Part shown: in pieces, positions 1 to 64,000 of the stretch
Position numbering within the stretch: the stretch's first letter is position 1
Layout: each line of letters starts with the position of its first letter
Assembly: GCF_024970185.1 (NCBI RefSeq)
Contig: NZ_CP103965.1
Span: forward strand, 4,398,001-4,462,000
DNA from: Pseudomonas sp. N3-W
Lineage (GTDB): Bacteria > Pseudomonadota > Gammaproteobacteria > Pseudomonadales > Pseudomonadaceae
Length of the DNA: 64,000 nt
Reading direction: 5' to 3'
Position numbers and translations under genes: made by a program
The notes under the pieces: model-generated
The model's input: the letters and a program-made list of their open reading frames with translations, nothing else
Told to the model about the DNA's origin: nothing
Database searches by the model: none

Positions 1-3000
1 TTGCAACTGGCTCAAGGCATCCATGTCACTGTCCAGCTCGACCGTTTCAGACACCAGCGAGGCCTGGCGCCAGACCACCTGCACCGGCTCGCTGAGCCCC
101 TGCCAATGGACCGACGTGCGGAGCACGTCATGGCGCTCGATCACGCTCTGCAAGGCCTGGGCAAAAGCCCGCAGACGGTCAGGACCGGTGAAGGCAAACT
201 GCGCCTGCATCAGATAAGGGTCGCCCCGGTCCGCCGCCAGATGGTGATAGAGGATGCCCGCCTGCAACGGGGCCAGGCCATAGATGTCCTGCACGTTGGC
301 CACGCCACCGGGGACGTTGGCAACGATGCTGTCGATGTCTTGCTGAGTGAGCGTCGCCAGCGGCAGCATGCCTGGGGTGATCTGGGTACTGGTCGGCGCG
401 ATCCGGTTTTGCGGCACCTCGATTTCACCGCCAGCACCACCGAGTGCAGCGGCCTGTGCCGACAGGGTTGGCCGGGCGAGCAGCGAGCGCACGTCCGCCG
501 CCATGCCGGCGCCACGCATCCGCGCAATCAGGCTGACGGCCAGCAACGAATGGCCGCCCAGTTCGAAGAAGTTGTCGTGGCGACCGACTCGCTCGACCTT
601 GAGCAACTCGGCCCAGAGCCGCGCCAAGGTGATTTCGCTGTCGCCCACCGGAGCCTCGTACTCGCGCCTGCTCAACGAATCCAGACCCGGTGCCGGGAGC
701 GCCTTGCGGTCGAGCTTGCCGTTGGGGCTCAGGGGCAAGGCGTCGAGGTGCACGAATACGGCCGGCACCATGTACTCCGGCAGGTGTTGCAGCAGATGGC
801 TGCGCAACGCTTCGGTGCTGTGCGCCTGGCCGGTGCAGTACGCGATCAGACGCTTGTCGCCGGGCACGTCTTCGCGGGCCAGCACCACCGCTTCCTGAAC
901 ACCCTGGTACTGGGTCAACCGCGCCTGGATTTCGCCGAGTTCAATGCGCAAACCACGGATTTTCACCTGATCGTCGTTACGTCCCAGGTACTCGATATTG
1001 CCGTCGGTGCGATAGCGGGCAACGTCACCGGTGCGGTACATGCGCGCCGTCGGGCCATCGCTGAACGGGTCCTTGAGGAAGCGCTCGGCGGTCAATTCCG
1101 GGCGGTGCAGATAACCCCGCGCCACTTGCACGCCGCCGATGTACAACTCACCGATCACGCCCATCGGCACTGGCTGCATCTGCCCGTCGAGCAGGTACAG
1201 GCGGGTGTTGGCAATCGGTTTGCCGATGGGGGTGTTGTCCGGGGCCTGCTCCCCAGGGCCTGCGCAATGCCACGCGGTAACGTCCACCGCGGCTTCGGTC
1301 GGGCCGTACAGGTTATGCAGTGCGCTGCCCGGCAGTTGGCTTTTGAAACGCCGAACCAGACTGCCCGGCAGCGCCTCGCCGCTGCACATCACGTTCTTCA
1401 ATCCGGCACAGGCAGCAACGTCGCCGTGGGCCAGGAACACGTCCAGCATCGACGGCACGAAGTGCAGCGTGGTGATGTGTTCGGCCTTGATCACTTCGCT
1501 CAGGTAAGCCGGGTCCTTATGCCCTTCAGGACGCGCCATCACCAGCCGTGCACCGATCATCAACGGCCAGAAGAATTCCCACACCGAGACGTCGAAACTG
1601 AACGGGGTTTTCTGCAATACCGCGTCGTTTGAGGTCAGGTTGTATGCGTCCTGCATCCACAGCAGGCGATTGATCACCGCATGGTGTTCGTTCATCACGC
1701 CTTTGGGCTGGCCGGTGGAACCGGAGGTGTAGATCACGTAGACCAGGTGCTGCGGCGTCAGCTCGGGAATGTGCGGATTGCCAAGCGGCTGATCCCGCCA
1801 CACCGGCTGATCCAGATCGATCACCGGCACAGCCACCTCACCGAGCAAACCGCGCGTCGAACCCTGCACCAGCACCGCCGCCGGCGCGCTGTCCGCCAGC
1901 ATGTAGGCCAGCCGGTCCAGCGGATAAGTCGGGTCCAGCGGCACGTAGGCGCCGCCCGCCTTGAGAATCGCCAGCAGGCCGACCACCATGTCCAGCCCGC
2001 GCTCGACACAGATCGCCACCCGTGAGTCCGGCCCCACGCCCTGTTCGCGCAAGTGATGGGCCAACTGGTTTGAGCGCTCATTGAGTTCGCGATACGTCAG
2101 GCGTTCATCGCCGGCCAGCACCGCCAACGCCTGCGGCGTGCACGACACCTGGTCTTCGAACAGGCCATGAATGGTTTGCTGCAGCGGGTAATCAACGTCT
2201 GTGGCGTTGAGGTCGAACAGCAGATGCTCGCGCTCCTCAACGGTGAGAATCGGCAAGCGGTTCAGCGGCAGTTGAGGCGTCTGCTCCAGCGCCGTAACCA
2301 GCGATTGCAGGGCGGTGTCCATGTAGTTGCAGATTCGCTGCGCGTCGATCCCGGCCACGCTCATGGCCGTGAGCACGAAGCCCTCGCCGAGGTCATCGAC
2401 ATTGAGGTTCAGCGGATAGTGGGTACGCTCCACGGCGTCCAGCAATTGCATGCCGTGCCACGCCATCGTGGTGTCGTCAGCCATGGCCGACGGCGCGCTG
2501 TGGCGATAGTTGAACAGCACGCTGAACAGCGGCGTATTGCCCGGCAGGCCGCTGCAACGTTGCGCCAGCGCCAGTGACGCGTGCTCGTGACTGAGCAATT
2601 GGGTCAGGCGGGCATGGGTCGCCGCCACGGCGCTGTTCACCGTCTGCTCGCCGAGTTCGACGCGCAACGGCAAGGTGTTGATGAACACCCCCATGCCGCG
2701 CTCGGCGACTTCGCCACCCTGCATCCGACCCAGCAACACGGTGCCAAACACCACGCTGTCCTGTCCTGAAACGCCGGCCAATACCTGCGCCCACGCCAGG
2801 TGCATCAGGCTGGCGGCGCTGACACCCCGTTGCCGAGCCTGAGTGCGCAAACGCAGGCTCAAGGCATCATCGACCACCAGCCGGGCCTCATCGACATCTC
2901 TGGCGCCCACCTGCGTCACCGCCAGACCGAACGGCAAGGTCGGCTCTTCGATGTCTTGCAACATCGCGCGGAAAAAGGCCTCGTGCTCCTGTTCACGGGC

Positions 3001-6000
3001 ATCCAGTCGTGTCTGGGCCACATAGTTGCGGTACGGCACCGGTTCGTCCAGACGCTCCCCATGACCGAGCAGGCAGGCCTGCATGTCCTGCTGCATCACT
3101 TCCAAAGCCAGGTGATCCATGATCAGGTGATGGAACAGCAACAGCGCCACCACCCGATGATTCACCGCATCCCGGGCATGGACCAGGCGCAGCAACGGCG
3201 CCCGGGTGATGTCCAGGCGATAACGACACGAATCAAAACGGCCTTGCAACTGGCTCAGTGCATCAACGTCATCGTCATCCAGTTCGACCGTTTCAGGCAC
3301 CAGTGAGGCCTGGCGCCAGACCACTTGCACCGGCTCGCTGAGCCCTTCCCAATGGAACGAACTCCTGAACACGTCATGACGTTCGATCACGCTCTGCAAG
3401 GCCTGGGTGAAGGCATGCAAATGGTCGAGACTGGCGAAGGCAAATTGCGCCTGCGTCAGATAGGGATCGCCCACGTCTGCCGCCAGATGATGATAGAGAA
3501 TGCCCGCCTGCAACGGGGTCAGGCCGTAAATGTCCTGCACATTGGCCACGCCACCGGGGACGCTGGCGACGAGGGTATCGATATCTTGCTGGGTGAGTGT
3601 TGCCAGCGGCAGCATGGTGGGGGTGATCTGCGCGCAGTTCGGCGCGATACGATTGACCGGCACCTCGAATTCATCAGCATCGCCACCCACCGCAGCCGCT
3701 TGCGCCGAGAGGGTTGGCCGGGCGAACAGCCCTCGCACATCCGCCACCATGCCGGCCACACGCATCCGCGCAATCAGGCTGACCGCCAGCAACGAATGGC
3801 CGCCCAGTTCGAAAAAGTTGTCGTGGCGCCCTACTCGCTCGACCTTGAGCACCTCAGCCCAGATCTGCGCCAGTGTTTCTTCGACCTCGCCCTGTGGCGC
3901 TGCGTATTCGCGGTTCGGCAACGAGGCCTGATCCGGCACCGGCAAGGCCTTGCGATCGAGTTTGCCGTTGGGGCTCAGGGGCAAGGCATCGAGGTGCATC
4001 AGCACGGCCGGGACCATGTACTCCGGCAGGTGGTGCCGCAGATGCTCGCGCAGGGCTTCGATGCCTTGCGCGTCGCCGGTGTAGTAGGCGATCAGACGCT
4101 TGTCGCCGGGCACGTCTTCGCGGGCCACGACCACGGCTTCGTTGATGCCGGGGTATTGCGTCAGCCGCGCCTGGATTTCGCCAAGCTCAATGCGCAAACC
4201 ACGGATTTTCACCTGATCGTCGTTACGTCCCAGGTACTCGATATTGCCGTCGGGGCGATAGCGGGCAACGTCGCCGGTGCGGTACATGCGCGCCGTCGGG
4301 TCATCGCTGAACGGGTCCTTGAGGAAGCGCTCGGCGGTCAGTTCCGGGCGGTGCAGATAACCCCGCGCCACCTGCACGCCGCCGATGTACAACTCGCCAA
4401 CCACGCCGGTAGGCACGGGCCGCATTTGCCCGTCGAGCAGGTACATACGGGTGTTGGCGATCGGTTTGCCGATGGGCGTGTTGTCCGGCGTTTGCTCCAC
4501 AGGGCCTGCGCAACTCCACGCGGTGACGTCCACCGCCGCTTCGGTCGGGCCGTACAGGTTATGCAGTTCGCTGCCCGGCATCTGGACTTTGAAACGTCGC
4601 ACCACACTGCCCGGCAAGGCTTCGCCACTGCACATGACCCGTGTCACGGACATGCACTGGTTCATGTCAGCGTGGGCCAGGAACACGTCCAGCATCGACG
4701 GCACGAAGTGCAAGGTAGTGATGTGTTCGGCCTTGATCACTTCGCTCAGATACGCCGGGTCCTTATGGCCTTCAGGACGCGCCATCACCAGCCGTGCGCC
4801 GGTCATCAACGGCCAGAAGAATTCCCACACCGAGACGTCGAAACTGAACGGGGTTTTCTGCAATACCGCGTCGTTTGAGGTCAGGTTGTATGCGTCCTGC
4901 ATCCACAGCAGGCGATTGATCACGGCGCCATGTTCGTTCATCACGCCTTTGGGCTGGCCGGTGGAGCCCGAGGTGTAGATCACGTACGCCAGGTGCTGCG
5001 GCGTCAGCTCGGGAATGTGCGGATTGCCAAGCGGCTGATCCCGCCACACCGGCTGATCCAGATCGATCACCGGCACGGCCACCTCACCGAGCAAACCGCG
5101 CGTCGAACCCTGCACCAGCACGACCGCCGGGGCACTGTCCGTCAGCATGTAGGCCAGCCGGTCCAGTGGATAGGCGGGGTCGAGCGGCACGTAGGCGCCG
5201 CCCGCCTTGAGGATCGCCAGCAGGCCGACCACCATGTCCAGCCCGCGTTCGACGCAGATCGCCACCCGTGAATCCGGTCCCACGCCCTGTTCGCGCAAGT
5301 GATGGGCCAACTGGTTGGCACGTTCGTTGAGTTCGCGACGGGTCAGTTGCTGTTCGCCCGCGATCAGCGCCACGGCGTCCGGGTACTCGGCCGTTTGCAC
5401 CTCGATGCACTGATGGAGGGTCATGTCCGGCGGGTACTCGACGTCAGTGTCATTCCATTGCTGCGTCTGCACCGCTTCATCGGCAGGCATCAACGAGAAC
5501 TGGCCAATCGGCAAGGTCAGGTTACTCAGCCCCTGCTCCAGCACATGGATCAGACGACCCGCCAGCGCCTCGACCTCGGCGCGCTCGAAATACGCCTCGT
5601 TGTAGACGTAATGCACCCAGGCCTTGTCGTTGTAGGCATTGGATCGCAGGTGAACGGCCAGCGGCGTCGGCTCGTGACGGTTCGAGACTTTGACCGCATG
5701 GGCCATGGCTTCGCCATAGCGATAGTCATGGTCGTCCTGCTCATAGGACACCGACAGGTCAAACAGCTGCGAACGATCCTCGCGCAGCAGGCCCAAGGCG
5801 CGATTCATCTCGCTCAGGGGCAGGCGTTGATGGCGAAAATCCTGCTTGAGCACGTCGCGAATAGCGCGGATCAATTCGCCGAAAGAAAGCTCGCCGGCAA
5901 AATCGAAACGCACCGCGCTGACCTGGGTAAACAACCCCAGCGTGGATTTGAAGCGGGCATTGGAGCGATTAAGGATCGGCAGCCCGAACACACATTCGTC

Positions 6001-6858
6001 ACGCTGCGCGGTACGGCTGAAATACACCTGCATCGCCGCCAGCAACACATGGAACGCCGAGGCCTGGCAGGTTCGCGCCAGACGCTTCATGCATTCGTGC
6101 AACGCCGTCGGAAACGGCAGAACCAGTGTATTGCTGCTTTGAACCTGTTGATTACGATGACGCGGCACCAGCAGCGGTTCAGGCAACGTGCGGTATTTGT
6201 CCAGCCAGTACGCCTGATCGCGGGTATGCCGGTCCGAGCCGTGGTAGCGGGCATCGTCACGAATGAAGTCGACATAGGACGGCGCCGACATCTCCACCTG
6301 CACGCCTCGCTCCAGCGCGCTGTAGATGCCGCCCAGCGATTGCAGCATCTGACCGAAACCCCAGCCGTCCAGAATCAGGTGATGAGCCTGGGTCCCCAGC
6401 AGGTGATGGCGATCACTCAGGCGCACCAGGAAAAACCGGAACAACGGGCCATGCTCCAGCGTGTAAGGCAGCGCCATCTGCTGTTGCATCAAGGCTTGCG
6501 CGGCGGCCTGCGGGTCGGGTCGATCCGCGAAGTCATACAGCGGCACCTGCACCGGTATCCGCCGGGCAAAGCGTTGCAACGGCAAGCCATCAGCCCCCGC
6601 GCCGGGCACCAGGCGGGTGCGCAATGCATCGTGCTTTTCCACCAGACATTCCACGGCCCGCTGAATCAAACCGGCATCGATACGCCCACTGAGTTCAACG
6701 TAGCCGCCTATGTTGTACAGCGGTGAATCGCCCGCCCGCAGTTGATCCAGCCAGATATCACGCTGGGCAGCGGTCAGCGGGAACGTCTGGGCATGCGTGT
6801 CGGCGAGGTGATCGTCGGCGACAACGGCGCCCGCAGCGTCGGCAGAAAAATGCGTCAT
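1..6858 (-). CDS. Non-ribosomal peptide synthetase, modules 1-2 (Ser-Ser) and start of module 3; 3' end outside window
   Basis: Large NRPS read on the minus strand with no stop over 2286 codons, running off the left edge. Domain order: C1 (about residues 15-440; HHLILDG at 159), A1 (about 480-985), T1 (LGGHS, Ser1022), C2 (HHLAADVGD at 1123; second motif HHLIMDH at 1243), A2 (about 1560-2065), T2 (Ser2104), C3 (HHLAADRGD at 2205, cut by the edge). Both A domains give the ten-residue pocket code DVWHMSLVDK by alignment to GrsA, almost the EntF serine code, so each should load L-Ser. The HHLxxDxGD motifs of C2 and C3 are the mark of dual epimerisation/condensation domains, so both serines are probably converted to the D form. 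C1 has no upstream module on this protein, which fits an N-acylating starter C domain of a lipopeptide synthetase. The start ATG has the weak upstream element GAGACGGAT. Syringomycin-type identity is inference. Confidence 0.9.
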   Translation of the reverse strand, partial: MTHFSADAAGAVVADDHLADTHAQTFPLTAAQRDIWLDQLRAGDSPLYNIGGYVELSGRIDAGLIQRAVECLVEKHDALRTRLVPGAGADGLPLQRFARRIPVQVPLYDFADRPDPQAAAQALMQQQMALPYTLEHGPLFRFFLVRLSDRHHLLGTQAHHLILDGWGFGQMLQSLGGIYSALERGVQVEMSAPSYVDFIRDDARYHGSDRHTRDQAYWLDKYRTLPEPLLVPRHRNQQVQSSNTLVLPFPTALHECMKRLARTCQASAFHVLLAAMQVYFSRTAQRDECVFGLPILNRSNARFKSTLGLFTQVSAVRFDFAGELSFGELIRAIRDVLKQDFRHQRLPLSEMNRALGLLREDRSQLFDLSVSYEQDDHDYRYGEAMAHAVKVSNRHEPTPLAVHLRSNAYNDKAWVHYVYNEAYFERAEVEALAGRLIHVLEQGLSNLTLPIGQFSLMPADEAVQTQQWNDTDVEYPPDMTLHQCIEVQTAEYPDAVALIAGEQQLTRRELNERANQLAHHLREQGVGPDSRVAICVERGLDMVVGLLAILKAGGAYVPLDPAYPLDRLAYMLTDSAPAVVLVQGSTRGLLGEVAVPVIDLDQPVWRDQPLGNPHIPELTPQHLAYVIYTSGSTGQPKGVMNEHGAVINRLLWMQDAYNLTSNDAVLQKTPFSFDVSVWEFFWPLMTGARLVMARPEGHKDPAYLSEVIKAEHITTLHFVPSMLDVFLAHADMNQCMSVTRVMCSGEALPGSVVRRFKVQMPGSELHNLYGPTEAAVDVTAWSCAGPVEQTPDNTPIGKPIANTRMYLLDGQMRPVPTGVVGELYIGGVQVARGYLHRPELTAERFLKDPFSDDPTARMYRTGDVARYRPDGNIEYLGRNDDQVKIRGLRIELGEIQARLTQYPGINEAVVVAREDVPGDKRLIAYYTGDAQGIEALREHLRHHLPEYMVPAVLMHLDALPLSPNGKLDRKALPVPDQASLPNREYAAPQGEVEETLAQIWAEVLKVERVGRHDNFFELGGHSLLAVSLIARMRVAGMVADVRGLFARPTLSAQAAAVGGDADEFEVPVNRIAPNCAQITPTMLPLATLTQQDIDTLVASVPGGVANVQDIYGLTPLQAGILYHHLAADVGDPYLTQAQFAFASLDHLHAFTQALQSVIERHDVFRSSFHWEGLSEPVQVVWRQASLVPETVELDDDDVDALSQLQGRFDSCRYRLDITRAPLLRLVHARDAVNHRVVALLLFHHLIMDHLALEVMQQDMQACLLGHGERLDEPVPYRNYVAQTRLDAREQEHEAFFRAMLQDIEEPTLPFGLAVTQVGARDVDEARLVVDDALSLRLRTQARQRGVSAASLMHLAWAQVLAGVSGQDSVVFGTVLLGRMQGGEVAERGMGVFINTLPLRVELGEQTVNSAVAATHARLTQLLSHEHASLALAQRCSGLPGNTPLFSVLFNYRHSAPSAMADDTTMAWHGMQLLDAVERTHYPLNLNVDDLGEGFVLTAMSVAGIDAQRICNYMDTALQSLVTALEQTPQLPLNRLPILTVEEREHLLFDLNATDVDYPLQQTIHGLFEDQVSCTPQALAVLAGDERLTYRELNERSNQLAHHLREQGVGPDSRVAICVERGLDMVVGLLAILKAGGAYVPLDPTYPLDRLAYMLADSAPAAVLVQGSTRGLLGEVAVPVIDLDQPVWRDQPLGNPHIPELTPQHLVYVIYTSGSTGQPKGVMNEHHAVINRLLWMQDAYNLTSNDAVLQKTPFSFDVSVWEFFWPLMIGARLVMARPEGHKDPAYLSEVIKAEHITTLHFVPSMLDVFLAHGDVAACAGLKNVMCSGEALPGSLVRRFKSQLPGSALHNLYGPTEAAVDVTAWHCAGPGEQAPDNTPIGKPIANTRLYLLDGQMQPVPMGVIGELYIGGVQVARGYLHRPELTAERFLKDPFSDGPTARMYRTGDVARYRTDGNIEYLGRNDDQVKIRGLRIELGEIQARLTQYQGVQEAVVLAREDVPGDKRLIAYCTGQAHSTEALRSHLLQHLPEYMVPAVFVHLDALPLSPNGKLDRKALPAPGLDSLSRREYEAPVGDSEITLARLWAELLKVERVGRHDNFFELGGHSLLAVSLIARMRGAGMAADVRSLLARPTLSAQAAALGGAGGEIEVPQNRIAPTSTQITPGMLPLATLTQQDIDSIVANVPGGVANVQDIYGLAPLQAGILYHHLAADRGDPYLMQAQFAFTGPDRLRAFAQALQSVIERHDVLRTSVHWQGLSEPVQVVWRQASLVSETVELDSDMDALSQLQ

Positions 6859-7019
6859 AAGATCCGTCTCATGTGAGGTGTTCAGTTGGGGCTGCCGGGT
6901 TTATTTGTTGCGCGGGGATTTACCCCCGGTTGGCCGATCCGCGCTGGGGCGAAGCGAGCCTTTAACCACAGGCAATGACAAAGATTGCGCGGATTTAAGC
7001 ATCGGCCCCGGCGCCTGTA

Positions 7020-7039
7020 TGTCACCTGAAACCCGGACA
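7020..7039. promoter_or_regulatory. syr-syp-box-like 20-bp dyad
   Basis: TGTCACC, six bases, then CCGGACA. The layout (7+6+7, outer TGTC and GACA) matches the syr-syp box of Pseudomonas syringae as I recall it (TGTCccg-N6-cggGACA), the operator of SalA/SyrF-type LuxR proteins at syringomycin and syringopeptin genes. It lies 162-181 bp upstream of the NRPS start and near a LuxR gene, as expected for the real element. The inner bases match only partly. Confidence 0.5.
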
Positions 7040-7088
7040 CCCATTGCAGGTGTTTTGGGGACGTTCACAAAAGAAATGCTGAAAAGCT

Positions 7089-7106
7089 TGTAGGACATTA
7101 ACTACA
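7089..7106. promoter_or_regulatory. 18-bp TGTAG/CTACA inverted repeat
   Basis: TGTAGGACATTAACTACA: five-base perfect outer arms with an 8-bp centre. It has the size and outer bases of the GacA box (TGTAAG-N6-CTTACA) and also resembles the TGTAGGAAA sites found at 36-56 kb in this window. It probably binds a NarL/LuxR-type regulator; which one cannot be told from sequence. Confidence 0.4.
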
Positions 7107-7401
7107 TGTCGCCGAAGCGAATCGTTCCCAACGCGACTGTGCAGTTCTTGATAAAACTCTTTTTTATCAGACAGATACACCCATACATCGATACTTTTCG
7201 TGATCCAAAAAAGAAGCGTTCGCGTCAGAACCGTCAGATTTATCGCGTGGTTTTCATGGCACTTTGTGTCCCCGCTTTCCGTTACAGACGCAGAGCGAAT
7301 CCGTGGGATTAAATGAGTCTCGGGCACTGAATCATGTTCAAGGAGAGCTGACTTCATCGGGACTTGAACGGGCAATTCTCTCCATCAAGGATGATCAGGA
7401 T

Positions 7402-8193
7402 ATGGGTCTGACCAGCAGCATCCAAAACGTGGAAAGTCCACATTTTTACTTCGAACTGGGGGAACTGATTGCTAACGCAGGCCATGACCGATTTGCCGAG
7501 AACATGCTGCATCTGGTGGACAAACTGGTGCCGATCAATCGGGTGGAGTTGACCGAATGGACCCTCGACGAGCGCCAGGCCAGCATCCTCGACATCAAGC
7601 ACCTGGGCAGCGCCGGCCTGTGGGCTGACATCTGCTTTACCGAACTGTCACACCGCCAGGACGACCATCCACTGTTCAAGAACATCATTGAAATGGATGA
7701 CTCGCTGCTGATCCAGATGAACGCCCAAAGCAAAAGCCCCGACGCACGCTGCACTTCGCATCAGTGCAATCTGGTGTCACGCAAGTCCAATCGCCGCTGC
7801 GTCATCTCGTTCTACCGGGCACACACGCAACGGGTGTTTTCCCTGTCCGAACTGTCGTTTCTCAAAAGCCTGTCGCAAACCCTGCTGCCATTGATCGAGT
7901 GCCACGCCCGGATCTGCCGTCACACCCAGCCGCACAATCCGGGCACCGCTATCGCCGGTGAGCAGACGCCCTTGCAGCGCGAGTTCCATGAACGACTGGC
8001 GCGCGACGACATCGCCTTGTCGGCCCGGGAAAAAGAAGTGTGTCTGGGGTTGCTGTCCGGCGGCACCGTGCCGGAAATGGCGGACAAGCTCAGCGTGAAA
8101 AACAGCTCCATCGAAACTTACCTCAAACGCGCCGCGGCCAAGCTTGGGGTCAGCGGCCGGCACGGACTGGCCAAGTGGATGGCCGGGGCATGA
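7402..8193 (+). CDS. LuxR-type transcriptional regulator (SalA/SyrF-like context)
   Basis: Protein of 263 aa with a C-terminal LuxR/FixJ helix-turn-helix over about the last 60 residues ([16 protein letters not shown], then [16 protein letters not shown]). The N-terminal 200 residues show neither a receiver Asp pattern nor an obvious AHL-binding signature, as in SalA/SyrF-type regulators of Pseudomonas lipopeptides. The start is uncertain: ATG 7402 has AAGGA about 10 bp upstream, while the frame stays open to TTG 7264, which would add 46 residues. It is divergent from the NRPS, and its stop overlaps the next start (ATGA), so it is translationally coupled to the outer-membrane factor. It probably activates the NRPS and efflux genes. 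Confidence 0.85.
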
Positions 8194-9614
8194 GTGAGCG
8201 GTCAATCGCGATACTGAGCGCGGCGTTGTTACTGGGAGGTTGCTCGCTGATACCGGATTACCGACAGCCGCCGTCACCGACGGCTGCGCAGTATCCACAA
8301 GGGCCAGCCTATGGCGCGGCGGTGGCTCCAACAACACCGATGCCGGCCGACTGGCAGACACTGTTCCATGACCCGGCGTTGCAGCAGTTGATTAACGGCG
8401 CCCTGATGAACAACCGCGACCTGCGCGTGGCGGCCTTGAACGTACAAGCGTTCCAGGCGCAATACCGCATTCAGCGCGCCGACCTGTTCCCTGCCGTATC
8501 CGCCAACGGCACCGGCTCGCGTCAGCGCATACCCGGTATCGGGCCGAGCAAGGCGCGGATCAATGCCTCTTATTCGGCGACTCTGGGCATCAGCGCTTAT
8601 GAGCTGGATTTTTTCGGTCGCGTGCGCAGCCTCACGGATCAGGCGATGCTCAACTACCTGGCAACCGAAGAAGCCCGGCGCAGTGCCGAGATCAGCCTGG
8701 TGGCCAACGTCGCCAACGCGTACCTGACCTGGCGCGCCGACCAGGAACTGCTGGAGCTGACCCGCCAGACCCTCGCCGCCGACGAAGAAAGCCTGCGCCT
8801 GACCCTGCGCACCAGCACCACCGGCAAGGTCTCGGCGCTGGACTCGATCCAGGCGCAGACCAGCGTCGACAGCACCCGTGCCAGCCTCGCGCGCTACACC
8901 CGCCAGGTTGCCCGGGACGTCAACGCCCTGACGCTGCTGGTGGGTGCCCCGGTTGACGATTCATTGCCCGGACGACCGTTGGCCAGCGATCTGGTGGCGC
9001 GGGTGCCGGCCGGGTTGCCGTCGCAATTGCTGCAACGGCGCCCGGACATCGTCCAGGCCGAATACAAGCTGCAGGCGGCCAACGCCAATATCGGCGCGGC
9101 CCGGGCGGCTTTTTTCCCCAGTATCACCCTGACCGCCAACGCCGGCACCACCAGCCTGCAGATGTCCGGGCTGTTCAAGGGCGGTTCCGGGACCTGGACC
9201 TTCCAGCCGCAAATCAACCTGCCGATCTTCAATGCCGGCAGCCTGCGAGCCAGCCTGGATTACGCAAAGTTGCAGAAGGACATCACTGTCGCCCAATACG
9301 AAAAGTCGATTCAGGCCGCGTTTCAGGAAGTGGCTGACGGCCTGGCGGCACGCCAGACCTATAACGATCAGCTCGCCGCCCAGCGCGCCTTTGTCCAGGC
9401 CAGCCAGGACTACTACACCCTGGCCGAACACCGTTATCGCATCGGCGTCGACAGCCACCTGGTGTTTCTCGACGCACAACGCTCGCTGTATGGTGCGCAA
9501 CAAGGGCTGATCACTGATCGGCTGGCGCAGTTGATCGCCGAGGTGAATCTGTACACGGCGCTGGGTGGGGCCTGGGAGGCGCAGCCGACACCCATGTCGA
9601 TCAGCCAAAAATAA
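8190..9614 (+). CDS. RND efflux outer-membrane factor lipoprotein (OprM/NodT family), copy 1
   Basis: Protein of 474 aa that starts with a short hydrophobic signal and a lipobox (LLGGC, Cys18), so it is a lipidated TolC-type channel. The body shows the twofold OMF repeat: helical stretches, the [10 protein letters not shown] segment at about residue 285, [13 protein letters not shown] after it, and the family pattern [15 protein letters not shown] near the C-terminus. It overlaps the luxR stop by 4 bp and is followed by 458 bp before the RND pump. It would form the outer-membrane exit duct of a tripartite pump, perhaps exporting the NRPS product. A second OMF ends the same gene set. Confidence 0.92.
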
Positions 9615-10072
9615 ACACGGTTCCTGTGCCGAGGGAGCGTGCTCCCGCTCGGCTGCGCAGCAGTCGTAAGCCGCCGGGCCAGGTTTGCCTGATACACCGC
9701 GCGCATGGGTCCAGGGCCGCTTCGCCGCCCAGCGGGAGCAAGCTCCCTCGCCACAGGATGTGCCGGAGCCCGAAGTCATTTCATGGCAACGCCGGCTCAG
9801 GCGTCCTGAATAATTAGCAAGCTGACTAAATATTCATGCAGTTTTTGGTCGCTTTGCGCATTGCGCAGGCCGTGGGGGTCTATTCTGCGTTGAGCAGAGC
9901 CGCGGCACTGACGCCATGATGCGCCCTTGCGCACGCACTCGTGCGGCCATCGTGTTTCGTATCCAGTCGCCAACCGGGCTCACTCACGTTTCCATGGACA
10001 GGCAGTCGATCCAGCGGTCGCGTCCAGGCCGTCGCTCGTGTCGCTGTCCGGTCCGCAGCCCGGATAACCGCA
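9615..10072. other. 458-bp gap inside the efflux gene set
   Basis: No gene is supported here. The left part (9628-9756) is a REP-like doublet. Further on, TTAG and CTAA arms separated by 8 bp (9814-9829), followed by an AT-rich stretch, look like a repressor operator with promoter for the RND-MFP-OMF genes. The RND frame stays open upstream to 9941 but shows no coding character before the ATG at 10073. Confidence 0.5.
9628..9756. repeat. REP-like doublet
   Basis: Two GC-rich hairpins in inverted orientation: GGGAGCgtGCTCCC near 9633-9646 and GGGAGCaaGCTCCC near 9734-9747, about 100 bp apart. This is the form of the mobile REP doublets of Pseudomonas. It follows the stop of the first OMF gene and may also act as a transcript end or an mRNA-stability element. 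Confidence 0.6.
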
Positions 10073-13000
10073 ATGCATGCACTTGTACGTATCGCGTTGG
10101 GAAAACCGTATACCTTTGTCGTGCTGGCGATCCTGATCCTGATCGCCGGGCCGTTGGCGGCATTGCGCACGCCCACCGACATCTTTCCCGAGATCCGCAT
10201 TCCGGTGATTGCCGTCATCTGGCAGTTCACCGGCCTGTCACCGGACCAGATGGCCGGGCGGATCACCTCGCCGTTCCAGCGGGTGCTGACCACCACCGTC
10301 AACGACATACGGCACATCGAGGCGCAGTCGTTGAATGGCTACGGGATCGTGAAAATCTTCTTCCAGCCCAACGTCAATATCACCAACGCCAACGCGCAAG
10401 TGACCTCGGTGTCGCAAGCGATTCTGCGTCAGCTGCCACCCGCCACTACCCCGCCGTTGATCCTCAACTACAGCGCTTCAACCGTGCCGATCATTCAGCT
10501 GGCGCTGTCCGGCAAGGGCTTGAGCGAACAGCAACTGGGCGACATCGGGCTCAACACCGTACGACTGATGCTGACGACCGTCGCCGGGGCGGCCATCCCG
10601 TATCCGTTCGGCGGCAAGAGCCGGCAGATCCAGATCGATCTCGATTCAGCCGCGTTGCAGGCCCGTGGGCTCTCGGGGCAGGACGTGGCCAATGCGCTGG
10701 CCACGCAAAACCTGATCACCCCGATCGGCACCGAAAAAATCGGCGACTACGAATACCCGCTGCTGCTGAACAACGCGCCGTCGGACTTCAAGGACCTGGA
10801 AGACCTGCCGATCAAGACCGCCAATGGCACCACGGTGCTGATGCGTGATGTGGCGACGGTGCGCGACGGCAACCCGCCGCAAACCAACATCGTGCACGTC
10901 AATGGCGCCCGCTCGCTGCTGCTGACCATCCTCAAGACCGGCTCGGCCTCGACACTGGGCGTCATCACCGGCATCCGGGACAAACTGGACGAGTCCAAGG
11001 CCGCCCTGCCCGACAACCTGAAAATCGAATTCATTGAAGACCAGTCGGTGTTCGTCCGGGCGGCGATCAGCAGCGTGGCCAAGGAAGGGATCATCGCCGC
11101 GGCGCTGACCAGCCTGATGATCCTGTTGTTCCTGGGCAGCTGGCGCTCGACGGTGATCATTGCCGTGTCAATTCCGCTGTCGATTCTGGCCTCCATTGCC
11201 ACCCTCGCCGCCATGGGTGAAACCCTGAATATCATGACCCTCGGTGGCCTGGCGCTGGCGGTGGGGATTCTGGTGGACGAGGCGACCGTCACCATCGAGA
11301 ACATCAACTGGCACCTGGAACAGGGCAAAGAGGTGAAGACCGCGATCCTCGACGGCGCCGCGCAGATCGTCACCCCGGCCTTTGTCTCGCTGCTGTGCAT
11401 TTGCATCGTGTTCGTGCCGATGTTCTTCCTCGAAGGCATCGCCCGGTATCTGTTCGTGCCCATGGCCGAGGCCGTGGTGTTCGCCATGATCGCCTCGTTC
11501 CTGCTGTCGCGAACGCTGGTGCCGACCATGGCCAACTACCTGCTCAAGCCACACACCAAGGATGAAGAAGCAGAGCACAACAAGCGCTCGGGCAATCCGC
11601 TGGTGCGCTTTCAGCGTGGCTTCGAAAAGCGTTTCGAAGCCGCACGCGACCGCTATCACGCGCTGCTGGAAACGACCCTGCATCACCGGGGGATTTTCGT
11701 GGTGTGCTTTTTCGGCTTTGTGCTTGCGTCCTTCATCCTCGTGCCTTTTCTGGGGCGCAACTTTTTCCCGGCGGTCGATGCCGGGCAGATCCTGTTGCAC
11801 GTAAGGGCGCCGGTCGGGACACGGGTGGAGAAGACCGCCGAATACATCTTCAAGGTTGAAGACTCGATCCGGCGCATCATCCCGCCAGCGGACCTCGGCT
11901 CGGTGGTCGACAACATCGGCCTGTCGATCAGCGGTATCAACATCACCTACAACAACACCGGGACCGTGGGATCACAGGACAGTGACATCCACATCAAACT
12001 CAATGACGGCCATCGCCCCAGCGCCGAGTACATGCGGCAAATGCGCGAACAACTGTCCCGGCAATTCCCCAGCCTGGTGTTTTCCTTTCCGCCGGCAGAC
12101 ATCGTCGGGCAGATTCTGAATTTCGGCGCCTCCGCTCCGATTGACCTGCAAATCCAGGGGAACAACCAGGCCGCCAACTTCACCTATGCCAACACCCTGC
12201 TGCGCGAGATTCGCCGGGTGCCGGGGGTCGCCGATGCGCGGATCCAGCAATCGCAGCAATTGCCGACGTTCAAGGTCAACGTCGACCGCACGCGGGCGCA
12301 ACTGGTCGGCATCACCGAGCGCGATGTCACCAACAGCCTGGTGGTCAACCTCGCGGGCTCCAGCCAGGTGGCGCCGACTTACTGGCTGAACAATGCCAAT
12401 GGCATCTCCTACCCGATCGTGATGCAGACGCCGCAATACAACCTCGACTCACTGTCAGCCCTGAACAACTTGCCGCTCAGCCCGACCGGCGCCGGCAATG
12501 ACGAACAGATTCTCGGCGGCCTGGCGACGCTTGAGCGCACCAACAGCCACTCGGTGTTCAGCCAGTCGGAGCTGCAGCCGGTGGTGGAGATTTATGCCTC
12601 GACCCAGGACCGCGATCTCGGCGCCGTGGCAGCGGACATCCAGAACATCATCAGCGCCCATGCCAAGGACGTGCCCAAGGGCTCGAAAGTGGCGCTGCAA
12701 GGCCAGGTGCAAACCATGAACAGCGCGTTCAACGGCATGCTGTACGGCCTGCTCGGCGCCGTGGTGCTGATCTACCTGGTGATCGTGGTCAACTTCCAGT
12801 CCTGGCTCGATCCGTTCGTCATTCTGATGGCGTTGCCGGCGGCGTTGGCGGGTATTGTCTGGATGCTGTTCCTCACCCATACGCCGTTGTCGGTGCCGGC
12901 GTTGACCGGCGCGATCATGTGCATCGGCGTGGCGACCGCCAACGCGATTCTGGTGGTCAGTTTCTGCCGTGAACGTCTGGACGCCCACGGCGACTCCATC

Positions 13001-13273
13001 GCCTCGGCGCTGGAGGCCGGTTTCACCCGGTTCCGCCCGGTGCTGATGACCGCCCTGGCCATGATCATCGGCATGACGCCGATGGCCCTGAGCCTGGGCG
13101 AAGGTGGCGAGCAGAATGCACCCCTGGGGCGGGCGGTGATTGGCGGGTTGTCCTTCGCCACGGTGGCCACACTGTTCCTGGTGCCGATCATTTTCAGCAT
13201 TGTCCACGCCCGTGACGACAGCGAGCCTGCCCCGGCCACTGACGCGGCCTCTGCTACCCCAGAGGGGGCCTGA
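10073..13273 (+). CDS. RND efflux pump inner-membrane transporter
   Basis: Protein of 1066 aa, the normal length for an AcrB-fold pump. It has TM1 near the N-terminus (VVLAILILIAGPLAAL), a large periplasmic loop, a cluster of TM helices at about 340-540, a second periplasmic loop and a second TM cluster at about 870-1040. TM4 carries GILVDEATVTIENI, where AcrB has an Asp-Asp pair: here it is Asp-Glu, a variant also seen in other RND subfamilies. It should be a proton-driven exporter of amphiphilic substrates. I chose ATG 10073 because the membrane start fits; the frame extends 44 codons further. The MFP gene starts 1 bp after its stop, so the two form one operon. Confidence 0.93.
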   Translation: MHALVRIALGKPYTFVVLAILILIAGPLAALRTPTDIFPEIRIPVIAVIWQFTGLSPDQMAGRITSPFQRVLTTTVNDIRHIEAQSLNGYGIVKIFFQPNVNITNANAQVTSVSQAILRQLPPATTPPLILNYSASTVPIIQLALSGKGLSEQQLGDIGLNTVRLMLTTVAGAAIPYPFGGKSRQIQIDLDSAALQARGLSGQDVANALATQNLITPIGTEKIGDYEYPLLLNNAPSDFKDLEDLPIKTANGTTVLMRDVATVRDGNPPQTNIVHVNGARSLLLTILKTGSASTLGVITGIRDKLDESKAALPDNLKIEFIEDQSVFVRAAISSVAKEGIIAAALTSLMILLFLGSWRSTVIIAVSIPLSILASIATLAAMGETLNIMTLGGLALAVGILVDEATVTIENINWHLEQGKEVKTAILDGAAQIVTPAFVSLLCICIVFVPMFFLEGIARYLFVPMAEAVVFAMIASFLLSRTLVPTMANYLLKPHTKDEEAEHNKRSGNPLVRFQRGFEKRFEAARDRYHALLETTLHHRGIFVVCFFGFVLASFILVPFLGRNFFPAVDAGQILLHVRAPVGTRVEKTAEYIFKVEDSIRRIIPPADLGSVVDNIGLSISGINITYNNTGTVGSQDSDIHIKLNDGHRPSAEYMRQMREQLSRQFPSLVFSFPPADIVGQILNFGASAPIDLQIQGNNQAANFTYANTLLREIRRVPGVADARIQQSQQLPTFKVNVDRTRAQLVGITERDVTNSLVVNLAGSSQVAPTYWLNNANGISYPIVMQTPQYNLDSLSALNNLPLSPTGAGNDEQILGGLATLERTNSHSVFSQSELQPVVEIYASTQDRDLGAVAADIQNIISAHAKDVPKGSKVALQGQVQTMNSAFNGMLYGLLGAVVLIYLVIVVNFQSWLDPFVILMALPAALAGIVWMLFLTHTPLSVPALTGAIMCIGVATANAILVVSFCRERLDAHGDSIASALEAGFTRFRPVLMTALAMIIGMTPMALSLGEGGEQNAPLGRAVIGGLSFATVATLFLVPIIFSIVHARDDSEPAPATDAASATPEGA

Positions 13274-13274
13274 C

Positions 13275-14465
13275 ATGTCCAACGACATCGTTGCACCGAA
13301 CAGCACGCCTCCCCAGCGTCGCAAGCACAGCCTGTGGCGCATCGCACTGACGGTGCTGGTTCTGTTGCTGGTCGTTGTCGCCTGCGTCATCTGGCGCGTC
13401 AGCGAGTCGCGCACCCTCAAGGACTGGACCGACAAACAGGCGCTGCCCAACGTCGTGCTGATCTCCCCAAGCGTCGCCCCGCAAGGTCCGGTGCTGAATT
13501 TGCCGGGGCGGCTGGAGGCGTTTTCCAGAGCCTCGATCTTCGCCCGTGTCAGCGGTTATCTGAAGTCGTGGAAATTCGACATCGGCGCCCCGGTCAAGGC
13601 CGGGCAACTGCTCGCCGAAATCGACGCCCCTGAACTCGACCAGCAACTGCTTCAGGCCCGCGCCGACCTGGCCACCGCCCAGGCCAACGAGTCGCTGGCG
13701 GCCACCACGGCGAAACGCTGGCAGGCGATGCTGGCCTCCGACTCGGTGTCGCGCCAGGACGTCGATCAGCGCACCGGTGACTTGAGCGCCAAACAGGCGC
13801 AGGTCATGGCGGCGAAAGCCAATGTCGACCGGCTGGTGGCGACCAAGGGCTTCCAGCGTCTGGTCGCGCCATTCGACGGCGTGGTAACGGCGCGCGAAAC
13901 CGATGTCGGGGCGTTGATCAATGCCGGCAGTGGCGCGAATGGCCCGGAGTTGTTCGTCGTGTCGGACGTCAGCCGTCTGCGGGTTTACGTGCAGGTGCCG
14001 CAGACTTTTTCGCCGCTGGTGCGGGCCGGCACCATCGCCAGCCTGACGGTGCCCGAATACCAGAAGGAACAGTTTCCCGCCCGGGTCATCGCCACTGCCG
14101 ATTCGGTCAACGCCACCTCGGGCACCACGCTGGTTCAATTGCTGGTCGATAATCCCGGTGGACGTCTGATACCGGGCGGTTTCACCAATGTCGAATTCAA
14201 GCTGCCGGTGCAGGTCAAGGCCCTGCGTCTACCGGCCAGCGCGCTGATCTACGACGAACACGGTCTGCGGGTGGCGACGCTGGATTCGAACGACAAGGTA
14301 CGCTTCAAAACCATCACCATCGCCCGCGAACTGGGTGATTCGGTGGAAGTCGGCTCGGGGCTGTTGGCCAGTGACCGGGTGATCGACACCCCGCCAGACG
14401 GTCTCGCCGACGATGACAGCGTGCAAGTGGTGCAGCCCGACAAGGGGGCCAAAGGCAATGGCTGA
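13275..14465 (+). CDS. RND efflux membrane-fusion (periplasmic adaptor) protein
   Basis: Protein of 396 aa. One TM anchor at about residues 21-41, then a lipoyl half-motif (ASIFARVSGYLKSWKFDIGA), an alpha-helical hairpin rich in Ala/Gln (about 120-195), the second lipoyl half (APFDGVVTARETDVGALI) and beta-barrel and membrane-proximal domains. This is the HlyD/AcrA layout. GAGGGGG precedes the ATG, which lies 1 bp after the RND stop. The end overlaps the following OMF gene by 8 bp. It links the pump to the outer-membrane channel. Confidence 0.93.
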   Translation: MSNDIVAPNSTPPQRRKHSLWRIALTVLVLLLVVVACVIWRVSESRTLKDWTDKQALPNVVLISPSVAPQGPVLNLPGRLEAFSRASIFARVSGYLKSWKFDIGAPVKAGQLLAEIDAPELDQQLLQARADLATAQANESLAATTAKRWQAMLASDSVSRQDVDQRTGDLSAKQAQVMAAKANVDRLVATKGFQRLVAPFDGVVTARETDVGALINAGSGANGPELFVVSDVSRLRVYVQVPQTFSPLVRAGTIASLTVPEYQKEQFPARVIATADSVNATSGTTLVQLLVDNPGGRLIPGGFTNVEFKLPVQVKALRLPASALIYDEHGLRVATLDSNDKVRFKTITIARELGDSVEVGSGLLASDRVIDTPPDGLADDDSVQVVQPDKGAKGNG

Positions 14466-15906
14466 GCGGACGGTGTTGTGCACATCGGGCTGGTTGCTGG
14501 GCGCGGTGCTGGGGCTCAGTGCCTGCTCGCTGGCGCCCGCCTACCATGTGCCGCCCACACCGGTGGCCGGGCAGTTCCGCAGCATCGCACCCTGGACCAC
14601 CGCGCAGCCGTCGGACCAGTTGAGCCGCGATGGCTGGTGGCAGATGTACAACGACCCACAACTCGACGCGCTGCAACAGCAATTGCTGCACAACAACCCG
14701 GACCTGAGCGCCGCGCTGGCGCATTACGCCCAGGCCCAGGCCTTTGTGAGGCAGGTGGAGTCGGGGCTGTTTCCGACCATCACCGGCAATGCCGAGCCGC
14801 AACGCATTCGCCAGTCGGACAACAAGCCGCTGCGCTCCGGCGGGCCTGATGTGTACAACTCGGTGACCGTCGGGGCCGAGATCGACTACGAGGTGGATTT
14901 GTGGGGCCGCGTGCGCGATACGGTCGCCGCCGGCAAAGATGAAGCCCAGGCGCAGAAAGCCGATCTGGCCTCGGCGCGCCTGAGTCTGCAAACGCAACTG
15001 GCCGACACGTATATTCGTCTGCGGGGCCTTGATCAACAGACGCGGTTGCTGACGGCAACTGGCGCAGCGTTCGAGAAAGCGCTGAACCTGACTCAGGGTC
15101 TGCATGACGGCGGCATTGTCTCGGGGCTGGACGTGGCTCGCGCTCGCACGCAGCTGTCTTCGGCCAGATCGCAACTGACGCAGAACATCGCCCAGCGCGC
15201 CCTGCTGGAACACGCCATTGCGGCGCTGGTGGGTGCTTCGGCGTCGGACTTCACTATCGCTCAAAGCACCCGCGTCGTGACCCTGCCCGTGGTGCCCGTC
15301 GGCTTGCCATCGACCTTGTTGCAACGGCGCCCCGACATCGCCGCCGCCGAACGCCGGACCGCCGAAGCCAATGCAAAAATCGGCGTGGCCCGTGCAGCGT
15401 TTTATCCCAGCCTGACCTTGAGCGCCCAGGCCGGTTTCCAAAGCGCCGAGTACGCCAAACTGCTCTCGGCGCCCAACCTGTTCTGGATGATCGGGCCGTC
15501 CCTGGTGGGCACCCTGTTCGACGGTGGCGCGCACCAGGCCGAACTGGACGCGGCCAGGGCTGCCACCGATGAGGCCGGCGCGCACTACCGCAGCGTGGTG
15601 CTGGCGGCATTCGCCCAGGTCGAAGACAACCTGTCGCTGGTGTCCGGGCTGGGCTCGGCCCTCAAGGACCAACGCGACGCGGCGGATGCGGCGCAGCAAT
15701 CGGAGAACCTGGCGCTGGACCAGTATCGTCAGGGGGCTGTGGGGTATCTGGATGTCGTCTCCGCACAGACCACCGCGTTGCAGGCGCAAAGCAGCGTGCT
15801 GGATTTGCAGACCCGCCAGTTGAGCGCCAATGTGGGGTTGATCAAGGCGTTGGGTGGCGGCTGGTCGAGCGAGGAATTGGCGAGTATTTCAGCGCACAAG
15901 GAGTGA
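14458..15906 (+). CDS. RND efflux outer-membrane factor lipoprotein, copy 2
   Basis: Protein of 482 aa with signal and lipobox (GLSAC, Cys23), QRRPDIAAAERR and GVARAAFYPSLTL motifs, and a C-terminal repeat half ending in LSANVGLIKALGGGW: a NodT/OprM family channel. It overlaps the MFP gene by 8 bp, so it is the natural partner of the RND-MFP pair. It is clearly diverged from copy 1 (8190-9614), so the set carries two different exit channels. Confidence 0.93.
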   Translation: MAERTVLCTSGWLLGAVLGLSACSLAPAYHVPPTPVAGQFRSIAPWTTAQPSDQLSRDGWWQMYNDPQLDALQQQLLHNNPDLSAALAHYAQAQAFVRQVESGLFPTITGNAEPQRIRQSDNKPLRSGGPDVYNSVTVGAEIDYEVDLWGRVRDTVAAGKDEAQAQKADLASARLSLQTQLADTYIRLRGLDQQTRLLTATGAAFEKALNLTQGLHDGGIVSGLDVARARTQLSSARSQLTQNIAQRALLEHAIAALVGASASDFTIAQSTRVVTLPVVPVGLPSTLLQRRPDIAAAERRTAEANAKIGVARAAFYPSLTLSAQAGFQSAEYAKLLSAPNLFWMIGPSLVGTLFDGGAHQAELDAARAATDEAGAHYRSVVLAAFAQVEDNLSLVSGLGSALKDQRDAADAAQQSENLALDQYRQGAVGYLDVVSAQTTALQAQSSVLDLQTRQLSANVGLIKALGGGWSSEELASISAHKE

Positions 15907-15935
15907 GCGCAATTAACGGCCTACAGAGATCTGAA

Positions 15936-16702
15936 TGTGCAAGCGGGCTTGCCCGCGAAGACGGTGGGTCAGTCAACATCTTAGTGACTGGATTACCGCC
16001 ATCGCGGGCAAGCCCACTCCCACAAGGGGATCTTCAGCGAACACACAATCCGGGGATGACCACAAAAAAATGTGGGAGCGAGCTTGCTCGCGATAGCGGT
16101 GGGTCAGCCAACATCTTAGTGACTGGATTACCGCCATCGCGGGCAAGCCCACTCCCACAAGGGGATCTTCAGCGAACACAAAATCCGGGGATGACCACAG
16201 AAAAATGTGGGAGCGGGCTTGCCCGCGATAGCGGTGGGTCAGTCAACATCTCAGTGACTGGATTACCGCCATCGCGGGCAAGCCCACTCCCACAAGGGGG
16301 GTCTTCAGCGAACACAAAATCCGGGTATGACCACAAAAAAAATGTGGGAGCGAGCTTGCTCGCGATAGCGGTGGGTCAGCCAACATCTTAGTGACTGGAT
16401 TACCGCCATCGCGGGCAAGCCCGCTCCCACAAGGGGATCTTCAGCGAACACAAAATCCGGGGATGACCACAAAAAAATGTGGGAGCGGGCTTGCCCGCGA
16501 TAGCGGTGGATCAGCCAACATCTCAGTGACTGGATTACCGCCATCGCGGGCAAGCCCGCTCCCACGGGGGGGATATTCAGCGAACACAAAGTCCGGGGAT
16601 GACCACAAAAAAATGTGGGAGCGAGCTTGCTCGCGATAGCGGTGGGTCAGTCAGCATCTCAGTGACTGGATTACCGCCATCGCGGGCAAGCCCGCTCCCA
16701 CA
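15936..16702. repeat. Tandem array of six REP-doublet (REPIN) units
   Basis: Units begin at about 15936, 16071, 16206, 16343, 16478 and 16614, a period of 135-137 bp. Each unit holds a REP hairpin (GTGGGAGCGGGCTTGCCCGC), a 50-bp spacer (GGTGGGTCAG...), the inverted REP (CGCGGGCAAGCCCRCTCCCA), and a 45-bp linker ending in a run of A. Unit 1 is the most diverged at its left edge. Reading frames through it are repeat artefacts. It lies between the convergent ends of the efflux operon and tpsA and may end transcription from both sides. Confidence 0.92.
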
Positions 16703-16752
16703 GGGGGGGGTGCGGTGGGCACAGGATGTGTGTGCCACCACAGATTCATGGC

Positions 16753-19700
16753 CTAGATATTTTTCTCATCAATCCCCGCCTGCAACGCCTGGCTGTCGTA
16801 ATGGCCGCCCACGGTCACTGGTCCCAGTTTGACGCTGTGTTCTCCCGCAGCGGAAACGGCGGGTTTGGCGCCCTCCTCTTGCGGTTTTTGCGGCAGGTCC
16901 AGTCCTGCAGTCACTCCGTAATCACGGTTGTTCACCGTGCGGGTGCCGACTTTGGAACCGCCCAGGTCCACATGACCCTCAGTGGCAGAAATCCGTGCAC
17001 CGGCCAGTTGGGTTGAACCGTCCACCTTGAGGTTCACCCCTTGCGTGCCGCTGATACCCGAAGCCTGGCCAACGCTGTCCTTGTGTGAATACCCGCCGTC
17101 AATCTTGAGGGTCGGCTTGTAATCGGTGCCGCCCGGTTTGGCGTTGTCGGCGACTTTGTCCTTATCGGCCGGCGCGGCTTTTTTGCCGGTCAGGCCCAGG
17201 TCGACATCGACCTTGGCATTCGTCTGGCTGTCCTGGCGGCTTTCCACCGTCAGGTCGCCGCCCACCTTGCTGTTGACGGTTTTGGCATCGATCCGCGCGC
17301 CGGCCAGATGCACGTCACCGGCACTGTTGATGACCACGCTGTCAGCCTTGACCTGGCTGTTCTGCTGGGTGGTGCCTTGCAGGTAATCGACCCCGATCTT
17401 GGCCCCGGCATTGAAGCCGTGATCGCTCTTCGCCGCGTCCTTGTCACCGGCAGCCGTCGGCGTGCTGTTGCTCAGGTTGCCACCGGCATTCAGCGCCACG
17501 TTCCAGTTGCTGCGGTTTTGCGTGGACTGGGCTGACTCCTGGGAGATGCCACCGCCCTGCGCATCCAGACTGACGCTCGGTGCGCTGACCTGCGTGCCTT
17601 GCAGATGGATGGCATCGCCGCTGAGCGCAATGCCGCCCTGGCCATTGAGTTGGCCGCCAGTCAGCGTCCGGGTGTCTTCATCGACCCCGCCGATGTTGAA
17701 ATTGGCGCTGAGGTTACCGCCCTTGTCCAGGCTCTTCTCGGTGCTGGTTTTGCTGCCGCCGACGTTGAGCCCGCCACCCAGATGGCTGCCAGTGGCGCTG
17801 TGGGTGTCGCTGGCGGCTTGCAGATCGAGCTTGCCGTCGGCCTTCAAATCGATACCGCCGACGCTGTCGATCTTTGTCCCTTGCAGGGTCTGGTTGCCAC
17901 CGCTGCCCAGGTGCACCGGCCCTTGGCCCTGAATACCGGCGACATGCGCCTGGCTGTCGCGGGTCTGGCTGTCTTTGTGATCGAGCTGGAACCCGGCGCC
18001 CAGGTTGACGTTGGTGCCGTCGGTGCCCGGTAAGGTGCCGACGCTCAGCGAGCCATTGCCGCGCAGGCTGGCGCTGTCGCTGCTCTGGTGGTCGTTGGCC
18101 TGATTCAGCGCCAGATCGCCGCCGGTCTTGATGCTCACACCGCCCTGTCCGCCGTTGAACTGGCTGCCTTCGAACTGGCCGTCGCCGCGCAGGTTGAGGT
18201 TGACCCCGTTGCTGCCGGCATAACTGCCGACCACAGCGGTGTCACTGTTCTTGCTGCTTTGGCTGCTACCGCCCGCGCCGCTGCCGGCGACGTTCACGTC
18301 TTCGCCGGTTTTGGTGTAGACGCGCGCACCGGACTTGGCATCCAGTGCCTGATCGGTGCTGCTGTGGCTGTTGCTGGCCGCGTTGGCGACCAGCTTGTCG
18401 GCGTTGACAGTGACCTTGCCGGCGCTCGCCTGGTACTGCGTGCCCTGGTCCTGCAAGGTGCCGCCGACGTTGACGTCCACGGTGCCGCCCTTGAACTGGC
18501 TGACCACGGCGCTGCCGGCTTGCTCGGTGTGGCTGGCGTCCTGATGACCGATGGCGACATCGAAGCCGACGTTCGGCTGGCCCAGTTTGGACAGTGCGTC
18601 CTTGTCCGGCACCTTGCCGCCCAACACGTCTTTGATAGCGGTGGCGACGGGACGGGCAATGTCTTTGTATTCGACGTTGGCGCCGATGTCCGCCTGCCAG
18701 TTGCTCTCGGTGTGAGTGCTGCTGTCGGTGTTGCGGGCGGCGCGATTGTCGACCTCGCCCGCCGCCACGTTCAAGCCGGTGCCGGCGTTGAGCCGGGCGC
18801 CTTCGGTGGTGAGTGTGCCGGCGTTGATGTTGAGCTTGCCACTGCTGTCGACGCGGGTGGTTTGCGCCGTGGTTTGGCCGGTGGTGTCCCGGGACGTGCT
18901 GTGCGCAAAATCCACGCCGCTGCCCGCGCGATCGAGGCCGCCGGTGTAGTAGAAACCGCCGCTGGTGCTGGATTTATCGGTCGAGGTGTTGTGGCTGTCC
19001 TGCTCGGCCAGCAGCGCGACATTTTTCCCGCTCAGGGTCGTATCACCGTGAGTGGCGTTGACGTCGGCGCCCTTGAGTGTCAAGTCACCGCCCGCCTGCA
19101 CCTGTACGCTGCCACCGCTGAGGCTGGAGCCTTGCTGGTGCACGTCGTTGCGGGTCACGGTCTGCTGTTTGTCTTGGTAATGAATACCGGCGCGGTACTG
19201 CCCGGCGTCCGGCGCATTCTCTTTGGCGTACGCGTCGAAGCCACGGGTTTCATAGCTGTTGCTGCTGTCGCGGGTGTCCCGCGCCGAGTGCACATTGACG
19301 TCCCCCGCCGCCGCAACGTCGAGCGCGCCACCGGCCTTGACCGTGGAGCCCGCCACGTCGAGGTCTTTGGCGCTTTTGAGCGTGAGGTTGCTGTCGGAGG
19401 TCAGCTCGCTGCGCACGGTGGTGCTGTCCTTGGCGTTCTGCCGGGTTTCGTCCTTGGTGATGCCGAAGAACTTGCTGTCCTTGTCATGGCTGTTGCTGTG
19501 CGAGGTGTCTTGCACGCCGTCGATGACCAGCGAACCCTTGTCGCTGATGACACTGGCCTCGGTGCCGCCACGTACCTGGCTGCCGCTGATGCGCACCTCA
19601 TCTGCCTTGACGATCAGCTTGCCCGTCGCGTTGATCTTGCTGCCCTGGTTCTGGGTCTTGCCCTGATCGGCATCGCCGGTCTTGCCGAAGAAACCGCCGC

Positions 19701-21264
19701 CCACCAGATCGCCCGAATAGCTGTTGTCGCTCTTGCGCTGGGTGCGGCTGGCGCTGGTGATGTCCACCTGCTTGCCGGCCAGATTGATGTCGCCCTGGCT
19801 GCTCAACTCGGCGCCTTCGGAATGCAACAGTGCCGCCGTGGCCAGGGCGATGTTGCCACCTTTCAACTGGCTGGTGACGCTGCGCTGTTCTTCGCTGCGG
19901 GTGTCCCAATTGGCTTTCCACAGGTGTTTGCGGTGGTTGCCTTGATCGGTTTGCGTATGGGTTTCGGTGGCGGCGGTCAGACGTAAATCGCCGGCGCTTT
20001 TGACACTGAGGTTCTTCGCCGCTTCGAGCTTGGCGGCCTTGAGTTCGGTATTGCCACCGGACGACAGCTCGGCGTCGCGGCTGGCCAGCACTTGGCTGCC
20101 GTGCTGCCGCGAGTCGCTGTCGGTCTGGGTCCGGTCATAGGTTTCCCAGGTGATGCCCAGGGTGCTGCTGTTCCAGTTTTCCCGTTGCTCCTGAAGCTTG
20201 CGGCTTTGGACGGTGCTCAGGGTCAGGTTGCGTTTGGCGTCGAGTTTGACGTCACGTCCGCTGACGTCGGTGGCGGCCAGGGTCAGGTCCTTGCCGCTGT
20301 GCAAACCGACATCGCCGGCACTGCTGCGTACCCCGGCACGCTGCACGTCGAGGCTGTTGGGCACGGCTTCACCGCTGATGCTCAGGTCGCCCGCCGAGCG
20401 AATCTGCACGCCGTCGCGGCCCGCCACCTGCACCGGGCCAACCCGCACGCCCGCGCCTTCGGCGGTGCTGACAATATTGATGCGCCCGACCTGCATTGCG
20501 CCGAACAGGCTGGCGTCGATGCGTTGCTCGGTGGTGTTGCCCGCCGGGTCGACGGCTTTCACCCGGCCGCTGGCGTAGTCCACCTGGTTGCGGCCGACGG
20601 TGAGGTTGAGTTGATCGCGGGCGTCGACGCGGCCCTGGGTGTCGATGCGCGGAGCGATCAGGTTGATCGAGCCCTCGCGGTTTTGCAGGCCCTGCCCTTG
20701 CACCTGCAAGGCGCCCGTGGCGTCGCGGGTGCTCAGGGCTTGCAGCTTGCCGTCGTTCAATTCAGGACGACCGACCACCAGGTTGGCGTTCGGCGTATTG
20801 ATGAAGCTGCCGCCATTGACCGAGATACCGTTGGGGTTGGCCAACACGTAATCGGCGGCGCGACCGAAAATTTCCTGGGCGCCGTTGAGGGTCGAGGCGT
20901 TGCGGCTGATCACTTCGTTGAGGATCACGCTCGCCGCCTGGCCCTGGAACTGCGGGTTGGCCGCCAGTTGCCCGGCCAGTTGCGACTGCCCGGCCTGCAA
21001 GGCGTTGTTCAGCACCAGGCCCTGACGGTCGACGTTGTAATCCAGGAACTGGTTGTGCGACAGACCGGAGCCGTTCGGCGCCACGATGTTGACGATGGGC
21101 ACGCCGCCCTGGGTTTGCAATTGCGCGGTGCCGCCGGGGCCGGGTGCGACCACCACACCACCGGCCAACGCGTTCGGCAGATGAACAACCAGAAACAGGC
21201 CGGCAATCGCCCAGCGCAGTTTGCCCCGAGGGGAAAGATGAAACGCAAATGTCTGTACAGGCAT
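16753..21264 (-). CDS. TpsA: filamentous-haemagglutinin-like exoprotein
   Basis: Protein of 1503 aa. Signal peptide to about residue 35 (VVHLPNALAGG), then the N-terminal TPS secretion domain with NGSGLSHNQF (64-73) and NPNG (143-146). After it come long beta-helical haemagglutinin repeats rich in G, S, D and N with many 'GGDLTLKGADVNA'-type strands. The C-terminus ends in the same repeat style, with no VENN or toxin-like domain and no immunity gene downstream. It is therefore an adhesin-type TpsA rather than a CdiA toxin, and short for an FHA. The tpsB gene lies 93 bp upstream in the same orientation and should form its outer-membrane pore. Confidence 0.92.
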   Translation of the reverse strand: MPVQTFAFHLSPRGKLRWAIAGLFLVVHLPNALAGGVVVAPGPGGTAQLQTQGGVPIVNIVAPNGSGLSHNQFLDYNVDRQGLVLNNALQAGQSQLAGQLAANPQFQGQAASVILNEVISRNASTLNGAQEIFGRAADYVLANPNGISVNGGSFINTPNANLVVGRPELNDGKLQALSTRDATGALQVQGQGLQNREGSINLIAPRIDTQGRVDARDQLNLTVGRNQVDYASGRVKAVDPAGNTTEQRIDASLFGAMQVGRINIVSTAEGAGVRVGPVQVAGRDGVQIRSAGDLSISGEAVPNSLDVQRAGVRSSAGDVGLHSGKDLTLAATDVSGRDVKLDAKRNLTLSTVQSRKLQEQRENWNSSTLGITWETYDRTQTDSDSRQHGSQVLASRDAELSSGGNTELKAAKLEAAKNLSVKSAGDLRLTAATETHTQTDQGNHRKHLWKANWDTRSEEQRSVTSQLKGGNIALATAALLHSEGAELSSQGDINLAGKQVDITSASRTQRKSDNSYSGDLVGGGFFGKTGDADQGKTQNQGSKINATGKLIVKADEVRISGSQVRGGTEASVISDKGSLVIDGVQDTSHSNSHDKDSKFFGITKDETRQNAKDSTTVRSELTSDSNLTLKSAKDLDVAGSTVKAGGALDVAAAGDVNVHSARDTRDSSNSYETRGFDAYAKENAPDAGQYRAGIHYQDKQQTVTRNDVHQQGSSLSGGSVQVQAGGDLTLKGADVNATHGDTTLSGKNVALLAEQDSHNTSTDKSSTSGGFYYTGGLDRAGSGVDFAHSTSRDTTGQTTAQTTRVDSSGKLNINAGTLTTEGARLNAGTGLNVAAGEVDNRAARNTDSSTHTESNWQADIGANVEYKDIARPVATAIKDVLGGKVPDKDALSKLGQPNVGFDVAIGHQDASHTEQAGSAVVSQFKGGTVDVNVGGTLQDQGTQYQASAGKVTVNADKLVANAASNSHSSTDQALDAKSGARVYTKTGEDVNVAGSGAGGSSQSSKNSDTAVVGSYAGSNGVNLNLRGDGQFEGSQFNGGQGGVSIKTGGDLALNQANDHQSSDSASLRGNGSLSVGTLPGTDGTNVNLGAGFQLDHKDSQTRDSQAHVAGIQGQGPVHLGSGGNQTLQGTKIDSVGGIDLKADGKLDLQAASDTHSATGSHLGGGLNVGGSKTSTEKSLDKGGNLSANFNIGGVDEDTRTLTGGQLNGQGGIALSGDAIHLQGTQVSAPSVSLDAQGGGISQESAQSTQNRSNWNVALNAGGNLSNSTPTAAGDKDAAKSDHGFNAGAKIGVDYLQGTTQQNSQVKADSVVINSAGDVHLAGARIDAKTVNSKVGGDLTVESRQDSQTNAKVDVDLGLTGKKAAPADKDKVADNAKPGGTDYKPTLKIDGGYSHKDSVGQASGISGTQGVNLKVDGSTQLAGARISATEGHVDLGGSKVGTRTVNNRDYGVTAGLDLPQKPQEEGAKPAVSAAGEHSVKLGPVTVGGHYDSQALQAGIDEKNI

Positions 21265-21357
21265 AAAAACCTCTCAATTAAAGTGCGGCATCACGTTGCG
21301 CGTTGGTAGGTTGCCGTGGCTGTCGCGCACAGATCCGACGGCTGTTTGCTGCGGTGT

Positions 21358-23085
21358 TCATAGCTGCAACCCCACGCGCATCAGCCAGGTTTCAGGCTCG
21401 TGCCGAAAGCCGCTGGGGGTGGTGAGGCTGCGTTGGTAATCAACGTCCACTTGCAGGTTTTTCCAGCTCAGGTTGACCCCGGCGCTGGCCCCGTTCAGGC
21501 GTTGTCCCTGGGCGCCGTGGTCGGCTTTCAGCCAGCCGTTGTCGAGGCCCAGGCGCGGGGTGATCTGCACCGGCAAACCGCTGCGCAATGGCAGGCGCAA
21601 GGTGTTGCGCCAGATCGCGCCGCTGGCGCCCGAGGCGCTGTTGACCCGGTAGCCGCGCACGGCGGAGTCGTCGGTGCCCAGTAGTTGTTCAATGGCCGGC
21701 AGCGGATCGGGGCTGTATTGCAGGTTGAGCTGGCTCTGCCACTGCCACGCCTGCTGAGCGAACTGGCCGTTGCGCCACTGGCTGAGGCCGGCGCGGTACT
21801 TGCGAAACTGCGCCTTGGGCTGGTTGTTGACCTGATGATTGGCATCGTCGTCGGCGCCAAGCCAGCGCAGGCCCTGGGCGTAATTGATGTCCAGGTTCCA
21901 CACCGCGCTGTTGAGCCAGAACAGATTCAGCCCCGCTTCGGCCACGGTGAGCGTCGGGCTCTGAATGCCCAGACGGACGTTCTCCAGATAGCTGTCGACG
22001 TCCTTGTGCGCCAGTTGCAGATTGGCGCTGAGTTGATGCCCCTGATCGCGCCACAATACGCGGTCGGCCCTCAGACTGAGCTGATCGGTGATGCCGGTGC
22101 TTTGAAACGTCACCGTGCTGATTTTCAACGGTGCACGGTATTCGGCATGGCTGGCGAAGGTGCTGAACGTCCAGTAGCCATAAGGAATCGCGTAGTAAAG
22201 GCTGGCGTTACGGCTGTAGCGGTCGCCCTGATTGAGGGTGTCGCTGGCACTCAGATTGAGCGCGTCGTTGAGTTGCAACGGGCTGTCCAGACTCAGGCTG
22301 ACGGTGTCGCGATCACGCCCGGTGCTGGCGCTGCCGAGGTTGTCCATGCCAAGACCCAACGCCCAGTGCGACTGGCCGCTGGTGCGCGAACGCAGGATAA
22401 GTCGCGTGGCGCCGGGCTGGGTGCCGGGGGCGACGTCGGCGGTCAGGTCGATGGAGCGCAGCCGGTTCAACTGGTCCAGGCCCTGCTCCAGGTCCCGCAG
22501 GTTCAGCGGCTTGCCGAGCATGCCCGGGAACGCGCCGCCGAGGGACACCGGCAGGCTCTGATCCGCCAGCTCGATGGACTCGACATAGCCTTCATCGACC
22601 CTGATATCCAGCGACTGCCCCGCCGCTGGTGCGCTGACGAGGTAAGGTCGGCTGGCGATATAACCGGCATCCACATACAGCGCCGTGATGGTCGCCAGCA
22701 GATGGTTGATCTGGCCCACGCCCATGCATGACGACAGCAGCGGTTTGATTCGCTCGTTGAGTGTCTGGCTGTCGATCAGTGTGACGCCGCCGATGCGCGT
22801 GCCGCTCAGGGGCCAGCAGCGTTCATCCGGGGCCACCTGCGTGGGTAACACCGGTGTCGCAGGCGCCGGGCCGAAACTGCCGCGTTCCAGTTGCCGGCGC
22901 CGCTGTTCCAGTTGCAGTTGTTGCAGATCGCGCTGTTGCTGTTGTTGCTGGCGCAGCACTTCCTGACCCGGGGCGGCGGGCTCTGCTGCATGAATCGATG
23001 AAACACTCAGGCTCAACAGCAGGGCCGACAACAGCGTGCAAGGCGTGGAACGACGACGAGGCACAACGCGGAACGAATACGGCAC
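21358..23085 (-). CDS. TpsB: FhaC/ShlB-family outer-membrane transporter
   Basis: Protein of 575 aa: signal peptide (about 1-33), a Gln-rich linker (residues 46-60), POTRA domains (about 90-245) and a 16-strand barrel carrying the family VRGY motif (about residue 470), ending in MRVGLQL, typical of a barrel C-terminus. It secretes the TpsA encoded just downstream. Candidate TAGGAAA-type half-sites lie 65-110 bp upstream of its start. Confidence 0.94.
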   Translation of the reverse strand: MPYSFRVVPRRRSTPCTLLSALLLSLSVSSIHAAEPAAPGQEVLRQQQQQQRDLQQLQLEQRRRQLERGSFGPAPATPVLPTQVAPDERCWPLSGTRIGGVTLIDSQTLNERIKPLLSSCMGVGQINHLLATITALYVDAGYIASRPYLVSAPAAGQSLDIRVDEGYVESIELADQSLPVSLGGAFPGMLGKPLNLRDLEQGLDQLNRLRSIDLTADVAPGTQPGATRLILRSRTSGQSHWALGLGMDNLGSASTGRDRDTVSLSLDSPLQLNDALNLSASDTLNQGDRYSRNASLYYAIPYGYWTFSTFASHAEYRAPLKISTVTFQSTGITDQLSLRADRVLWRDQGHQLSANLQLAHKDVDSYLENVRLGIQSPTLTVAEAGLNLFWLNSAVWNLDINYAQGLRWLGADDDANHQVNNQPKAQFRKYRAGLSQWRNGQFAQQAWQWQSQLNLQYSPDPLPAIEQLLGTDDSAVRGYRVNSASGASGAIWRNTLRLPLRSGLPVQITPRLGLDNGWLKADHGAQGQRLNGASAGVNLSWKNLQVDVDYQRSLTTPSGFRHEPETWLMRVGLQL

Positions 23086-23149
23086 TCAACATCCTTGCAA
23101 TCATCAACTGGCGTAATGCCACTCCATCAATTTGCGTGATAGTCAGAGT

Positions 23150-23196
23150 GTTCCTACGCAAATGCAAGACGAGTCCTACAACGCTTACATTTCTTA
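23150..23196 (-). promoter_or_regulatory. Candidate BvgA-type heptads upstream of tpsB
   Basis: On the minus strand TAGGAAC (23150-23156) and TAGGACT (23172-23178) are 22 bp apart; TTTCTTA (23190-23196, plus strand) also fits the TTTCYTA heptad. No half-site has a good inverted partner, so this is much weaker than the sites at 38-56 kb. Confidence 0.3.
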
Positions 23197-23205
23197 AACA
23201 ATTGC

Positions 23206-24327
23206 TCAGCTTTGTCTGCCAATCACTAGCAGGGCCAAGGCACCGCAGGCTATCAGGGTTTCCCCTAGCGCCTGAGACCATGCGGCCAACATCAATCCCG
23301 CACCGATCAACAGGTAGTAGAACAAACCAAACAACGCACCCGCCGTGCCGAGCTGGTCGCCGTAGTTCGCCAGCGCCGAACCGAGGACGTTGGGGATCGC
23401 CATGCCAAATGCCAGCACCACCCACAGCATCGCCAGCACAAACCAGCCGCTGCCTTGCATCAACCAGACGCCGATGCCCCCGGACAGTGCGATGAATGCC
23501 GCAAGGCGGATCAGCCGCGACCCGCTGAACCCCCGGCGCAACAGACGTTTGTTCAGCCAGGCGCCGAGGCCGGAGCCCAGCGCGAGCACCACACCGCTGT
23601 AGCCAAACATCGATGCGCTCAATCCCAGCCGTTCAAACATGAACGGGCCCAGGCTGTAGTAGCTGAACAAGGCGATGTTGAACAACGCGACCAACAGCGT
23701 CGAACGCCAGATATCGCGGTCGCCCAGCATGTGCCACAGGGTTGCGAACAACGCGGGCGTTGTCAGGTGTTGCGGGCGGGTTTCAGGCAAGCTCCGCAGG
23801 CACCACAACCAGAGCGCCAAGGCCAGCAGCAACAAACCCGCCAACACTGCGCGGTAGCCGAAGGCGTGTACCAGGCTCGCCCCGGTGAACAAGCCAATGG
23901 CCGGACTGGCCGCCAGTGCGATGCCCATCACCGAAAACACCTGCGCCAGTTCCGCGCCCTTGAAGCGATCACGCAGCAGGGTTTGCGTCACCACCGACCC
24001 CACCGCGGCCCCCAATCCGGCCAGCGCCTGAGCCAGCAACAGGCCGTTGAATGTGCTGACCCGCAGCGCCAGCACCGAGGCACCGACATATAGCGCCAGA
24101 CCGGCCAGCATCGAGGGCCTGCGCCCGATCCGGTCACACAGCCGCCCCCACAACACCACGCCGAAGGCGAAGGCCAGGAAATACACCGACAGGGTTTGCG
24201 CCGCTTGTTGCGGGCCAACGGCAAAGGCCTGGCCGATATCCGCCAGCGCCGGGCTGTACAGGGTTTGGGCGATCTGCGGAAACATCAGCAAGGCGATGGC
24301 CAATGCCAACAGGCGTTTTGAATTCAT
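23206..24327 (-). CDS. MFS drug/metabolite exporter (Bcr/CflA or NimT-like, 12 TM)
   Basis: Protein of 373 aa, almost wholly hydrophobic with about 12 TM helices and the MFS loop 2-3 signature GRLCDRIGRRPSML. The early pair MFPQIAQTLYSPALADI resembles DHA1 exporters of the Bcr/CflA type. ATG 24327 was chosen because GGAAGAG lies 8 bp upstream; the frame extends 21 codons further without a signal. It is divergent from an AraC regulator, the same pairing as NimT/NimR in enteric bacteria. The substrate is unknown. Confidence 0.88.
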   Translation of the reverse strand: MNSKRLLALAIALLMFPQIAQTLYSPALADIGQAFAVGPQQAAQTLSVYFLAFAFGVVLWGRLCDRIGRRPSMLAGLALYVGASVLALRVSTFNGLLLAQALAGLGAAVGSVVTQTLLRDRFKGAELAQVFSVMGIALAASPAIGLFTGASLVHAFGYRAVLAGLLLLALALWLWCLRSLPETRPQHLTTPALFATLWHMLGDRDIWRSTLLVALFNIALFSYYSLGPFMFERLGLSASMFGYSGVVLALGSGLGAWLNKRLLRRGFSGSRLIRLAAFIALSGGIGVWLMQGSGWFVLAMLWVVLAFGMAIPNVLGSALANYGDQLGTAGALFGLFYYLLIGAGLMLAAWSQALGETLIACGALALLVIGRQS

Positions 24328-24366
24328 CACGACATCTCTTCCAGGAAAACTGGGGAGCAGCTTATG

Positions 24367-24378
24367 CAGTTGCAACTG
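24367..24378. promoter_or_regulatory. CAGTTGCAACTG palindrome between MFS and AraC genes
   Basis: Perfect 12-bp palindrome, 40 bp from the MFS start and 48 bp from the AraC start. Its position in a divergent promoter fits an operator of the AraC protein, although AraC proteins more often bind direct repeats. Confidence 0.35.
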
Positions 24379-24425
24379 ACGTATTATCAAGATCCTGACA
24401 ATAAATCGTTGAAATCGGACAATCC

Positions 24426-25190
24426 ATGGCCTGGCTCGACGCGCACGACTCTTTCGATCCCGACCGCTATGGCGCGCCGGTCATTGGTATCGCCTCCACC
24501 TTGGGCGATCACGATTCCGGGTTGCATCGGCATGCGCGTGGGCAGTTGTTATTCGCCCGTCAGGGCTGCACACGCATCACCCTCGCGCAGCAGTTGTGCC
24601 TGCTGCCGCCCTCTCGCGCCGCGTGGATTCCCCCGGGTGTGGTCCATCGTGCGGTGATGCAGCAGAGCGTGGACTACCGCTCGATCTGGCTGACCCCGGC
24701 GTTGTGTGCGGACTTGCCGCAACAGGTCTGCGTGATTGAAGTCAGCCCATTGCTGCGCGCCGTGCTGGAGCCGATGGCCGCTGCCGATTTCGATACCGAT
24801 TGGCAGCAAGGCAAACACGCACACCTGCTGGGCCTGTGCCTGAGCGAAATTGCCGACGCCGCGCAGCAACCGATGCTCTTGCCCCTGCCCCGGGACAAAC
24901 GTCTGGCGCCGCTCCTGGCAACGCCTGAACAACTGCCACCGGAACTTCAGGTGCTGGAACGTCAGATCGGCGCCAGTGGCCGTACCATCGGGCGGATTTT
25001 CCAGCGTGAAACCGGCATGAGTTATCAGCAATGGCGCCAACAGTGGCGGTTGATGCGTGCCATGGAATTGCTCACCATCGGCCGCAACATCGGCTATTGC
25101 GCTTTCGAACTGGGGTTTGCCAGCGACAGCGCCTTCATCGCGTTCTTCAAGGACATGACCGGCATCACCCCCGGCGCCTGGCTCAAGTAA
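24426..25190 (+). CDS. AraC-family transcriptional regulator (NimR-like)
   Basis: Protein of 254 aa. The N-terminal cupin has a His-rich strand (HRHARGQLLFA, then WIPPGVVHRA); the C-terminal AraC HTH pair includes IGRIFQRETGMSYQQWRQQWR and a second helix ending GITPGAWLK. This is the short cupin-AraC form that controls a neighbouring exporter, here the divergent MFS gene. The ligand is unknown. Confidence 0.88.
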   Translation: MAWLDAHDSFDPDRYGAPVIGIASTLGDHDSGLHRHARGQLLFARQGCTRITLAQQLCLLPPSRAAWIPPGVVHRAVMQQSVDYRSIWLTPALCADLPQQVCVIEVSPLLRAVLEPMAAADFDTDWQQGKHAHLLGLCLSEIADAAQQPMLLPLPRDKRLAPLLATPEQLPPELQVLERQIGASGRTIGRIFQRETGMSYQQWRQQWRLMRAMELLTIGRNIGYCAFELGFASDSAFIAFFKDMTGITPGAWLK

Positions 25191-25244
25191 GCAACTGACG
25201 ATCGGCAATAAAAATCAATTGTCAGTAAACATTACATACGTCAT

Positions 25245-25258
25245 ATTACGACCGTAAT
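25245..25258. promoter_or_regulatory. ATTACG-AC-CGTAAT inverted repeat upstream of the EmrAB-like operon
   Basis: Perfect 6-2-6 inverted repeat in an AT-rich promoter stretch 29 bp before the start of the HlyD/EmrA-like gene. A repressor site is likely, but no obvious repressor gene lies next to it other than the AraC gene ending at 25190. Confidence 0.4.
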
Positions 25259-25286
25259 AAACAACGACCCGCCACAGGTATTTGCC

Positions 25287-26405
25287 ATGACCAGCATGCC
25301 CAGCCTCGAACCCGACCTTGCTGTTGCGGTGAACACCCGCAAGCCCATGCTCAAGCGTTTATTGCTGCTGACCGTGGCCATCGCCGCGCTGGTGTTTCTC
25401 GGTGTGTATGCCGCCCACTGGTGGAACACCGGGCGCTTTCTCGAAGAAACCGACGACGCCTACATTGGCGGCGACGTGACGGTGATCGGACCGAAAGTCG
25501 CGGGTTACATCGAAGAAGTGCTGGTGACCGACAACCAGAAAGTCAGCGCTGGCGACGTGTTGATTCGCCTCGATTCGCGGGATTATCGCGCCAACCTGGC
25601 CAAGGCCGAAGGCGCGGTGGCCGCCGAAGAAGCGCTGCTGGCCAACCTCGACGCCACCGAACAATTGCAACAGGCAGTGATCGGCCAGGCCCGTGCCGGG
25701 ATTGATGCCACGGGTGCGGAAACCGCTCGCTCGCGCGATGACAACGCCCGCTACAAACGCCTGGTGGGCAGCAACGCGGTCTCGGTGGAAAGCGCGCAGC
25801 GGGCCGACGCCACGTTCAAGACCGCTCAGGCCCTCGACGCCCGGGCGCAGGCCGAGTTACTGGCCACGCAACGACAACTGAACGTGATCGAGACCCAGAA
25901 ACAGCAGGCCCGTGCCGCATTGATGCAAGCCAAGGCCGAGCGGGATCTGGCGCAATTGAACCTCGGCTACACCGAGCTGCGGGCCCCGGTAGACGGCGTG
26001 ATCGGCAACCGCCGGGCGCGGGTCGGCGCTTATGCTCAGGCCGGGGCGCAATTGCTGTCGGTGGTGCCAGCCAGCGGGTTGTGGGTCGATGCCAATTTCA
26101 AGGAAGACCAACTGGCGCGCATGAGCCCCGGTCAGCGGGTAAGCATCCGTGCCGACGTGCTCTCAGGGCAGGTGTTTCATGGTCATCTGGACAGCCTCGC
26201 CCCGGCCACGGGCGCGCAGTTCAGCGTGTTGCCGCCGGAAAACGCCACCGGCAACTTCACCAAAATCGTCCAGCGGGTGCCGGTGCGCGTGATGCTGGAC
26301 CCGGCGGACGGCGTGCTTGGTCATTTGCGTCCCGGCCTGTCGGTGACGGCTGAAGTCGACACCCGTGCCGAGCCGCAGACATCTGCCATGGCTAGCGCGC
26401 CATGA
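25287..26405 (+). CDS. HlyD/EmrA-like periplasmic adaptor protein
   Basis: Protein of 372 aa. TM anchor at about 24-46, then ETDDAYIGGDVTVIGPKVAGYI, the typical EmrA lipoyl entry. A long Ala/Gln coiled-coil hairpin follows (about 100-205), then YTELRAPVDGVIGNRRARVG, the second lipoyl half. It ends with a 4-bp ATGA overlap into the MFS gene, so the pair is coupled. Together they would form an MFS-type tripartite exporter that borrows a TolC-like channel encoded elsewhere. Confidence 0.92.
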   Translation: MTSMPSLEPDLAVAVNTRKPMLKRLLLLTVAIAALVFLGVYAAHWWNTGRFLEETDDAYIGGDVTVIGPKVAGYIEEVLVTDNQKVSAGDVLIRLDSRDYRANLAKAEGAVAAEEALLANLDATEQLQQAVIGQARAGIDATGAETARSRDDNARYKRLVGSNAVSVESAQRADATFKTAQALDARAQAELLATQRQLNVIETQKQQARAALMQAKAERDLAQLNLGYTELRAPVDGVIGNRRARVGAYAQAGAQLLSVVPASGLWVDANFKEDQLARMSPGQRVSIRADVLSGQVFHGHLDSLAPATGAQFSVLPPENATGNFTKIVQRVPVRVMLDPADGVLGHLRPGLSVTAEVDTRAEPQTSAMASAP

Positions 26406-27994
26406 GCCGCGCCCTCGCCGCTCCTGCGCAACCGTTCAACGCCGCCGACCTGGCGACAGCGACCAAGGTGTTCGCCTTCGCCAGCATGTGCGTGGGCATG
26501 TTCATTGCGTTGCTGGACATCCAGATCGTCTCGGCGTCGTTGCGAGACATTGGCGGCGGGCTCTCGGCCGGCACTGACGAAACGGCGTGGGTGCAGACCA
26601 GTTACCTGATCGCCGAAATCATCGTGATTCCGTTGTCCGGCTGGCTGTCGCGGGTGTTCTCGACCCGCTGGCTGTTTTGCGCCTCGGCCATTGGTTTCAC
26701 GTTGGCCAGCCTGCTGTGTGGCGTGGCCTGGAACATCCAGAGCATGATCGCCTTCCGTGCCCTGCAAGGTTTTCTCGGCGGTTCGATGATCCCGCTGGTA
26801 TTCACTACCGCGTTCTTTTTCTTCAACGGCAAGCAACGGGTGATCGCCGCCGCGACCATCGGCGCCGTGGCGTCATTGGCGCCGACGTTGGGGCCGGTGA
26901 TCGGCGGGTTCATCACCGACGTGTCGTCCTGGCACTGGCTGTTCTACATCAACCTGGTGCCGGGGATTTTCGTCGCGGTGGCGGTGCCGATGCTGGTGAA
27001 AATCGATCAGCCGGAGCTGTCGCTGCTCAAGGGTGCCGACTACCTGAGCATGCTGTTCCTGGCGCTGTTTCTTGGCTGTCTGGAATACACGCTGGAAGAA
27101 GGCCCGCGCTGGAACTGGTTCAGTGACAGCACGATATTGACCACGGCATGGATCAGCGGGTTGGCCGGGCTGGCGTTCATTGGCCGGACCTTGCAGGTGG
27201 CCAATCCGATTGTCGATCTGCGGGCGCTGAAAGACCGCAATTTTGCCCTTGGCTGCTTCTTTTCGTTCGTCACCGGGATCGGCCTGTTCGCGACCATTTA
27301 CCTGACGCCGCTGTTTCTCGGTCGGGTACGCGGCTACAGCGCGTTGGACATTGGTCTGGCGGTATTTTCCACCGGGGTGTTCCAGATCATGGCGATTCCG
27401 CTGTACGCCTTTCTGGCCAACCGCGTCGACCTGCGCTGGATCATGATGACCGGCCTGGGGTTGTTCGCCTTGTCGATGTGGGATTTCAGCCCGATTACCC
27501 ATGACTGGGGGGCCAGGGAGTTGATGCTGCCGCAAGCCCTGCGCGGGATTGCCCAACAACTGGCGGTGCCGCCTGCGGTGACGCTGACGTTGGGTGGCCT
27601 GGCGCCGGCGCGACTCAAACACGCCTCGGGGCTGTTCAACCTGATGCGCAACCTCGGTGGCGCCATCGGTATTGCCGCGTGTGCGACCATCCTCAACGAC
27701 CGCACCAACCTGCATTTCACCCGGTTGGCCGAGCATCTGAACAGCACCAATGAAGCGCTCAATCAGTGGCTGTCCGAGGTCGGCAACAACTTTGCCGCCC
27801 TCGGCCAGAGCGATAACGCAGGCGTCACCGCCAGCCTGCATCAACTGTGGCTGCTGACGTACCGCGAAGCGCAAACGCAAACCTATGGCGATGCGTTCTT
27901 GATGATTGGCGTGTGCTTTGTCATCGCGACGCTGATGGTGCCGTTGATGCGCAAGGTGCAACCACCGGCGGCGCCGTCAGCGGATGCGCATTAG
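26402..27994 (+). CDS. DHA2-family MFS exporter (EmrB-like, 14 TM)
   Basis: Protein of 530 aa with about 14 TM helices. DIQIVSASLRDIGGGLSAG in TM1 and WVQTSYLIAEIIVIPLSGWL in TM2 are EmrB features. The family motif APTLGPVIGGFITD (motif C type) lies at about residue 160, as expected for a proton-driven drug exporter. It overlaps the adaptor gene by 4 bp and ends convergently, by 4 bp, with the AhpD-like gene. Confidence 0.92.
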   Translation: MSRALAAPAQPFNAADLATATKVFAFASMCVGMFIALLDIQIVSASLRDIGGGLSAGTDETAWVQTSYLIAEIIVIPLSGWLSRVFSTRWLFCASAIGFTLASLLCGVAWNIQSMIAFRALQGFLGGSMIPLVFTTAFFFFNGKQRVIAAATIGAVASLAPTLGPVIGGFITDVSSWHWLFYINLVPGIFVAVAVPMLVKIDQPELSLLKGADYLSMLFLALFLGCLEYTLEEGPRWNWFSDSTILTTAWISGLAGLAFIGRTLQVANPIVDLRALKDRNFALGCFFSFVTGIGLFATIYLTPLFLGRVRGYSALDIGLAVFSTGVFQIMAIPLYAFLANRVDLRWIMMTGLGLFALSMWDFSPITHDWGARELMLPQALRGIAQQLAVPPAVTLTLGGLAPARLKHASGLFNLMRNLGGAIGIAACATILNDRTNLHFTRLAEHLNSTNEALNQWLSEVGNNFAALGQSDNAGVTASLHQLWLLTYREAQTQTYGDAFLMIGVCFVIATLMVPLMRKVQPPAAPSADAH

Positions 27995-28434
27995 TCAGCG
28001 GCAGGCATTTTTCGAAAGCCCACAGCCAGGCGATTCCAGCTGTTGATGGTGGCGATGGCCACGCTCAGGTCGACCATTTCCTTGGGGCTGAATTCGGCGC
28101 TGAGCTGAGCGTAGTCCTCGTCCGGGGCGTGGGTCTGACTGAGCAGGGTCAGGGCTTCGGTCCAGGCCAGGGCCGCACGCTCACGGGGGGTGAAGAACGG
28201 CGTTTCACGCCAGGCCGACACGGTGTACAGCCGACGTTCGGTTTCACCGCCCTTGCGGGCATCGGCGGTGTGCATATCGAGGCAGAAGGCACAGCCGTTG
28301 ATCTGCGAGGCGCGCAGTTTGACCAGTTCGAGCAGGGACTTTTCCAGTGGCAATTTGGAGACGGCATTTTCCAGACCGAGCATGGCTTTGAGGCCGTCCG
28401 GGGATGCGGTGTAGAAATCGATACGCGGTTGCAT
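27991..28434 (-). CDS. Carboxymuconolactone decarboxylase / AhpD-fold protein
   Basis: Protein of 147 aa with the AhpD core: LELVKLRASQINGCAFCLDM followed by H, i.e. the CxxC-x3-H redox motif, at about residues 48-56. Such proteins act as thiol peroxidases or reductase partners against peroxides. ATG 28434 was chosen because GGAG lies close upstream; longer frames run into the repeat array. It converges with the emrB-like gene with a 4-bp overlap of stops. Confidence 0.9.
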   Translation of the reverse strand: MQPRIDFYTASPDGLKAMLGLENAVSKLPLEKSLLELVKLRASQINGCAFCLDMHTADARKGGETERRLYTVSAWRETPFFTPRERAALAWTEALTLLSQTHAPDEDYAQLSAEFSPKEMVDLSVAIATINSWNRLAVGFRKMPAAD

Positions 28435-28549
28435 GGTGAGCTCCAGGGAACATATGAATGTGGAGCTACGGTAACGCGGTGCCGGGGCGGTAAAAATAGC
28501 CAATTGTGGGGAAGATGGGGTGGCCAATGGGGCCTGGGGTTGTGGTGTC

Positions 28550-28863
28550 TGTGCTGGCCTCATTGCGGGCAGGCTCTCTCCCACATTGGGCTGGGGGGTG
28601 GGCTGGGGTTTGGGGGGACTGTGCTGGCCTCATCGCGGGCAAGCCCGACTCCCACATTGGGCCGGGGGTGGGCTGGGGTTTGGGGGGACTGTGCTGGCCT
28701 CATCGCGGGCAGGCTCGCTCCCACATTGGGCTGGGGGGTGGGCTGGGGTTTGGGGTGTCTGTGCTGGCCTCATCGCGGGCAAGCCCGACTCCCACATTGG
28801 GCCGGGGGTGGGTTTGGGGTGACTGGTCTGGCCTCATCGCGGGCAAGCCCGGCTCCCACATGG
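28550..28863. repeat. Five-unit tandem array of a 70-bp REP-containing repeat
   Basis: CTGGCCTCAT recurs at 28554, 28624, 28694, 28764 and 28828 (steps 70, 70, 70, 64). Each unit carries one REP core (CGCGGGCAAGCCCG...CTCCCACA) and a G-rich linker (GGGGGTGGGCTGGGGTTTGG). Unlike the array at 16 kb, only single, same-orientation REPs are repeated. Reading frames here are artefacts. Confidence 0.9.
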
Positions 28864-28931
28864 TTCTATGGCGCTCACATCTCCCCTGCTCGCGAAGAGG
28901 CCGGAACAGGCGACACAACAGCACGGATCGA

Positions 28932-30377
28932 TCAGTGCCCGCGGCTGCGCAACCATTGCAAGAACCCTTTCTTCTCTATCGTCTTGGGCGCTTCCTGGGT
29001 CAGGGTCTGGGCGGTGTGCAGACGCAATTCAAGCAATGCTTTCATCGCTTCGTTGATGTCGTGACGGGCATCGAGGCACGGCTTGAGGTATTCCTTTTCG
29101 ATGCGATACAGCGCGCAGAAGGTCTTGGCAGTGAATTCGGCAGGGACCGATTCATCGGACAAAATCCCCGCCTCGCCGATCACCTCGCCCGGCCCCATGC
29201 GCCCGGCTTCGAACTTGACCCCGGCGCGGCTCAAGGCCACCGAGACCACACCGGATTCGATGATGAACAGGTGATCGCTGACTTCGCCGCTCGCCAGGAT
29301 CACTTCCCCGGCGCGGAACGTTTGCAGTTTCATGTTCTGGCTGAACGTTTCTTTCTCTTCCTGGCGCAGGGTCGAGAAAATGCTCGAGCTGTCCAGCAAC
29401 GCCCGGGGCCGTGACAGGCTGGCCGGCGCGTTAGGCTCGACGCTGGACAACAGGCTGACGCCCGACGCCTGCAAGTGCCGATAAGCCAGGTCGAACAGCA
29501 GATTGCGCACCATGCGCTTCTGATCCATGGACACCACGAAACCGCTGATTTCGTACTCCACGCCACTGCTGCTGGAGCTTTTCAGCGCCACGCACGGTGC
29601 CGGCTTGGCCAACAGGAACCGACAACCCTGCATCGCTCGTTCCAGCGCGTCGATGACCGTATGCGGTCGGGCATGGGGACTCAACTGCAGGCTGATGGAG
29701 ACACCAAAAATGTCGCTGGGCCGGCTGAAGTTGATGATCTTGGCCTTGGCCGCGAGGGAATTGGGGATAACCGCCATGCTGCCCTGGGACGTCTGCATGC
29801 GCGTGGCGCGCCAGTCGATGTCGGTGACCCGGCCTTCGGTGCCGTCGATGGAGATCCAGTCATCGATCTGATAAGGCTTGGTGGCGTTCAGCACGATGCC
29901 GGAGAACACATCGCTGAGCGTGCTTTGCAGCGCCAGGCCGACAATGATCGCCACCGCGCCGGACGTCGCCAGCACACCTTTGACCGGCAGGTCCAGCACG
30001 TAGGCCATGGCGGCGATGATCGCGATCAGGAAAATCACCGCCCCGATGATGTCCTGCAACAGACGCCCGGTGTGGCCGACCCGTTGCATCATCACCGCGC
30101 CGAGCAGCACCGTCAGCGTGCGTGCGCCGAACAGCCACCAGCCGATCTGCAAGCCGGTGGCCGCCAGATGCAGCGCCACGTTGTCGGCCCAGGGCGGGGG
30201 CTCCATCGGGTTCAGGCCCTCGTTGAACAGCAGGAAGCTGAACAGCGAGAAAATCACCAGGCGCACGGCCAGTTTCCAGTTGCTGCCGCTGGCACTGATC
30301 AAACGCCACAAACCGATGTCGACAAGAACCAGAACCACCGCGCACAACAGTGGATGATCGGTGAGCAGTGACAGCAT
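28932..30377 (-). CDS. MscS-family mechanosensitive channel with C-terminal cyclic-nucleotide-binding domain
   Basis: Protein of 481 aa. Several TM helices (about 5-165), then the MscS pore and beta domain: TSGAVAIIVGLALQSTLSDVFSGIVL, the G/A-rich pore helix, and PYQIDDWISIDGTEGRVTDI. The last 140 residues form a cNMP-binding fold (FRAGEVILASGEVSDHLFII and GPGEVIGEAGILSDE). It is a gated ion channel that may respond to a nucleotide as well as to membrane tension. ATG 30377 (GGAG 9 bp upstream) is preferred over GTG 30449. Confidence 0.9.
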   Translation of the reverse strand: MLSLLTDHPLLCAVVLVLVDIGLWRLISASGSNWKLAVRLVIFSLFSFLLFNEGLNPMEPPPWADNVALHLAATGLQIGWWLFGARTLTVLLGAVMMQRVGHTGRLLQDIIGAVIFLIAIIAAMAYVLDLPVKGVLATSGAVAIIVGLALQSTLSDVFSGIVLNATKPYQIDDWISIDGTEGRVTDIDWRATRMQTSQGSMAVIPNSLAAKAKIINFSRPSDIFGVSISLQLSPHARPHTVIDALERAMQGCRFLLAKPAPCVALKSSSSSGVEYEISGFVVSMDQKRMVRNLLFDLAYRHLQASGVSLLSSVEPNAPASLSRPRALLDSSSIFSTLRQEEKETFSQNMKLQTFRAGEVILASGEVSDHLFIIESGVVSVALSRAGVKFEAGRMGPGEVIGEAGILSDESVPAEFTAKTFCALYRIEKEYLKPCLDARHDINEAMKALLELRLHTAQTLTQEAPKTIEKKGFLQWLRSRGH

Positions 30378-30495
30378 CAAACAACTCCAGCAAAGGCCAA
30401 TACGCAAAGATCGCACGAATTGGGCACAGTGTAGGAGGATTTGATTCACTCAGGCAGGGCACACGTTTCAAACCCACAGGGTCAGTGGATTGATT

Positions 30496-31362
30496 TCAAG
30501 AGGCCATCCGCCCAAACCGCCCCGACTGATAGTCGGCAAAGGCCTGGTGAATTTCCTGCTCGCTGTTCATCACGAACGGGCCATGGCCGACGATGGGCTC
30601 GTCGATCGGTTCGCCGCTGAGCAGCAACACCAGCGCGTCATCGTTCGCTTGCAGGCTGATCTGCCGACCATCGCGTTCGAACAGCGCCAATTGTCCCTGC
30701 TGCGCCAGTTCCTGGCCATTGACCTGCACCGTGCCACGCAGGACCACCAGCGCCGTGTTGCGACCTTCGTGCAGGTCCAGGGTCAACGACTTGCCGCCAT
30801 TGAGACGAATGTCCCAGACATCGATCGGGGTGAACGTGCGCGACGGACCTGTGTGGCCGTCGAACTCACCGGCGATCAGGCGCAGGCTGCCAGCGTCGTC
30901 CTTGAGCGCGATGCTCGGGATGTCGCTGTCGAGGATCGTCTGATAACCGGCGTCGGCCATTTTGTCCCTGGCAGGCAAGTTGACCCACAGCTGCACCATT
31001 TCCATGGTGCCACCGCTTTTGGCGAAGCCTTCGGAGTGGAACTCCTCATGGATGATCCCGGAGGCGGCCGTCATCCACTGCACGTCGCCAGGGCCGATCT
31101 TGCCACCGCCGCCGCTGGAATCGCGGTGCTCCAGTTCGCCGTCGTAGACGATGGTCACGGTTTCAAACCCGCGATGCGGGTGCTGGCCGACGCCACGGCG
31201 TTCTGTGGTCGGGGTGAATTCGACGGGGCCGGCATGGTCCAGCAACAGAAACGGGCTGATGTGCTTGCCCAGGTTGTCATAGGAAAACAGCGTGCGAACC
31301 GGAAAACCGTCACCGACCCAATGCGGTCGTGGGCTGGTGTAAATGCCGATGATGTTTTTCAT
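30496..31362 (-). CDS. Pirin-family protein (cupin, possible quercetinase-type)
   Basis: Protein of 288 aa with the pirin bicupin pattern: [19 protein letters not shown] carrying the metal-binding His residues at about 61-80, [18 protein letters not shown] at about 92-109 (His and Glu ligands), and a C-terminal cupin half. Bacterial pirins are iron proteins, some with quercetin dioxygenase activity; the role here is not evident. It is divergent from dkgB, with a 22-bp inverted repeat between them. Confidence 0.9.
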
Positions 31363-31445
31363 TCTGCCTCCAAATCGGATGAGTAACGCATGCATTAAGC
31401 TTAAAACTGAATGCTTTGCGGCACTAGACGGCAAAAACCGGCTTG

Positions 31446-31467
31446 ATCGTTCTATCAGGAGAACGAT
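31446..31467. promoter_or_regulatory. 22-bp inverted repeat between pirin and dkgB
   Basis: ATCGTTCT, six bases, AGAACGAT: a perfect 8-6-8 dyad 84 bp from the pirin start and 119 bp from the dkgB start. It has the size of a TetR- or LysR-type operator. No regulator gene is adjacent. Confidence 0.5.
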
Positions 31468-31585
31468 AAACACGCTTTCGATTCATGACTTGTGGTCAAC
31501 ATTGCTTTGCCCAACAGGCGGTTTTTCTCACGCTAACCGGCGCGGATACTGGTGCCCATTCCCACTGCAACCGAAGGATTCAACC

Positions 31586-32389
31586 ATGTCTGTTCCCGCT
31601 TTTGGTCTTGGTACGTTTCGTCTGCAAGGCCAGGTGGTCATCGATTCGGTGAGCACCGGCCTTGAGCTGGGCTACCGGGTCATCGACACCGCGCAAATCT
31701 ACGAGAACGAAGCCGAGGTCGGCCAGGCCATCGCCGCCAGCGGCATCGCCCGTGACCAGTTGTTCATCACCAGCAAAATCTGGGTCGCCAATTTCGCCAA
31801 GGACAGACTGATCGACAGCCTCAGGGAAAGCCTGCAAAAACTGCAGACCGACTACCTTGACCTGACACTGATTCACTGGCCGTCGCCTGAAAACCAGGTG
31901 CCGGTCGAAGAATTCATGGGCGCTCTGCTCGAAGCGAAGAAGCTGGGCCTGACCCGGCAGATCGGGGTGTCGAACTTCACCATCGACCTGATGAAACAGG
32001 CGATTGCCGCCGTTGGTGCCGAACACATCGCCACCCACCAGATCGAACTGCACCCGTACCTGCAAAACCGCAAGGTGGCCGACTTTGCTCGCAGCCAGGG
32101 TATCCAGATAACTTCGTACATGACCCTGGCCTACGGCGAAGTGCTCAAAGACCCGCTGATCCGGCAGATTGCCGAGCGCCTTCAGGCGACACCTGCGCAA
32201 GTCACGCTGGCCTGGGCCATGCAGTCGGGTTACGCGGTCATCCCGTCTTCGACCCGCCGCGCCAACCTGCAAAGCAACCTGCTGGCCTGCAATCTGACGT
32301 TGAGCGAGGCCGACATGGCCTTGATCGCCGGGCTTGATCGCGGCCAGCGCCTGACCAGCCCCAAAGGCATCGCACCGCACTGGGATTGA
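31586..32389 (+). CDS. dkgB: 2,5-diketo-D-gluconate reductase B (aldo/keto reductase)
   Basis: Protein of 267 aa that closely follows E. coli DkgB along its length: [10 protein letters not shown] at the start, [22 protein letters not shown] catalytic Asp/Tyr region (DTAQIY at about 38-43), LTLIHWPSP with the catalytic His, GVSNFT, the [11 protein letters not shown] strand, and [14 protein letters not shown] for NADPH binding near the C-terminus. It reduces keto-sugars and other aldehydes or ketones with NADPH. ATG 31586 gives the family length; longer frames have no support. It ends 9 bp from the convergent kinase gene. Confidence 0.95.
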
Positions 32390-32398
32390 GCCTCGGGA

Positions 32399-35300
32399 TC
32401 AAGCGTCGGTCTGTCCAAGTCTCTGATCGAGCAAGGTCATGGCCTGTTGCAGACGATCCACTGCCGCGTTGATCGCCACCCAGTCGTCGCCGTCGCAGGC
32501 CTGTTCCAGTTGCTCGCAACACTCGATCAGGCGCATCGCCCGGACCATGCGCGCGCCGCCCTTGATGCGGTGCGCCAGGTCCTCAAGGCCCTGACGATCA
32601 TTGGCAGCCTGGACCTCAAGCAGCTGTTGACGGTCCATCCGATTGGTCACGACCAGATCATGCAGCAGCCGATTGATCAACGTACGGTCCGTACCGACGT
32701 ATTGCTCCAGGCCTGCCAGATCGATTTCAGCGGGCGCTGATGTTTCATCTGCCCTGGGCGCTTCACCCGGGAATCTGTCGGCGAGCCACGCGCTCAAGTC
32801 CGCGAGCCGGATGGGTTTGAACAGACAATCGTCCATGCCGGCTTCCAGGCAACGACGCTTTTCTTCGGGCCGGGCATTGGCGGTAAAACCCAGAATCAAT
32901 GTCGGCGGCAACCCTCGAGCCTGTTCCTCGGCACGCAACGCCGCGGTCAGTTCATAGCCGTTGAGCAGCGGCATGTTGCAGTCGGTGATCAACACATCGA
33001 TTGCATGCCTGCGCCATTGCTCCAGCCCCTGTTGACCGTCCTCGGCTTCGAGCACCCGATGCCCCAGGTAGCTCAATTGCCGGGACAACAGCAACCGGTT
33101 GGCCGGGTAATCATCCACCACCAGAATCGTCAACGACCGGGTCGCGCCCTGCAATCCAGGTTCTGGTGCAGCCGGTATGTCTAACGGCGGCAACACGAGC
33201 AAGTCCAGGCTGACCTCGACCTGCGTGCCCTGACCCGTCTCGCTACGCAGGATCAACTGGCCGCCCATCATGTCGCACAGCGTACGGCTGATGACCAACC
33301 CCAACCCCGACCCGCTGCGCCCGGACTGTCCGCTGACCTGGCTGAACGGACTGAACAGACGCTGCTGATCGGCCTCGCTGATACCGATGCCGCTGTCTTC
33401 AATGGTGACCTTTATCTGCCAGTACTGCGCCAAGGCTGGCGCCATTTGCAGTGACAGGCTGACCGCGCCTTGCTGAGTGAACTTGATGGCGTTGCTCAAC
33501 AGATTGGACAGCACCTGCTTGAAGCGCGTGGGGTCGATCAGCACATCGTTATCGCTGAACTCGCTCAGTTCGACGCGCCATTGCAGGTTCTTCTCCCGGG
33601 CCAGGCCTTCGAAAACCCGGCATACCGATTCCACCAGCGTGCGCAGGTTGGCCCGTTCCGGGGTCAGGGACAAATGCCCCGACTCGATGCGCGCGATATC
33701 GAGAATATCGCCGATCAAGCCCAGCAATTGTTGCGCCGCAGTGGAGGCCACCTCGATAGCGAAACGATCGGTGACGCCCTCCTCCGAGCGTTTCAGGGCC
33801 AGTTCGAGCATGCCGATCAGGGCGTTCATCGGTGTACGAATTTCATGGCTCATGGTCGCCAGAAAAGTGGTCTTGGCCCGATTGGCATCATCGGCGGCGT
33901 CCTTGGCGTCCTGCAATTGCCGCATCCATTGCTGGCGCTGACGAATCTGCCGCCGCTGCCAGGCAATCCAGCCGAGGGCAAGCAACAACAGGCCGCCAGC
34001 CACCGCAAAGCCCTGAAAAATGCCGTCACGATGGCGCAGCCAGTCGCTGTCGTCGGTCACCACGTCATTGCTCCAGCGCGCCACCAACTCGTCCATCTCC
34101 TGGGGCGAGATACTCAGCAACGCCTTGTTCAGGATCGAATGCAGCTCCAGCGCACCGCGACCCGTGGCCAGGGTGTAGCGCGCCGGTTCATTGCCCACCG
34201 TGCTATTGATGCGCAGGCGATCCTGATACTGGCGGGCAATCAGGTAACGGGTCAGGAACAGCGAACTGAGTGCCGCATCGGCCTGCCCTTTCACCACTGC
34301 CTCCAGACCTTGGACCGGGCTTTGTACTTCCACAAATCGAACGCCCGGCGCCCGAGCCTCGATGAATTCGCGCAATGGATGCGTGCGATAGATTGCCAGG
34401 CGTTTACCCGCCAGATCCTCCAGGGTTTTCGGGCTGCTGTCGGCGACGGCGCTGACCAGCACAAAGGGGTTGCTCATGTAGGCACGCGTGAAGCGCAGCT
34501 CCGCTTCCTGTTCGGTGCTGGGAATGATCAGTGACAACAGGTCAATCTGTCCCGCCTTGAGTTGCTCGATCTGTTGATCCAGCGTGCTGTTGCGCTGGAC
34601 CTTGAAATTCAGGCCGCTACGCTGGCTGATCATTGTCAGTAACTGCGCCGCCAGCCCGGTGAACCGGCCCTGCGCGTCAAAAAACGCCAGCGGCGCGAAG
34701 TTCTCGACGACGCCCACCGTCACCAGCGGATGCTGATCGAGCCAGCGCTGCTCCTTGACGCTCAGGCTCACCTGTTGCTGACCGAGTGTGTTGGCCTTGC
34801 CGGCCCTCCAGCGTTGCTCGATAACGGCGCGCTGATCGAGCGGAATCGCCGCCAGTGCCTTGTCGACGATGCCCTTGAGCCGCGTATTGTCGGCGGCCAG
34901 GGCGAAGCCGAACGGGTTGGCGTCCAGCGCCGCCGGATACGACAGTTGCACGTTGTTGAGGTAATTATTGTTGATGAGGTAATTGCTGCTGATCAGGTCG
35001 CCCAGAAACACGTCGTCCTGGCCGAACGCGACACCGCCAAGCGCCTCCAGCGTCGAGGCGTACAGGTGCAGGTGTGCATCCGGATAAGCTGCCTCGACGT
35101 CCGCCAGCGGCAAATAGTGATCGACCATGGCCACGCGTTTGTCCGCCAGGTCCTGGGGCATGCGCTCCTCCAGACGGGTCACCAGCATCGGCTGATCGTC
35201 GGCGTAGGCGCGTGATCGGATCAGGCCAGGGTCGGCGCCCTCGAAATTATTCGCGGTGCCCAGCAGGTCCAGCTCATCGCGCTTGACGGCGTCCATGGCT

Positions 35301-35629
35301 GACTGGCGCGTGCCGTAGCGAAACACTTCGACCTTGATGTTCAACAGTTGCGCCAGCAGGTAAGCGTAGTCAGCGGTAATGCCTTCCAGGTCCTCATGGT
35401 TGCGAGACACCTCGAACGGCGGGTAGTCCGGTCCCGCGACCCCCAGACGCAAGACGTGCTTGTCACGCAGCCACTGCCAATCCTTTTCGTCAAGACGGAC
35501 CTGGTAACCGGCAACCGTGGAATGCCCCAGCAGATCCAGCTGCGTGGGTTCGTCGGCCGCCGCGACACCGAGACTCACAAGCGCCAACCACATTGCAACG
35601 AACAGATAGGCACGCACGGCCGGGCTCAC
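32399..35629 (-). CDS. BvgS/EvgS/RocS-like hybrid sensor histidine kinase, copy 1
   Basis: Protein of 1076 aa. Signal or TM segment at the N-terminus, two tandem periplasmic Venus-flytrap (SBP_bac_3) domains (about 55-265 and 295-525), a TM helix at about 548-566, no PAS, HisKA with SHEIRTPMN (phospho-His595), HATPase with GSGLGLVISRTL, receiver with Asp883 (ITDCNMPLLNG) and Hpt with His1020 (LAHRIKGG). It is the unorthodox His-Asp-His relay that feeds a BvgA-type regulator. The GTG start directly follows the regulator's TAA stop, so the two are co-transcribed. VFT ligands in this family are small molecules; none can be named here. It differs from copy 2 in lacking PAS. Confidence 0.94.
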   Translation of the reverse strand: MSPAVRAYLFVAMWLALVSLGVAAADEPTQLDLLGHSTVAGYQVRLDEKDWQWLRDKHVLRLGVAGPDYPPFEVSRNHEDLEGITADYAYLLAQLLNIKVEVFRYGTRQSAMDAVKRDELDLLGTANNFEGADPGLIRSRAYADDQPMLVTRLEERMPQDLADKRVAMVDHYLPLADVEAAYPDAHLHLYASTLEALGGVAFGQDDVFLGDLISSNYLINNNYLNNVQLSYPAALDANPFGFALAADNTRLKGIVDKALAAIPLDQRAVIEQRWRAGKANTLGQQQVSLSVKEQRWLDQHPLVTVGVVENFAPLAFFDAQGRFTGLAAQLLTMISQRSGLNFKVQRNSTLDQQIEQLKAGQIDLLSLIIPSTEQEAELRFTRAYMSNPFVLVSAVADSSPKTLEDLAGKRLAIYRTHPLREFIEARAPGVRFVEVQSPVQGLEAVVKGQADAALSSLFLTRYLIARQYQDRLRINSTVGNEPARYTLATGRGALELHSILNKALLSISPQEMDELVARWSNDVVTDDSDWLRHRDGIFQGFAVAGGLLLLALGWIAWQRRQIRQRQQWMRQLQDAKDAADDANRAKTTFLATMSHEIRTPMNALIGMLELALKRSEEGVTDRFAIEVASTAAQQLLGLIGDILDIARIESGHLSLTPERANLRTLVESVCRVFEGLAREKNLQWRVELSEFSDNDVLIDPTRFKQVLSNLLSNAIKFTQQGAVSLSLQMAPALAQYWQIKVTIEDSGIGISEADQQRLFSPFSQVSGQSGRSGSGLGLVISRTLCDMMGGQLILRSETGQGTQVEVSLDLLVLPPLDIPAAPEPGLQGATRSLTILVVDDYPANRLLLSRQLSYLGHRVLEAEDGQQGLEQWRRHAIDVLITDCNMPLLNGYELTAALRAEEQARGLPPTLILGFTANARPEEKRRCLEAGMDDCLFKPIRLADLSAWLADRFPGEAPRADETSAPAEIDLAGLEQYVGTDRTLINRLLHDLVVTNRMDRQQLLEVQAANDRQGLEDLAHRIKGGARMVRAMRLIECCEQLEQACDGDDWVAINAAVDRLQQAMTLLDQRLGQTDA

Positions 35630-36250
35630 TTAAATCAGATGATTACGTTTGGCGAATTCCCTGAGGTGCACGGCCGAGGACACGCCGAGTTTTTCGATCA
35701 GGCGCGTCTTGTAGGTGCTGACGGTCTTGTGGCTCAGGTGCATTCGCTCGGCAATTGCCTTGTTGCTGGTGCCCCGGGCCAGGCATTGCAGAATGGTCAA
35801 TTCGCGGTCGGAGAGACTGTCGATCTGCTGTTTTTCGCTGCGCTGGACATTGCTCAGCGCGGCCGCAGGCAAATGCGCGAAGTAGGTGTATCCGGCCATG
35901 ACGGCATGCACCGCCTTGCTCAACTGCGCCAACTCATTGGTCTTGGCCACGTACGCCAGGGCACCGGCACGCATGCAGCGCTCCTGGAAATACATCGGGT
36001 CCTGGGAGGTGAACACCAGGACTCGAGAGGCCACACCAGCGGCCTTGATCCGCCCGAGCACATCCAGCCCGTCCATGGTCGGCATGATCAGGTCCAGCAC
36101 TACCAGGTCCGGTGAATGGTCGCGCAGGATCGCCATCACTTCATTGCCGCTGGCCGCCTCGACAACTCGTTTGAATCCCTCTTTTTCCAGCACGATTTTG
36201 ACTGCGGCACGCACAACCGGATGATCGTCCACAATCAGTGCGAACTTCAT
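35630..36250 (-). CDS. BvgA/RocA-like NarL-family response regulator, copy 1
   Basis: Protein of 206 aa: receiver with DDHP at 8-11 and phospho-Asp53 (VVLDLIMPTMDG), then a LuxR-type HTH (LSDRELTILQCLARGTSNKA and HKTVSTYKTRLIEKLGV). The recognition helix is almost that of Bordetella BvgA, whose sites are inverted TTTCYTA heptads, and the MAGYTYF segment is also shared. It should take phosphate from the Hpt domain of the adjacent kinase. ATG 36250 sits at the receiver start; the longer frame has no support. Probably binds the TAGGAAA/TTTCCTA operators in this region. Confidence 0.94.
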   Translation of the reverse strand: MKFALIVDDHPVVRAAVKIVLEKEGFKRVVEAASGNEVMAILRDHSPDLVVLDLIMPTMDGLDVLGRIKAAGVASRVLVFTSQDPMYFQERCMRAGALAYVAKTNELAQLSKAVHAVMAGYTYFAHLPAAALSNVQRSEKQQIDSLSDRELTILQCLARGTSNKAIAERMHLSHKTVSTYKTRLIEKLGVSSAVHLREFAKRNHLI

Positions 36251-36362
36251 GGCAACTCCTGGCAAAAATCTGTTGATTGCGCGGCGCATACCCGCCGGAA
36301 AAGTCCGGAATAGACGCAACGGCTGCGCGATGACTCTCGCATGGAAAGCTGAAGGCATGTAC

Positions 36363-36378
36363 CTGTCAGAACTGACAG
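36363..36378. promoter_or_regulatory. CTGTCAG-AA-CTGACAG inverted repeat upstream of regulator copy 1
   Basis: Perfect 7-2-7 dyad 113-128 bp upstream of the regulator start and 19 bp after the pseudo-receiver gene end. It could be an operator of the regulator-kinase operon or a weak hairpin behind the preceding gene; there is no T-run, so an operator is favoured. It does not match the TAGGAAA motif. Confidence 0.4.
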
Positions 36379-36396
36379 TAGCGACGAACGGTCATC

Positions 36397-36816
36397 TCAG
36401 CCGGTCAGTTGCTGGCGGTACTGGAATGGCTCCTGCGCACAGGGGTCGACCCTCGCCATCAACTGGCCGATGGTCAATGAATCCGGCAGCGGTTCGTGGG
36501 TCACCTGGACTTTTTCCGCCGTACAGCCGGTGGTCGCCAGCAGCCCAGCCTGTTCGCCGTCGTAGACAAACGCGTGACGAACCTGCGGGTTGTCGAGGAA
36601 CAACCCCGGCAGGTTGATGACACCAGCGGCCAACGAGGCGTTGATGACCACCAGGTCGAACGGCTCGCAACCGTATTCCACCAACACCAACAGCTCCGCA
36701 AGGTCCTGCACCGGCGCCACCCGAAAGTAATCGAGCTGATTGAACAGGCGCTCGATTTTCATCCGGTGAAAGTGCTGCGCGTCGGCGATCAGGATGCGTA
36801 AAGCTTTGTTCGGCAT
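36397..36816 (-). CDS. Stand-alone receiver-like protein lacking the phospho-Asp
   Basis: Protein of 139 aa that follows a receiver fold (LRILIADAQHFHRMKIERLF at the start, DLVVINASL at the third strand) but has Asn59 at the phosphorylation position and only one residue of the acidic pair (Ala11-Asp12). The C-terminal third has no recognised domain. It should not be phosphorylated in the usual way, so it may act as a constitutive partner or decoy for the neighbouring relay. It has its own TAGGACT/TTTCCTA site upstream, and lies between RocR-like copy 1 and the regulator gene. Confidence 0.75.
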   Translation of the reverse strand: MPNKALRILIADAQHFHRMKIERLFNQLDYFRVAPVQDLAELLVLVEYGCEPFDLVVINASLAAGVINLPGLFLDNPQVRHAFVYDGEQAGLLATTGCTAEKVQVTHEPLPDSLTIGQLMARVDPCAQEPFQYRQQLTG

Positions 36817-36887
36817 TGTGGGTGGCCTCCAGAACGGGGACAAATTCGTCAGCGCGCAAGACTACGGAAGCCATGCCATGGTTGATG

Positions 36888-36901
36888 TAGGACTTTTCCT
36901 A
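36888..36901. promoter_or_regulatory. BvgA-type operator upstream of the pseudo-receiver gene
   Basis: TAGGACT/TTTCCTA: 14 bp, one heptad exact and the other with two changes from TAGGAAA. It lies 72-85 bp upstream of the pseudo-receiver start. No second site at 21-22 bp was found. Confidence 0.55.
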
Positions 36902-36946
36902 AAAATAGGCTCTGATATCCGACGATTGCATTAACTCGACCTGTGC

Positions 36947-38152
36947 TCAGCACTCGATCCGCGCATCATCACGCCGCTGAAGCCAGTGCAATAAATCATC
37001 GCCACTCATTGGACGCGCATACCAGTAGCCCTGCCCCTGTGTGCACCCCAAGGCCAGTAATTGCTGGCGTTGCGCGTCGGTCTCGATGCCTTCGATCACC
37101 ACCGACATGCCCAGGGTTTCGCCCAGAGCCAGGGTGCTGCTGATCACGGCACGACAGCGCGGCTCGTGTTCCAGCGTGCGAACAAATTCGGCGTCGAGCT
37201 TGATCTCGTTAAACGGCAACTGACAAAGCCGTTGAAGGGAGGAAAAACCGGCACCGAAGTCATCGATGGATAACCGACAGCCCATCATGCGCAGGCGCAC
37301 AAGACTTTCGAGGCTGGTGGCCGGCGCTTCCAGCAGGCCGCTTTCGGTGAGTTCGAAGGTCAGGCTGGCGCCACGCGTAGCGTGACGGCTGAGGATGCTC
37401 TTGATGGTTGAAGCCAGCTCGCCGTTGGCCAACTGCGCCGCTTGCAGGTTAAACGCCATGTTCAGTGCAAAACCACGGCTTCTGGCCTGTTTCTGGAGGT
37501 TCAAGGCTTGATCCAACTGCCCGAACAACAACTCATCCATCAACCCGCAGCGCTCCAGCACCGGCATGAACTGCGCAGGTGAAACCACGCCCTTGAACGG
37601 GTGCAACCAGCGGCACAACACTTCTACGCCGCAGACCTCACCGGTCTGCAGGTTGAATTTGGGTTGATACCAGGCGTGCAACTGCTGCTCGGCCAACGCC
37701 CGACGCACCGCCCACTCACTGGCGAATTCAACCTGTGCGGCAGACCTTGGCCCGGCAGTCGGCCGGTTGACGTGATTTTCCAGCAAATGCTCCAGCACTG
37801 ATCCGTGCAGCGGCTTGCCAACATCACCGAGCAATTCCAGGCCCAGCAGCGATACCATTTGCTGCACCGCCCGTCGCAGATCGACCGACAGCGAACTGCT
37901 GATGATGATCGCCTTTACCTGCCCCGATGCACCGACGCGCTTGAGAAACTCCAGCCCGTCCATGCCTTCCATCTGCAAGTCGCAGAGGGCGATGTCCACC
38001 GCACCGACAGCGTCCAGCACCTCCAGCGCCTCGGCGCCATCACTGGCTTCGAACACCTCGCGGCAACCGAGCGTGCGCAGCATGTTGACCGCGACGGAGC
38101 GCTGGAAGTCATGGTCTTCGAGAACAAGGACGCGCAGTGGCAGGCAGGACAT
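36947..38152 (-). CDS. REC-EAL response regulator (RocR-like c-di-GMP phosphodiesterase), copy 1
   Basis: Protein of 401 aa: receiver (ED at 12-13, phospho-Asp58 in LCDLQMEGMDG, Lys in GDVGKP), then EAL domain. Catalytic pattern: EVL in place of EAL, FNLQAAQL (Asn), FELTES (Glu), DDFGAGFSSL, IKLD, EGIE and QGQGY. All metal- and substrate-binding residues known from RocR are present, so activity is expected. In P. aeruginosa RocR competes with RocA for the kinase and opposes it. Tandem TAGGAAA sites lie 63-97 bp upstream. Confidence 0.93.
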   Translation of the reverse strand: MSCLPLRVLVLEDHDFQRSVAVNMLRTLGCREVFEASDGAEALEVLDAVGAVDIALCDLQMEGMDGLEFLKRVGASGQVKAIIISSSLSVDLRRAVQQMVSLLGLELLGDVGKPLHGSVLEHLLENHVNRPTAGPRSAAQVEFASEWAVRRALAEQQLHAWYQPKFNLQTGEVCGVEVLCRWLHPFKGVVSPAQFMPVLERCGLMDELLFGQLDQALNLQKQARSRGFALNMAFNLQAAQLANGELASTIKSILSRHATRGASLTFELTESGLLEAPATSLESLVRLRMMGCRLSIDDFGAGFSSLQRLCQLPFNEIKLDAEFVRTLEHEPRCRAVISSTLALGETLGMSVVIEGIETDAQRQQLLALGCTQGQGYWYARPMSGDDLLHWLQRRDDARIEC

Positions 38153-38214
38153 GGGGTGTGACTCATCGGCTGCAAGGGTATGGCGATTGTTCAGGAAACC
38201 CAGGAAAATCTATC

Positions 38215-38249
38215 TAGGAAATGTCTGAGATTTTGTAGGAAACTTCCCA
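38215..38249. promoter_or_regulatory. Tandem BvgA-type operators upstream of REC-EAL copy 1
   Basis: TAGGAAATGTCTGA (38215-38228) and TAGGAAACTTCCCA (38236-38249), starts exactly 21 bp apart. Each has one perfect TAGGAAA heptad; the second arms are degenerate. Two further CAGGAAA half-sites lie at 38192 and 38201. Confidence 0.65.
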
Positions 38250-38393
38250 AAAATGCGCAGAAAGCTCTACAGATAGCGATCATCCAGGCTCATCCGCCAC
38301 GGCTGTTCGATGGCATTGCCTTGTCGCAGGCCGTGCCGTTGGTGCCGATCGCCGGATGGCCCTTTGTGGCAGACCGCCTTCAACTCGGTCGCG

Positions 38394-39038
38394 CTATAGC
38401 CTCACGGGCGTGGCGGCAACCGTGCTGAGGCAACGCCGGACGACCTTCTTCAACCCCTCGTTGTTTTTTGGCAATGAAAACGTTGCAGTCAACAGCTTGC
38501 CGCCGGCCTTGGGGGCCAGCAAAAGCTGCAGTGGCTGGCCACGCGAAGCGTCGCTCGCCCAGTAGGCCAATTCATCGCGGGGGATCGGCGCTTCAAACGA
38601 AAAGATCGTCCCCACCTGGAATACCCCGCCGTCAGTCCAGCTGCCTGAGACTTTGTGATCGACGGCGGTGCGTGTTCCGGTAGTGATTCGCATTGACCCC
38701 CGTGCACTGACGTCCGGACCTTCAAATGCCCCGCTGTTGAAACCCAGTGCCTGTGGGGCGATTTGCAGCCTGAATCCTGCCTCCGGGTTCTGCGGGTGAC
38801 AGCTGATCTCCAACGTGGCTTTGCTGTGATAACCGCTGTAAGCGCTGTCGCCGTAAGTGCTCGCCGTCAGCATGGGGCTCTCGGCATAGGGTTTCTCAAT
38901 CAACCACACGGGGTGCGCCGGACTGATAATCTGAATCCTGTCAGTTGACTCGTCACCTGCCTGTGCATGAGCGTCGAAATGTGAAAAACAAATGGCTGCG
39001 CACAAAGTAAAGGTGACGATTTTAATAGAGTGGATCAT
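38394..39038 (-). CDS. Exported hypothetical protein
   Basis: Protein of 214 aa with a clear signal peptide (about 1-26, ending HFDAHAQA) and no TM afterwards, so periplasmic or secreted. Two cysteines (in EISCHPQ and VRRCLST) may form a disulfide. I do not recognise the family. The start is uncertain: ATG 39038 gives the neatest signal peptide, but the frame has further ATGs at 39050 and 39077. It lies downstream of the adhesin accessory genes on the same strand, with a BvgA-type site about 100 bp upstream, so it may belong to the same regulon. Confidence 0.65.
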   Translation of the reverse strand: MIHSIKIVTFTLCAAICFSHFDAHAQAGDESTDRIQIISPAHPVWLIEKPYAESPMLTASTYGDSAYSGYHSKATLEISCHPQNPEAGFRLQIAPQALGFNSGAFEGPDVSARGSMRITTGTRTAVDHKVSGSWTDGGVFQVGTIFSFEAPIPRDELAYWASDASRGQPLQLLLAPKAGGKLLTATFSLPKNNEGLKKVVRRCLSTVAATPVRL

Positions 39039-39130
39039 TGAGGCATTCATCCAGAAGCTGGGTAAAGTTGCTGCCATTCATCTTGCGTTGCCAGTCATTG
39101 AAACAAACGACGCAATGTCCTCAATTCCTG

Positions 39131-39144
39131 TACGAAATTTCCCA
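39131..39144. promoter_or_regulatory. BvgA-type operator upstream of the exported protein gene
   Basis: TACGAAA/TTTCCCA, two changes from the palindrome TAGGAAATTTCCTA. A related ACGCAATGTCC lies 22 bp before it (39110-39120). It is 93-106 bp upstream of the start at 39038. Confidence 0.45.
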
Positions 39145-39218
39145 ATGAGTACCGCAAAACCGCTCGCCAGTATGAGCGACAGCTGCCTGGCCATCGGCAA
39201 GAACACCTGAATCAACCC

Positions 39219-39249
39219 ACACTCCCGCTGCGCGCAAAGAGTGTTTTTT
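39219..39249 (+). terminator. Rho-independent terminator-like hairpin, plus strand, no gene before it
   Basis: ACACTC (39219-39224) pairs with GAGTGT (39239-39244), followed by T-rich sequence. The T-run is on the plus strand, while the neighbouring genes are on the minus strand, so it does not end a known transcript. Confidence 0.4.
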
Positions 39250-39408
39250 CCAGAACGAGAACCTGCGGTGAGGACGTCTGTTGCCTGCCGAACCTTGAGG
39301 CTAGGGCGGTGGGTTGCGACAGTGGATGGTTCGACTGTGGGCAGGAAATTCTCCAGAGCCTTTTAGAGAAACTCCCGGCGCCTGTGCTGATATTCAGTGA
39401 GCGACGAA

Positions 39409-39645
39409 CTAAACGTTACTGCGCCGATTTCGTAACCACTTGACTGAGTACGCTGCACTTGCCACGACCAGAACGATAACGGCTGTAGAGGGCAACGCGT
39501 TTACCCAGAGGCCCACAAACAGGCCGATATCCCCCGCCCAGGTTTCCAGACCAAAGTGCGTGTTCGCGCCATAAGCGGTAAAGGCTGCCAGCACTGCGGT
39601 AATGACTATTAGCTTTTTAGCGATGCGGATCACTTCCTGTTTCAT
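39409..39645 (-). CDS. Small two-TM membrane protein, unknown function
   Basis: Protein of 78 aa with two hydrophobic helices (about 10-27 and 42-62) and a basic C-terminus (KWLRNRRSNV). GGAG lies 6 bp before ATG 39645. Not recognised as a known family. It is on the same strand as the adhesin, separated from the lipoprotein gene upstream by 298 bp. Confidence 0.6.
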   Translation of the reverse strand: MKQEVIRIAKKLIVITAVLAAFTAYGANTHFGLETWAGDIGLFVGLWVNALPSTAVIVLVVASAAYSVKWLRNRRSNV

Positions 39646-39943
39646 TGTTGCTCCAAGTCCATTCCCGGACATGATTAAGGCATTTATGCCGAGTCGCCGT
39701 CGGCTTTTCTCTGCCGAGGGCTACGGTGATCAGGTTGAAGGAGGTCCGTGGCGCGCAGCCATGGCTAATTGGCAAATGACGGCGGCTGCAACTGTACCGG
39801 TAAATCGTTGCTCGACCGTACAGCCTTGAGTTGCTCGGTGATAACACCCGTCGCAGCGTGTCCATCACCTCCCATCTCATCGTTAGATGACGATGTGAGA
39901 CTTTTATTGAAAGCGTAAACTCAATCCGCCATCTCCCGCCACA
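39646..39943. other. 298-bp intergenic region, nothing recognised
   Basis: Between the small membrane protein and the lipoprotein gene. Short frames exist, but none has a Shine-Dalgarno sequence or a protein-like composition. No TAGGAAA-type site or repeat was seen. Confidence 0.4.
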
Positions 39944-40462
39944 TCAGTGATCGATCTTTAACAGCTCGGTCAGTCGCTTCTCAGGGTGATTTTCATCGTA
40001 GATGATATCCGTTATGCGCCAGCCTTCCGGCGTCTTGCGTAACAGCACTTTGGTGTCATTGAAAATGCTGTCACCCAGCCTGGCCCAGGCCAGTTGCGAA
40101 TGCGCGATCTCCCCCCACTGACGGGTTTGTGTAATCCGATACTGATCAACCCGATCTTGAAAACCAGTGATGAACAGGTTGTCGACAAAGGGGGGCTTGT
40201 CTTCGGGGTGCGCCTTGATTTGTCTGTCACGCTGCGCTGCTGCTTTAACCAACAGACGAATGATCGCCGGGTCAAACAGTGGCTTGGCATCGTCGACGCT
40301 CAACAAAGCGGGATAGCCGTCCTTGGAGCCGCTCTTGAGATACCAGTCCGCCAGTTGTTCTACTGTAGCTTCAGGGGTGCCCGGTTTTCCTGTGCACGCC
40401 AGTAAAATCGCCCCCAGGACGGCAAGAGTGATGGCTTGATACAACCTTCGGCGGAATTGCAT
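39944..40462 (-). CDS. Lipoprotein, DUF3828-like
   Basis: Protein of 172 aa with signal and lipobox (ILLAC, Cys23), then a soluble domain ending in WRITDIIYDE, the SnoaL/NTF2-like pattern seen in DUF3828-type proteins (VLLRKTPEGWRITDI). It follows the membrane-anchored protein gene by 62 bp. In enteric bacteria a small inner-membrane lipoprotein (SadB) assists a trimeric autotransporter; a similar role here is only inference from position. Confidence 0.75.
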   Translation of the reverse strand: MQFRRRLYQAITLAVLGAILLACTGKPGTPEATVEQLADWYLKSGSKDGYPALLSVDDAKPLFDPAIIRLLVKAAAQRDRQIKAHPEDKPPFVDNLFITGFQDRVDQYRITQTRQWGEIAHSQLAWARLGDSIFNDTKVLLRKTPEGWRITDIIYDENHPEKRLTELLKIDH

Positions 40463-40524
40463 TTATCTCACCTTTTTCAGGAACAACCAGGCACCGAACT
40501 ATTTGCTGTCACGGACAGGGAGCG

Positions 40525-41400
40525 TCACGATTGCGGCGGTACCAGCAGCGCTTTGACCAACGGTGAAAAGTACGCCACCTGAAGCGGGTAATCCTGCCCC
40601 AGCAGTTTGCCTTGGCCATACCAGGTGATACCGCCCTGGTCCAGGATCAGGCCGTTGCTGCCAAACTCGAATACGCTGCCGATGGAACTGCTGAAGAGGA
40701 AGCGGCTGTCATCCATTTCCAGCAATTTGTACTGCGTGTCCGCGGCCGGCAGTTGATCCTTGATGCGTTGCAGGTAAGTCGGCGCCAGGCGGGCAAACAG
40801 CTGTTCGGCTCGCGCCCGGTATTGCGGTATCGACAAGCCGGGACTGCGTTGCAATTCGGCGGCGATCAGGGCGAACACATCGGCATTGGCCCGGGCTTCG
40901 GCAAGCTTGATCGACAGCGCCGAGGCCAATAGCGCGTTATCAACCTGCAGCGCGGATTTCTCCGGCTGCCCGTTGGCGGCCGGTGTGGTAACGGGGCGCA
41001 TGAACTCGGAGACATTGACTGTCGACAACACGGTCGTCGCCAGATAGGCCGCACAGGCCGTGGTCTGCCCTGCCTGGTCGCCATTGACCAATAGCGAGAA
41101 CGGGCTGCCCTCCTTGGGCACCGTTTGCGCCACGACGCCTTGCTGCTTGAGGAAGGCATTGACCTGCTCCTGTTTCACTTCGCCCCTGGCCAATGCACAG
41201 ATCTGCTCCATTGCCGGCGTATTGCGCTGCCCGTCGAATCTCGGCGAGAGTTCGAATACCGCATCATGAATCACCGGCAAAGCGGGAATGCTGAGCCAAT
41301 TGGTCTTGATGTCCGCGGATCTGTTGACCAGGAACTTGTCGTAACCGGCCAGCGCCAACAAAGTGATCAGGGTGGTGACGAAAATAGTTTTCATGTTCAT
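40525..41400 (-). CDS. Membrane-anchored hypothetical protein downstream of the adhesin
   Basis: Protein of 291 aa: one N-terminal hydrophobic segment (about 4-20, IFVTTLITLLALAGY), then a periplasmic domain rich in helices, with two cysteines (ICALA at about 68 and TACAAY at about 115). No family recognised. It starts 50 bp after the adhesin stop on the same strand, so it is probably in its operon, as accessory or quality-control protein for the autotransporter. ATG 41400 has AGG about 10 bp upstream; ATG 41394 is an alternative. Confidence 0.7.
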   Translation of the reverse strand: MNMKTIFVTTLITLLALAGYDKFLVNRSADIKTNWLSIPALPVIHDAVFELSPRFDGQRNTPAMEQICALARGEVKQEQVNAFLKQQGVVAQTVPKEGSPFSLLVNGDQAGQTTACAAYLATTVLSTVNVSEFMRPVTTPAANGQPEKSALQVDNALLASALSIKLAEARANADVFALIAAELQRSPGLSIPQYRARAEQLFARLAPTYLQRIKDQLPAADTQYKLLEMDDSRFLFSSSIGSVFEFGSNGLILDQGGITWYGQGKLLGQDYPLQVAYFSPLVKALLVPPQS

Positions 41401-41449
41401 GGTTTTTTGCCTGAGAAAAAGTCGAAGAAAGACGTATCAAAAACAGCCA

Positions 41450-44400
41450 TCACCACTGGTAACCCACCCCCACCGCCACCCCCACATTGCGCTGGGTATC
41501 GGTACTGCCCTGCAACTTGGTCAACCACCGCCCATTGCCGGACAAATGTGAAACACCAAAGGCAACGGACGATTGACCGCGATAGGTACTGGCGGCCGCC
41601 GTTGTCATGCTTGCACCCGGTGAATAAGACTGCGGCAGACTGGCCATTGCCATTGCACCGGCAATCCCCGCGCTGAGCGTTTCGTCCTGTTGCTTGAGGT
41701 CATTTTTCAGCTCCGCGTAACGCTGGTCGGTGTAGGCATTGGCGCTGTCAGTGATGCCCGCCACGCTCTTGGTCAATTGGTCGAAGTTCACCGCATCGGT
41801 GCCACTGGTGCCCGCCGCGACGTTGGTGATTTGCCGCTCGCTGCCCACGCTGCCCACCGATACGCTGTTGTCGCGATCAGCCACCGAATTGGTGCCCAGC
41901 GCCGTGGCGTTCTTGGCCGAGGCCTTGGCGCCGTTACCCACGGCGACCGAGTTTTCCCCGCTGGCTTGAGCCTGGGTGCCGACCGCCGCACTGTTATTGC
42001 CCGACGCCACAGCCCCTGCGCCACCGGCCAGCGAATTAACACCCGTGGCTTGCGGCTTGGCCGCCGCACTGCTGTTGTTCACCTGGAACATGCCGTCGGT
42101 GCCGTTCTTGATGTTGGAGACATCGCTCTCGACGGCGCTGATGCGGCCATCCTGTTGAACTGCCGTGCTGTCGAGGTTGGCAATCGATGTATCGGTGTAC
42201 TGCTTGGCCTCGGCGACCGCACCGTCGAGTTGCCGCACGTTGACCGCATCCGTGGCGTCCTTGCCGTCGGCAACATTGCTGATCGTGCGGGTTGCGCCGG
42301 TCGCCGCATCGCCCACCGACACCGTGCCCGAGGTCACGTTGTTCGCCCCCGAATACTGGCCGGTGTACGTCTCTGCCCCTCGACCGTCATCGCTGGCGCC
42401 GCTGCCCAGCGCGACACTGCCGTCAGCGCTGGCCTTGGCGCCATTGCCCACCGCCACCGAACTGCTACCCGATGCCACGGCCTGAGGACCCAGGGCCATC
42501 GCATTGCTGCCGGTGGCTGAGGAGTCGGCGCTGGTGGAGTTGACATGCAGGTACTTGATGCCGCCTCCCGAGCCGATCAGGTTCTCGAGGCCACCGACCC
42601 GTCCGTCGAGGTTGGTGATGTCTGTGGTGTTTTGATCCACTTGATCGCCGACCGACTTCAGTTGTGCGACGTTGACCGCGTCGTTGTCCTGGGTGCCTGC
42701 CGCCACCCCGGTGAGTTTGCGATTGCCCAGCGCCGTGCCGATGCCGACCTCGCCGACCGACGTCTGCGGTGCCGTCAATCGATAGGCGCTGTAATCCGTT
42801 TCGGCGCCGACGGTGGTTATCGAACTGGAGCCCAGCGCCACGCTCATGGCCTGACTCGCATTGGCACCGGCGCCCAGCGCCACCGATTGCTCAGCCGAGG
42901 CCTGGGCCGCGCTGCCCACGGCGATGCCGGAAGCCAGCAACACCTGGGTATTACGGCCGATGGCAATGCCACCGGCCGCAGCCTGACCGACAGTGGCCTG
43001 GTCACCGATACCGATACCGTTATCGCCGTTGACCACGGTGGCCGGGCCGACCGCAATCGACTCCGCACCCGTGGCAAGTGAGTCCACCGGGTTCGTCGAG
43101 TTGGCGTGGAAATAGAGGGTGCCGGTCGAACTCAAGGAGCCCATCGCCCCGGTCAATTGACGCAGCGTTACCGCGTCGTTGGCTTCGGTGCCATCCGCCA
43201 CGTTGGTGATCTGCCGGTAAGCACCGGCCTTGCCCACCGAAACCGACCCAAGCAAGGTCGCATCAGCGGTGTCATAGGTGATCGCCCCGCTACCGACCGG
43301 GATCGAGCCCGTGGCCGGTGCCAGGGCACGGTTCGCGACCGAACCTTCGCCCAGTGCGATACCGCCCGACACCAGCACCTGACTCTGATGCCCCAGCGCC
43401 AGACCTCCATCAGCGGACGCCGTGGCGCCCGTGCCTGCCGCGAACGAATTGGCGCCTGTGGCGACGGACAACGGCCCGATTGCAACGCTGTCCAGCCCGG
43501 ACGCGCTGCTGTCGGCCAGCGTCGAGTTGGCGTGGAAATACTTGATGCCGGTGCCGTTGTTGACGATGTTGTCGACCGCTTCGTTGGTCGCGAACAACTG
43601 GCTGCCGTTCACCGCGTCGGAGCTGGTGCTGCTCAGATCGCCAGCGGCCACGTTGCTCAGTTTCGTTGCCGCGCCACCTGGGTTGAACGTCACTTGCGTC
43701 CTGGTGGTGGCGTCGTCGTATTTCACCCCGACGGCGGCGATGTTGGTCAGGCCAGTGCTGAGGTTGCTCAGCGCATTGCCTACGTTGCTGCTGGTCAGCG
43801 GACCGGTGTCGGCCCCTGCCGCATTGATGCTGTTGGTCACATAGCTGGGCGCCGTCCACACGCCGGTGGTGGCGTCGAGTTGTGCACCACCGCCCAGGGC
43901 CTGCGCTGCATCCTGGCCGACCAGGTTGAGTTGGCTGACGTTCACCGCATCGGTGCTGTTGGAACCGGCAGCGAGGCCGGTCAGACGACGACCGTCTGCG
44001 CCGTTGGCGATGTTGACTTCGCCGCCCGTTGCCGCGCCGCCGATACCATAGGCTGCGTTGGTCAGGGTCGATCCTGTGGCCAGGGAGTTGCTACCCAGGG
44101 CCACGCTGTTGGCGGCGGTTGAACTGGCGGCCGGGCCGATGGCGACACTGTCCTGACCGGTTGCCGTGCTGTCAGCCAGCGTCGAATTGGCGTGGAAATA
44201 CTTGATGCCGGTGCCGTTGTTGACCAGGTTGTTGACTTGCGTGCCCAGCCCGTCGACGGCGGTGTTGGTTGAGAACAGCTGGCTGCCGTTGACTGCATCG
44301 GTACTGCTCGCGGAGACCCGACCGGCTGACACGTTAGTGATCTGCCGTTCGTTGCCAGCGCTGCCGACACTCAACACGCCGGTCGGTGCAGCACCGGCGT

Positions 44401-47400
44401 AATTGAAGGTGGCGCCATTGACCACGCCCGAGGCGGTCGCATTGGCGGTCGCCGTGGTGGCGCCGTTGCCCAGGGCGATGGAGTTGGAGGTGCCGGCGAC
44501 GGCACCGTTGCCGATGGCGACGGCATTCGTTGCGGTTGAGCTGGCGGCTGGGCCGACAGCCACGCTGTCCTGACCGGTCGCGGTGCTGTCGGCAAGGATA
44601 GAGTTGGCGTGGAAATATTTGATGCCCGCGCCGTTGTTGACCAGGTTGTTGACCTGAGTCCCCAGCCCATCGACGGCGGTGTTGGTTGAGAACAATTGGC
44701 TGCCGTTGACTGCATCGGTGCTGGTCGCCGATACCTGACCGGCTGCCACGTTAGTGATCTGCCGTTCATTGCCAGCGCCGCCGACACTCAACACGCCGGT
44801 CGGTGTTGCCCCGGCGTAATTGAAGGTGGCGCCATTGACCACGCCCGAGGCGGTCGCATTGGCGGTCGCCGTGGTGGCGCCGTTGCCCAGGGCGATGGAG
44901 TTGGCGGTGCCGGCGACGGCACCGTTGCCGATGGCGACGGCATTCGTTGCGGTCGAGCTGGCGGCTGGACCGACGGCCACGCTGTCCTGACCGGTCGCGG
45001 TGCTGTCGGCGAGGATAGAGTTGGCGTGGAAATACTTAATGCCCGCGCCGTTGTTGATGTTATTGACCGTCTGATTGGTCGCGAACAGCTGCGAACCATT
45101 TACCGCATCGGTGCTGGTGCCGTTCAAGGCACCGGCGCTCAGGTTGGTGATTTTCACCCCGCCAGCCGGTGCGCCTGCACCACCGGTCGCGCCCAGAGTG
45201 ATGGTGTTGCCGCCGACCGCATCATATTTCACCGCGATATTGGCGGTGTTGACCGTGTCGGTGTTCAGCGCCGACAACGCACCCGCTACGCTGGTTTGCG
45301 CCGTGGCCGCCCCTACCACCCCGGTGCTGCTGATCGCATTGATTGGCTGACTGAAACCCGTAACGCCCGTGGCCGACGAGTAAGTGGCGCCGCCACCCAG
45401 AGTGCTGGCCGAGGTGTTGCCTAACGTCGTGGCCTGGGTCCCCAGATTAGTGACCGCTGTATCGGTGGCAAAGAGTTGGCTGCCGTTGATTGCGTCGGTG
45501 CTGGTGGCCGTGACTTGGCCGGCCGCTACATTGGTGATCTGCCGTTCATTGCCAGCGCTGCCGACGCTCAATACGCCGGTCGGAACCGCACCGGCGTAAT
45601 TGAAGGTGGCGCCGTTGACCACGCCCGAGGCGGTCGCATTGGCGGCGGCGGTGGTGGCGCCATTGCCCAGGGCGACGGAGTTGGCGGTGCCAGCGATGGC
45701 GCCGTTACCGATGGCCACCGCATTCGCTGCGGTGGAACTGGCGGTGGGACCGACGGCCACGCTGTCCTGACCGGTCGCGGTGCTGTCGGCGAGGATAGAG
45801 TTGGCGTGGAAATACTTGATGCCCGCGCCGTTGTTGATGTTATTGACCGTCTGATTGGTCGCGAACAGCTGCGAGCCGTTCACCGCATCAGTGCTGGTGC
45901 CGTTCAAGGCACCGGCAGTCAGGTTGGTGATTTTCACCCCGCCAGCCGGTGCGCCTGCACCACCGGTTGCCCCCAGGGTGATGGTGTTGCCACCGACCGC
46001 ATCATATTTCACCGCGATATTGGCGGTGTTGACCGTGTCGGTGTTCAGCGCCGACAACGCACCCGCTACGCTGGTTTGCGCGGTGCCCGCCCCTACCACC
46101 CCGGTGCTGCTGATCGCATTGATCGGCTGACTGAAGCCAGTAATCCCCGTGGCCGACGAGTAAGTGGCGCCACCACCCAGAGTGCTGGCCGAGGTGTTGC
46201 CCAACGTCGTGGCCTGGGTCCCCAGATTAGTGACGGTAGTATTGGTGGCAAAGAGTTGGCTGCCGTTCACCGCATCAGTGCTGGTGCCGTTCAAGGCACC
46301 GGCACTCAGGTTGGTGATTTTCACCCCGCCGGCCGGTGCGCCCGCACCACCGGTTGCGCCCAGGGTGATGGTGTTGCCACCGACCGCATCATATTTCACC
46401 GCGATATTGGCGGTGTTGACCGTGTCGGTGTTCAGCGCCGACAACGCACCCGCTACGCTGGTTTGCGCCGTGGCCGCCCCTACCACCCCGGTGCTGCTGA
46501 TCGCATTGATTGGCTGACTGAAACCCGTAACGCCCGTGGCCGACGAGTAAGTCGCGCCACCACCCAGAGTGCTGGCCGAGGTGTTGCCCAACGTCGTGGC
46601 CTGGGTCCCCAGATTAGTGACGGTAGTATTGGTGGCAAAGAGTTGGCTGCCGTTCACCGCGTCGGTGCTGGTGCCGTTCAAGGCACCGGCAGTCAGGTTG
46701 GTGATTTTCACCCCGCCAGCCGGTGCGCCTGCACCACCCGTTGCACCCAGGGTGATGGTGTTGCCGCCGACCGCATCATATTTCACCGCGACGGCAGCGG
46801 TGTTGGTCACGCTGGTGCTGAGATTGGTCAGTGCCGCACCGACGTTACCGCTGACTAATGCCCCGGTGTTGGTGCCATTAACGCTGATGCTGTTGGTGGA
46901 ATAGCTCGGTGCCGTCCATGCACCGGTGGACGCATTGACTGCCGCGCCGCCGCCAAGGGCTGCCGCCGTGTTCTGGCTGGTTGTAAACAACTGGCTGCCA
47001 TTCACGGCATCGCTGCTGGTGGCGGTCAAGGCGCCGACCGCGATATTGGTCAACTTGACCGCGGTGCCCGCCGGGTTGAAGGTCACCTGGGTTTTGGTCG
47101 CGGCATTGTCGTATTTCACCGCCACAGCAGCGGTGTTGGTCAGGCTGGTATTGAGATTGGTCAGCGCTGCACCAACGTTGTTGCTGACTAATGGACCGGT
47201 GTTGGTACCGATAGCATTGATGCTGTTGGTGGAGTAACTGGGCGCCGTCCATACCCCTGTGGTCGAATTCAGCGCCGCGCCGCCACCTAGAGCAGTCACT
47301 GCGTTCTGGCCCATTTGATCGAGCTGACTGACGTTGACCGCATCCGTCGCGTTGGAGCCGGCGGCAAGGCCGGTAATCCGACGGCCATTGGTGCCGTTGG

Positions 47401-47950
47401 CGATGTTCACCTCGCCACCCGTTGTGGCGGAGCCACCGACGCCATAAGCGGCGTTGCCCAAGGTCGCTCCTGTGGCCGATGAGCTGCTGCCCAGCGCCAC
47501 ACTGTTGGCGGCGGCGGCGGTGTTGGATACACTTGCAGCATTCCCTATAGCAACACTGTTTGATGCCATAGCACTGGCCGTCCAACCTATGCCGACCGCA
47601 TTAGCACCCGTCCCGGTTATCTGACGACCTAGAGCAACAGAGTTACTTCCGGCCGCGGTAGTGGCGTCGCCGATGGCAATACTGATATTGGATGCATTGG
47701 CGCCCGCTCCACCGCCGATAGCAATGGAGTTATCAGAGGCGGTCCCGTTCAGTTGCGAGGCGGCCATTGCCATGGGGCTCATTGCCTCCATCCAGAAAAC
47801 AGTCAGCGCAACAGCCGTTGCGCCAGACGTTTTCAAACCCCGCCTACGCTGCCGTGCTGGCCCACTTCTGGTCTTCTTGCTGGCAAGTTCCGAAGCAACT
47901 ACCCAGCAACACATTGATGTGTTCCAAACAACCGAAAATATTTTATTCAT
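41450..47950 (-). CDS. Trimeric autotransporter adhesin (YadA/Ata-like)
   Basis: Protein of 2166 aa. N-terminus is an extended signal peptide (ESPR: MNKIFSVVWNTS...WVVASELA) followed by a hydrophobic core ending PMAMAASQ. The passenger has many YadA-head 14-mers (NSVAIGxxA, ATAxNATA) alternating with neck motifs (TDAVNGSQLF, TDAVNVSQL) and beta-prism-like blocks (GGGATYSSATGVTGFSQPIN). The last 70 residues are a YadA anchor ending GVAVGVGYQW, which forms a 12-strand trimeric pore. It should be a surface fibre for adhesion and biofilm. ATG 47950 is the canonical ESPR start; ATG 48019 has a better Shine-Dalgarno (AAGGG) and adds 23 residues. Large internal DNA repeats make length variation likely. 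Confidence 0.95.
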   Translation of the reverse strand: MNKIFSVVWNTSMCCWVVASELASKKTRSGPARQRRRGLKTSGATAVALTVFWMEAMSPMAMAASQLNGTASDNSIAIGGGAGANASNISIAIGDATTAAGSNSVALGRQITGTGANAVGIGWTASAMASNSVAIGNAASVSNTAAAANSVALGSSSSATGATLGNAAYGVGGSATTGGEVNIANGTNGRRITGLAAGSNATDAVNVSQLDQMGQNAVTALGGGAALNSTTGVWTAPSYSTNSINAIGTNTGPLVSNNVGAALTNLNTSLTNTAAVAVKYDNAATKTQVTFNPAGTAVKLTNIAVGALTATSSDAVNGSQLFTTSQNTAAALGGGAAVNASTGAWTAPSYSTNSISVNGTNTGALVSGNVGAALTNLSTSVTNTAAVAVKYDAVGGNTITLGATGGAGAPAGGVKITNLTAGALNGTSTDAVNGSQLFATNTTVTNLGTQATTLGNTSASTLGGGATYSSATGVTGFSQPINAISSTGVVGAATAQTSVAGALSALNTDTVNTANIAVKYDAVGGNTITLGATGGAGAPAGGVKITNLSAGALNGTSTDAVNGSQLFATNTTVTNLGTQATTLGNTSASTLGGGATYSSATGITGFSQPINAISSTGVVGAGTAQTSVAGALSALNTDTVNTANIAVKYDAVGGNTITLGATGGAGAPAGGVKITNLTAGALNGTSTDAVNGSQLFATNQTVNNINNGAGIKYFHANSILADSTATGQDSVAVGPTASSTAANAVAIGNGAIAGTANSVALGNGATTAAANATASGVVNGATFNYAGAVPTGVLSVGSAGNERQITNVAAGQVTATSTDAINGSQLFATDTAVTNLGTQATTLGNTSASTLGGGATYSSATGVTGFSQPINAISSTGVVGAATAQTSVAGALSALNTDTVNTANIAVKYDAVGGNTITLGATGGAGAPAGGVKITNLSAGALNGTSTDAVNGSQLFATNQTVNNINNGAGIKYFHANSILADSTATGQDSVAVGPAASSTATNAVAIGNGAVAGTANSIALGNGATTATANATASGVVNGATFNYAGATPTGVLSVGGAGNERQITNVAAGQVSATSTDAVNGSQLFSTNTAVDGLGTQVNNLVNNGAGIKYFHANSILADSTATGQDSVAVGPAASSTATNAVAIGNGAVAGTSNSIALGNGATTATANATASGVVNGATFNYAGAAPTGVLSVGSAGNERQITNVSAGRVSASSTDAVNGSQLFSTNTAVDGLGTQVNNLVNNGTGIKYFHANSTLADSTATGQDSVAIGPAASSTAANSVALGSNSLATGSTLTNAAYGIGGAATGGEVNIANGADGRRLTGLAAGSNSTDAVNVSQLNLVGQDAAQALGGGAQLDATTGVWTAPSYVTNSINAAGADTGPLTSSNVGNALSNLSTGLTNIAAVGVKYDDATTRTQVTFNPGGAATKLSNVAAGDLSSTSSDAVNGSQLFATNEAVDNIVNNGTGIKYFHANSTLADSSASGLDSVAIGPLSVATGANSFAAGTGATASADGGLALGHQSQVLVSGGIALGEGSVANRALAPATGSIPVGSGAITYDTADATLLGSVSVGKAGAYRQITNVADGTEANDAVTLRQLTGAMGSLSSTGTLYFHANSTNPVDSLATGAESIAVGPATVVNGDNGIGIGDQATVGQAAAGGIAIGRNTQVLLASGIAVGSAAQASAEQSVALGAGANASQAMSVALGSSSITTVGAETDYSAYRLTAPQTSVGEVGIGTALGNRKLTGVAAGTQDNDAVNVAQLKSVGDQVDQNTTDITNLDGRVGGLENLIGSGGGIKYLHVNSTSADSSATGSNAMALGPQAVASGSSSVAVGNGAKASADGSVALGSGASDDGRGAETYTGQYSGANNVTSGTVSVGDAATGATRTISNVADGKDATDAVNVRQLDGAVAEAKQYTDTSIANLDSTAVQQDGRISAVESDVSNIKNGTDGMFQVNNSSAAAKPQATGVNSLAGGAGAVASGNNSAAVGTQAQASGENSVAVGNGAKASAKNATALGTNSVADRDNSVSVGSVGSERQITNVAAGTSGTDAVNFDQLTKSVAGITDSANAYTDQRYAELKNDLKQQDETLSAGIAGAMAMASLPQSYSPGASMTTAAASTYRGQSSVAFGVSHLSGNGRWLTKLQGSTDTQRNVGVAVGVGYQW

Positions 47951-48161
47951 CAATGAATTGGCGTCGCGCCAACCTCCCGAACACGCGTCATCCATGGCGT
48001 GATGACTTCCGCTTTTCATTTAACCCTTGATATAAAAACACTGTTTACAAACGACACCGCGCCTATAAATCAACACGGATCAAATCTTCGTCTTACGTAA
48101 ACATGTCAATCACCAAGGAATTACCAGGCCGTATTATTTCAACTTGCCAAGTGGATTAAGT

Positions 48162-48196
48162 TAGGAAATTTCCTTCTATTTGTAGGAAATTTCCCA
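48162..48196. promoter_or_regulatory. Tandem BvgA-type operators upstream of the adhesin
   Basis: TAGGAAATTTCCTT (48162-48175) and TAGGAAATTTCCCA (48183-48196), starts exactly 21 bp apart. The first differs from the perfect palindrome at one base, the second at one base in the last arm. They lie 212-246 bp upstream of the ESPR start (143-177 bp from the ATG at 48019) and after the stop of REC-EAL copy 2. Confidence 0.75.
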
Positions 48197-48248
48197 GCAA
48201 ACTGAAACCATGAAAACGCATTGAAAATCTCGTCCGCCATCAGTTTTT

Positions 48249-49466
48249 TCAATCACTGACCGAACAACTAACAGCCGCCATTCGCTGAAGATCCAGCCAA
48301 TTCAACAATCCCGCCGCCGTCATCGGTCGCGCGCACAAGTACCCCTGCCCTTGGGTACACCCAAGTTCCAACAAGACTTGACGTTGCTCTTCGGTTTCGA
48401 TGCCTTCGACTACCACCGTCATGCCCAATGCTTCACCCAGCGCCAGGGTGCTTTTTATGACGGCGCGGCAACGCGGCTCTTGCTTGAGCCCGCGAACGAA
48501 TTCGGCGTCGAGTTTGATTTCGTTGAACGGCAACTGACACAGGCGCTGCAAGGATGAAAACCCCGCGCCAAAATCATCGATAGACAGGCTGCAACCCATC
48601 ATGCGCAAGCGCACCAGGCTTTCCAGACTGATTGCAGGCGCTTCGAGCAACCCCGTTTCGGTCAGTTCGAACGTCAGCCCTGAACCGGGCAGATCATAAT
48701 CACTCAATAGCGTTTTGATCCGGCATGTCAGTTGGGCATTGACCAGTTGCGCAGCCTGCAGATTGAAAGCGATGTTGAGCGCGAATCCCTGATCGAGTGC
48801 CTGACGCTGAAGCTTCAGCCCTTGCTCCAACTGAAGGAACAGCAAGTCATCCATCAACCCGCAGCGCTCGATAGTCGGTATGAACACTGAGGCTGGCAGT
48901 ACGCCTTTGGCAGGATGGTGCCAACGCGCCAAGGCTTCAATGCTGCACACATCACCGGTCAGCAGGTCGAATTTTGGTTGAAAGTAAGTCTGCAATTGCT
49001 GATCGGCGAGCGCCCGGCGCACCTCTTCTTCAGTCGCTGATCCAGCGACAGGAGCCACGGCCCGTTCATCAACAGGTTCGTTCATGTGTTTCGCCAGTAA
49101 TCGCTGCAGGGCACTGAATTGCAAGGGTTTGCCGACGTCGCCCAGTAGCACCATCCCTAACAGCGAAACCAACTGCCCCACCGCCCGACGCACATCTGCG
49201 GACAACGAACTGCTGATGATGATCGACCCCGCCAGCCGGGATCGGCCCACGGTTTGTAGAAGAGCCAGACTGTCCACACCCTCCATGCGCAGGTCGCACA
49301 AGGTGATATCCACCGCACCGACCTGTTCGAGAATCCCCAGAGCTTGCTGGCCATCGGCGGCAACAAAGACTTCCTGGCAGCCGGACTGCCAAAGCATGTT
49401 GACCGCAATCGAGCGATGGAAAGCGTTGTCGCCAATAACCAGAATACGTAATGGGAGCATATGCAT
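48249..49466 (-). CDS. REC-EAL response regulator (RocR-like), copy 2
   Basis: Protein of 405 aa, similar to copy 1 throughout. Receiver: Asp58 (LCDLRMEGVDS) and Lys present, but the acidic pair is reduced to Gly-Asp (12-13). EAL domain has EALARW, FNLQAAQL, FELTET, DDFGAGFSSL, IKLD, EGIE and QGQGY, all catalytic residues kept. It lies between kinase copy 2 and the adhesin, with its own tandem operators 61-95 bp upstream, shared with the divergent small protein gene. Phosphodiesterase activity is expected; how phosphorylation controls it is unclear. Confidence 0.93.
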   Translation of the reverse strand: MHMLPLRILVIGDNAFHRSIAVNMLWQSGCQEVFVAADGQQALGILEQVGAVDITLCDLRMEGVDSLALLQTVGRSRLAGSIIISSSLSADVRRAVGQLVSLLGMVLLGDVGKPLQFSALQRLLAKHMNEPVDERAVAPVAGSATEEEVRRALADQQLQTYFQPKFDLLTGDVCSIEALARWHHPAKGVLPASVFIPTIERCGLMDDLLFLQLEQGLKLQRQALDQGFALNIAFNLQAAQLVNAQLTCRIKTLLSDYDLPGSGLTFELTETGLLEAPAISLESLVRLRMMGCSLSIDDFGAGFSSLQRLCQLPFNEIKLDAEFVRGLKQEPRCRAVIKSTLALGEALGMTVVVEGIETEEQRQVLLELGCTQGQGYLCARPMTAAGLLNWLDLQRMAAVSCSVSD

Positions 49467-49526
49467 TGAAGCGGCTCACTCTAAAAGGAATGAGTCGATT
49501 GTCCGGACCTGACCGGTGGGTATCTC

Positions 49527-49561
49527 TAGGAAAATTCTCCCTGAATGTAGGAAATTTCCCA
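49527..49561. promoter_or_regulatory. Tandem BvgA-type operators upstream of REC-EAL copy 2
   Basis: TAGGAAAATTCTCC (49527-49540) and TAGGAAATTTCCCA (49548-49561), starts exactly 21 bp apart, 61-95 bp upstream of the ATG at 49466. Confidence 0.72.
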
Positions 49562-49615
49562 GCATCGCGACACCGGCGATGGACTGCGGCCTATCGGTAG
49601 CGGGTTGTTGCTCTT

Positions 49616-49629
49616 TGCGAAATTTCCTA
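49616..49629. promoter_or_regulatory. BvgA-type operator between REC-EAL copy 2 and the small protein
   Basis: TGCGAAA/TTTCCTA: right heptad exact, left with two changes. It lies 84-97 bp upstream of the plus-strand small protein gene, so the region has three sites serving both directions. Confidence 0.6.
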
Positions 49630-49712
49630 CATACACGGGATTGAATTCATTACTAATGTTTAGCGCATCGTTGAATACAGTAATTGGCCCACGCCCCCAG
49701 GAAATAGTCGAC

Positions 49713-49910
49713 ATGACGAAAGAGCGAAAGCAACTACGGATATTACTCAGGCGACACGAAGACAATCTTGAGCTGCTGACCGCACATAGCGAATCCTGGC
49801 GAGGCGAAGATCGCGACAGAGGCGCCGCAACCCTGCAGAATCTGAAAGTGCAGATGGAACGATTGTTGAAACAATTGAACAAGCGCAAGGGACGCAAACT
49901 AACGGACTGA
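49713..49910 (+). CDS. Small basic coiled-coil protein, unknown function
   Basis: Protein of 65 aa, rich in Lys, Arg, Leu and Gln (RKQLRILLRRHEDN...NLKVQMERLLKQLNKRKG), predicted as one long amphipathic helix. AGGAA lies about 10 bp before ATG 49713. It is the only plus-strand gene in the 32-55 kb regulatory cluster, is divergent from REC-EAL copy 2 and has a TTTCCTA site upstream. No family recognised. It could act as a small partner of a kinase or regulator, but that is inference from position. Confidence 0.6.
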   Translation: MTKERKQLRILLRRHEDNLELLTAHSESWRGEDRDRGAATLQNLKVQMERLLKQLNKRKGRKLTD

Positions 49911-49985
49911 TGCCGTCCAGCGTTCGCACTCATGGTTAACTTCTACAGGCACTAAAATCAGGGCCGAAAGTTCCGGCCCCGAGAT

Positions 49986-52900
49986 CTAGAGTGCGGGTTC
50001 ACCCATGCTCTGCTCCAGCGTCTGCGCCAATCGCTCCATTGCTTGCTGCAATGCGTCCACTGCCTCTGTCAACAAGACAGAGTCCGCCCCCATGCAGATG
50101 ACCTCCAACTGCTCGCAGCACTGGATCACGCTGCGCGCCTTGATGATTCGCGCGCCGCCCTTGAGCCGATGAGCCAGGTCGCTAAGGCCGGACAAGTCAT
50201 GCTCGCCGAACAGTTTGATCAGCCGCAACATGTCCTCTTCGTTACTGGTGGCCAGATCGCCGAGCAGTTTTCTGATCGCGGCGTGATCGCCACGCGTCAG
50301 TTGCTGCAAGCTATTGAGGTCGATGTCGCCTTCAACCTCGGGCGCCTTCGCGCCCAGCGGCAATGCCTGGATGCCGGGTTTGATCAAGGCCAGTCGGGCA
50401 CTCAGATCCACCAGGCTGATGGGTTTGAAGAGGCAATCGTTCATCCCTTCTGCCAGGCAACGCTCCTTTTCCTCCGGCTGGGCATTGGCAGTGAAACCGA
50501 GGATCAGGCACGGCTCGGCACCCGATGCCTTTTCTTCGTCACGAATGGCCCGCGTCAGCTCGTAGCCGTTCATGACAGGCATGTTGCAGTCGGTAATGAC
50601 CACATCGAAGTTGCCGTTGCGCCAGGCGCGCAGGCCATGGGCGCCGTCTTCAGCGTCGCAGACCCCGTGACCCAGGTAGGACAACTGCTGGGAGAGCAGC
50701 AAACGGTTGGCCGGGTAGTCGTCGATCACCAGGATGTTGAGCACACAGCCCTGAGACGCGGGCTCGACCGCTGGCAACTCGGCAACGGGCATGGGTGGCA
50801 AGATAACCAGATTGAGGCAGATATCGATCTGCGTGCCCTTGCCCGGCTCGCTGCTCAGGTTCAGTTCTCCCTGCATCATTTCACACAGCGTACGGCTGAT
50901 GACCAGGCCCAGTCCCGAACCACCCCGCGCCGACTGGTGATTATTGCTGGCCTGACCGAAAGGACTGAACAGTCGCTCCTGGTCAGTGGCGCAAATGCCG
51001 ATGCCGGAGTCCTTGACTTGCACATGAATCGCCAGGCGCTCGCCGCCTGCACCGAGCGCAGACTGCACGCTCAAACGCACCTCGCCTTCGTCGGTAAACT
51101 TGATCGCATTGCTCAGCAAGTTGGAAAGAATCTGTTTGAAGCGCAGCGGATCAATCAGGACATCGCGACAGGCCTTGAGGTCGAAATCCAGCAACAGTCG
51201 CAGGCCTTTTTGCCGAGCCACCCCTTCGAACATACGCACCACTGATTCGACCAGTTCACGCAAACTGGCCCGCTCCGGGGCCAGGGACAGGCGGCCGGAT
51301 TCGATGCGTGCGATATCGAGAATGTCGCCGATCAGGTCCAGCAGTCCCCGCGCCGCGCCAGAAGCGACTTCGATCGCGAACCGGTCCGTGACACCTTGGT
51401 CGGCCTTCTTCATGGCCAGTTCGAGCATGCCGATCACAGCGTTGATCGGGGTACGGATTTCATGGCTCATGGTTGCCAGAAAAGTGGTTTTCGCGCGGTT
51501 GGCTTCATCGGCGCTTTTCTTGGCATTCTGCAATTGTTCGAACAGAAGCTGTCGTTCGCTGATATCGATCCAGCCGGCAATGATCCCGGTCACCACGCCA
51601 TCGCTGGTGCGATACGGCAACATCCAGTGATACACCGTGTGGATCGTGCCGTTTCTGCGGGTGACGGCGCGGTCCTGTATCCATCGCGTACCGTCCGCCA
51701 TCACCTTCATGTAGGCGTCCTGACAGGCCACAGCGTCGGCATGACTGAGCACTGTGCTGTCGATAATCTGCTTGCCCATCACCGCCTCGCGCGCGACCCC
51801 GAGCACGTCAAGGTAGGCCGAATTACAACTCACCAGCCGGCCCTGGCGATCACGTACATAAATCGGGTGGGGCGTGCCGTCGATCAAGACGCGCATGAAC
51901 TCCATCTGGTCATTGAGCGCCCGCTCGGCCTTTTCGCGAGTGAGGACCAGCTGACGCAAATACACGATCCGCCATGCAGCGATGATCAGCAACAACGCGA
52001 AAAGGAGAAAACCCTGTATGACCGCTGAGCGATTGTGCTGCCAGTTGCCATTCTCGATCACCACGTCGTAATGCCAGCGGCCCGTCAGTTCATCCATTTC
52101 TTCTGGCGGAATGCTTTGCAGGGCTTTGTCCAGAATTGAATAAAGCTCCAGCGCCCCACGCTCAGTGGCAAAGGCGATCTGGGCCGACTGCAAACCGACG
52201 ATACCGGCCACGCGCAGGCGATCGCGGTATTCGCGCAGGATCAGGTAACGCCCGTTGATCAGCGAGTTGATGGCGCCGTCCGCCTTCCCCTTGTCCACCA
52301 ACGCCGTGGCATCGGCCGAAGACGTTGTCTCGATCAACTGTATGCCCGGGTATTTTGTGCTGATGAAATCATGCAGTGCATTGCCGCGTCTGAGCGCCAG
52401 CTTTTTGCCAACCATGTCCTCCAGTGTGTCTGGGCTATCCGACGCGTCCCGAGTGATCAGGACAAACGGGTTGGTCAGATAAGGCCGGGTAAACCGCAGC
52501 TCGTTTTCACGTTCAGCACTGGGGTTGAACGCCGCCAGCAGATCCGCATTGCCGCCCCTGACCTGTTCGATCAACTTGTCCATTGAATTGCCGCGCAGCA
52601 CATCGAATTTCAAACCGGTACGTTGGCTGATCTTGGCCAGCACCTCGGCACTGATGCCCCGGAACTCGCCCCGCTCATCGAAGAACGAGACGGGGGCCAG
52701 GCTATCGTTGACTGCCACTGTCAGACGCGGATGTTTTTCCAGCCAACGTTGTTCGGCGGCGGTAAAGCGAAGTGGGTGAAGGCCGGAAATGCTCATGTCA
52801 CCGGCACTCCAGCGCTGCAGAATCGTCATGCGATCCGTGATTGGAATCGCCGCCAGCGCGGTATTGACGATATTGAGCAGACGACGATTGTGCTGGTTCA

Positions 52901-53639
52901 TGGCGAAGGAGAAATGCGTGGTGTACACGCCTGGCAACTGCGTCAGGCGCACGTCATCCAGAAAGTGTTTATTGACCAGATAGTGGGTGCTGATGGCATC
53001 ACCCACATACGCATCCGCCTGACCAAACGCCACGGCACCGATCGCGCTCTGGGCCGAATCATAGAGCTGTATCTGAGCCTTGGGATAGGCCGAACTGAGG
53101 GCCTCCATCGGCTGATAATGGTCAAGTATGGCCAGTTGAATGCCGGGCAGGTCCGGTGTCAACACTTGCTCGGCGCCCCGGCGAGTTACCAGTTCTGACG
53201 GGGCTTTAGCATAGGCACTGCTGAGCACCAGTTCTGGATCCGCCGCATCGGCACTGTTGGCGGTGCCCACCAGATCCACCTCACCGAGCGCGAGTGCCTC
53301 TATCACCTCGGCTCGGGAGTCATAGCGACGCACTTCGACCTGAATGTGCAACATCGCGGCCAGTAGCTGCGCATAGTCAGCGGTGATGCCCTCGTAATCC
53401 TGCCCCCCATTGGTGACCATGTCGAAGGGTGCATGGTCTGGCGCCGATACGCCCAGGCGCAGTGAGTTTCTGCTGCGTAACCAGCGCCAGTCCGCCTCAT
53501 CCAGAAAGACTGAACTGCTTTCGCCATTCGAACGGCCGTACAGGTTTAGCGATTGCATTTCGGCATGGGCTGTCGAAAACATCCCCAACTGACTGAGCAA
53601 AAATGCTGCGAGTAGATAGCTGCGCACAGGGATTTCCAC
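49986..53639 (-). CDS. BvgS/RocS-like hybrid sensor histidine kinase with PAS, copy 2
   Basis: Protein of 1217 aa. Signal segment (about 5-25), two periplasmic Venus-flytrap domains (about 65-275 and 300-535), TM at about 545-565, a PAS domain (about 590-705, HPIYVRDRQGRLVSCN), HisKA with SHEIRTPINA (His726), HATPase with GSGLGLVISRTL, receiver (Asp1017, ITDCNMPVMNG) and Hpt (His1157, LAHRLKGG). It has the full Bordetella BvgS layout, including the PAS missing in copy 1. The GTG start abuts the TGA stop of the regulator gene. Confidence 0.94.
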   Translation of the reverse strand: MEIPVRSYLLAAFLLSQLGMFSTAHAEMQSLNLYGRSNGESSSVFLDEADWRWLRSRNSLRLGVSAPDHAPFDMVTNGGQDYEGITADYAQLLAAMLHIQVEVRRYDSRAEVIEALALGEVDLVGTANSADAADPELVLSSAYAKAPSELVTRRGAEQVLTPDLPGIQLAILDHYQPMEALSSAYPKAQIQLYDSAQSAIGAVAFGQADAYVGDAISTHYLVNKHFLDDVRLTQLPGVYTTHFSFAMNQHNRRLLNIVNTALAAIPITDRMTILQRWSAGDMSISGLHPLRFTAAEQRWLEKHPRLTVAVNDSLAPVSFFDERGEFRGISAEVLAKISQRTGLKFDVLRGNSMDKLIEQVRGGNADLLAAFNPSAERENELRFTRPYLTNPFVLITRDASDSPDTLEDMVGKKLALRRGNALHDFISTKYPGIQLIETTSSADATALVDKGKADGAINSLINGRYLILREYRDRLRVAGIVGLQSAQIAFATERGALELYSILDKALQSIPPEEMDELTGRWHYDVVIENGNWQHNRSAVIQGFLLFALLLIIAAWRIVYLRQLVLTREKAERALNDQMEFMRVLIDGTPHPIYVRDRQGRLVSCNSAYLDVLGVAREAVMGKQIIDSTVLSHADAVACQDAYMKVMADGTRWIQDRAVTRRNGTIHTVYHWMLPYRTSDGVVTGIIAGWIDISERQLLFEQLQNAKKSADEANRAKTTFLATMSHEIRTPINAVIGMLELAMKKADQGVTDRFAIEVASGAARGLLDLIGDILDIARIESGRLSLAPERASLRELVESVVRMFEGVARQKGLRLLLDFDLKACRDVLIDPLRFKQILSNLLSNAIKFTDEGEVRLSVQSALGAGGERLAIHVQVKDSGIGICATDQERLFSPFGQASNNHQSARGGSGLGLVISRTLCEMMQGELNLSSEPGKGTQIDICLNLVILPPMPVAELPAVEPASQGCVLNILVIDDYPANRLLLSQQLSYLGHGVCDAEDGAHGLRAWRNGNFDVVITDCNMPVMNGYELTRAIRDEEKASGAEPCLILGFTANAQPEEKERCLAEGMNDCLFKPISLVDLSARLALIKPGIQALPLGAKAPEVEGDIDLNSLQQLTRGDHAAIRKLLGDLATSNEEDMLRLIKLFGEHDLSGLSDLAHRLKGGARIIKARSVIQCCEQLEVICMGADSVLLTEAVDALQQAMERLAQTLEQSMGEPAL

Positions 53640-54266
53640 TCAGATCAAACTATTACGCTTGGCAAAATCGGCCAGGTACACCACCGACTTCACGTTGAGT
53701 TTTTCAATCAGGCGGGTCTTGTACGTACTGACAGTCTTGTTGCTCAACAACATGGCATCACCGATTTCCTTGTTACTCAAACCTCGGGCAAGTTGTTGCA
53801 GAATCGTCAGTTCACGATCGGAAAGGCCGCGGATCATCTCCAGCTCGGTGGAATCGATATCAATTCGGCGTACGGAATTGCCCGCCAGGTTTGGAAAGAA
53901 GGTATATCCAGCCATGAGTGCCTTGATCGCCTTGCTCAACTCACCCAATTCGTCGGTTTTCGATATATAACCGGCAGCGCCCGCCTTCATGCAGCGCATG
54001 GCATAAAAGGCCGCTGATTGAGAGGTCAATACCAGGATCTTGCTGGACAGCTTCAGCGCGCTGATCCGGCTGAGAACTTCCAGGCCGTCCAGGCTGGGCA
54101 TGGCAATGTCCAACAGGATAAGTTCCGGGTCATGCTTGCGAGCCAGTTGCACCGCATCGGCGCCATTATCAGCTTCGGCGACGACTTCGAATCGTTCATG
54201 TTCAAGCAGCAATTTCACCGTCGCCCGAATGAACGGATGATCATCTACAACCAACGCTCTATGCAT
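53640..54266 (-). CDS. BvgA-like NarL-family response regulator, copy 2
   Basis: Protein of 208 aa: DDHP at 8-11, phospho-Asp53 (ILLDIAMPSLDG), then the HTH (LSDRELTILQQLARGLSNKE, SNKTVSTYKTRLIEKLNV). The segments MAGYTFFP and SNKTVSTYKTRL match BvgA in my memory almost residue for residue, closer than copy 1. It should bind TTTCCTA-type heptads. ATG 54266 is at the receiver start. Confidence 0.94.
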   Translation of the reverse strand: MHRALVVDDHPFIRATVKLLLEHERFEVVAEADNGADAVQLARKHDPELILLDIAMPSLDGLEVLSRISALKLSSKILVLTSQSAAFYAMRCMKAGAAGYISKTDELGELSKAIKALMAGYTFFPNLAGNSVRRIDIDSTELEMIRGLSDRELTILQQLARGLSNKEIGDAMLLSNKTVSTYKTRLIEKLNVKSVVYLADFAKRNSLI

Positions 54267-54390
54267 TTGAACCTCTCTGTAAGACGCCCCGGGAAGGATC
54301 AAGCATCAAAAGACCGCGGAAAAAATCACCCTTTGGTGTGGCCAACATCACTGTGTCATCCGGCAGCCATATCGAAATACTTCAGACCTT

Positions 54391-55581
54391 CTAATCGGTG
54401 GATTCCGGGTTCTGTAGCCACTGCGTGAACCGTTGGGCATCCATCGGACGAGTCAGGTGAAATCCCTGGCCAAATGAACAACCCATTTCCACCAGCCCAT
54501 CGCGGATAAGCTGACTGCTGACACCCTCGATCACCAGGCTCATGTTCAGCGACCGGGCCAACGCCAGGGTGCAAGTGACCATCGCCCGGGTGTGCGGCTC
54601 GGCAATTGAGCGCACGAGTTGCCCGTCGAGCTTGAGTTGGTTGAACGGCAGCTGGGACAGCAATGTCAGCGAGGAAAAACCCATGCCGAAATCATCGATC
54701 GACAGGCTGCAGCCCATCATGCGCAGGCGCAGCAGGTTTTCCCGGGTCGCCCGAGGGACGTCGAGCAAGCCGTTTTCAGCGACTTCGAACAACAACGTCG
54801 ACCCTGGAAAATTGTGGCTCTTCAAGACGCTATAGATGTGGTCGGTCAGGTCATTGCGGGCCAGTTGCGAGGCGTGAAGGTTGAAAGCCAATTCCAGGCC
54901 CAGGCCAGACTGGCGCAAGGCACGCAACAGGCTCATGCCTTGCTCAAGCATTTGCTTGAGCATTTCATCGATCAGGTCGTAGGCCAGCACGGCAGCCAGA
55001 AAGTCCTTGGGCAACAGCAGCCCCCGAATCGGGTGCTCCCAACGCGCCAGCGCTTCAGCTCCGGCCAATGCAGCACTGTTCATATCGAACTTGGGCTGGA
55101 ACCAGGCTTTGAACTCCCCCCGATCCAGGCCACGACGAACGTCCTCTTCACTGGGCAGTCGATAAAGTGGTGACGGATCGGCTTGCGCCGGCAAGCGTCG
55201 GTGACAATAGCGCTGCAAGATATCTTGCAGCGTATAGAGCTGCGTGGGCTTGCTCAGGACACCCAGCAACTGCAACCCCGAAAAGCGCGTCATCTGTTCG
55301 ACGGCGCGACGCAACTCCGGGCGCAACTCACTGCACAGGGCGACCGCGCGGACCATGCCGCTGTGCCCGACACAATGCAGGAAGTCCAGGCAGTCGAGGG
55401 CGGTATTGCTCAGGTCGCAGAGCACGATGTCCACGCCCCCCTCCCGATCTATCTGTGCCATTGCCCCTTCGCTGTTATCCGCCTGCAAAATATCGCTGAC
55501 GCCCAAATGCTGCAGAGCCGTGACCAACACACCGCGCCGAAACGCGTGATTTTCTAAAACGAGAACGCTAGGGGATTCCAT
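54391..55581 (-). CDS. REC-EAL response regulator (RocR-like), copy 3 (diverged)
   Basis: Protein of 396 aa. Receiver has Asp56 (LCDLSNTALDC) and Lys (VLSKP), with Glu10-Asn11 instead of the acidic pair. EAL domain: EALARW, FNLHASQL, FEVAEN (Glu kept), DDFGMGFSSL, LKLD, EGVSS instead of EGIE, and FGQGF. The first Glu of EGV and the Gln are kept, so activity is possible, but the change to SS and the degraded receiver suggest altered control. ATG 55581 is preferred over TTG 55614. Confidence 0.9.
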   Translation of the reverse strand: MESPSVLVLENHAFRRGVLVTALQHLGVSDILQADNSEGAMAQIDREGGVDIVLCDLSNTALDCLDFLHCVGHSGMVRAVALCSELRPELRRAVEQMTRFSGLQLLGVLSKPTQLYTLQDILQRYCHRRLPAQADPSPLYRLPSEEDVRRGLDRGEFKAWFQPKFDMNSAALAGAEALARWEHPIRGLLLPKDFLAAVLAYDLIDEMLKQMLEQGMSLLRALRQSGLGLELAFNLHASQLARNDLTDHIYSVLKSHNFPGSTLLFEVAENGLLDVPRATRENLLRLRMMGCSLSIDDFGMGFSSLTLLSQLPFNQLKLDGQLVRSIAEPHTRAMVTCTLALARSLNMSLVIEGVSSQLIRDGLVEMGCSFGQGFHLTRPMDAQRFTQWLQNPESTD

Positions 55582-55666
55582 CTCGCCAATTACTCTGCAA
55601 AAGCGTGGAGTCAAAATTGTGGCTAACTCATGACACTGCCAACGAAGGATTTATCTCTCTGGCCTG

Positions 55667-55680
55667 TAGGAAATTTCCTA
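55667..55680. promoter_or_regulatory. Perfect BvgA-type palindrome upstream of REC-EAL copy 3
   Basis: TAGGAAATTTCCTA, a perfect 14-bp palindrome and the best site in the window, 86-99 bp upstream of the ATG at 55581. A weak partner (AAGGATTTATCTCT) starts 22 bp before it. Confidence 0.75.
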
Positions 55681-55847
55681 GCGGCTTGCAGGGGTAGCTG
55701 CAGTGACGTGCACTGCAAAGAGTGATAACGGCCTGCGCTGCAAAGGCTCAGTAGCGTCGAAGGAACTGCTGGATGCGCACCGCCGCCGTCGAATACAGAC
55801 CTGTCAACATTTTCCCCACTCCGATGGCGATGCGTTGTTTTTTTGGC

Positions 55848-56201
55848 TCAACCAGCGGCAATGACCGTGATTTCAATCAGCAACTCCGGCAGTGCCAGGC
55901 GCGACTCCACGGTTGCACGGGCGGGCGTGTGACCTTCTGGCACCCACGCATCCCACACCTCGTTCATTTTTGAAAAGTCAGATTGAATGTTCGCCAGCCA
56001 TATCTGCGCCGAAACAATGCGTGTCTTGTCCAGCCCCGCCTTTTCCAGAAAGTCGTCTATTTTTTGCAGCACCTGAGCGGTTTGGCCTTTGATGTCCTGC
56101 GTCGCGTCGGAAGCGGTCTGCCCGCCGATGAAGACAAAGCCGTTGCAGACCACCGCGCGGCTCATACGATGATTACTGTCGATGCGAACAATTTCTTTCA
56201 T
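55848..56201 (-). CDS. RidA/YjgF/UK114-family imine deaminase
   Basis: Protein of 117 aa of normal RidA length. It has GQTASD near residue 28 and TPARATVESRLALPELLIEI, which holds the Arg and Glu that bind the imine carboxylate. RidA proteins hydrolyse reactive enamines and imines. It follows the opine-oxidase-like genes by 69 bp on the same strand, consistent with clearing imines made by those flavoenzymes. Confidence 0.93.
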   Translation of the reverse strand: MKEIVRIDSNHRMSRAVVCNGFVFIGGQTASDATQDIKGQTAQVLQKIDDFLEKAGLDKTRIVSAQIWLANIQSDFSKMNEVWDAWVPEGHTPARATVESRLALPELLIEITVIAAG

Positions 56202-56270
56202 GGGTTAAATGCCTTGTGAGGAGTGTCAGTCAGTACAGCGGGTCATCCGCAGGGCTACCCGCACTTGCTG

Positions 56271-57710
56271 TTATTTGGGTACAAACGCCTTCAGCGGCGC
56301 TGCATTCACGTCCGGTACGTAAGCGTTGGCCAGATCAATCAACTGCACGGGTTTGATCGGTGGGCGAATCCGGTAATAACCCACCGCCTGCATGGGCGCA
56401 TGCCTGGCCTCGGCCAGTATTTCCCCGACCGTGATTCCGCACATGCGCCCCTGACAGGGCCCCATTCCGCAGCGTGAAAAAGACTTGGTCTGGTTGGGTC
56501 CACTGCAACCCAATCGGCTCATGGCGCGGATATCACCGGCACTGACTTCTTCACAGCGACAGACGATGGTCTGGTCTGCGGGCCGACGAAAAATCTCCGC
56601 AGGCCGGTACAACGTGTCCAGGAATGGCCGGATTGCCCGATGGCGATTCAGCTGGCGCTGAAGTGGAAGCGCCTGTCTGTCGCGCACGGTTTCGGTGAAA
56701 CAGCCCAGTTGCTGGGCGACCTGCAGGGCAGTCAGCGCGCCCGAAAACTCGGCAACCCTGGCGCCGTCGATGCCACCGCCATCCCCGGCGACGTACGTCC
56801 CCCGCAGCGAGGTCTGGCCCCACTGATCAAGATCAGGGCGCCAGCACAGTTGCGTTGCGTCCCAGAGGTGCTCGCAGCCCAGCGAACGGGTCAACTGGAC
56901 GTTGGGAATGACGCCCTGATGAACCAGCAGCAGGTCCGTGTCGATGTGCGCTTCACGACCGTCGATTGCATAGCGAACCCGCTCGACAGCGCCCTGCCCC
57001 AGCGCTTCGAGGCTGTCGACATGCCGGATATGCGGTAGGCCGCTGCTGCGAATCGTCCTCAGCAAATCCATGCCCTTGAGCAGATAACCTGGCGCCCGCA
57101 ACGCTGAAAACAGATGGCGCAGCGCCGGAAAACGATTGGCTCGTGGCGTGGTGTCGAGAATGGCCGCCACGGAACTGCCCGACCGGATCAACTGCCAGGC
57201 AAACAGATAGAGCAACGGCCCGCTACCCGCGAGCACCACGCGCTGGCTCGGCAGCAGTGCGGCCGACTTCAACAGCGTTTGCGCGGCGCCGATGCCCATG
57301 ACGCCGGGTAACGTCCAGCCGGGAAATGGAACGGGCCGCTCCTGGGCGCCATTGGCGATGACCAGTGCCCGCGCCTGGATTTGGCCACTGCCGCTGCCTG
57401 CGTTGGCGCCGTTGCGGGTGAAGCTCACCTGACGGTCGCGGGTAATCTGCCACGCCAGGGTGCCGGGCCAATACGCCACACCGCTCGCCAGGAAACGCTT
57501 TACCAGTGCTGCGCCGGCTACATAGTCCTTGCCCAGCAAATCCGGATCAGCCAGCGGCGACTGCGCCACACTGCGATAAATCTGCCCGCCAGGCTGCTGG
57601 TTTTCGTCCACCAGCAACACATCAAGGCCGGCTTCCCTGGCTTGCAACGCACAGCTCATGCCCGCGGGACCGGCACCGATGATCAGCAGGTCAACATGCA
57701 TCATGCTCAT
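56271..57710 (-). CDS. OoxA/HcnB-like FAD/NAD(P)-binding oxidoreductase subunit
   Basis: Protein of 479 aa: N-terminal dinucleotide fold GAGPAGMSCALQAREAGL, a second nucleotide motif (VLAGSGPLLYLFA), AGDGGGIDGARVAEFSG for FAD binding, and a C-terminal BFD-like [2Fe-2S] domain with CRCEEV and, further on, CGMGPCQGRMC. This matches the A subunit of opine oxidases, HcnB and D-hydroxyproline dehydrogenase. Its start overlaps the stop of the ferredoxin gene (ATGA), so the three subunits are coupled. Confidence 0.93.
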   Translation of the reverse strand: MSMMHVDLLIIGAGPAGMSCALQAREAGLDVLLVDENQQPGGQIYRSVAQSPLADPDLLGKDYVAGAALVKRFLASGVAYWPGTLAWQITRDRQVSFTRNGANAGSGSGQIQARALVIANGAQERPVPFPGWTLPGVMGIGAAQTLLKSAALLPSQRVVLAGSGPLLYLFAWQLIRSGSSVAAILDTTPRANRFPALRHLFSALRAPGYLLKGMDLLRTIRSSGLPHIRHVDSLEALGQGAVERVRYAIDGREAHIDTDLLLVHQGVIPNVQLTRSLGCEHLWDATQLCWRPDLDQWGQTSLRGTYVAGDGGGIDGARVAEFSGALTALQVAQQLGCFTETVRDRQALPLQRQLNRHRAIRPFLDTLYRPAEIFRRPADQTIVCRCEEVSAGDIRAMSRLGCSGPNQTKSFSRCGMGPCQGRMCGITVGEILAEARHAPMQAVGYYRIRPPIKPVQLIDLANAYVPDVNAAPLKAFVPK

Positions 57711-58015
57711 TTCAGACTCCTGGCACCGATCATGGATCGGATCGTCATTCCCGGCTGCACCAGCGTCATGCAGGCCTGTTGATTGGGCACACCGTCAATC
57801 TCAACCAGGCACTCGAAACAGGCGCCCATCATGCAGAACGGTGCCCGTGGTGCGTTGGATACCGGCGTTTCCCGCAGCTGCGTAACGCCCACGCTCAGCA
57901 GCGCCGCGGCGACCGACATGTAGTGCGGCACGGTGAAGGGCCGGTCATTGATCAGGATTGAAACCTGAGCGGCTGGCGCAGCGGCGAGCGCGCTAAACAG
58001 CGAAACGTTTGGCAT
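57707..58015 (-). CDS. [2Fe-2S] ferredoxin-like subunit of the oxidase
   Basis: Protein of 102 aa with PFCMMGACFECLVEIDG followed by QQAC: the four cysteines of a plant-type [2Fe-2S] domain (Cys-x4-Cys-x2-Cys, then Cys). It resembles the small subunit between OoxA and OoxB or HcnA. It overlaps the OoxB gene by 23 bp upstream and the OoxA gene by 4 bp downstream. Confidence 0.9.
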   Translation of the reverse strand: MPNVSLFSALAAAPAAQVSILINDRPFTVPHYMSVAAALLSVGVTQLRETPVSNAPRAPFCMMGACFECLVEIDGVPNQQACMTLVQPGMTIRSMIGARSLK

Positions 58016-59093
58016 AGAAATAGTCGAGAAGTGAGGGACGAGGCGCACCCATGAGCCAGGGCACGAGTTTTTCGCAATGGGCGGCCGCGAGCGTGACGCC
58101 GCTGTGGCACAAGGCAACAAACGCCCCAGGGTGCACGAGCGACTCTTCGTAGACCGGCATGCTGTCGGGGGTCATGATCCGCAGCGATCCCCAGGCGCGC
58201 ACCACGCGAACGTTCTTGAGCAGCGGAAACGGCGCGATGGCTTTTTGCGCAATATGGGCAATGATGCCCGGCGTCACGCTGTCATCCATGTCCACGTCTT
58301 CGGCGGAATCCCCCAACAGCAACGAGCCCTCGGCGGTTTGACGGACAGACAGCGTCGGGTAATCGAGAAAGCGCTTGACCCGTTCGGTGACCAGAATCTG
58401 CCCCCGCAGCGGCACCACCGGTGCACGCAGGCCAACCATCGGTGCCAGGTCGCGATTTCCCAAGCCTGCGCAGAGCACCACTTTCCCGGCTTCGATGGTC
58501 TGCTTGCCGGCGGTCAACCGGAAGCCGCCGTCGCGCGGAACGATCAGATCGACGCGTGAATCGGCTCGATACACGCCCCCGGCGCGTTCGAAAGCGGCGA
58601 ACAGGCCGCGCAAGGTGTAGAGCGGGCTGACATGACCGTCGTGGGGCGAATAGACCGCGCCCGTCACGTCCGGACCCACGGCCGGTATGCGCTGTTTCAA
58701 TTGCGCATGATCAAGCACTTCATAGCTCAAGCGACTGTCTTGCGCATGCAGCTTCGCCAGCGCCGCCGCACTGCTGGCCAGGCTTTCCTCGTTCATGGCG
58801 ATCATGATTCCACCCGGCTTTTCGTAACCGAGCTTCATGCCGCTGGCGTCTTCGAGTTCCTGGCAGAAGCCGGGCCACAGCTGCGATGACTCCAGTGACC
58901 AGCGCGCATAATCGATTTGCCGGGAGCCTTTGCTCGAGACCCAGACCAGGCCGAAGTTGCCCCGTGCGGCCCGCACGCTTGAGTCCTCGCCATCGAGCAC
59001 CAACGTGCTGACGCCGCGCTTGGCCAGTCCATAAGCGATGGCCATCCCGACCAACCCGCCGCCGACCACTACGTAGTCGTAGTCGTTCTTCAT
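57993..59093 (-). CDS. OoxB/DadA-like FAD-dependent amine oxidoreductase
   Basis: Protein of 366 aa with an N-terminal FAD fold (DYVVVGGGLVGMAIAYGLAKRG) and the DAO-family C-terminus (MTPDSMPVYE...FVALCHSGVTLAA). It is the catalytic subunit type that oxidises N-substituted amino acids or D-amino acids. With the OoxA- and ferredoxin-like proteins it forms a heterotrimer; the exact substrate is not visible. The start overlaps the permease stop by ATGA. Confidence 0.93.
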   Translation of the reverse strand: MKNDYDYVVVGGGLVGMAIAYGLAKRGVSTLVLDGEDSSVRAARGNFGLVWVSSKGSRQIDYARWSLESSQLWPGFCQELEDASGMKLGYEKPGGIMIAMNEESLASSAAALAKLHAQDSRLSYEVLDHAQLKQRIPAVGPDVTGAVYSPHDGHVSPLYTLRGLFAAFERAGGVYRADSRVDLIVPRDGGFRLTAGKQTIEAGKVVLCAGLGNRDLAPMVGLRAPVVPLRGQILVTERVKRFLDYPTLSVRQTAEGSLLLGDSAEDVDMDDSVTPGIIAHIAQKAIAPFPLLKNVRVVRAWGSLRIMTPDSMPVYEESLVHPGAFVALCHSGVTLAAAHCEKLVPWLMGAPRPSLLDYFYAKRFAV

Positions 59094-59887
59094 CAGTTTT
59101 TCCCCATCAGCACTTTGTCGAGACCCACCAGGCGATCAAGCACAAACATCAAACCTACGGTAATCACGATGATCACCACCGCGACCGCAGCGACCATGGG
59201 GTCCACGGTTTCGGTCATGCTCATGTAGATACGCACCGGCAACGTGAGCGTCGCCGGGGATGCGAGGAAGATGGTGGCGGTCAGTTCGTCGAAGCTGCTG
59301 GCAAAGGCCAATACCCAGCCGCCGAGAATGCCCGGCAGCAGCGCCGGCAGCGTGATGCGTCGAAAGGTCGTCCAGGCACTGGCGCCCAAGGACATTGCCG
59401 CGTGCTCCGGCTCACGGGACAGACTCACCATTGACGCCATGATCAGGCGCAGTGAATAAGGGAAGATCAGCATCACATGGGCCAATACCAGCGAGGTAAA
59501 CGAACCGTTGACACCGAACTCGTTGAACAGCCGCAACAACGCGACTCCCAGCACCACCGGCGGGATCATCAACGGCGACAACAACAGGCCGTTGAGCGCC
59601 GCCCGGCCGGGGAACGAATAACGCAACAGGCCCAGCGCGGCAGGCACGCCAAGCAGTGCCGCTCCGGTCGCGGCCAGCGTCGCCAGCCCCATGCTGTTGC
59701 AGAACGCCGTGACAAAACCATTGTCATTGAACAGCGCCACAAACCAGCGCACTGAAAAGTGCAACGTAGGGACGCTCAGCATGTTGTCCGGGGTGAAGGC
59801 GACCAGGCAGACGATCACCAAAGGCGCCGCCAGGAACACTGAAAACAGGCTGTGAAAAACCAGCGCGAATAATCCATTGCGGTTCAT
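59093..59887 (-). CDS. ABC permease, PotC type
   Basis: Protein of 264 aa, six TM helices, with the binding-protein-dependent permease EAA-like loop (SLGASAWTTFRRITLPALLPG) at about residue 190. Start ATG 59887 is 1 bp after the preceding permease stop. One of two permeases in a PotABCD-type importer that brings the substrate of the oxidase. Confidence 0.92.
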   Translation of the reverse strand: MNRNGLFALVFHSLFSVFLAAPLVIVCLVAFTPDNMLSVPTLHFSVRWFVALFNDNGFVTAFCNSMGLATLAATGAALLGVPAALGLLRYSFPGRAALNGLLLSPLMIPPVVLGVALLRLFNEFGVNGSFTSLVLAHVMLIFPYSLRLIMASMVSLSREPEHAAMSLGASAWTTFRRITLPALLPGILGGWVLAFASSFDELTATIFLASPATLTLPVRIYMSMTETVDPMVAAVAVVIIVITVGLMFVLDRLVGLDKVLMGKN

Positions 59888-59888
59888 G

Positions 59889-60788
59889 TCAGCGCCCCAG
59901 TCGTCGTTGGATTCGGCGTTCAACCAGCTTGCCGTACACGCCAATGACCAGCAGGTTGAGCAGCAGCAACAGCACCGCGATAGTCGCGCCGACCGGCCAG
60001 TTCAAGGTGTTGAGAAATTCATCGTAGGCCGCGGTGGCGGCGACTTTGAGTCGACGGCCACCAATCAGCGCCGGGGTGGCGAAGGCACTGGCGCTGAGGG
60101 CAAATGTCATGAGGCTGCCGGACAGCACGCCGGGCAGCACTTGCGGCAAGACGACCCGCCGCCAGACCGTCATCTGCCCGGCGCCCAGGCTCAATGCAGC
60201 GTCACAGCTTTGCGGGTCAATGCCTTGCAACGAGGTCCATACCGACAAGATCACCAGTGGCACCAGCGCGTGGATCAGGACGATGACCACGGCCCAGAAG
60301 GAGAACAGCATCTGCGGGCTGCCATTCGTCAGACCCAGCCAGCCGATGAGACTGGCAACGACACCGTTCTGACTCAACAGGATTGACCAGCCCAGGGTCC
60401 TGACGACCGCCGAGATCAGTAACGGTGCCAGGGTCATGATCAGGAAGAAGGCACGCCAGCGCGGCCGCATGCGGAAAATGATGTACGCCTCCGGCACGCC
60501 CAGTACCACGGCGCCCACGGTGACAGCCAGGGCCAGACCGAGGGTGCGCAGAAAAATGGTCTGGTAATAAGGGTCGAACAGCACCAGGGCGTAGTTGTGC
60601 CAGGAACGGGTCTCAAGCACGGAGCTGGTTTCAGCACTGAAGCCATGCAGGCTCAGTTCGCCCGTCATCAGCATCGGAATGGCCAGCAGCGCGATGAACA
60701 ACAGGCTGGCCGGCAGCAAGAGCAACAAAGCTCTGGTGCTGAATTCAAAGGCGCGGCGCCGGGGTATCAACACGGATGCCTGACTCAT
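59889..60788 (-). CDS. ABC permease, PotB type
   Basis: Protein of 299 aa with six TM helices and the EAA loop (SLGAGQMTVWRRVVLPQVLPG, about 200-220). Its start overlaps the ATPase stop by ATGA. Partner of the PotC-type permease next to it. Confidence 0.92.
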   Translation of the reverse strand: MSQASVLIPRRRAFEFSTRALLLLLPASLLFIALLAIPMLMTGELSLHGFSAETSSVLETRSWHNYALVLFDPYYQTIFLRTLGLALAVTVGAVVLGVPEAYIIFRMRPRWRAFFLIMTLAPLLISAVVRTLGWSILLSQNGVVASLIGWLGLTNGSPQMLFSFWAVVIVLIHALVPLVILSVWTSLQGIDPQSCDAALSLGAGQMTVWRRVVLPQVLPGVLSGSLMTFALSASAFATPALIGGRRLKVAATAAYDEFLNTLNWPVGATIAVLLLLLNLLVIGVYGKLVERRIQRRLGR

Positions 60789-61867
60789 GGCGCCACCCCG
60801 GACTGTGTTGCCGGCAGATCACTATTGGAAATCACGCGGCGCAGCGCCGAGGACTCCCACGCCAACCCCACCTGTGCGCCGGGCAGCACGGCAACCTGGC
60901 CTCGATTGGCACGCATGACGTGCAGGACGCCCAGTTGGGTCATGACCGTGACCAGCCAGCAATTGCCCTTGAACACGCAACTCACCACCTGGCCGCGGAG
61001 GACAGCAGCAGGACCGTCGACCAGGTCGATACGCTCGGGGCGCAACGAGAAGGTAGCGCGACCGCACGGCCACTCGGTGTCCAGCACCAGGCTGCCAGCA
61101 CCGCAGACAAATTGGCGCTGACTGCCGCGCAGCACGATTTCCCCGTCCAGCAGATTGGCACGGCCAATGAAGTCGGCGGCGAAGTGCGATCCGGGGTCGT
61201 CGTACAGATGGTTGGGCTTGTCGAAGCGCACGATTCGGCCACGGTCCAGCAGCGCGACCCGGTCGCTCATGGCCAGGGCTTCGTCCTGATCATGGGTGAC
61301 CATGATCGTCGTCGTACCGACTTGACGCTGGATGCTGCGTAATTCGGTTTGCATGTCGTGACGCAGCTTGGCGTCCAGATTGGATAACGGCTCATCGAGC
61401 AACAACAAGGGTGGCTTGATGATCAGTGCCCGGGCCAGTGCGACCCGCTGGCGCTGTCCGCCGGACAGATCGCGAGGAAACTTGTCGCCATGGGCGCCCA
61501 GTTGCACCAGCTCCAGCGACTGGCTCACCTGACGGATCCGCTCGGCGCGTGCCACGCCACGCATCTGCAAGCCGAATTCGATATTTTCGCGAACGGTCAT
61601 GTGCACAAACAGCGCGTAGCTTTGAAACACCATGCCCAGGCCACGTTGTGCCGGTGGCCGACCCAGCAACGACTTGCCTTGCAGACGGATGTCGCCGTGG
61701 CTGGGATCAATGAAGCCGGCAATCATTTGCAACGTCGTGGTCTTGCCACAGCCCGAAGGTCCCAGCAGCGAAATGAATTCGCCCTGCTCGATATTCAGAT
61801 TGACCTCATGCAGGACTGTCACGTCGCCATACGACTTGCTCAGGCCTTCGATAATCAAATAACTCAT
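60785..61867 (-). CDS. ABC transporter ATPase, PotA type
   Basis: Protein of 360 aa: Walker A GPSGCGKTT (residues 36-44), Q-loop FQSYALF, signature LSGGQRQRVALARAL, Walker B LLLLDEPLSNLD, H-loop VTHDQDEAL, and a C-terminal TOBE domain (FSLRPERIDL onward) as in PotA/UgpC-like proteins. It powers the importer encoded around it. Confidence 0.95.
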   Translation of the reverse strand: MSYLIIEGLSKSYGDVTVLHEVNLNIEQGEFISLLGPSGCGKTTTLQMIAGFIDPSHGDIRLQGKSLLGRPPAQRGLGMVFQSYALFVHMTVRENIEFGLQMRGVARAERIRQVSQSLELVQLGAHGDKFPRDLSGGQRQRVALARALIIKPPLLLLDEPLSNLDAKLRHDMQTELRSIQRQVGTTTIMVTHDQDEALAMSDRVALLDRGRIVRFDKPNHLYDDPGSHFAADFIGRANLLDGEIVLRGSQRQFVCGAGSLVLDTEWPCGRATFSLRPERIDLVDGPAAVLRGQVVSCVFKGNCWLVTVMTQLGVLHVMRANRGQVAVLPGAQVGLAWESSALRRVISNSDLPATQSGVAP

Positions 61868-61910
61868 TTTATTATTGACTCACTTTCCGCTTGGACGGGC
61901 GTGTACAGGC

Positions 61911-61943
61911 CCAGGCAGGACGCCATTCGGTGGCCCTGCCTGT
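61911..61943 (-). terminator. Hairpin between the binding-protein and ATPase genes
   Basis: AGGCAGG and CCTGCCT arms form a GC-rich stem in the 85-bp gap after the binding-protein stop. There is no T-run. It is in the position of a processing or attenuation hairpin that keeps the binding protein more abundant than the membrane parts. Confidence 0.4.
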
Positions 61944-61952
61944 GACGCAGAT

Positions 61953-62984
61953 TCATTGCTCGATCTGGCGATTCCACTGTTGTATCCAGGCGGGACGCAT
62001 GGCGTTGACGATGTCCCAGTCAATGCTCAGCATTTTCGCGACGGTGGCCTGGTCAGGCACTTTTGCCAGCACCGCGGGTGGCAGTTCGGTGTGCTTGTTG
62101 ACCGGCGCCACGCCCTCTTCATCGGCGAACAGCGCCTGCACTTCCGGGGTCAGGCTGTACTGGACAAACTTCTGGGCCAACGCATTGACCGTATCGTGCT
62201 TGACCGGGCAAACGCTCAGGCCCAACGCCATGGCGCCTTCCCTGGGGGCGACGAACTTCACCGGCACGCCCTGATTACGCAGTGACTGGGTGCGGCCTGC
62301 ACCCCAGGCGCCGATCCAGAGGCTGTCGTTCTGGAACAACTCGGAAATTTTTCCCGGTGACGGGTCGAAGGACAGAACGTTAGGTGCCACGCTGGCTTTT
62401 ATCGCGGCAAAACCCGGCTCGATGTTCTGCTCGCTGCCGCCATTGAGGCGCGCGAACATCACCAGGCTTTCAATGCCGTAACCGTTGGTGACGCTGGGGA
62501 ACTGCACATGGCCCTTGTACAAAGGGTTGGCCAGGTCGTTCCAGGACGTAGGCGGCGCCCAGCCCTTGGCGGCAAATACGCGCTCGTTGTAGACGATGCC
62601 CGTGCCGTCGAGACCGATCGTTACCGCCTTGTTGCTTTTGAAATGCGCAGCGTCGTACAGGTCTTTATAGACGGGGGCATCGCTCAGCGTCTCGCAATAA
62701 CCCAGCTGCGCCGCCTGGGACATGGGACCGTCATCCAGAAACGCCACGTCCAGCGTCTGCTTACCCTTCTGAGCTTGCATGCGAGCCATGGTGGTGGTCG
62801 TGTCGCCCGGTACCAGGATCACTTTGCTGCCGGTCATTTTTTCGAAAGGCGGCACGATCTGCTCTTTGAGCAACTGCTCGAAAGAGCCGCCGAAAACGGC
62901 GACGTACAGTGTCGGTTGCTCGGCGTGTGCGTGGCTGGCGAACAGCGAGGCCGCGATGAGTGCGGGGGCAAACCTTCTGATCAT
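61953..62984 (-). CDS. ABC substrate-binding protein, PotD-like
   Basis: Protein of 343 aa with a signal peptide (about 1-20, ending SHAHAEQ). The fold resembles PotD/IdiA-type SBPs (VAVFGGSFEQLLKEQIVPPFEK; ADEEGVAPVNKHTELP near the C-terminus). ATG 62984 begins the signal peptide; the longer frame has no support. First gene of the minus-strand operon, divergent from a LysR gene. Confidence 0.93.
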   Translation of the reverse strand: MIRRFAPALIAASLFASHAHAEQPTLYVAVFGGSFEQLLKEQIVPPFEKMTGSKVILVPGDTTTTMARMQAQKGKQTLDVAFLDDGPMSQAAQLGYCETLSDAPVYKDLYDAAHFKSNKAVTIGLDGTGIVYNERVFAAKGWAPPTSWNDLANPLYKGHVQFPSVTNGYGIESLVMFARLNGGSEQNIEPGFAAIKASVAPNVLSFDPSPGKISELFQNDSLWIGAWGAGRTQSLRNQGVPVKFVAPREGAMALGLSVCPVKHDTVNALAQKFVQYSLTPEVQALFADEEGVAPVNKHTELPPAVLAKVPDQATVAKMLSIDWDIVNAMRPAWIQQWNRQIEQ

Positions 62985-63082
62985 GTTGACTCCTGATATG
63001 AGTACCACTGTCGATGCCCGCACCTTCCGGGCAGACCCAGTGTCTGCAATTGATATCAGGGGGTCCAATCACAATTGGAATG

Positions 63083-63100
63083 ACATTCATGTTTGAATGT
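63083..63100. promoter_or_regulatory. ACATTCA-N4-TGAATGT operator candidate
   Basis: Perfect 7-4-7 inverted repeat, 99-116 bp upstream of the binding-protein gene and 169-186 bp upstream of lysR. It contains ATTCA-N4-TGAAT, a T-N11-A type LysR element, so it is the likely site of the divergent LysR protein. Confidence 0.5.
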
Positions 63101-63268
63101 TATGTATTTTCCATGAGTCCTCTGGTTCAAAAAATTTGCTGAAACGCTTATTCTTCTTGAGCAAACAGCCTTTTGATCAGCGTTTACCGACAAGCCTCAG
63201 CCAAAAAGTTGCGCTAACGGTCAAATATCAAGCAAACGAATGTCAAAATATAATGAGTGCAAATAGCT

Positions 63269-64000
63269 ATGAAAAACAGGCAGCTAGAGGCGTTTCGCGC
63301 GGTCATGATTCGGCACTCGATCACCAGCGCAGCGGAGATGATGAGCGTGACTCAACCTGCGGTTACCCGCTTGATTGCTGATCTGGAAGCGGATGTCGGG
63401 TTCAAGCTGTTCGTACGTGAAAAGGCCCGTCTGTTTCCGACCTCCGATGCGGTACTGCTGTACCGGGAAGTGGAGCGCTCGTTTGTCGGCGTCGAACGAA
63501 TTGCCCATGCCGCACGCCAGATACGCTCATTGAACAAGGGCGCCCTGACCGTTTGCTGTGCCCCTGCCCTGGCCGCGACATTATTGCCATCCTGGATCGC
63601 GCAATTCATGGCACTGCATGAAGGGGTGACGGTGATATTCACCATCCAGGGAACCAAAATCGTGAGTGAAATGGTGGCCAACGAGCAATGTGACGTCGGC
63701 TTCGTGACGTATGCAACCTGGCAACCCGGCGTAAAGCTGGAGCGACTGTTCACGGCGCCCATGCGTTGCATTCTGCCGATCGGCCACCGGTTGGCAGACC
63801 GTGCCCATATCACGCCACAGGACCTGGCCGGTGAGCCTTTCATTTCATACCCCAAAGAGCTGGATAGCCGACGCGCCATTGACGAACTGTTTGCGAAGTA
63901 CCAGGTGGCGCGCCAGCTGAACATTGAATGCCATCTATCCACGGCCATCGCGTCCCTGGTCGGTTTTGGCGCCGGCGTTTCCATCATTGATCCCGCAGTG
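63269..64000 (+). CDS. LysR-family regulator, OccR/NocR-like (3' end outside window)
   Basis: 244 codons present. N-terminal HTH: LEAFRAVMIRHSITSAAEMM then VTQPAVTRLIADLE, close in memory to the opine regulators OccR/NocR. After it the effector-binding fold (TLLPSWIAQFM..., FVTYATWQPGVKLERLF) begins. It is divergent from the PotABCD/opine-oxidase-like operon and probably switches it on with an imported ligand. The end is cut by the window edge. Confidence 0.92.
   Translation, partial: MKNRQLEAFRAVMIRHSITSAAEMMSVTQPAVTRLIADLEADVGFKLFVREKARLFPTSDAVLLYREVERSFVGVERIAHAARQIRSLNKGALTVCCAPALAATLLPSWIAQFMALHEGVTVIFTIQGTKIVSEMVANEQCDVGFVTYATWQPGVKLERLFTAPMRCILPIGHRLADRAHITPQDLAGEPFISYPKELDSRRAIDELFAKYQVARQLNIECHLSTAIASLVGFGAGVSIIDPAV

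What the first reader, a model, noticed from the sequence alone, without database searches (positions are those of the whole stretch)
36888..55680. Shared BvgA-type operator (TAGGAAA/TTTCCTA), often as two sites 21 bp apart
The inverted heptad, perfect at 55667-55680, occurs upstream of REC-EAL 1, 2 and 3, the adhesin, the pseudo-receiver and the small protein. Three of these promoters have two copies with starts exactly 21 bp apart (38215/38236, 48162/48183, 49527/49548). As I recall, BvgA binds inverted TTTCYTA heptads as dimers about 22 bp apart, and the HTH helices here are nearly BvgA's. This predicts a self-contained regulon.
Basis: partly seen in the sequence, partly recalled or inferred. 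Interest (0 to 1): 0.85.

Follow-up and report, generated by a model that had tools for sequence, protein, structure and literature searches.

The report
Shared BvgA-like switch for adhesion genes
A Pseudomonas carries a cluster of surface-adhesion and signalling genes whose promoters share one DNA docking site, almost letter for letter the site used by the whooping-cough regulator BvgA, so the cluster's own two regulators probably switch it on together.

Summary
TAGGAAA occurs 11 times in the window against 1.35 expected. The palindrome TAGGAAATTTCCTA with up to 2 mismatches occurs 24 times in the 6.67 Mb genome, 8 of them in this 18.8 kb. The exact 21-bp double heptad occurs three times in the genome, all here.

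The operator recurs in relatives: 17 copies at 13/14 or better in 14 fresh loci, against 0 for each of 104 same-composition palindromes. It precedes rocR, rocR3 and cupC1 in a P. aeruginosa-like genome.

Sites 36888 and 55667 probably head the two regulator operons, so autoregulation is likely. And a -10-like hexamer lies 23 nt after the promoter-proximal site, so the -35 abuts the operator, as published for BvgA (fresh loci: p = 2e-4).

Best reading: a Roc-type, BvgAS-like regulon driving a trimeric autotransporter adhesin, three RocR-like phosphodiesterases and its own regulators. 'Self-contained' is not proven: the genome has five RocA-like regulators. Binding was not tested. Only 21 of 80 related loci carry a 12/14 site. 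Two small-gene targets have no homologue in 105 loci.

The parts
36888..36901 (.). Operator TAGGACTTTTCCTA (12/14), 72 bp before the pseudo-receiver start; probably heads pREC-RR1-HK1
   Evidence: same 14-mer before pREC in L056, L059, L246
38215..38228 (.). Promoter-proximal weak operator of REC-EAL 1 (11/14), 21 bp from the distal site
38236..38249 (.). Promoter-distal stronger operator of REC-EAL 1 (12/14)
   Evidence: conserved in L056, L057, L059 with 21-bp partner
38186..38191 (-). Predicted -10 (AACAAT) of REC-EAL 1, 23 nt after the proximal operator
39131..39144 (.). Operator TACGAAATTTCCCA (12/14) before a 227-aa ORF that has no homologue in 105 loci
48162..48175 (.). Promoter-proximal operator of the adhesin (13/14)
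48183..48196 (.). Promoter-distal operator of the adhesin (13/14)
   Evidence: an adhesin relative in L061 has 14/14 and 13/14 sites upstream
48133..48138 (-). Predicted -10 (AATAAT) of the adhesin promoter
49527..49540 (.). Promoter-proximal weak operator of REC-EAL 2 (10/14)
49548..49561 (.). Promoter-distal operator of REC-EAL 2 (13/14)
49498..49503 (-). Predicted -10 (GACAAT) of REC-EAL 2
49616..49629 (.). Operator TGCGAAATTTCCTA (12/14), 97 bp before the small ORF
55667..55680 (.). Perfect operator TAGGAAATTTCCTA; probably heads EAL3-RR2-HK2
   Evidence: site present before EAL3 in 4 of 7 relatives (L056, L057, L061, L065)
55645..55658 (.). Weak proximal operator of REC-EAL 3 (7/14), 22 bp from the perfect site
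55616..55621 (-). Predicted -10 (CACAAT) of the REC-EAL 3 promoter
32399..35629 (-). HK1: BvgS/RocS-type hybrid kinase (2x SBP_bac_3, HisKA, HATPase_c, REC, Hpt)
35630..36358 (-). RR1: receiver plus LuxR-type HTH (probable start near 36250)
36397..36816 (-). Pseudo-receiver, 139 aa, corrected frame
36947..38152 (-). REC-EAL 1, RocR-like phosphodiesterase
38394..39077 (-). 227-aa ORF with no Pfam or NCBIfam match
41450..48019 (-). Trimeric autotransporter adhesin (ESPR, YadA head, stalk and anchor)
48249..49466 (-). REC-EAL 2, RocR-like phosphodiesterase
49713..49910 (+). 65-aa ORF, no homologue in 105 loci
49986..53639 (-). HK2: BvgS/RocS-type hybrid kinase with PAS
53640..54302 (-). RR2: RocA/EvgA/BvgA-type response regulator (probable start near 54266)
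54391..55614 (-). REC-EAL 3 (probable start 55581); receiver pocket altered, most checked EAL residues kept

Best explanation
The sites are operators for RocA/BvgA-like response regulators, most likely RR1 and RR2 of this locus. Each operator is a palindrome, TAGGAAATTTCCTA with weakly preferred TG before and CA after it, that binds one dimer of phosphorylated regulator. At the main promoters a strong distal site fills first, and a second, usually weaker site 21 or 22 bp nearer the gene takes a second dimer on the same DNA face. That second dimer abuts a poor -35 and helps RNA polymerase use a -10 lying 23 nt beyond it, as BvgA does at Pfha. The regulon is the adhesin, three RocR-like phosphodiesterases and the two regulator operons themselves (sites 36888 and 55667). 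It is therefore probably positively autoregulated, and it co-produces an adhesin with enzymes predicted to remove c-di-GMP. Shown by sequence: site density, conservation in a part of the relatives, spacing, -10 register and gene order. Inferred: operon structure, that RR1/RR2 bind, that phosphorylation matters, that binding activates, and the feedback.
For: Genome density: 8 of 24 sites in 18.8 kb, 3 of 3 exact double heptads. Relatives: in 80 named loci, 19 sites with up to 1 mismatch, against a mean of 0.31 over 105 same-composition palindromes (this one included; next best 7). Fresh loci: 17 sites at 13/14 or better in 14 loci against 0 for each of 104 others; 24 at 12/14 or better against at most 2. 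REC-EAL 1 promoter: flank identity 0.26, site 0.93, second site 0.76 over four species. RR-upstream 300 bp: 30 of 80 have 11/14 or better, mean 1.4 over 105 palindromes, next best 10. Spacing: of 16 second sites over all offsets, 7 at +21, 2 at -21, 2 at +22. -10: NANNAT at +23 in 13 of 25 promoters, at most 1 of 25 at any other offset; in 14 fresh loci the TATAAT match peaks at 23, p = 2e-4, the floor of 5000 draws. P. aeruginosa-like genome: 3 of 14 inspected sites (of 20) precede rocR, rocR3 and cupC1; the roc1 locus and cupC are in vitro targets of RocA1-3 (PMC12051241, section read). Genus: genomes with an RR2-like regulator hold 2.28 sites each (n=40) against 0.94 without (n=109), p = 1.6e-6. 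No terminator-like site in the two operon gaps.
Against: No binding or expression data exist for this strain. Only 21 of 80 RR-bearing loci carry a 12/14 site, and 9 of 16 EAL or adhesin promoters read in relatives have a site of 10/14 or better. The -10 rule fails at 12 of 25 promoters: pREC, SM65, L065 EAL3, L079 EAL1, L061 adhesin, cupC1, rocR3 and five of six RR-upstream promoters; the 25 were chosen as promoters with sites. NANNAT was framed after looking at window and some relative promoters. In the REC-EAL 3 comparison the site block scored only 0.61 against 0.25 for flanks, with one row mis-anchored by the script. In fresh loci +24 also rises (4 against 6 at +23, of 28 oriented pairs), and only 5 of 10 second sites are at 21 or 22 bp. 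EAL1 and EAL2 are 65% identical paralogues, so their paired sites may be one duplicated promoter. Outside the locus, 16 sites still exceed the control of 5.
Confidence: 0.8

Rival explanations
1. The operators are real RocA-type sites but are mainly read by one of the other RocA-like regulators of this genome (G000 positions 4257782, 4631841, 5281846), or by all of them, so the locus is one branch of a genome-wide cross-talking Roc network rather than a private regulon.
For: Five RocA-like regulators are present. One of the others has its own 12/14 site just upstream. In P. aeruginosa RocA1, RocA2 and RocA3 have highly similar motifs and overlapping in vitro targets (PMC12051241).
Against: Eight of 24 genome sites are packed in this locus. 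Genomes that keep an RR2-like regulator hold more sites, and sites lie beside it at orthologous promoters. Loci 4257782 and 5281846 show no 12/14 site within the 18 kb read.
Confidence: 0.35
2. The palindromes repress rather than activate, for example as autorepressor sites.
For: Response regulators of this class can repress (general knowledge); no expression data are available here.
Against: The -35 position abuts the proximal site and the -10 is at fixed distance, the published geometry for BvgA activation. RocA3 activates cupB and its own gene, and RocA1 activates lepBA and cupC (PMC12051241).
Confidence: 0.12
3. The repeats are chance AT-rich spacer sequence or copies of a repeated element.
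For: EAL1 and EAL2 promoters may share a duplication (65% protein identity). A few off-locus sites lie in open reading frames or are not conserved.
Against: Shuffles, reversed pattern and same-composition palindromes give far fewer. At REC-EAL 1 the flanks have diverged to random while the site is kept.
Confidence: 0.02

Closest known systems
BvgA operators and Pfha-type promoters of Bordetella
   Same: Inverted heptad; the primary site differs by one letter of 14 (TAAGAAATTTCCTA). Strong site upstream and further sites nearer the gene, the proximal dimer abutting the -35; poor -35 at Pptx. Adhesin genes among the targets.
   Different: Spacing of 21 bp at three promoters here (22 at EAL3) against 22 bp. 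Two recognisable sites rather than the three dimers at Pfha. The -10 register is inferred from sequence only.
Roc system of Pseudomonas aeruginosa (RocS/RocA/RocR)
   Same: Hybrid kinase with SBP domains, LuxR-type regulator and REC-EAL RocR-like proteins in one cluster. A 12/14 match to the palindrome precedes rocR, rocR3 and cupC1 in a P. aeruginosa-like genome.
   Different: Two kinase-regulator pairs and three REC-EAL genes in one cluster. The surface target is a YadA-type trimeric autotransporter; no Cup gene was seen in the cluster.
EvgA of Escherichia coli
   Same: Best solved-structure match of RR2, with a nearly identical recognition helix. RR1 also scores best to the EvgA model.
   Different: Both regulators are below the NCBIfam EvgA cut-off, and RR2 scores slightly better to FimZ. 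EvgA's own DNA site was not compared.

Membership tests
BvgAS-type two-component system | Kinase with paired periplasmic SBP_bac_3 domains, then HisKA, HATPase, REC and Hpt | tested here: met
   HK1 and HK2; PAS found only in HK2
BvgAS-type two-component system | Regulator with receiver and LuxR-type HTH close to BvgA/EvgA | tested here: met
   (against EvgA; BvgA itself not compared)
BvgA-type operator | Inverted TTTCCTA heptads with no gap between them | tested here: met
   55667-55680 perfect; 13/14 match to the Pfha site
BvgA-type promoter | Dimer centres 22 bp apart | tested here: not met
   21 bp at EAL1, EAL2 and adhesin; 22 bp at EAL3 only with a 7/14 second site. Relatives use 21 or 22. 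So 'works like', not 'is', a BvgA promoter
BvgA-type promoter | Proximal site directly next to a poor -35 | tested here: met
   -10-like hexamer at +23 in EAL1, EAL2, EAL3, adhesin and S227, 5 of 7 window promoters; peak at 23 in fresh loci. By sequence only
BvgA-type promoter | Phosphorylation-dependent binding and activation | not testable with these tools
   needs protein
Roc system | RocS, RocA and RocR homologues encoded together | tested here: met
   (43-46% identity of the three EAL proteins to RocR)
Roc system | Control of Cup fimbriae | tested here: inconclusive
   No Cup gene among the 16 cluster and nearby proteins scanned (one of them from outside the window); Cup operons elsewhere in this genome were not searched
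Roc system | Operator shared with RocA targets in P. aeruginosa | tested here: met
   12/14 site before rocR, rocR3 and cupC1 in G283; the published RocA logo (Figure S2A) was not seen

The most novel reading that the evidence does not exclude
There is a genus-wide RocA box and promoter rule: TGTAGGAAATTTCCTACA, a second box 21 or 22 bp nearer the gene, and a -10 exactly 23 nt beyond it. It is the BvgA rule almost unchanged between Bordetella and Pseudomonas. Roc regulons (Cup fimbriae, autotransporter adhesins, c-di-GMP phosphodiesterases and their own kinases) could then be read directly from a Pseudomonas genome. In this species the box wires an incoherent loop in which the adhesin and the enzymes that would dampen c-di-GMP-dependent adhesion are switched on together.
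Probability: 0.5. Interest if true: 0.65.

Novelty: new variant of a known kind. Interest (0 to 1): 0.55.

Why it matters
Roc systems control adhesion and biofilm genes in Pseudomonas aeruginosa, and the 2025 Roc paper leaves open how RocA proteins with similar motifs keep separate targets (section read). A conserved operator with a fixed -10 register gives a testable rule for calling Roc regulons from sequence and for asking that question. The near-identity with the BvgA site would make Bordetella promoter biochemistry transferable. The P. aeruginosa RocA motif has been derived before from DAP-seq (PMC12051241), so the operator is not new in kind. The shared promoter geometry and the adhesin-phosphodiesterase cluster are the new parts, as far as the searches could show (open-licence papers only).

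Tried and rejected
Extra target: the only other perfect site in the genome (G000 81112, between a coxB-like and a PA0104-like gene; names recalled) is 68 bp before an ATG. Of 25 homologues of that gene whose upstream regions I read (27 were found), none had 13/14 or better and one (L208) had 12/14, at another place; a 96% identical neighbour has 10/14. Set aside as chance or strain-specific. Sites 5880523 and 6648233 lie inside open reading frames.

Direct-repeat reading (TTTCCTA every 21 bp without palindromes): the proximal sites do keep the gene-side heptad better, but the distal sites are near-full palindromes, so dimers are preferred.

Breadth outside Pseudomonas: RR2-like proteins (E up to 1e-48) were found in 1 of 369 class-level genomes, the window's own, so Bordetella could not be compared. 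BvgA was not aligned. EvgA's site was sought in papers without result. In the main text of PMC8041468 RocA1, PA4080 and PA3045 were not found, although the listing counted RocA1 twice; in PMC13086498 RocA and four locus tags were not found. In PMC3083521 the words BvgA and binding site occur only in the references.

Rows dropped: 6 of 24 further loci as near-copies. Four of the 18 kept (L174, L178, L181, L183) had been read for sites, so repeats the test on the other 14. The 20 regions were picked from the 46 hits for contig length, not for sites. In the P. aeruginosa-like genome I read 14 of the 20 sites with up to 2 mismatches. Confidence was lowered slightly for that.
Full report
Observation. 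The heptad TAGGAAA occurs 11 times in the 64 kb window against a shuffle mean of 1.35. The palindrome with up to 3 mismatches occurs 10 times against 0.41. Over the whole 6.67 Mb genome the palindrome with up to 2 mismatches occurs 24 times (reversed control 5), and 8 of these lie in the 18.8 kb of the finding. The exact heptad pair at 21 bp occurs three times in the genome, all here (with up to 2 mismatches 23 matches against 10 for the control).

The locus. It holds two kinase-regulator pairs. HK1 and HK2 are hybrid kinases with paired SBP_bac_3 domains and REC-Hpt tails; RR1 and RR2 are receiver plus LuxR-type HTH. EAL1 best matches RocR of P. aeruginosa among solved structures (PDB 3SY8, E 6e-104), and the three REC-EAL proteins are 43-46% identical to it. 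All three keep RocR E175, N233, E265, E268, D295, D296, K316, E352 and Q372; EAL3 has S at 355 (positions chosen from recall). The 2189-aa protein is a trimeric autotransporter with ESPR, YadA head, stalk and anchor. RR2's recognition helix is nearly that of EvgA. I call this a Roc-type cluster.

Which operons. On the minus strand the order is pREC-RR1-HK1 behind site 36888, and EAL3-RR2-HK2 behind site 55667. No terminator-like signal was found in either internal gap, but the gaps are over 100 bp, so the operons are inferred, and one relative (L057) has an 11/14 site in the EAL3-RR2 gap. The pseudo-receiver frame was corrected to 36397-36816. It has a match in 24 of 105 loci, and among the five closest, four keep a 12-13/14 site 85-88 nt upstream.

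Conservation. In 80 named Pseudomonas loci found by their RR2-like regulator, the palindrome with up to 1 mismatch occurs 19 times. The mean over the 105 palindromes of the same half-site composition (this one included) is 0.31, next best 7. Sites sit at orthologous places before EAL3, EAL1, the adhesin and pREC, but not everywhere: 21 of 80 loci have a 12/14 site, and 9 of 16 EAL or adhesin promoters read have a site of 10/14 or better. At REC-EAL 1 (four species) flanks match at 0.26 (random), the site at 0.93 and the second site at 0.76; at REC-EAL 3 (five species, one row mis-anchored) the figures are 0.25, 0.61 and 0.49. Thirty of 80 regulators have an 11/14 or better site in the 300 bp upstream, against a mean of 1.4 over 105 palindromes, next best 10. 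As a fresh test I took 24 further loci and dropped 6 near-copies; 4 of the remaining 18 had already been read for sites. In the other 14 there are 17 sites at 13/14 or better, against 0 for each of 104 control palindromes, and 24 at 12/14 or better, against at most 2; 11 of the 14 loci have one. In 149 genus genomes the degenerate pattern is commoner where an RR2-like regulator is present (2.28 against 0.94 per genome); the reversed control totals 17 against 193.

Known Roc targets. In a P. aeruginosa-like genome (RocR 97% identical to the PDB chain) the palindrome with up to 2 mismatches occurs 20 times. I read 14 of these places. Three lie 102 bp before rocR (in the rocA1-rocR spacer), 81 bp before rocR3 and 136 bp before cupC1. 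The roc1 locus and cupC are in vitro targets of RocA1-3 (PMC12051241, sections read). Four further genomes with a RocR-like gene beside Cup-like fimbrial genes were read: a 12-14/14 site lies before the first pilin gene in L174, L178 and L181, and in or next to the rocA-rocR spacer in L174, L178 and L183. Gene names here are assigned by resemblance.

Promoter architecture. Around 43 anchors in relatives, second sites (10/14 or better) fall at +21 seven times, -21 twice and +22 twice, out of 16 over all offsets. After the promoter-proximal site, the pattern NANNAT (the three key letters of a -10) occurs at exactly +23 in 13 of 25 promoters and at most once at every other offset from 0 to 44. 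This leaves room for a 6-nt -35 touching the operator and a 17-nt spacer. I framed that pattern after seeing window and some relative promoters, and the 25 were chosen as promoters that have sites. In the 14 fresh loci, with both orientations of every pair counted, the pattern peaks at +23 (6 of 28 oriented pairs; +24 has 4, others at most 2), and the match to TATAAT is highest at 23 (p = 2e-4 against random offsets, the floor of 5000 draws; 18 loci: p = 4e-4). Misses are listed under evidence against. BvgA at Pfha binds a strong upstream inverted heptad and further sites every 22 bp, the last abutting the -35, and a poor -35 is needed for regulation at Pptx (PMC7250471, passages and introduction). 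The published primary site TAAGAAATTTCCTA differs by one letter from the window's.

Mechanism. A phosphorylated RocA-type dimer takes the distal palindrome; a second takes the proximal one 21 or 22 bp away on the same face and contacts polymerase at the abutting -35. Adhesin, phosphodiesterases and both regulator operons then rise together. In P. aeruginosa RocR counteracts cup expression, probably through c-di-GMP (PMC12051241, passages), so the co-induced EAL proteins may limit adhesion; this is inference.

Limits. There are no binding data. Five RocA-like regulators exist, and one outside the locus has its own site, so a private regulon is not shown. The 65-aa and 227-aa target ORFs have no homologue in 105 loci, which cover only about 10 kb each side of a regulator. 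BvgA itself was not aligned. The RocA logo is in print as a supplementary figure that I did not see. The letters GGAAATTTCC together with Pseudomonas were found in 5 papers, 4 listed, none on this subject by title. The species of the window was not identified.

Noticed in passing
36363-36378: Inverted repeat CTGTCAG-AA-CTGACAG in the gap between the pseudo-receiver and RR1; a similar ACTGTCA word shows upstream of RR1 in some relatives. Could be an attenuator or a second operator.
   Followed up: no
54391-55581: REC-EAL 3 has an altered receiver pocket (N and V at two RocR Asp positions) but keeps most checked EAL residues; its receiver is not recognised by Pfam.
   Followed up: partly
L187:9113-9126 (genome 81112-81125): A perfect operator between a cytochrome oxidase gene and a 216-aa unknown gene, absent from the same spacer in 25 relatives.
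   Followed up: yes
L056-L135: A different palindrome of the same letters, GGAAATATATTTCC, occurs 7 times with up to 1 mismatch in the 80 loci, far above the other controls; unexplained.
   Followed up: no
40525-41400: A 291-aa protein behind the adhesin has one relative among 105 loci, in L175, another locus with RocA-like regulators; perhaps an adhesin helper.
   Followed up: no
L009:1501-1514 (genome 758581): TAGGTCATTTCCTA lies about 90 bp before a gene that looks like a VgrG (recalled resemblance); not tested for conservation.
   Followed up: no
L184:8741-8754 (genome 4631740): A third RocA-like regulator of this genome has a 12/14 operator just before it, with a receiver-like gene and kinase-like genes around it, a possible cross-talk partner.
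   Followed up: partly
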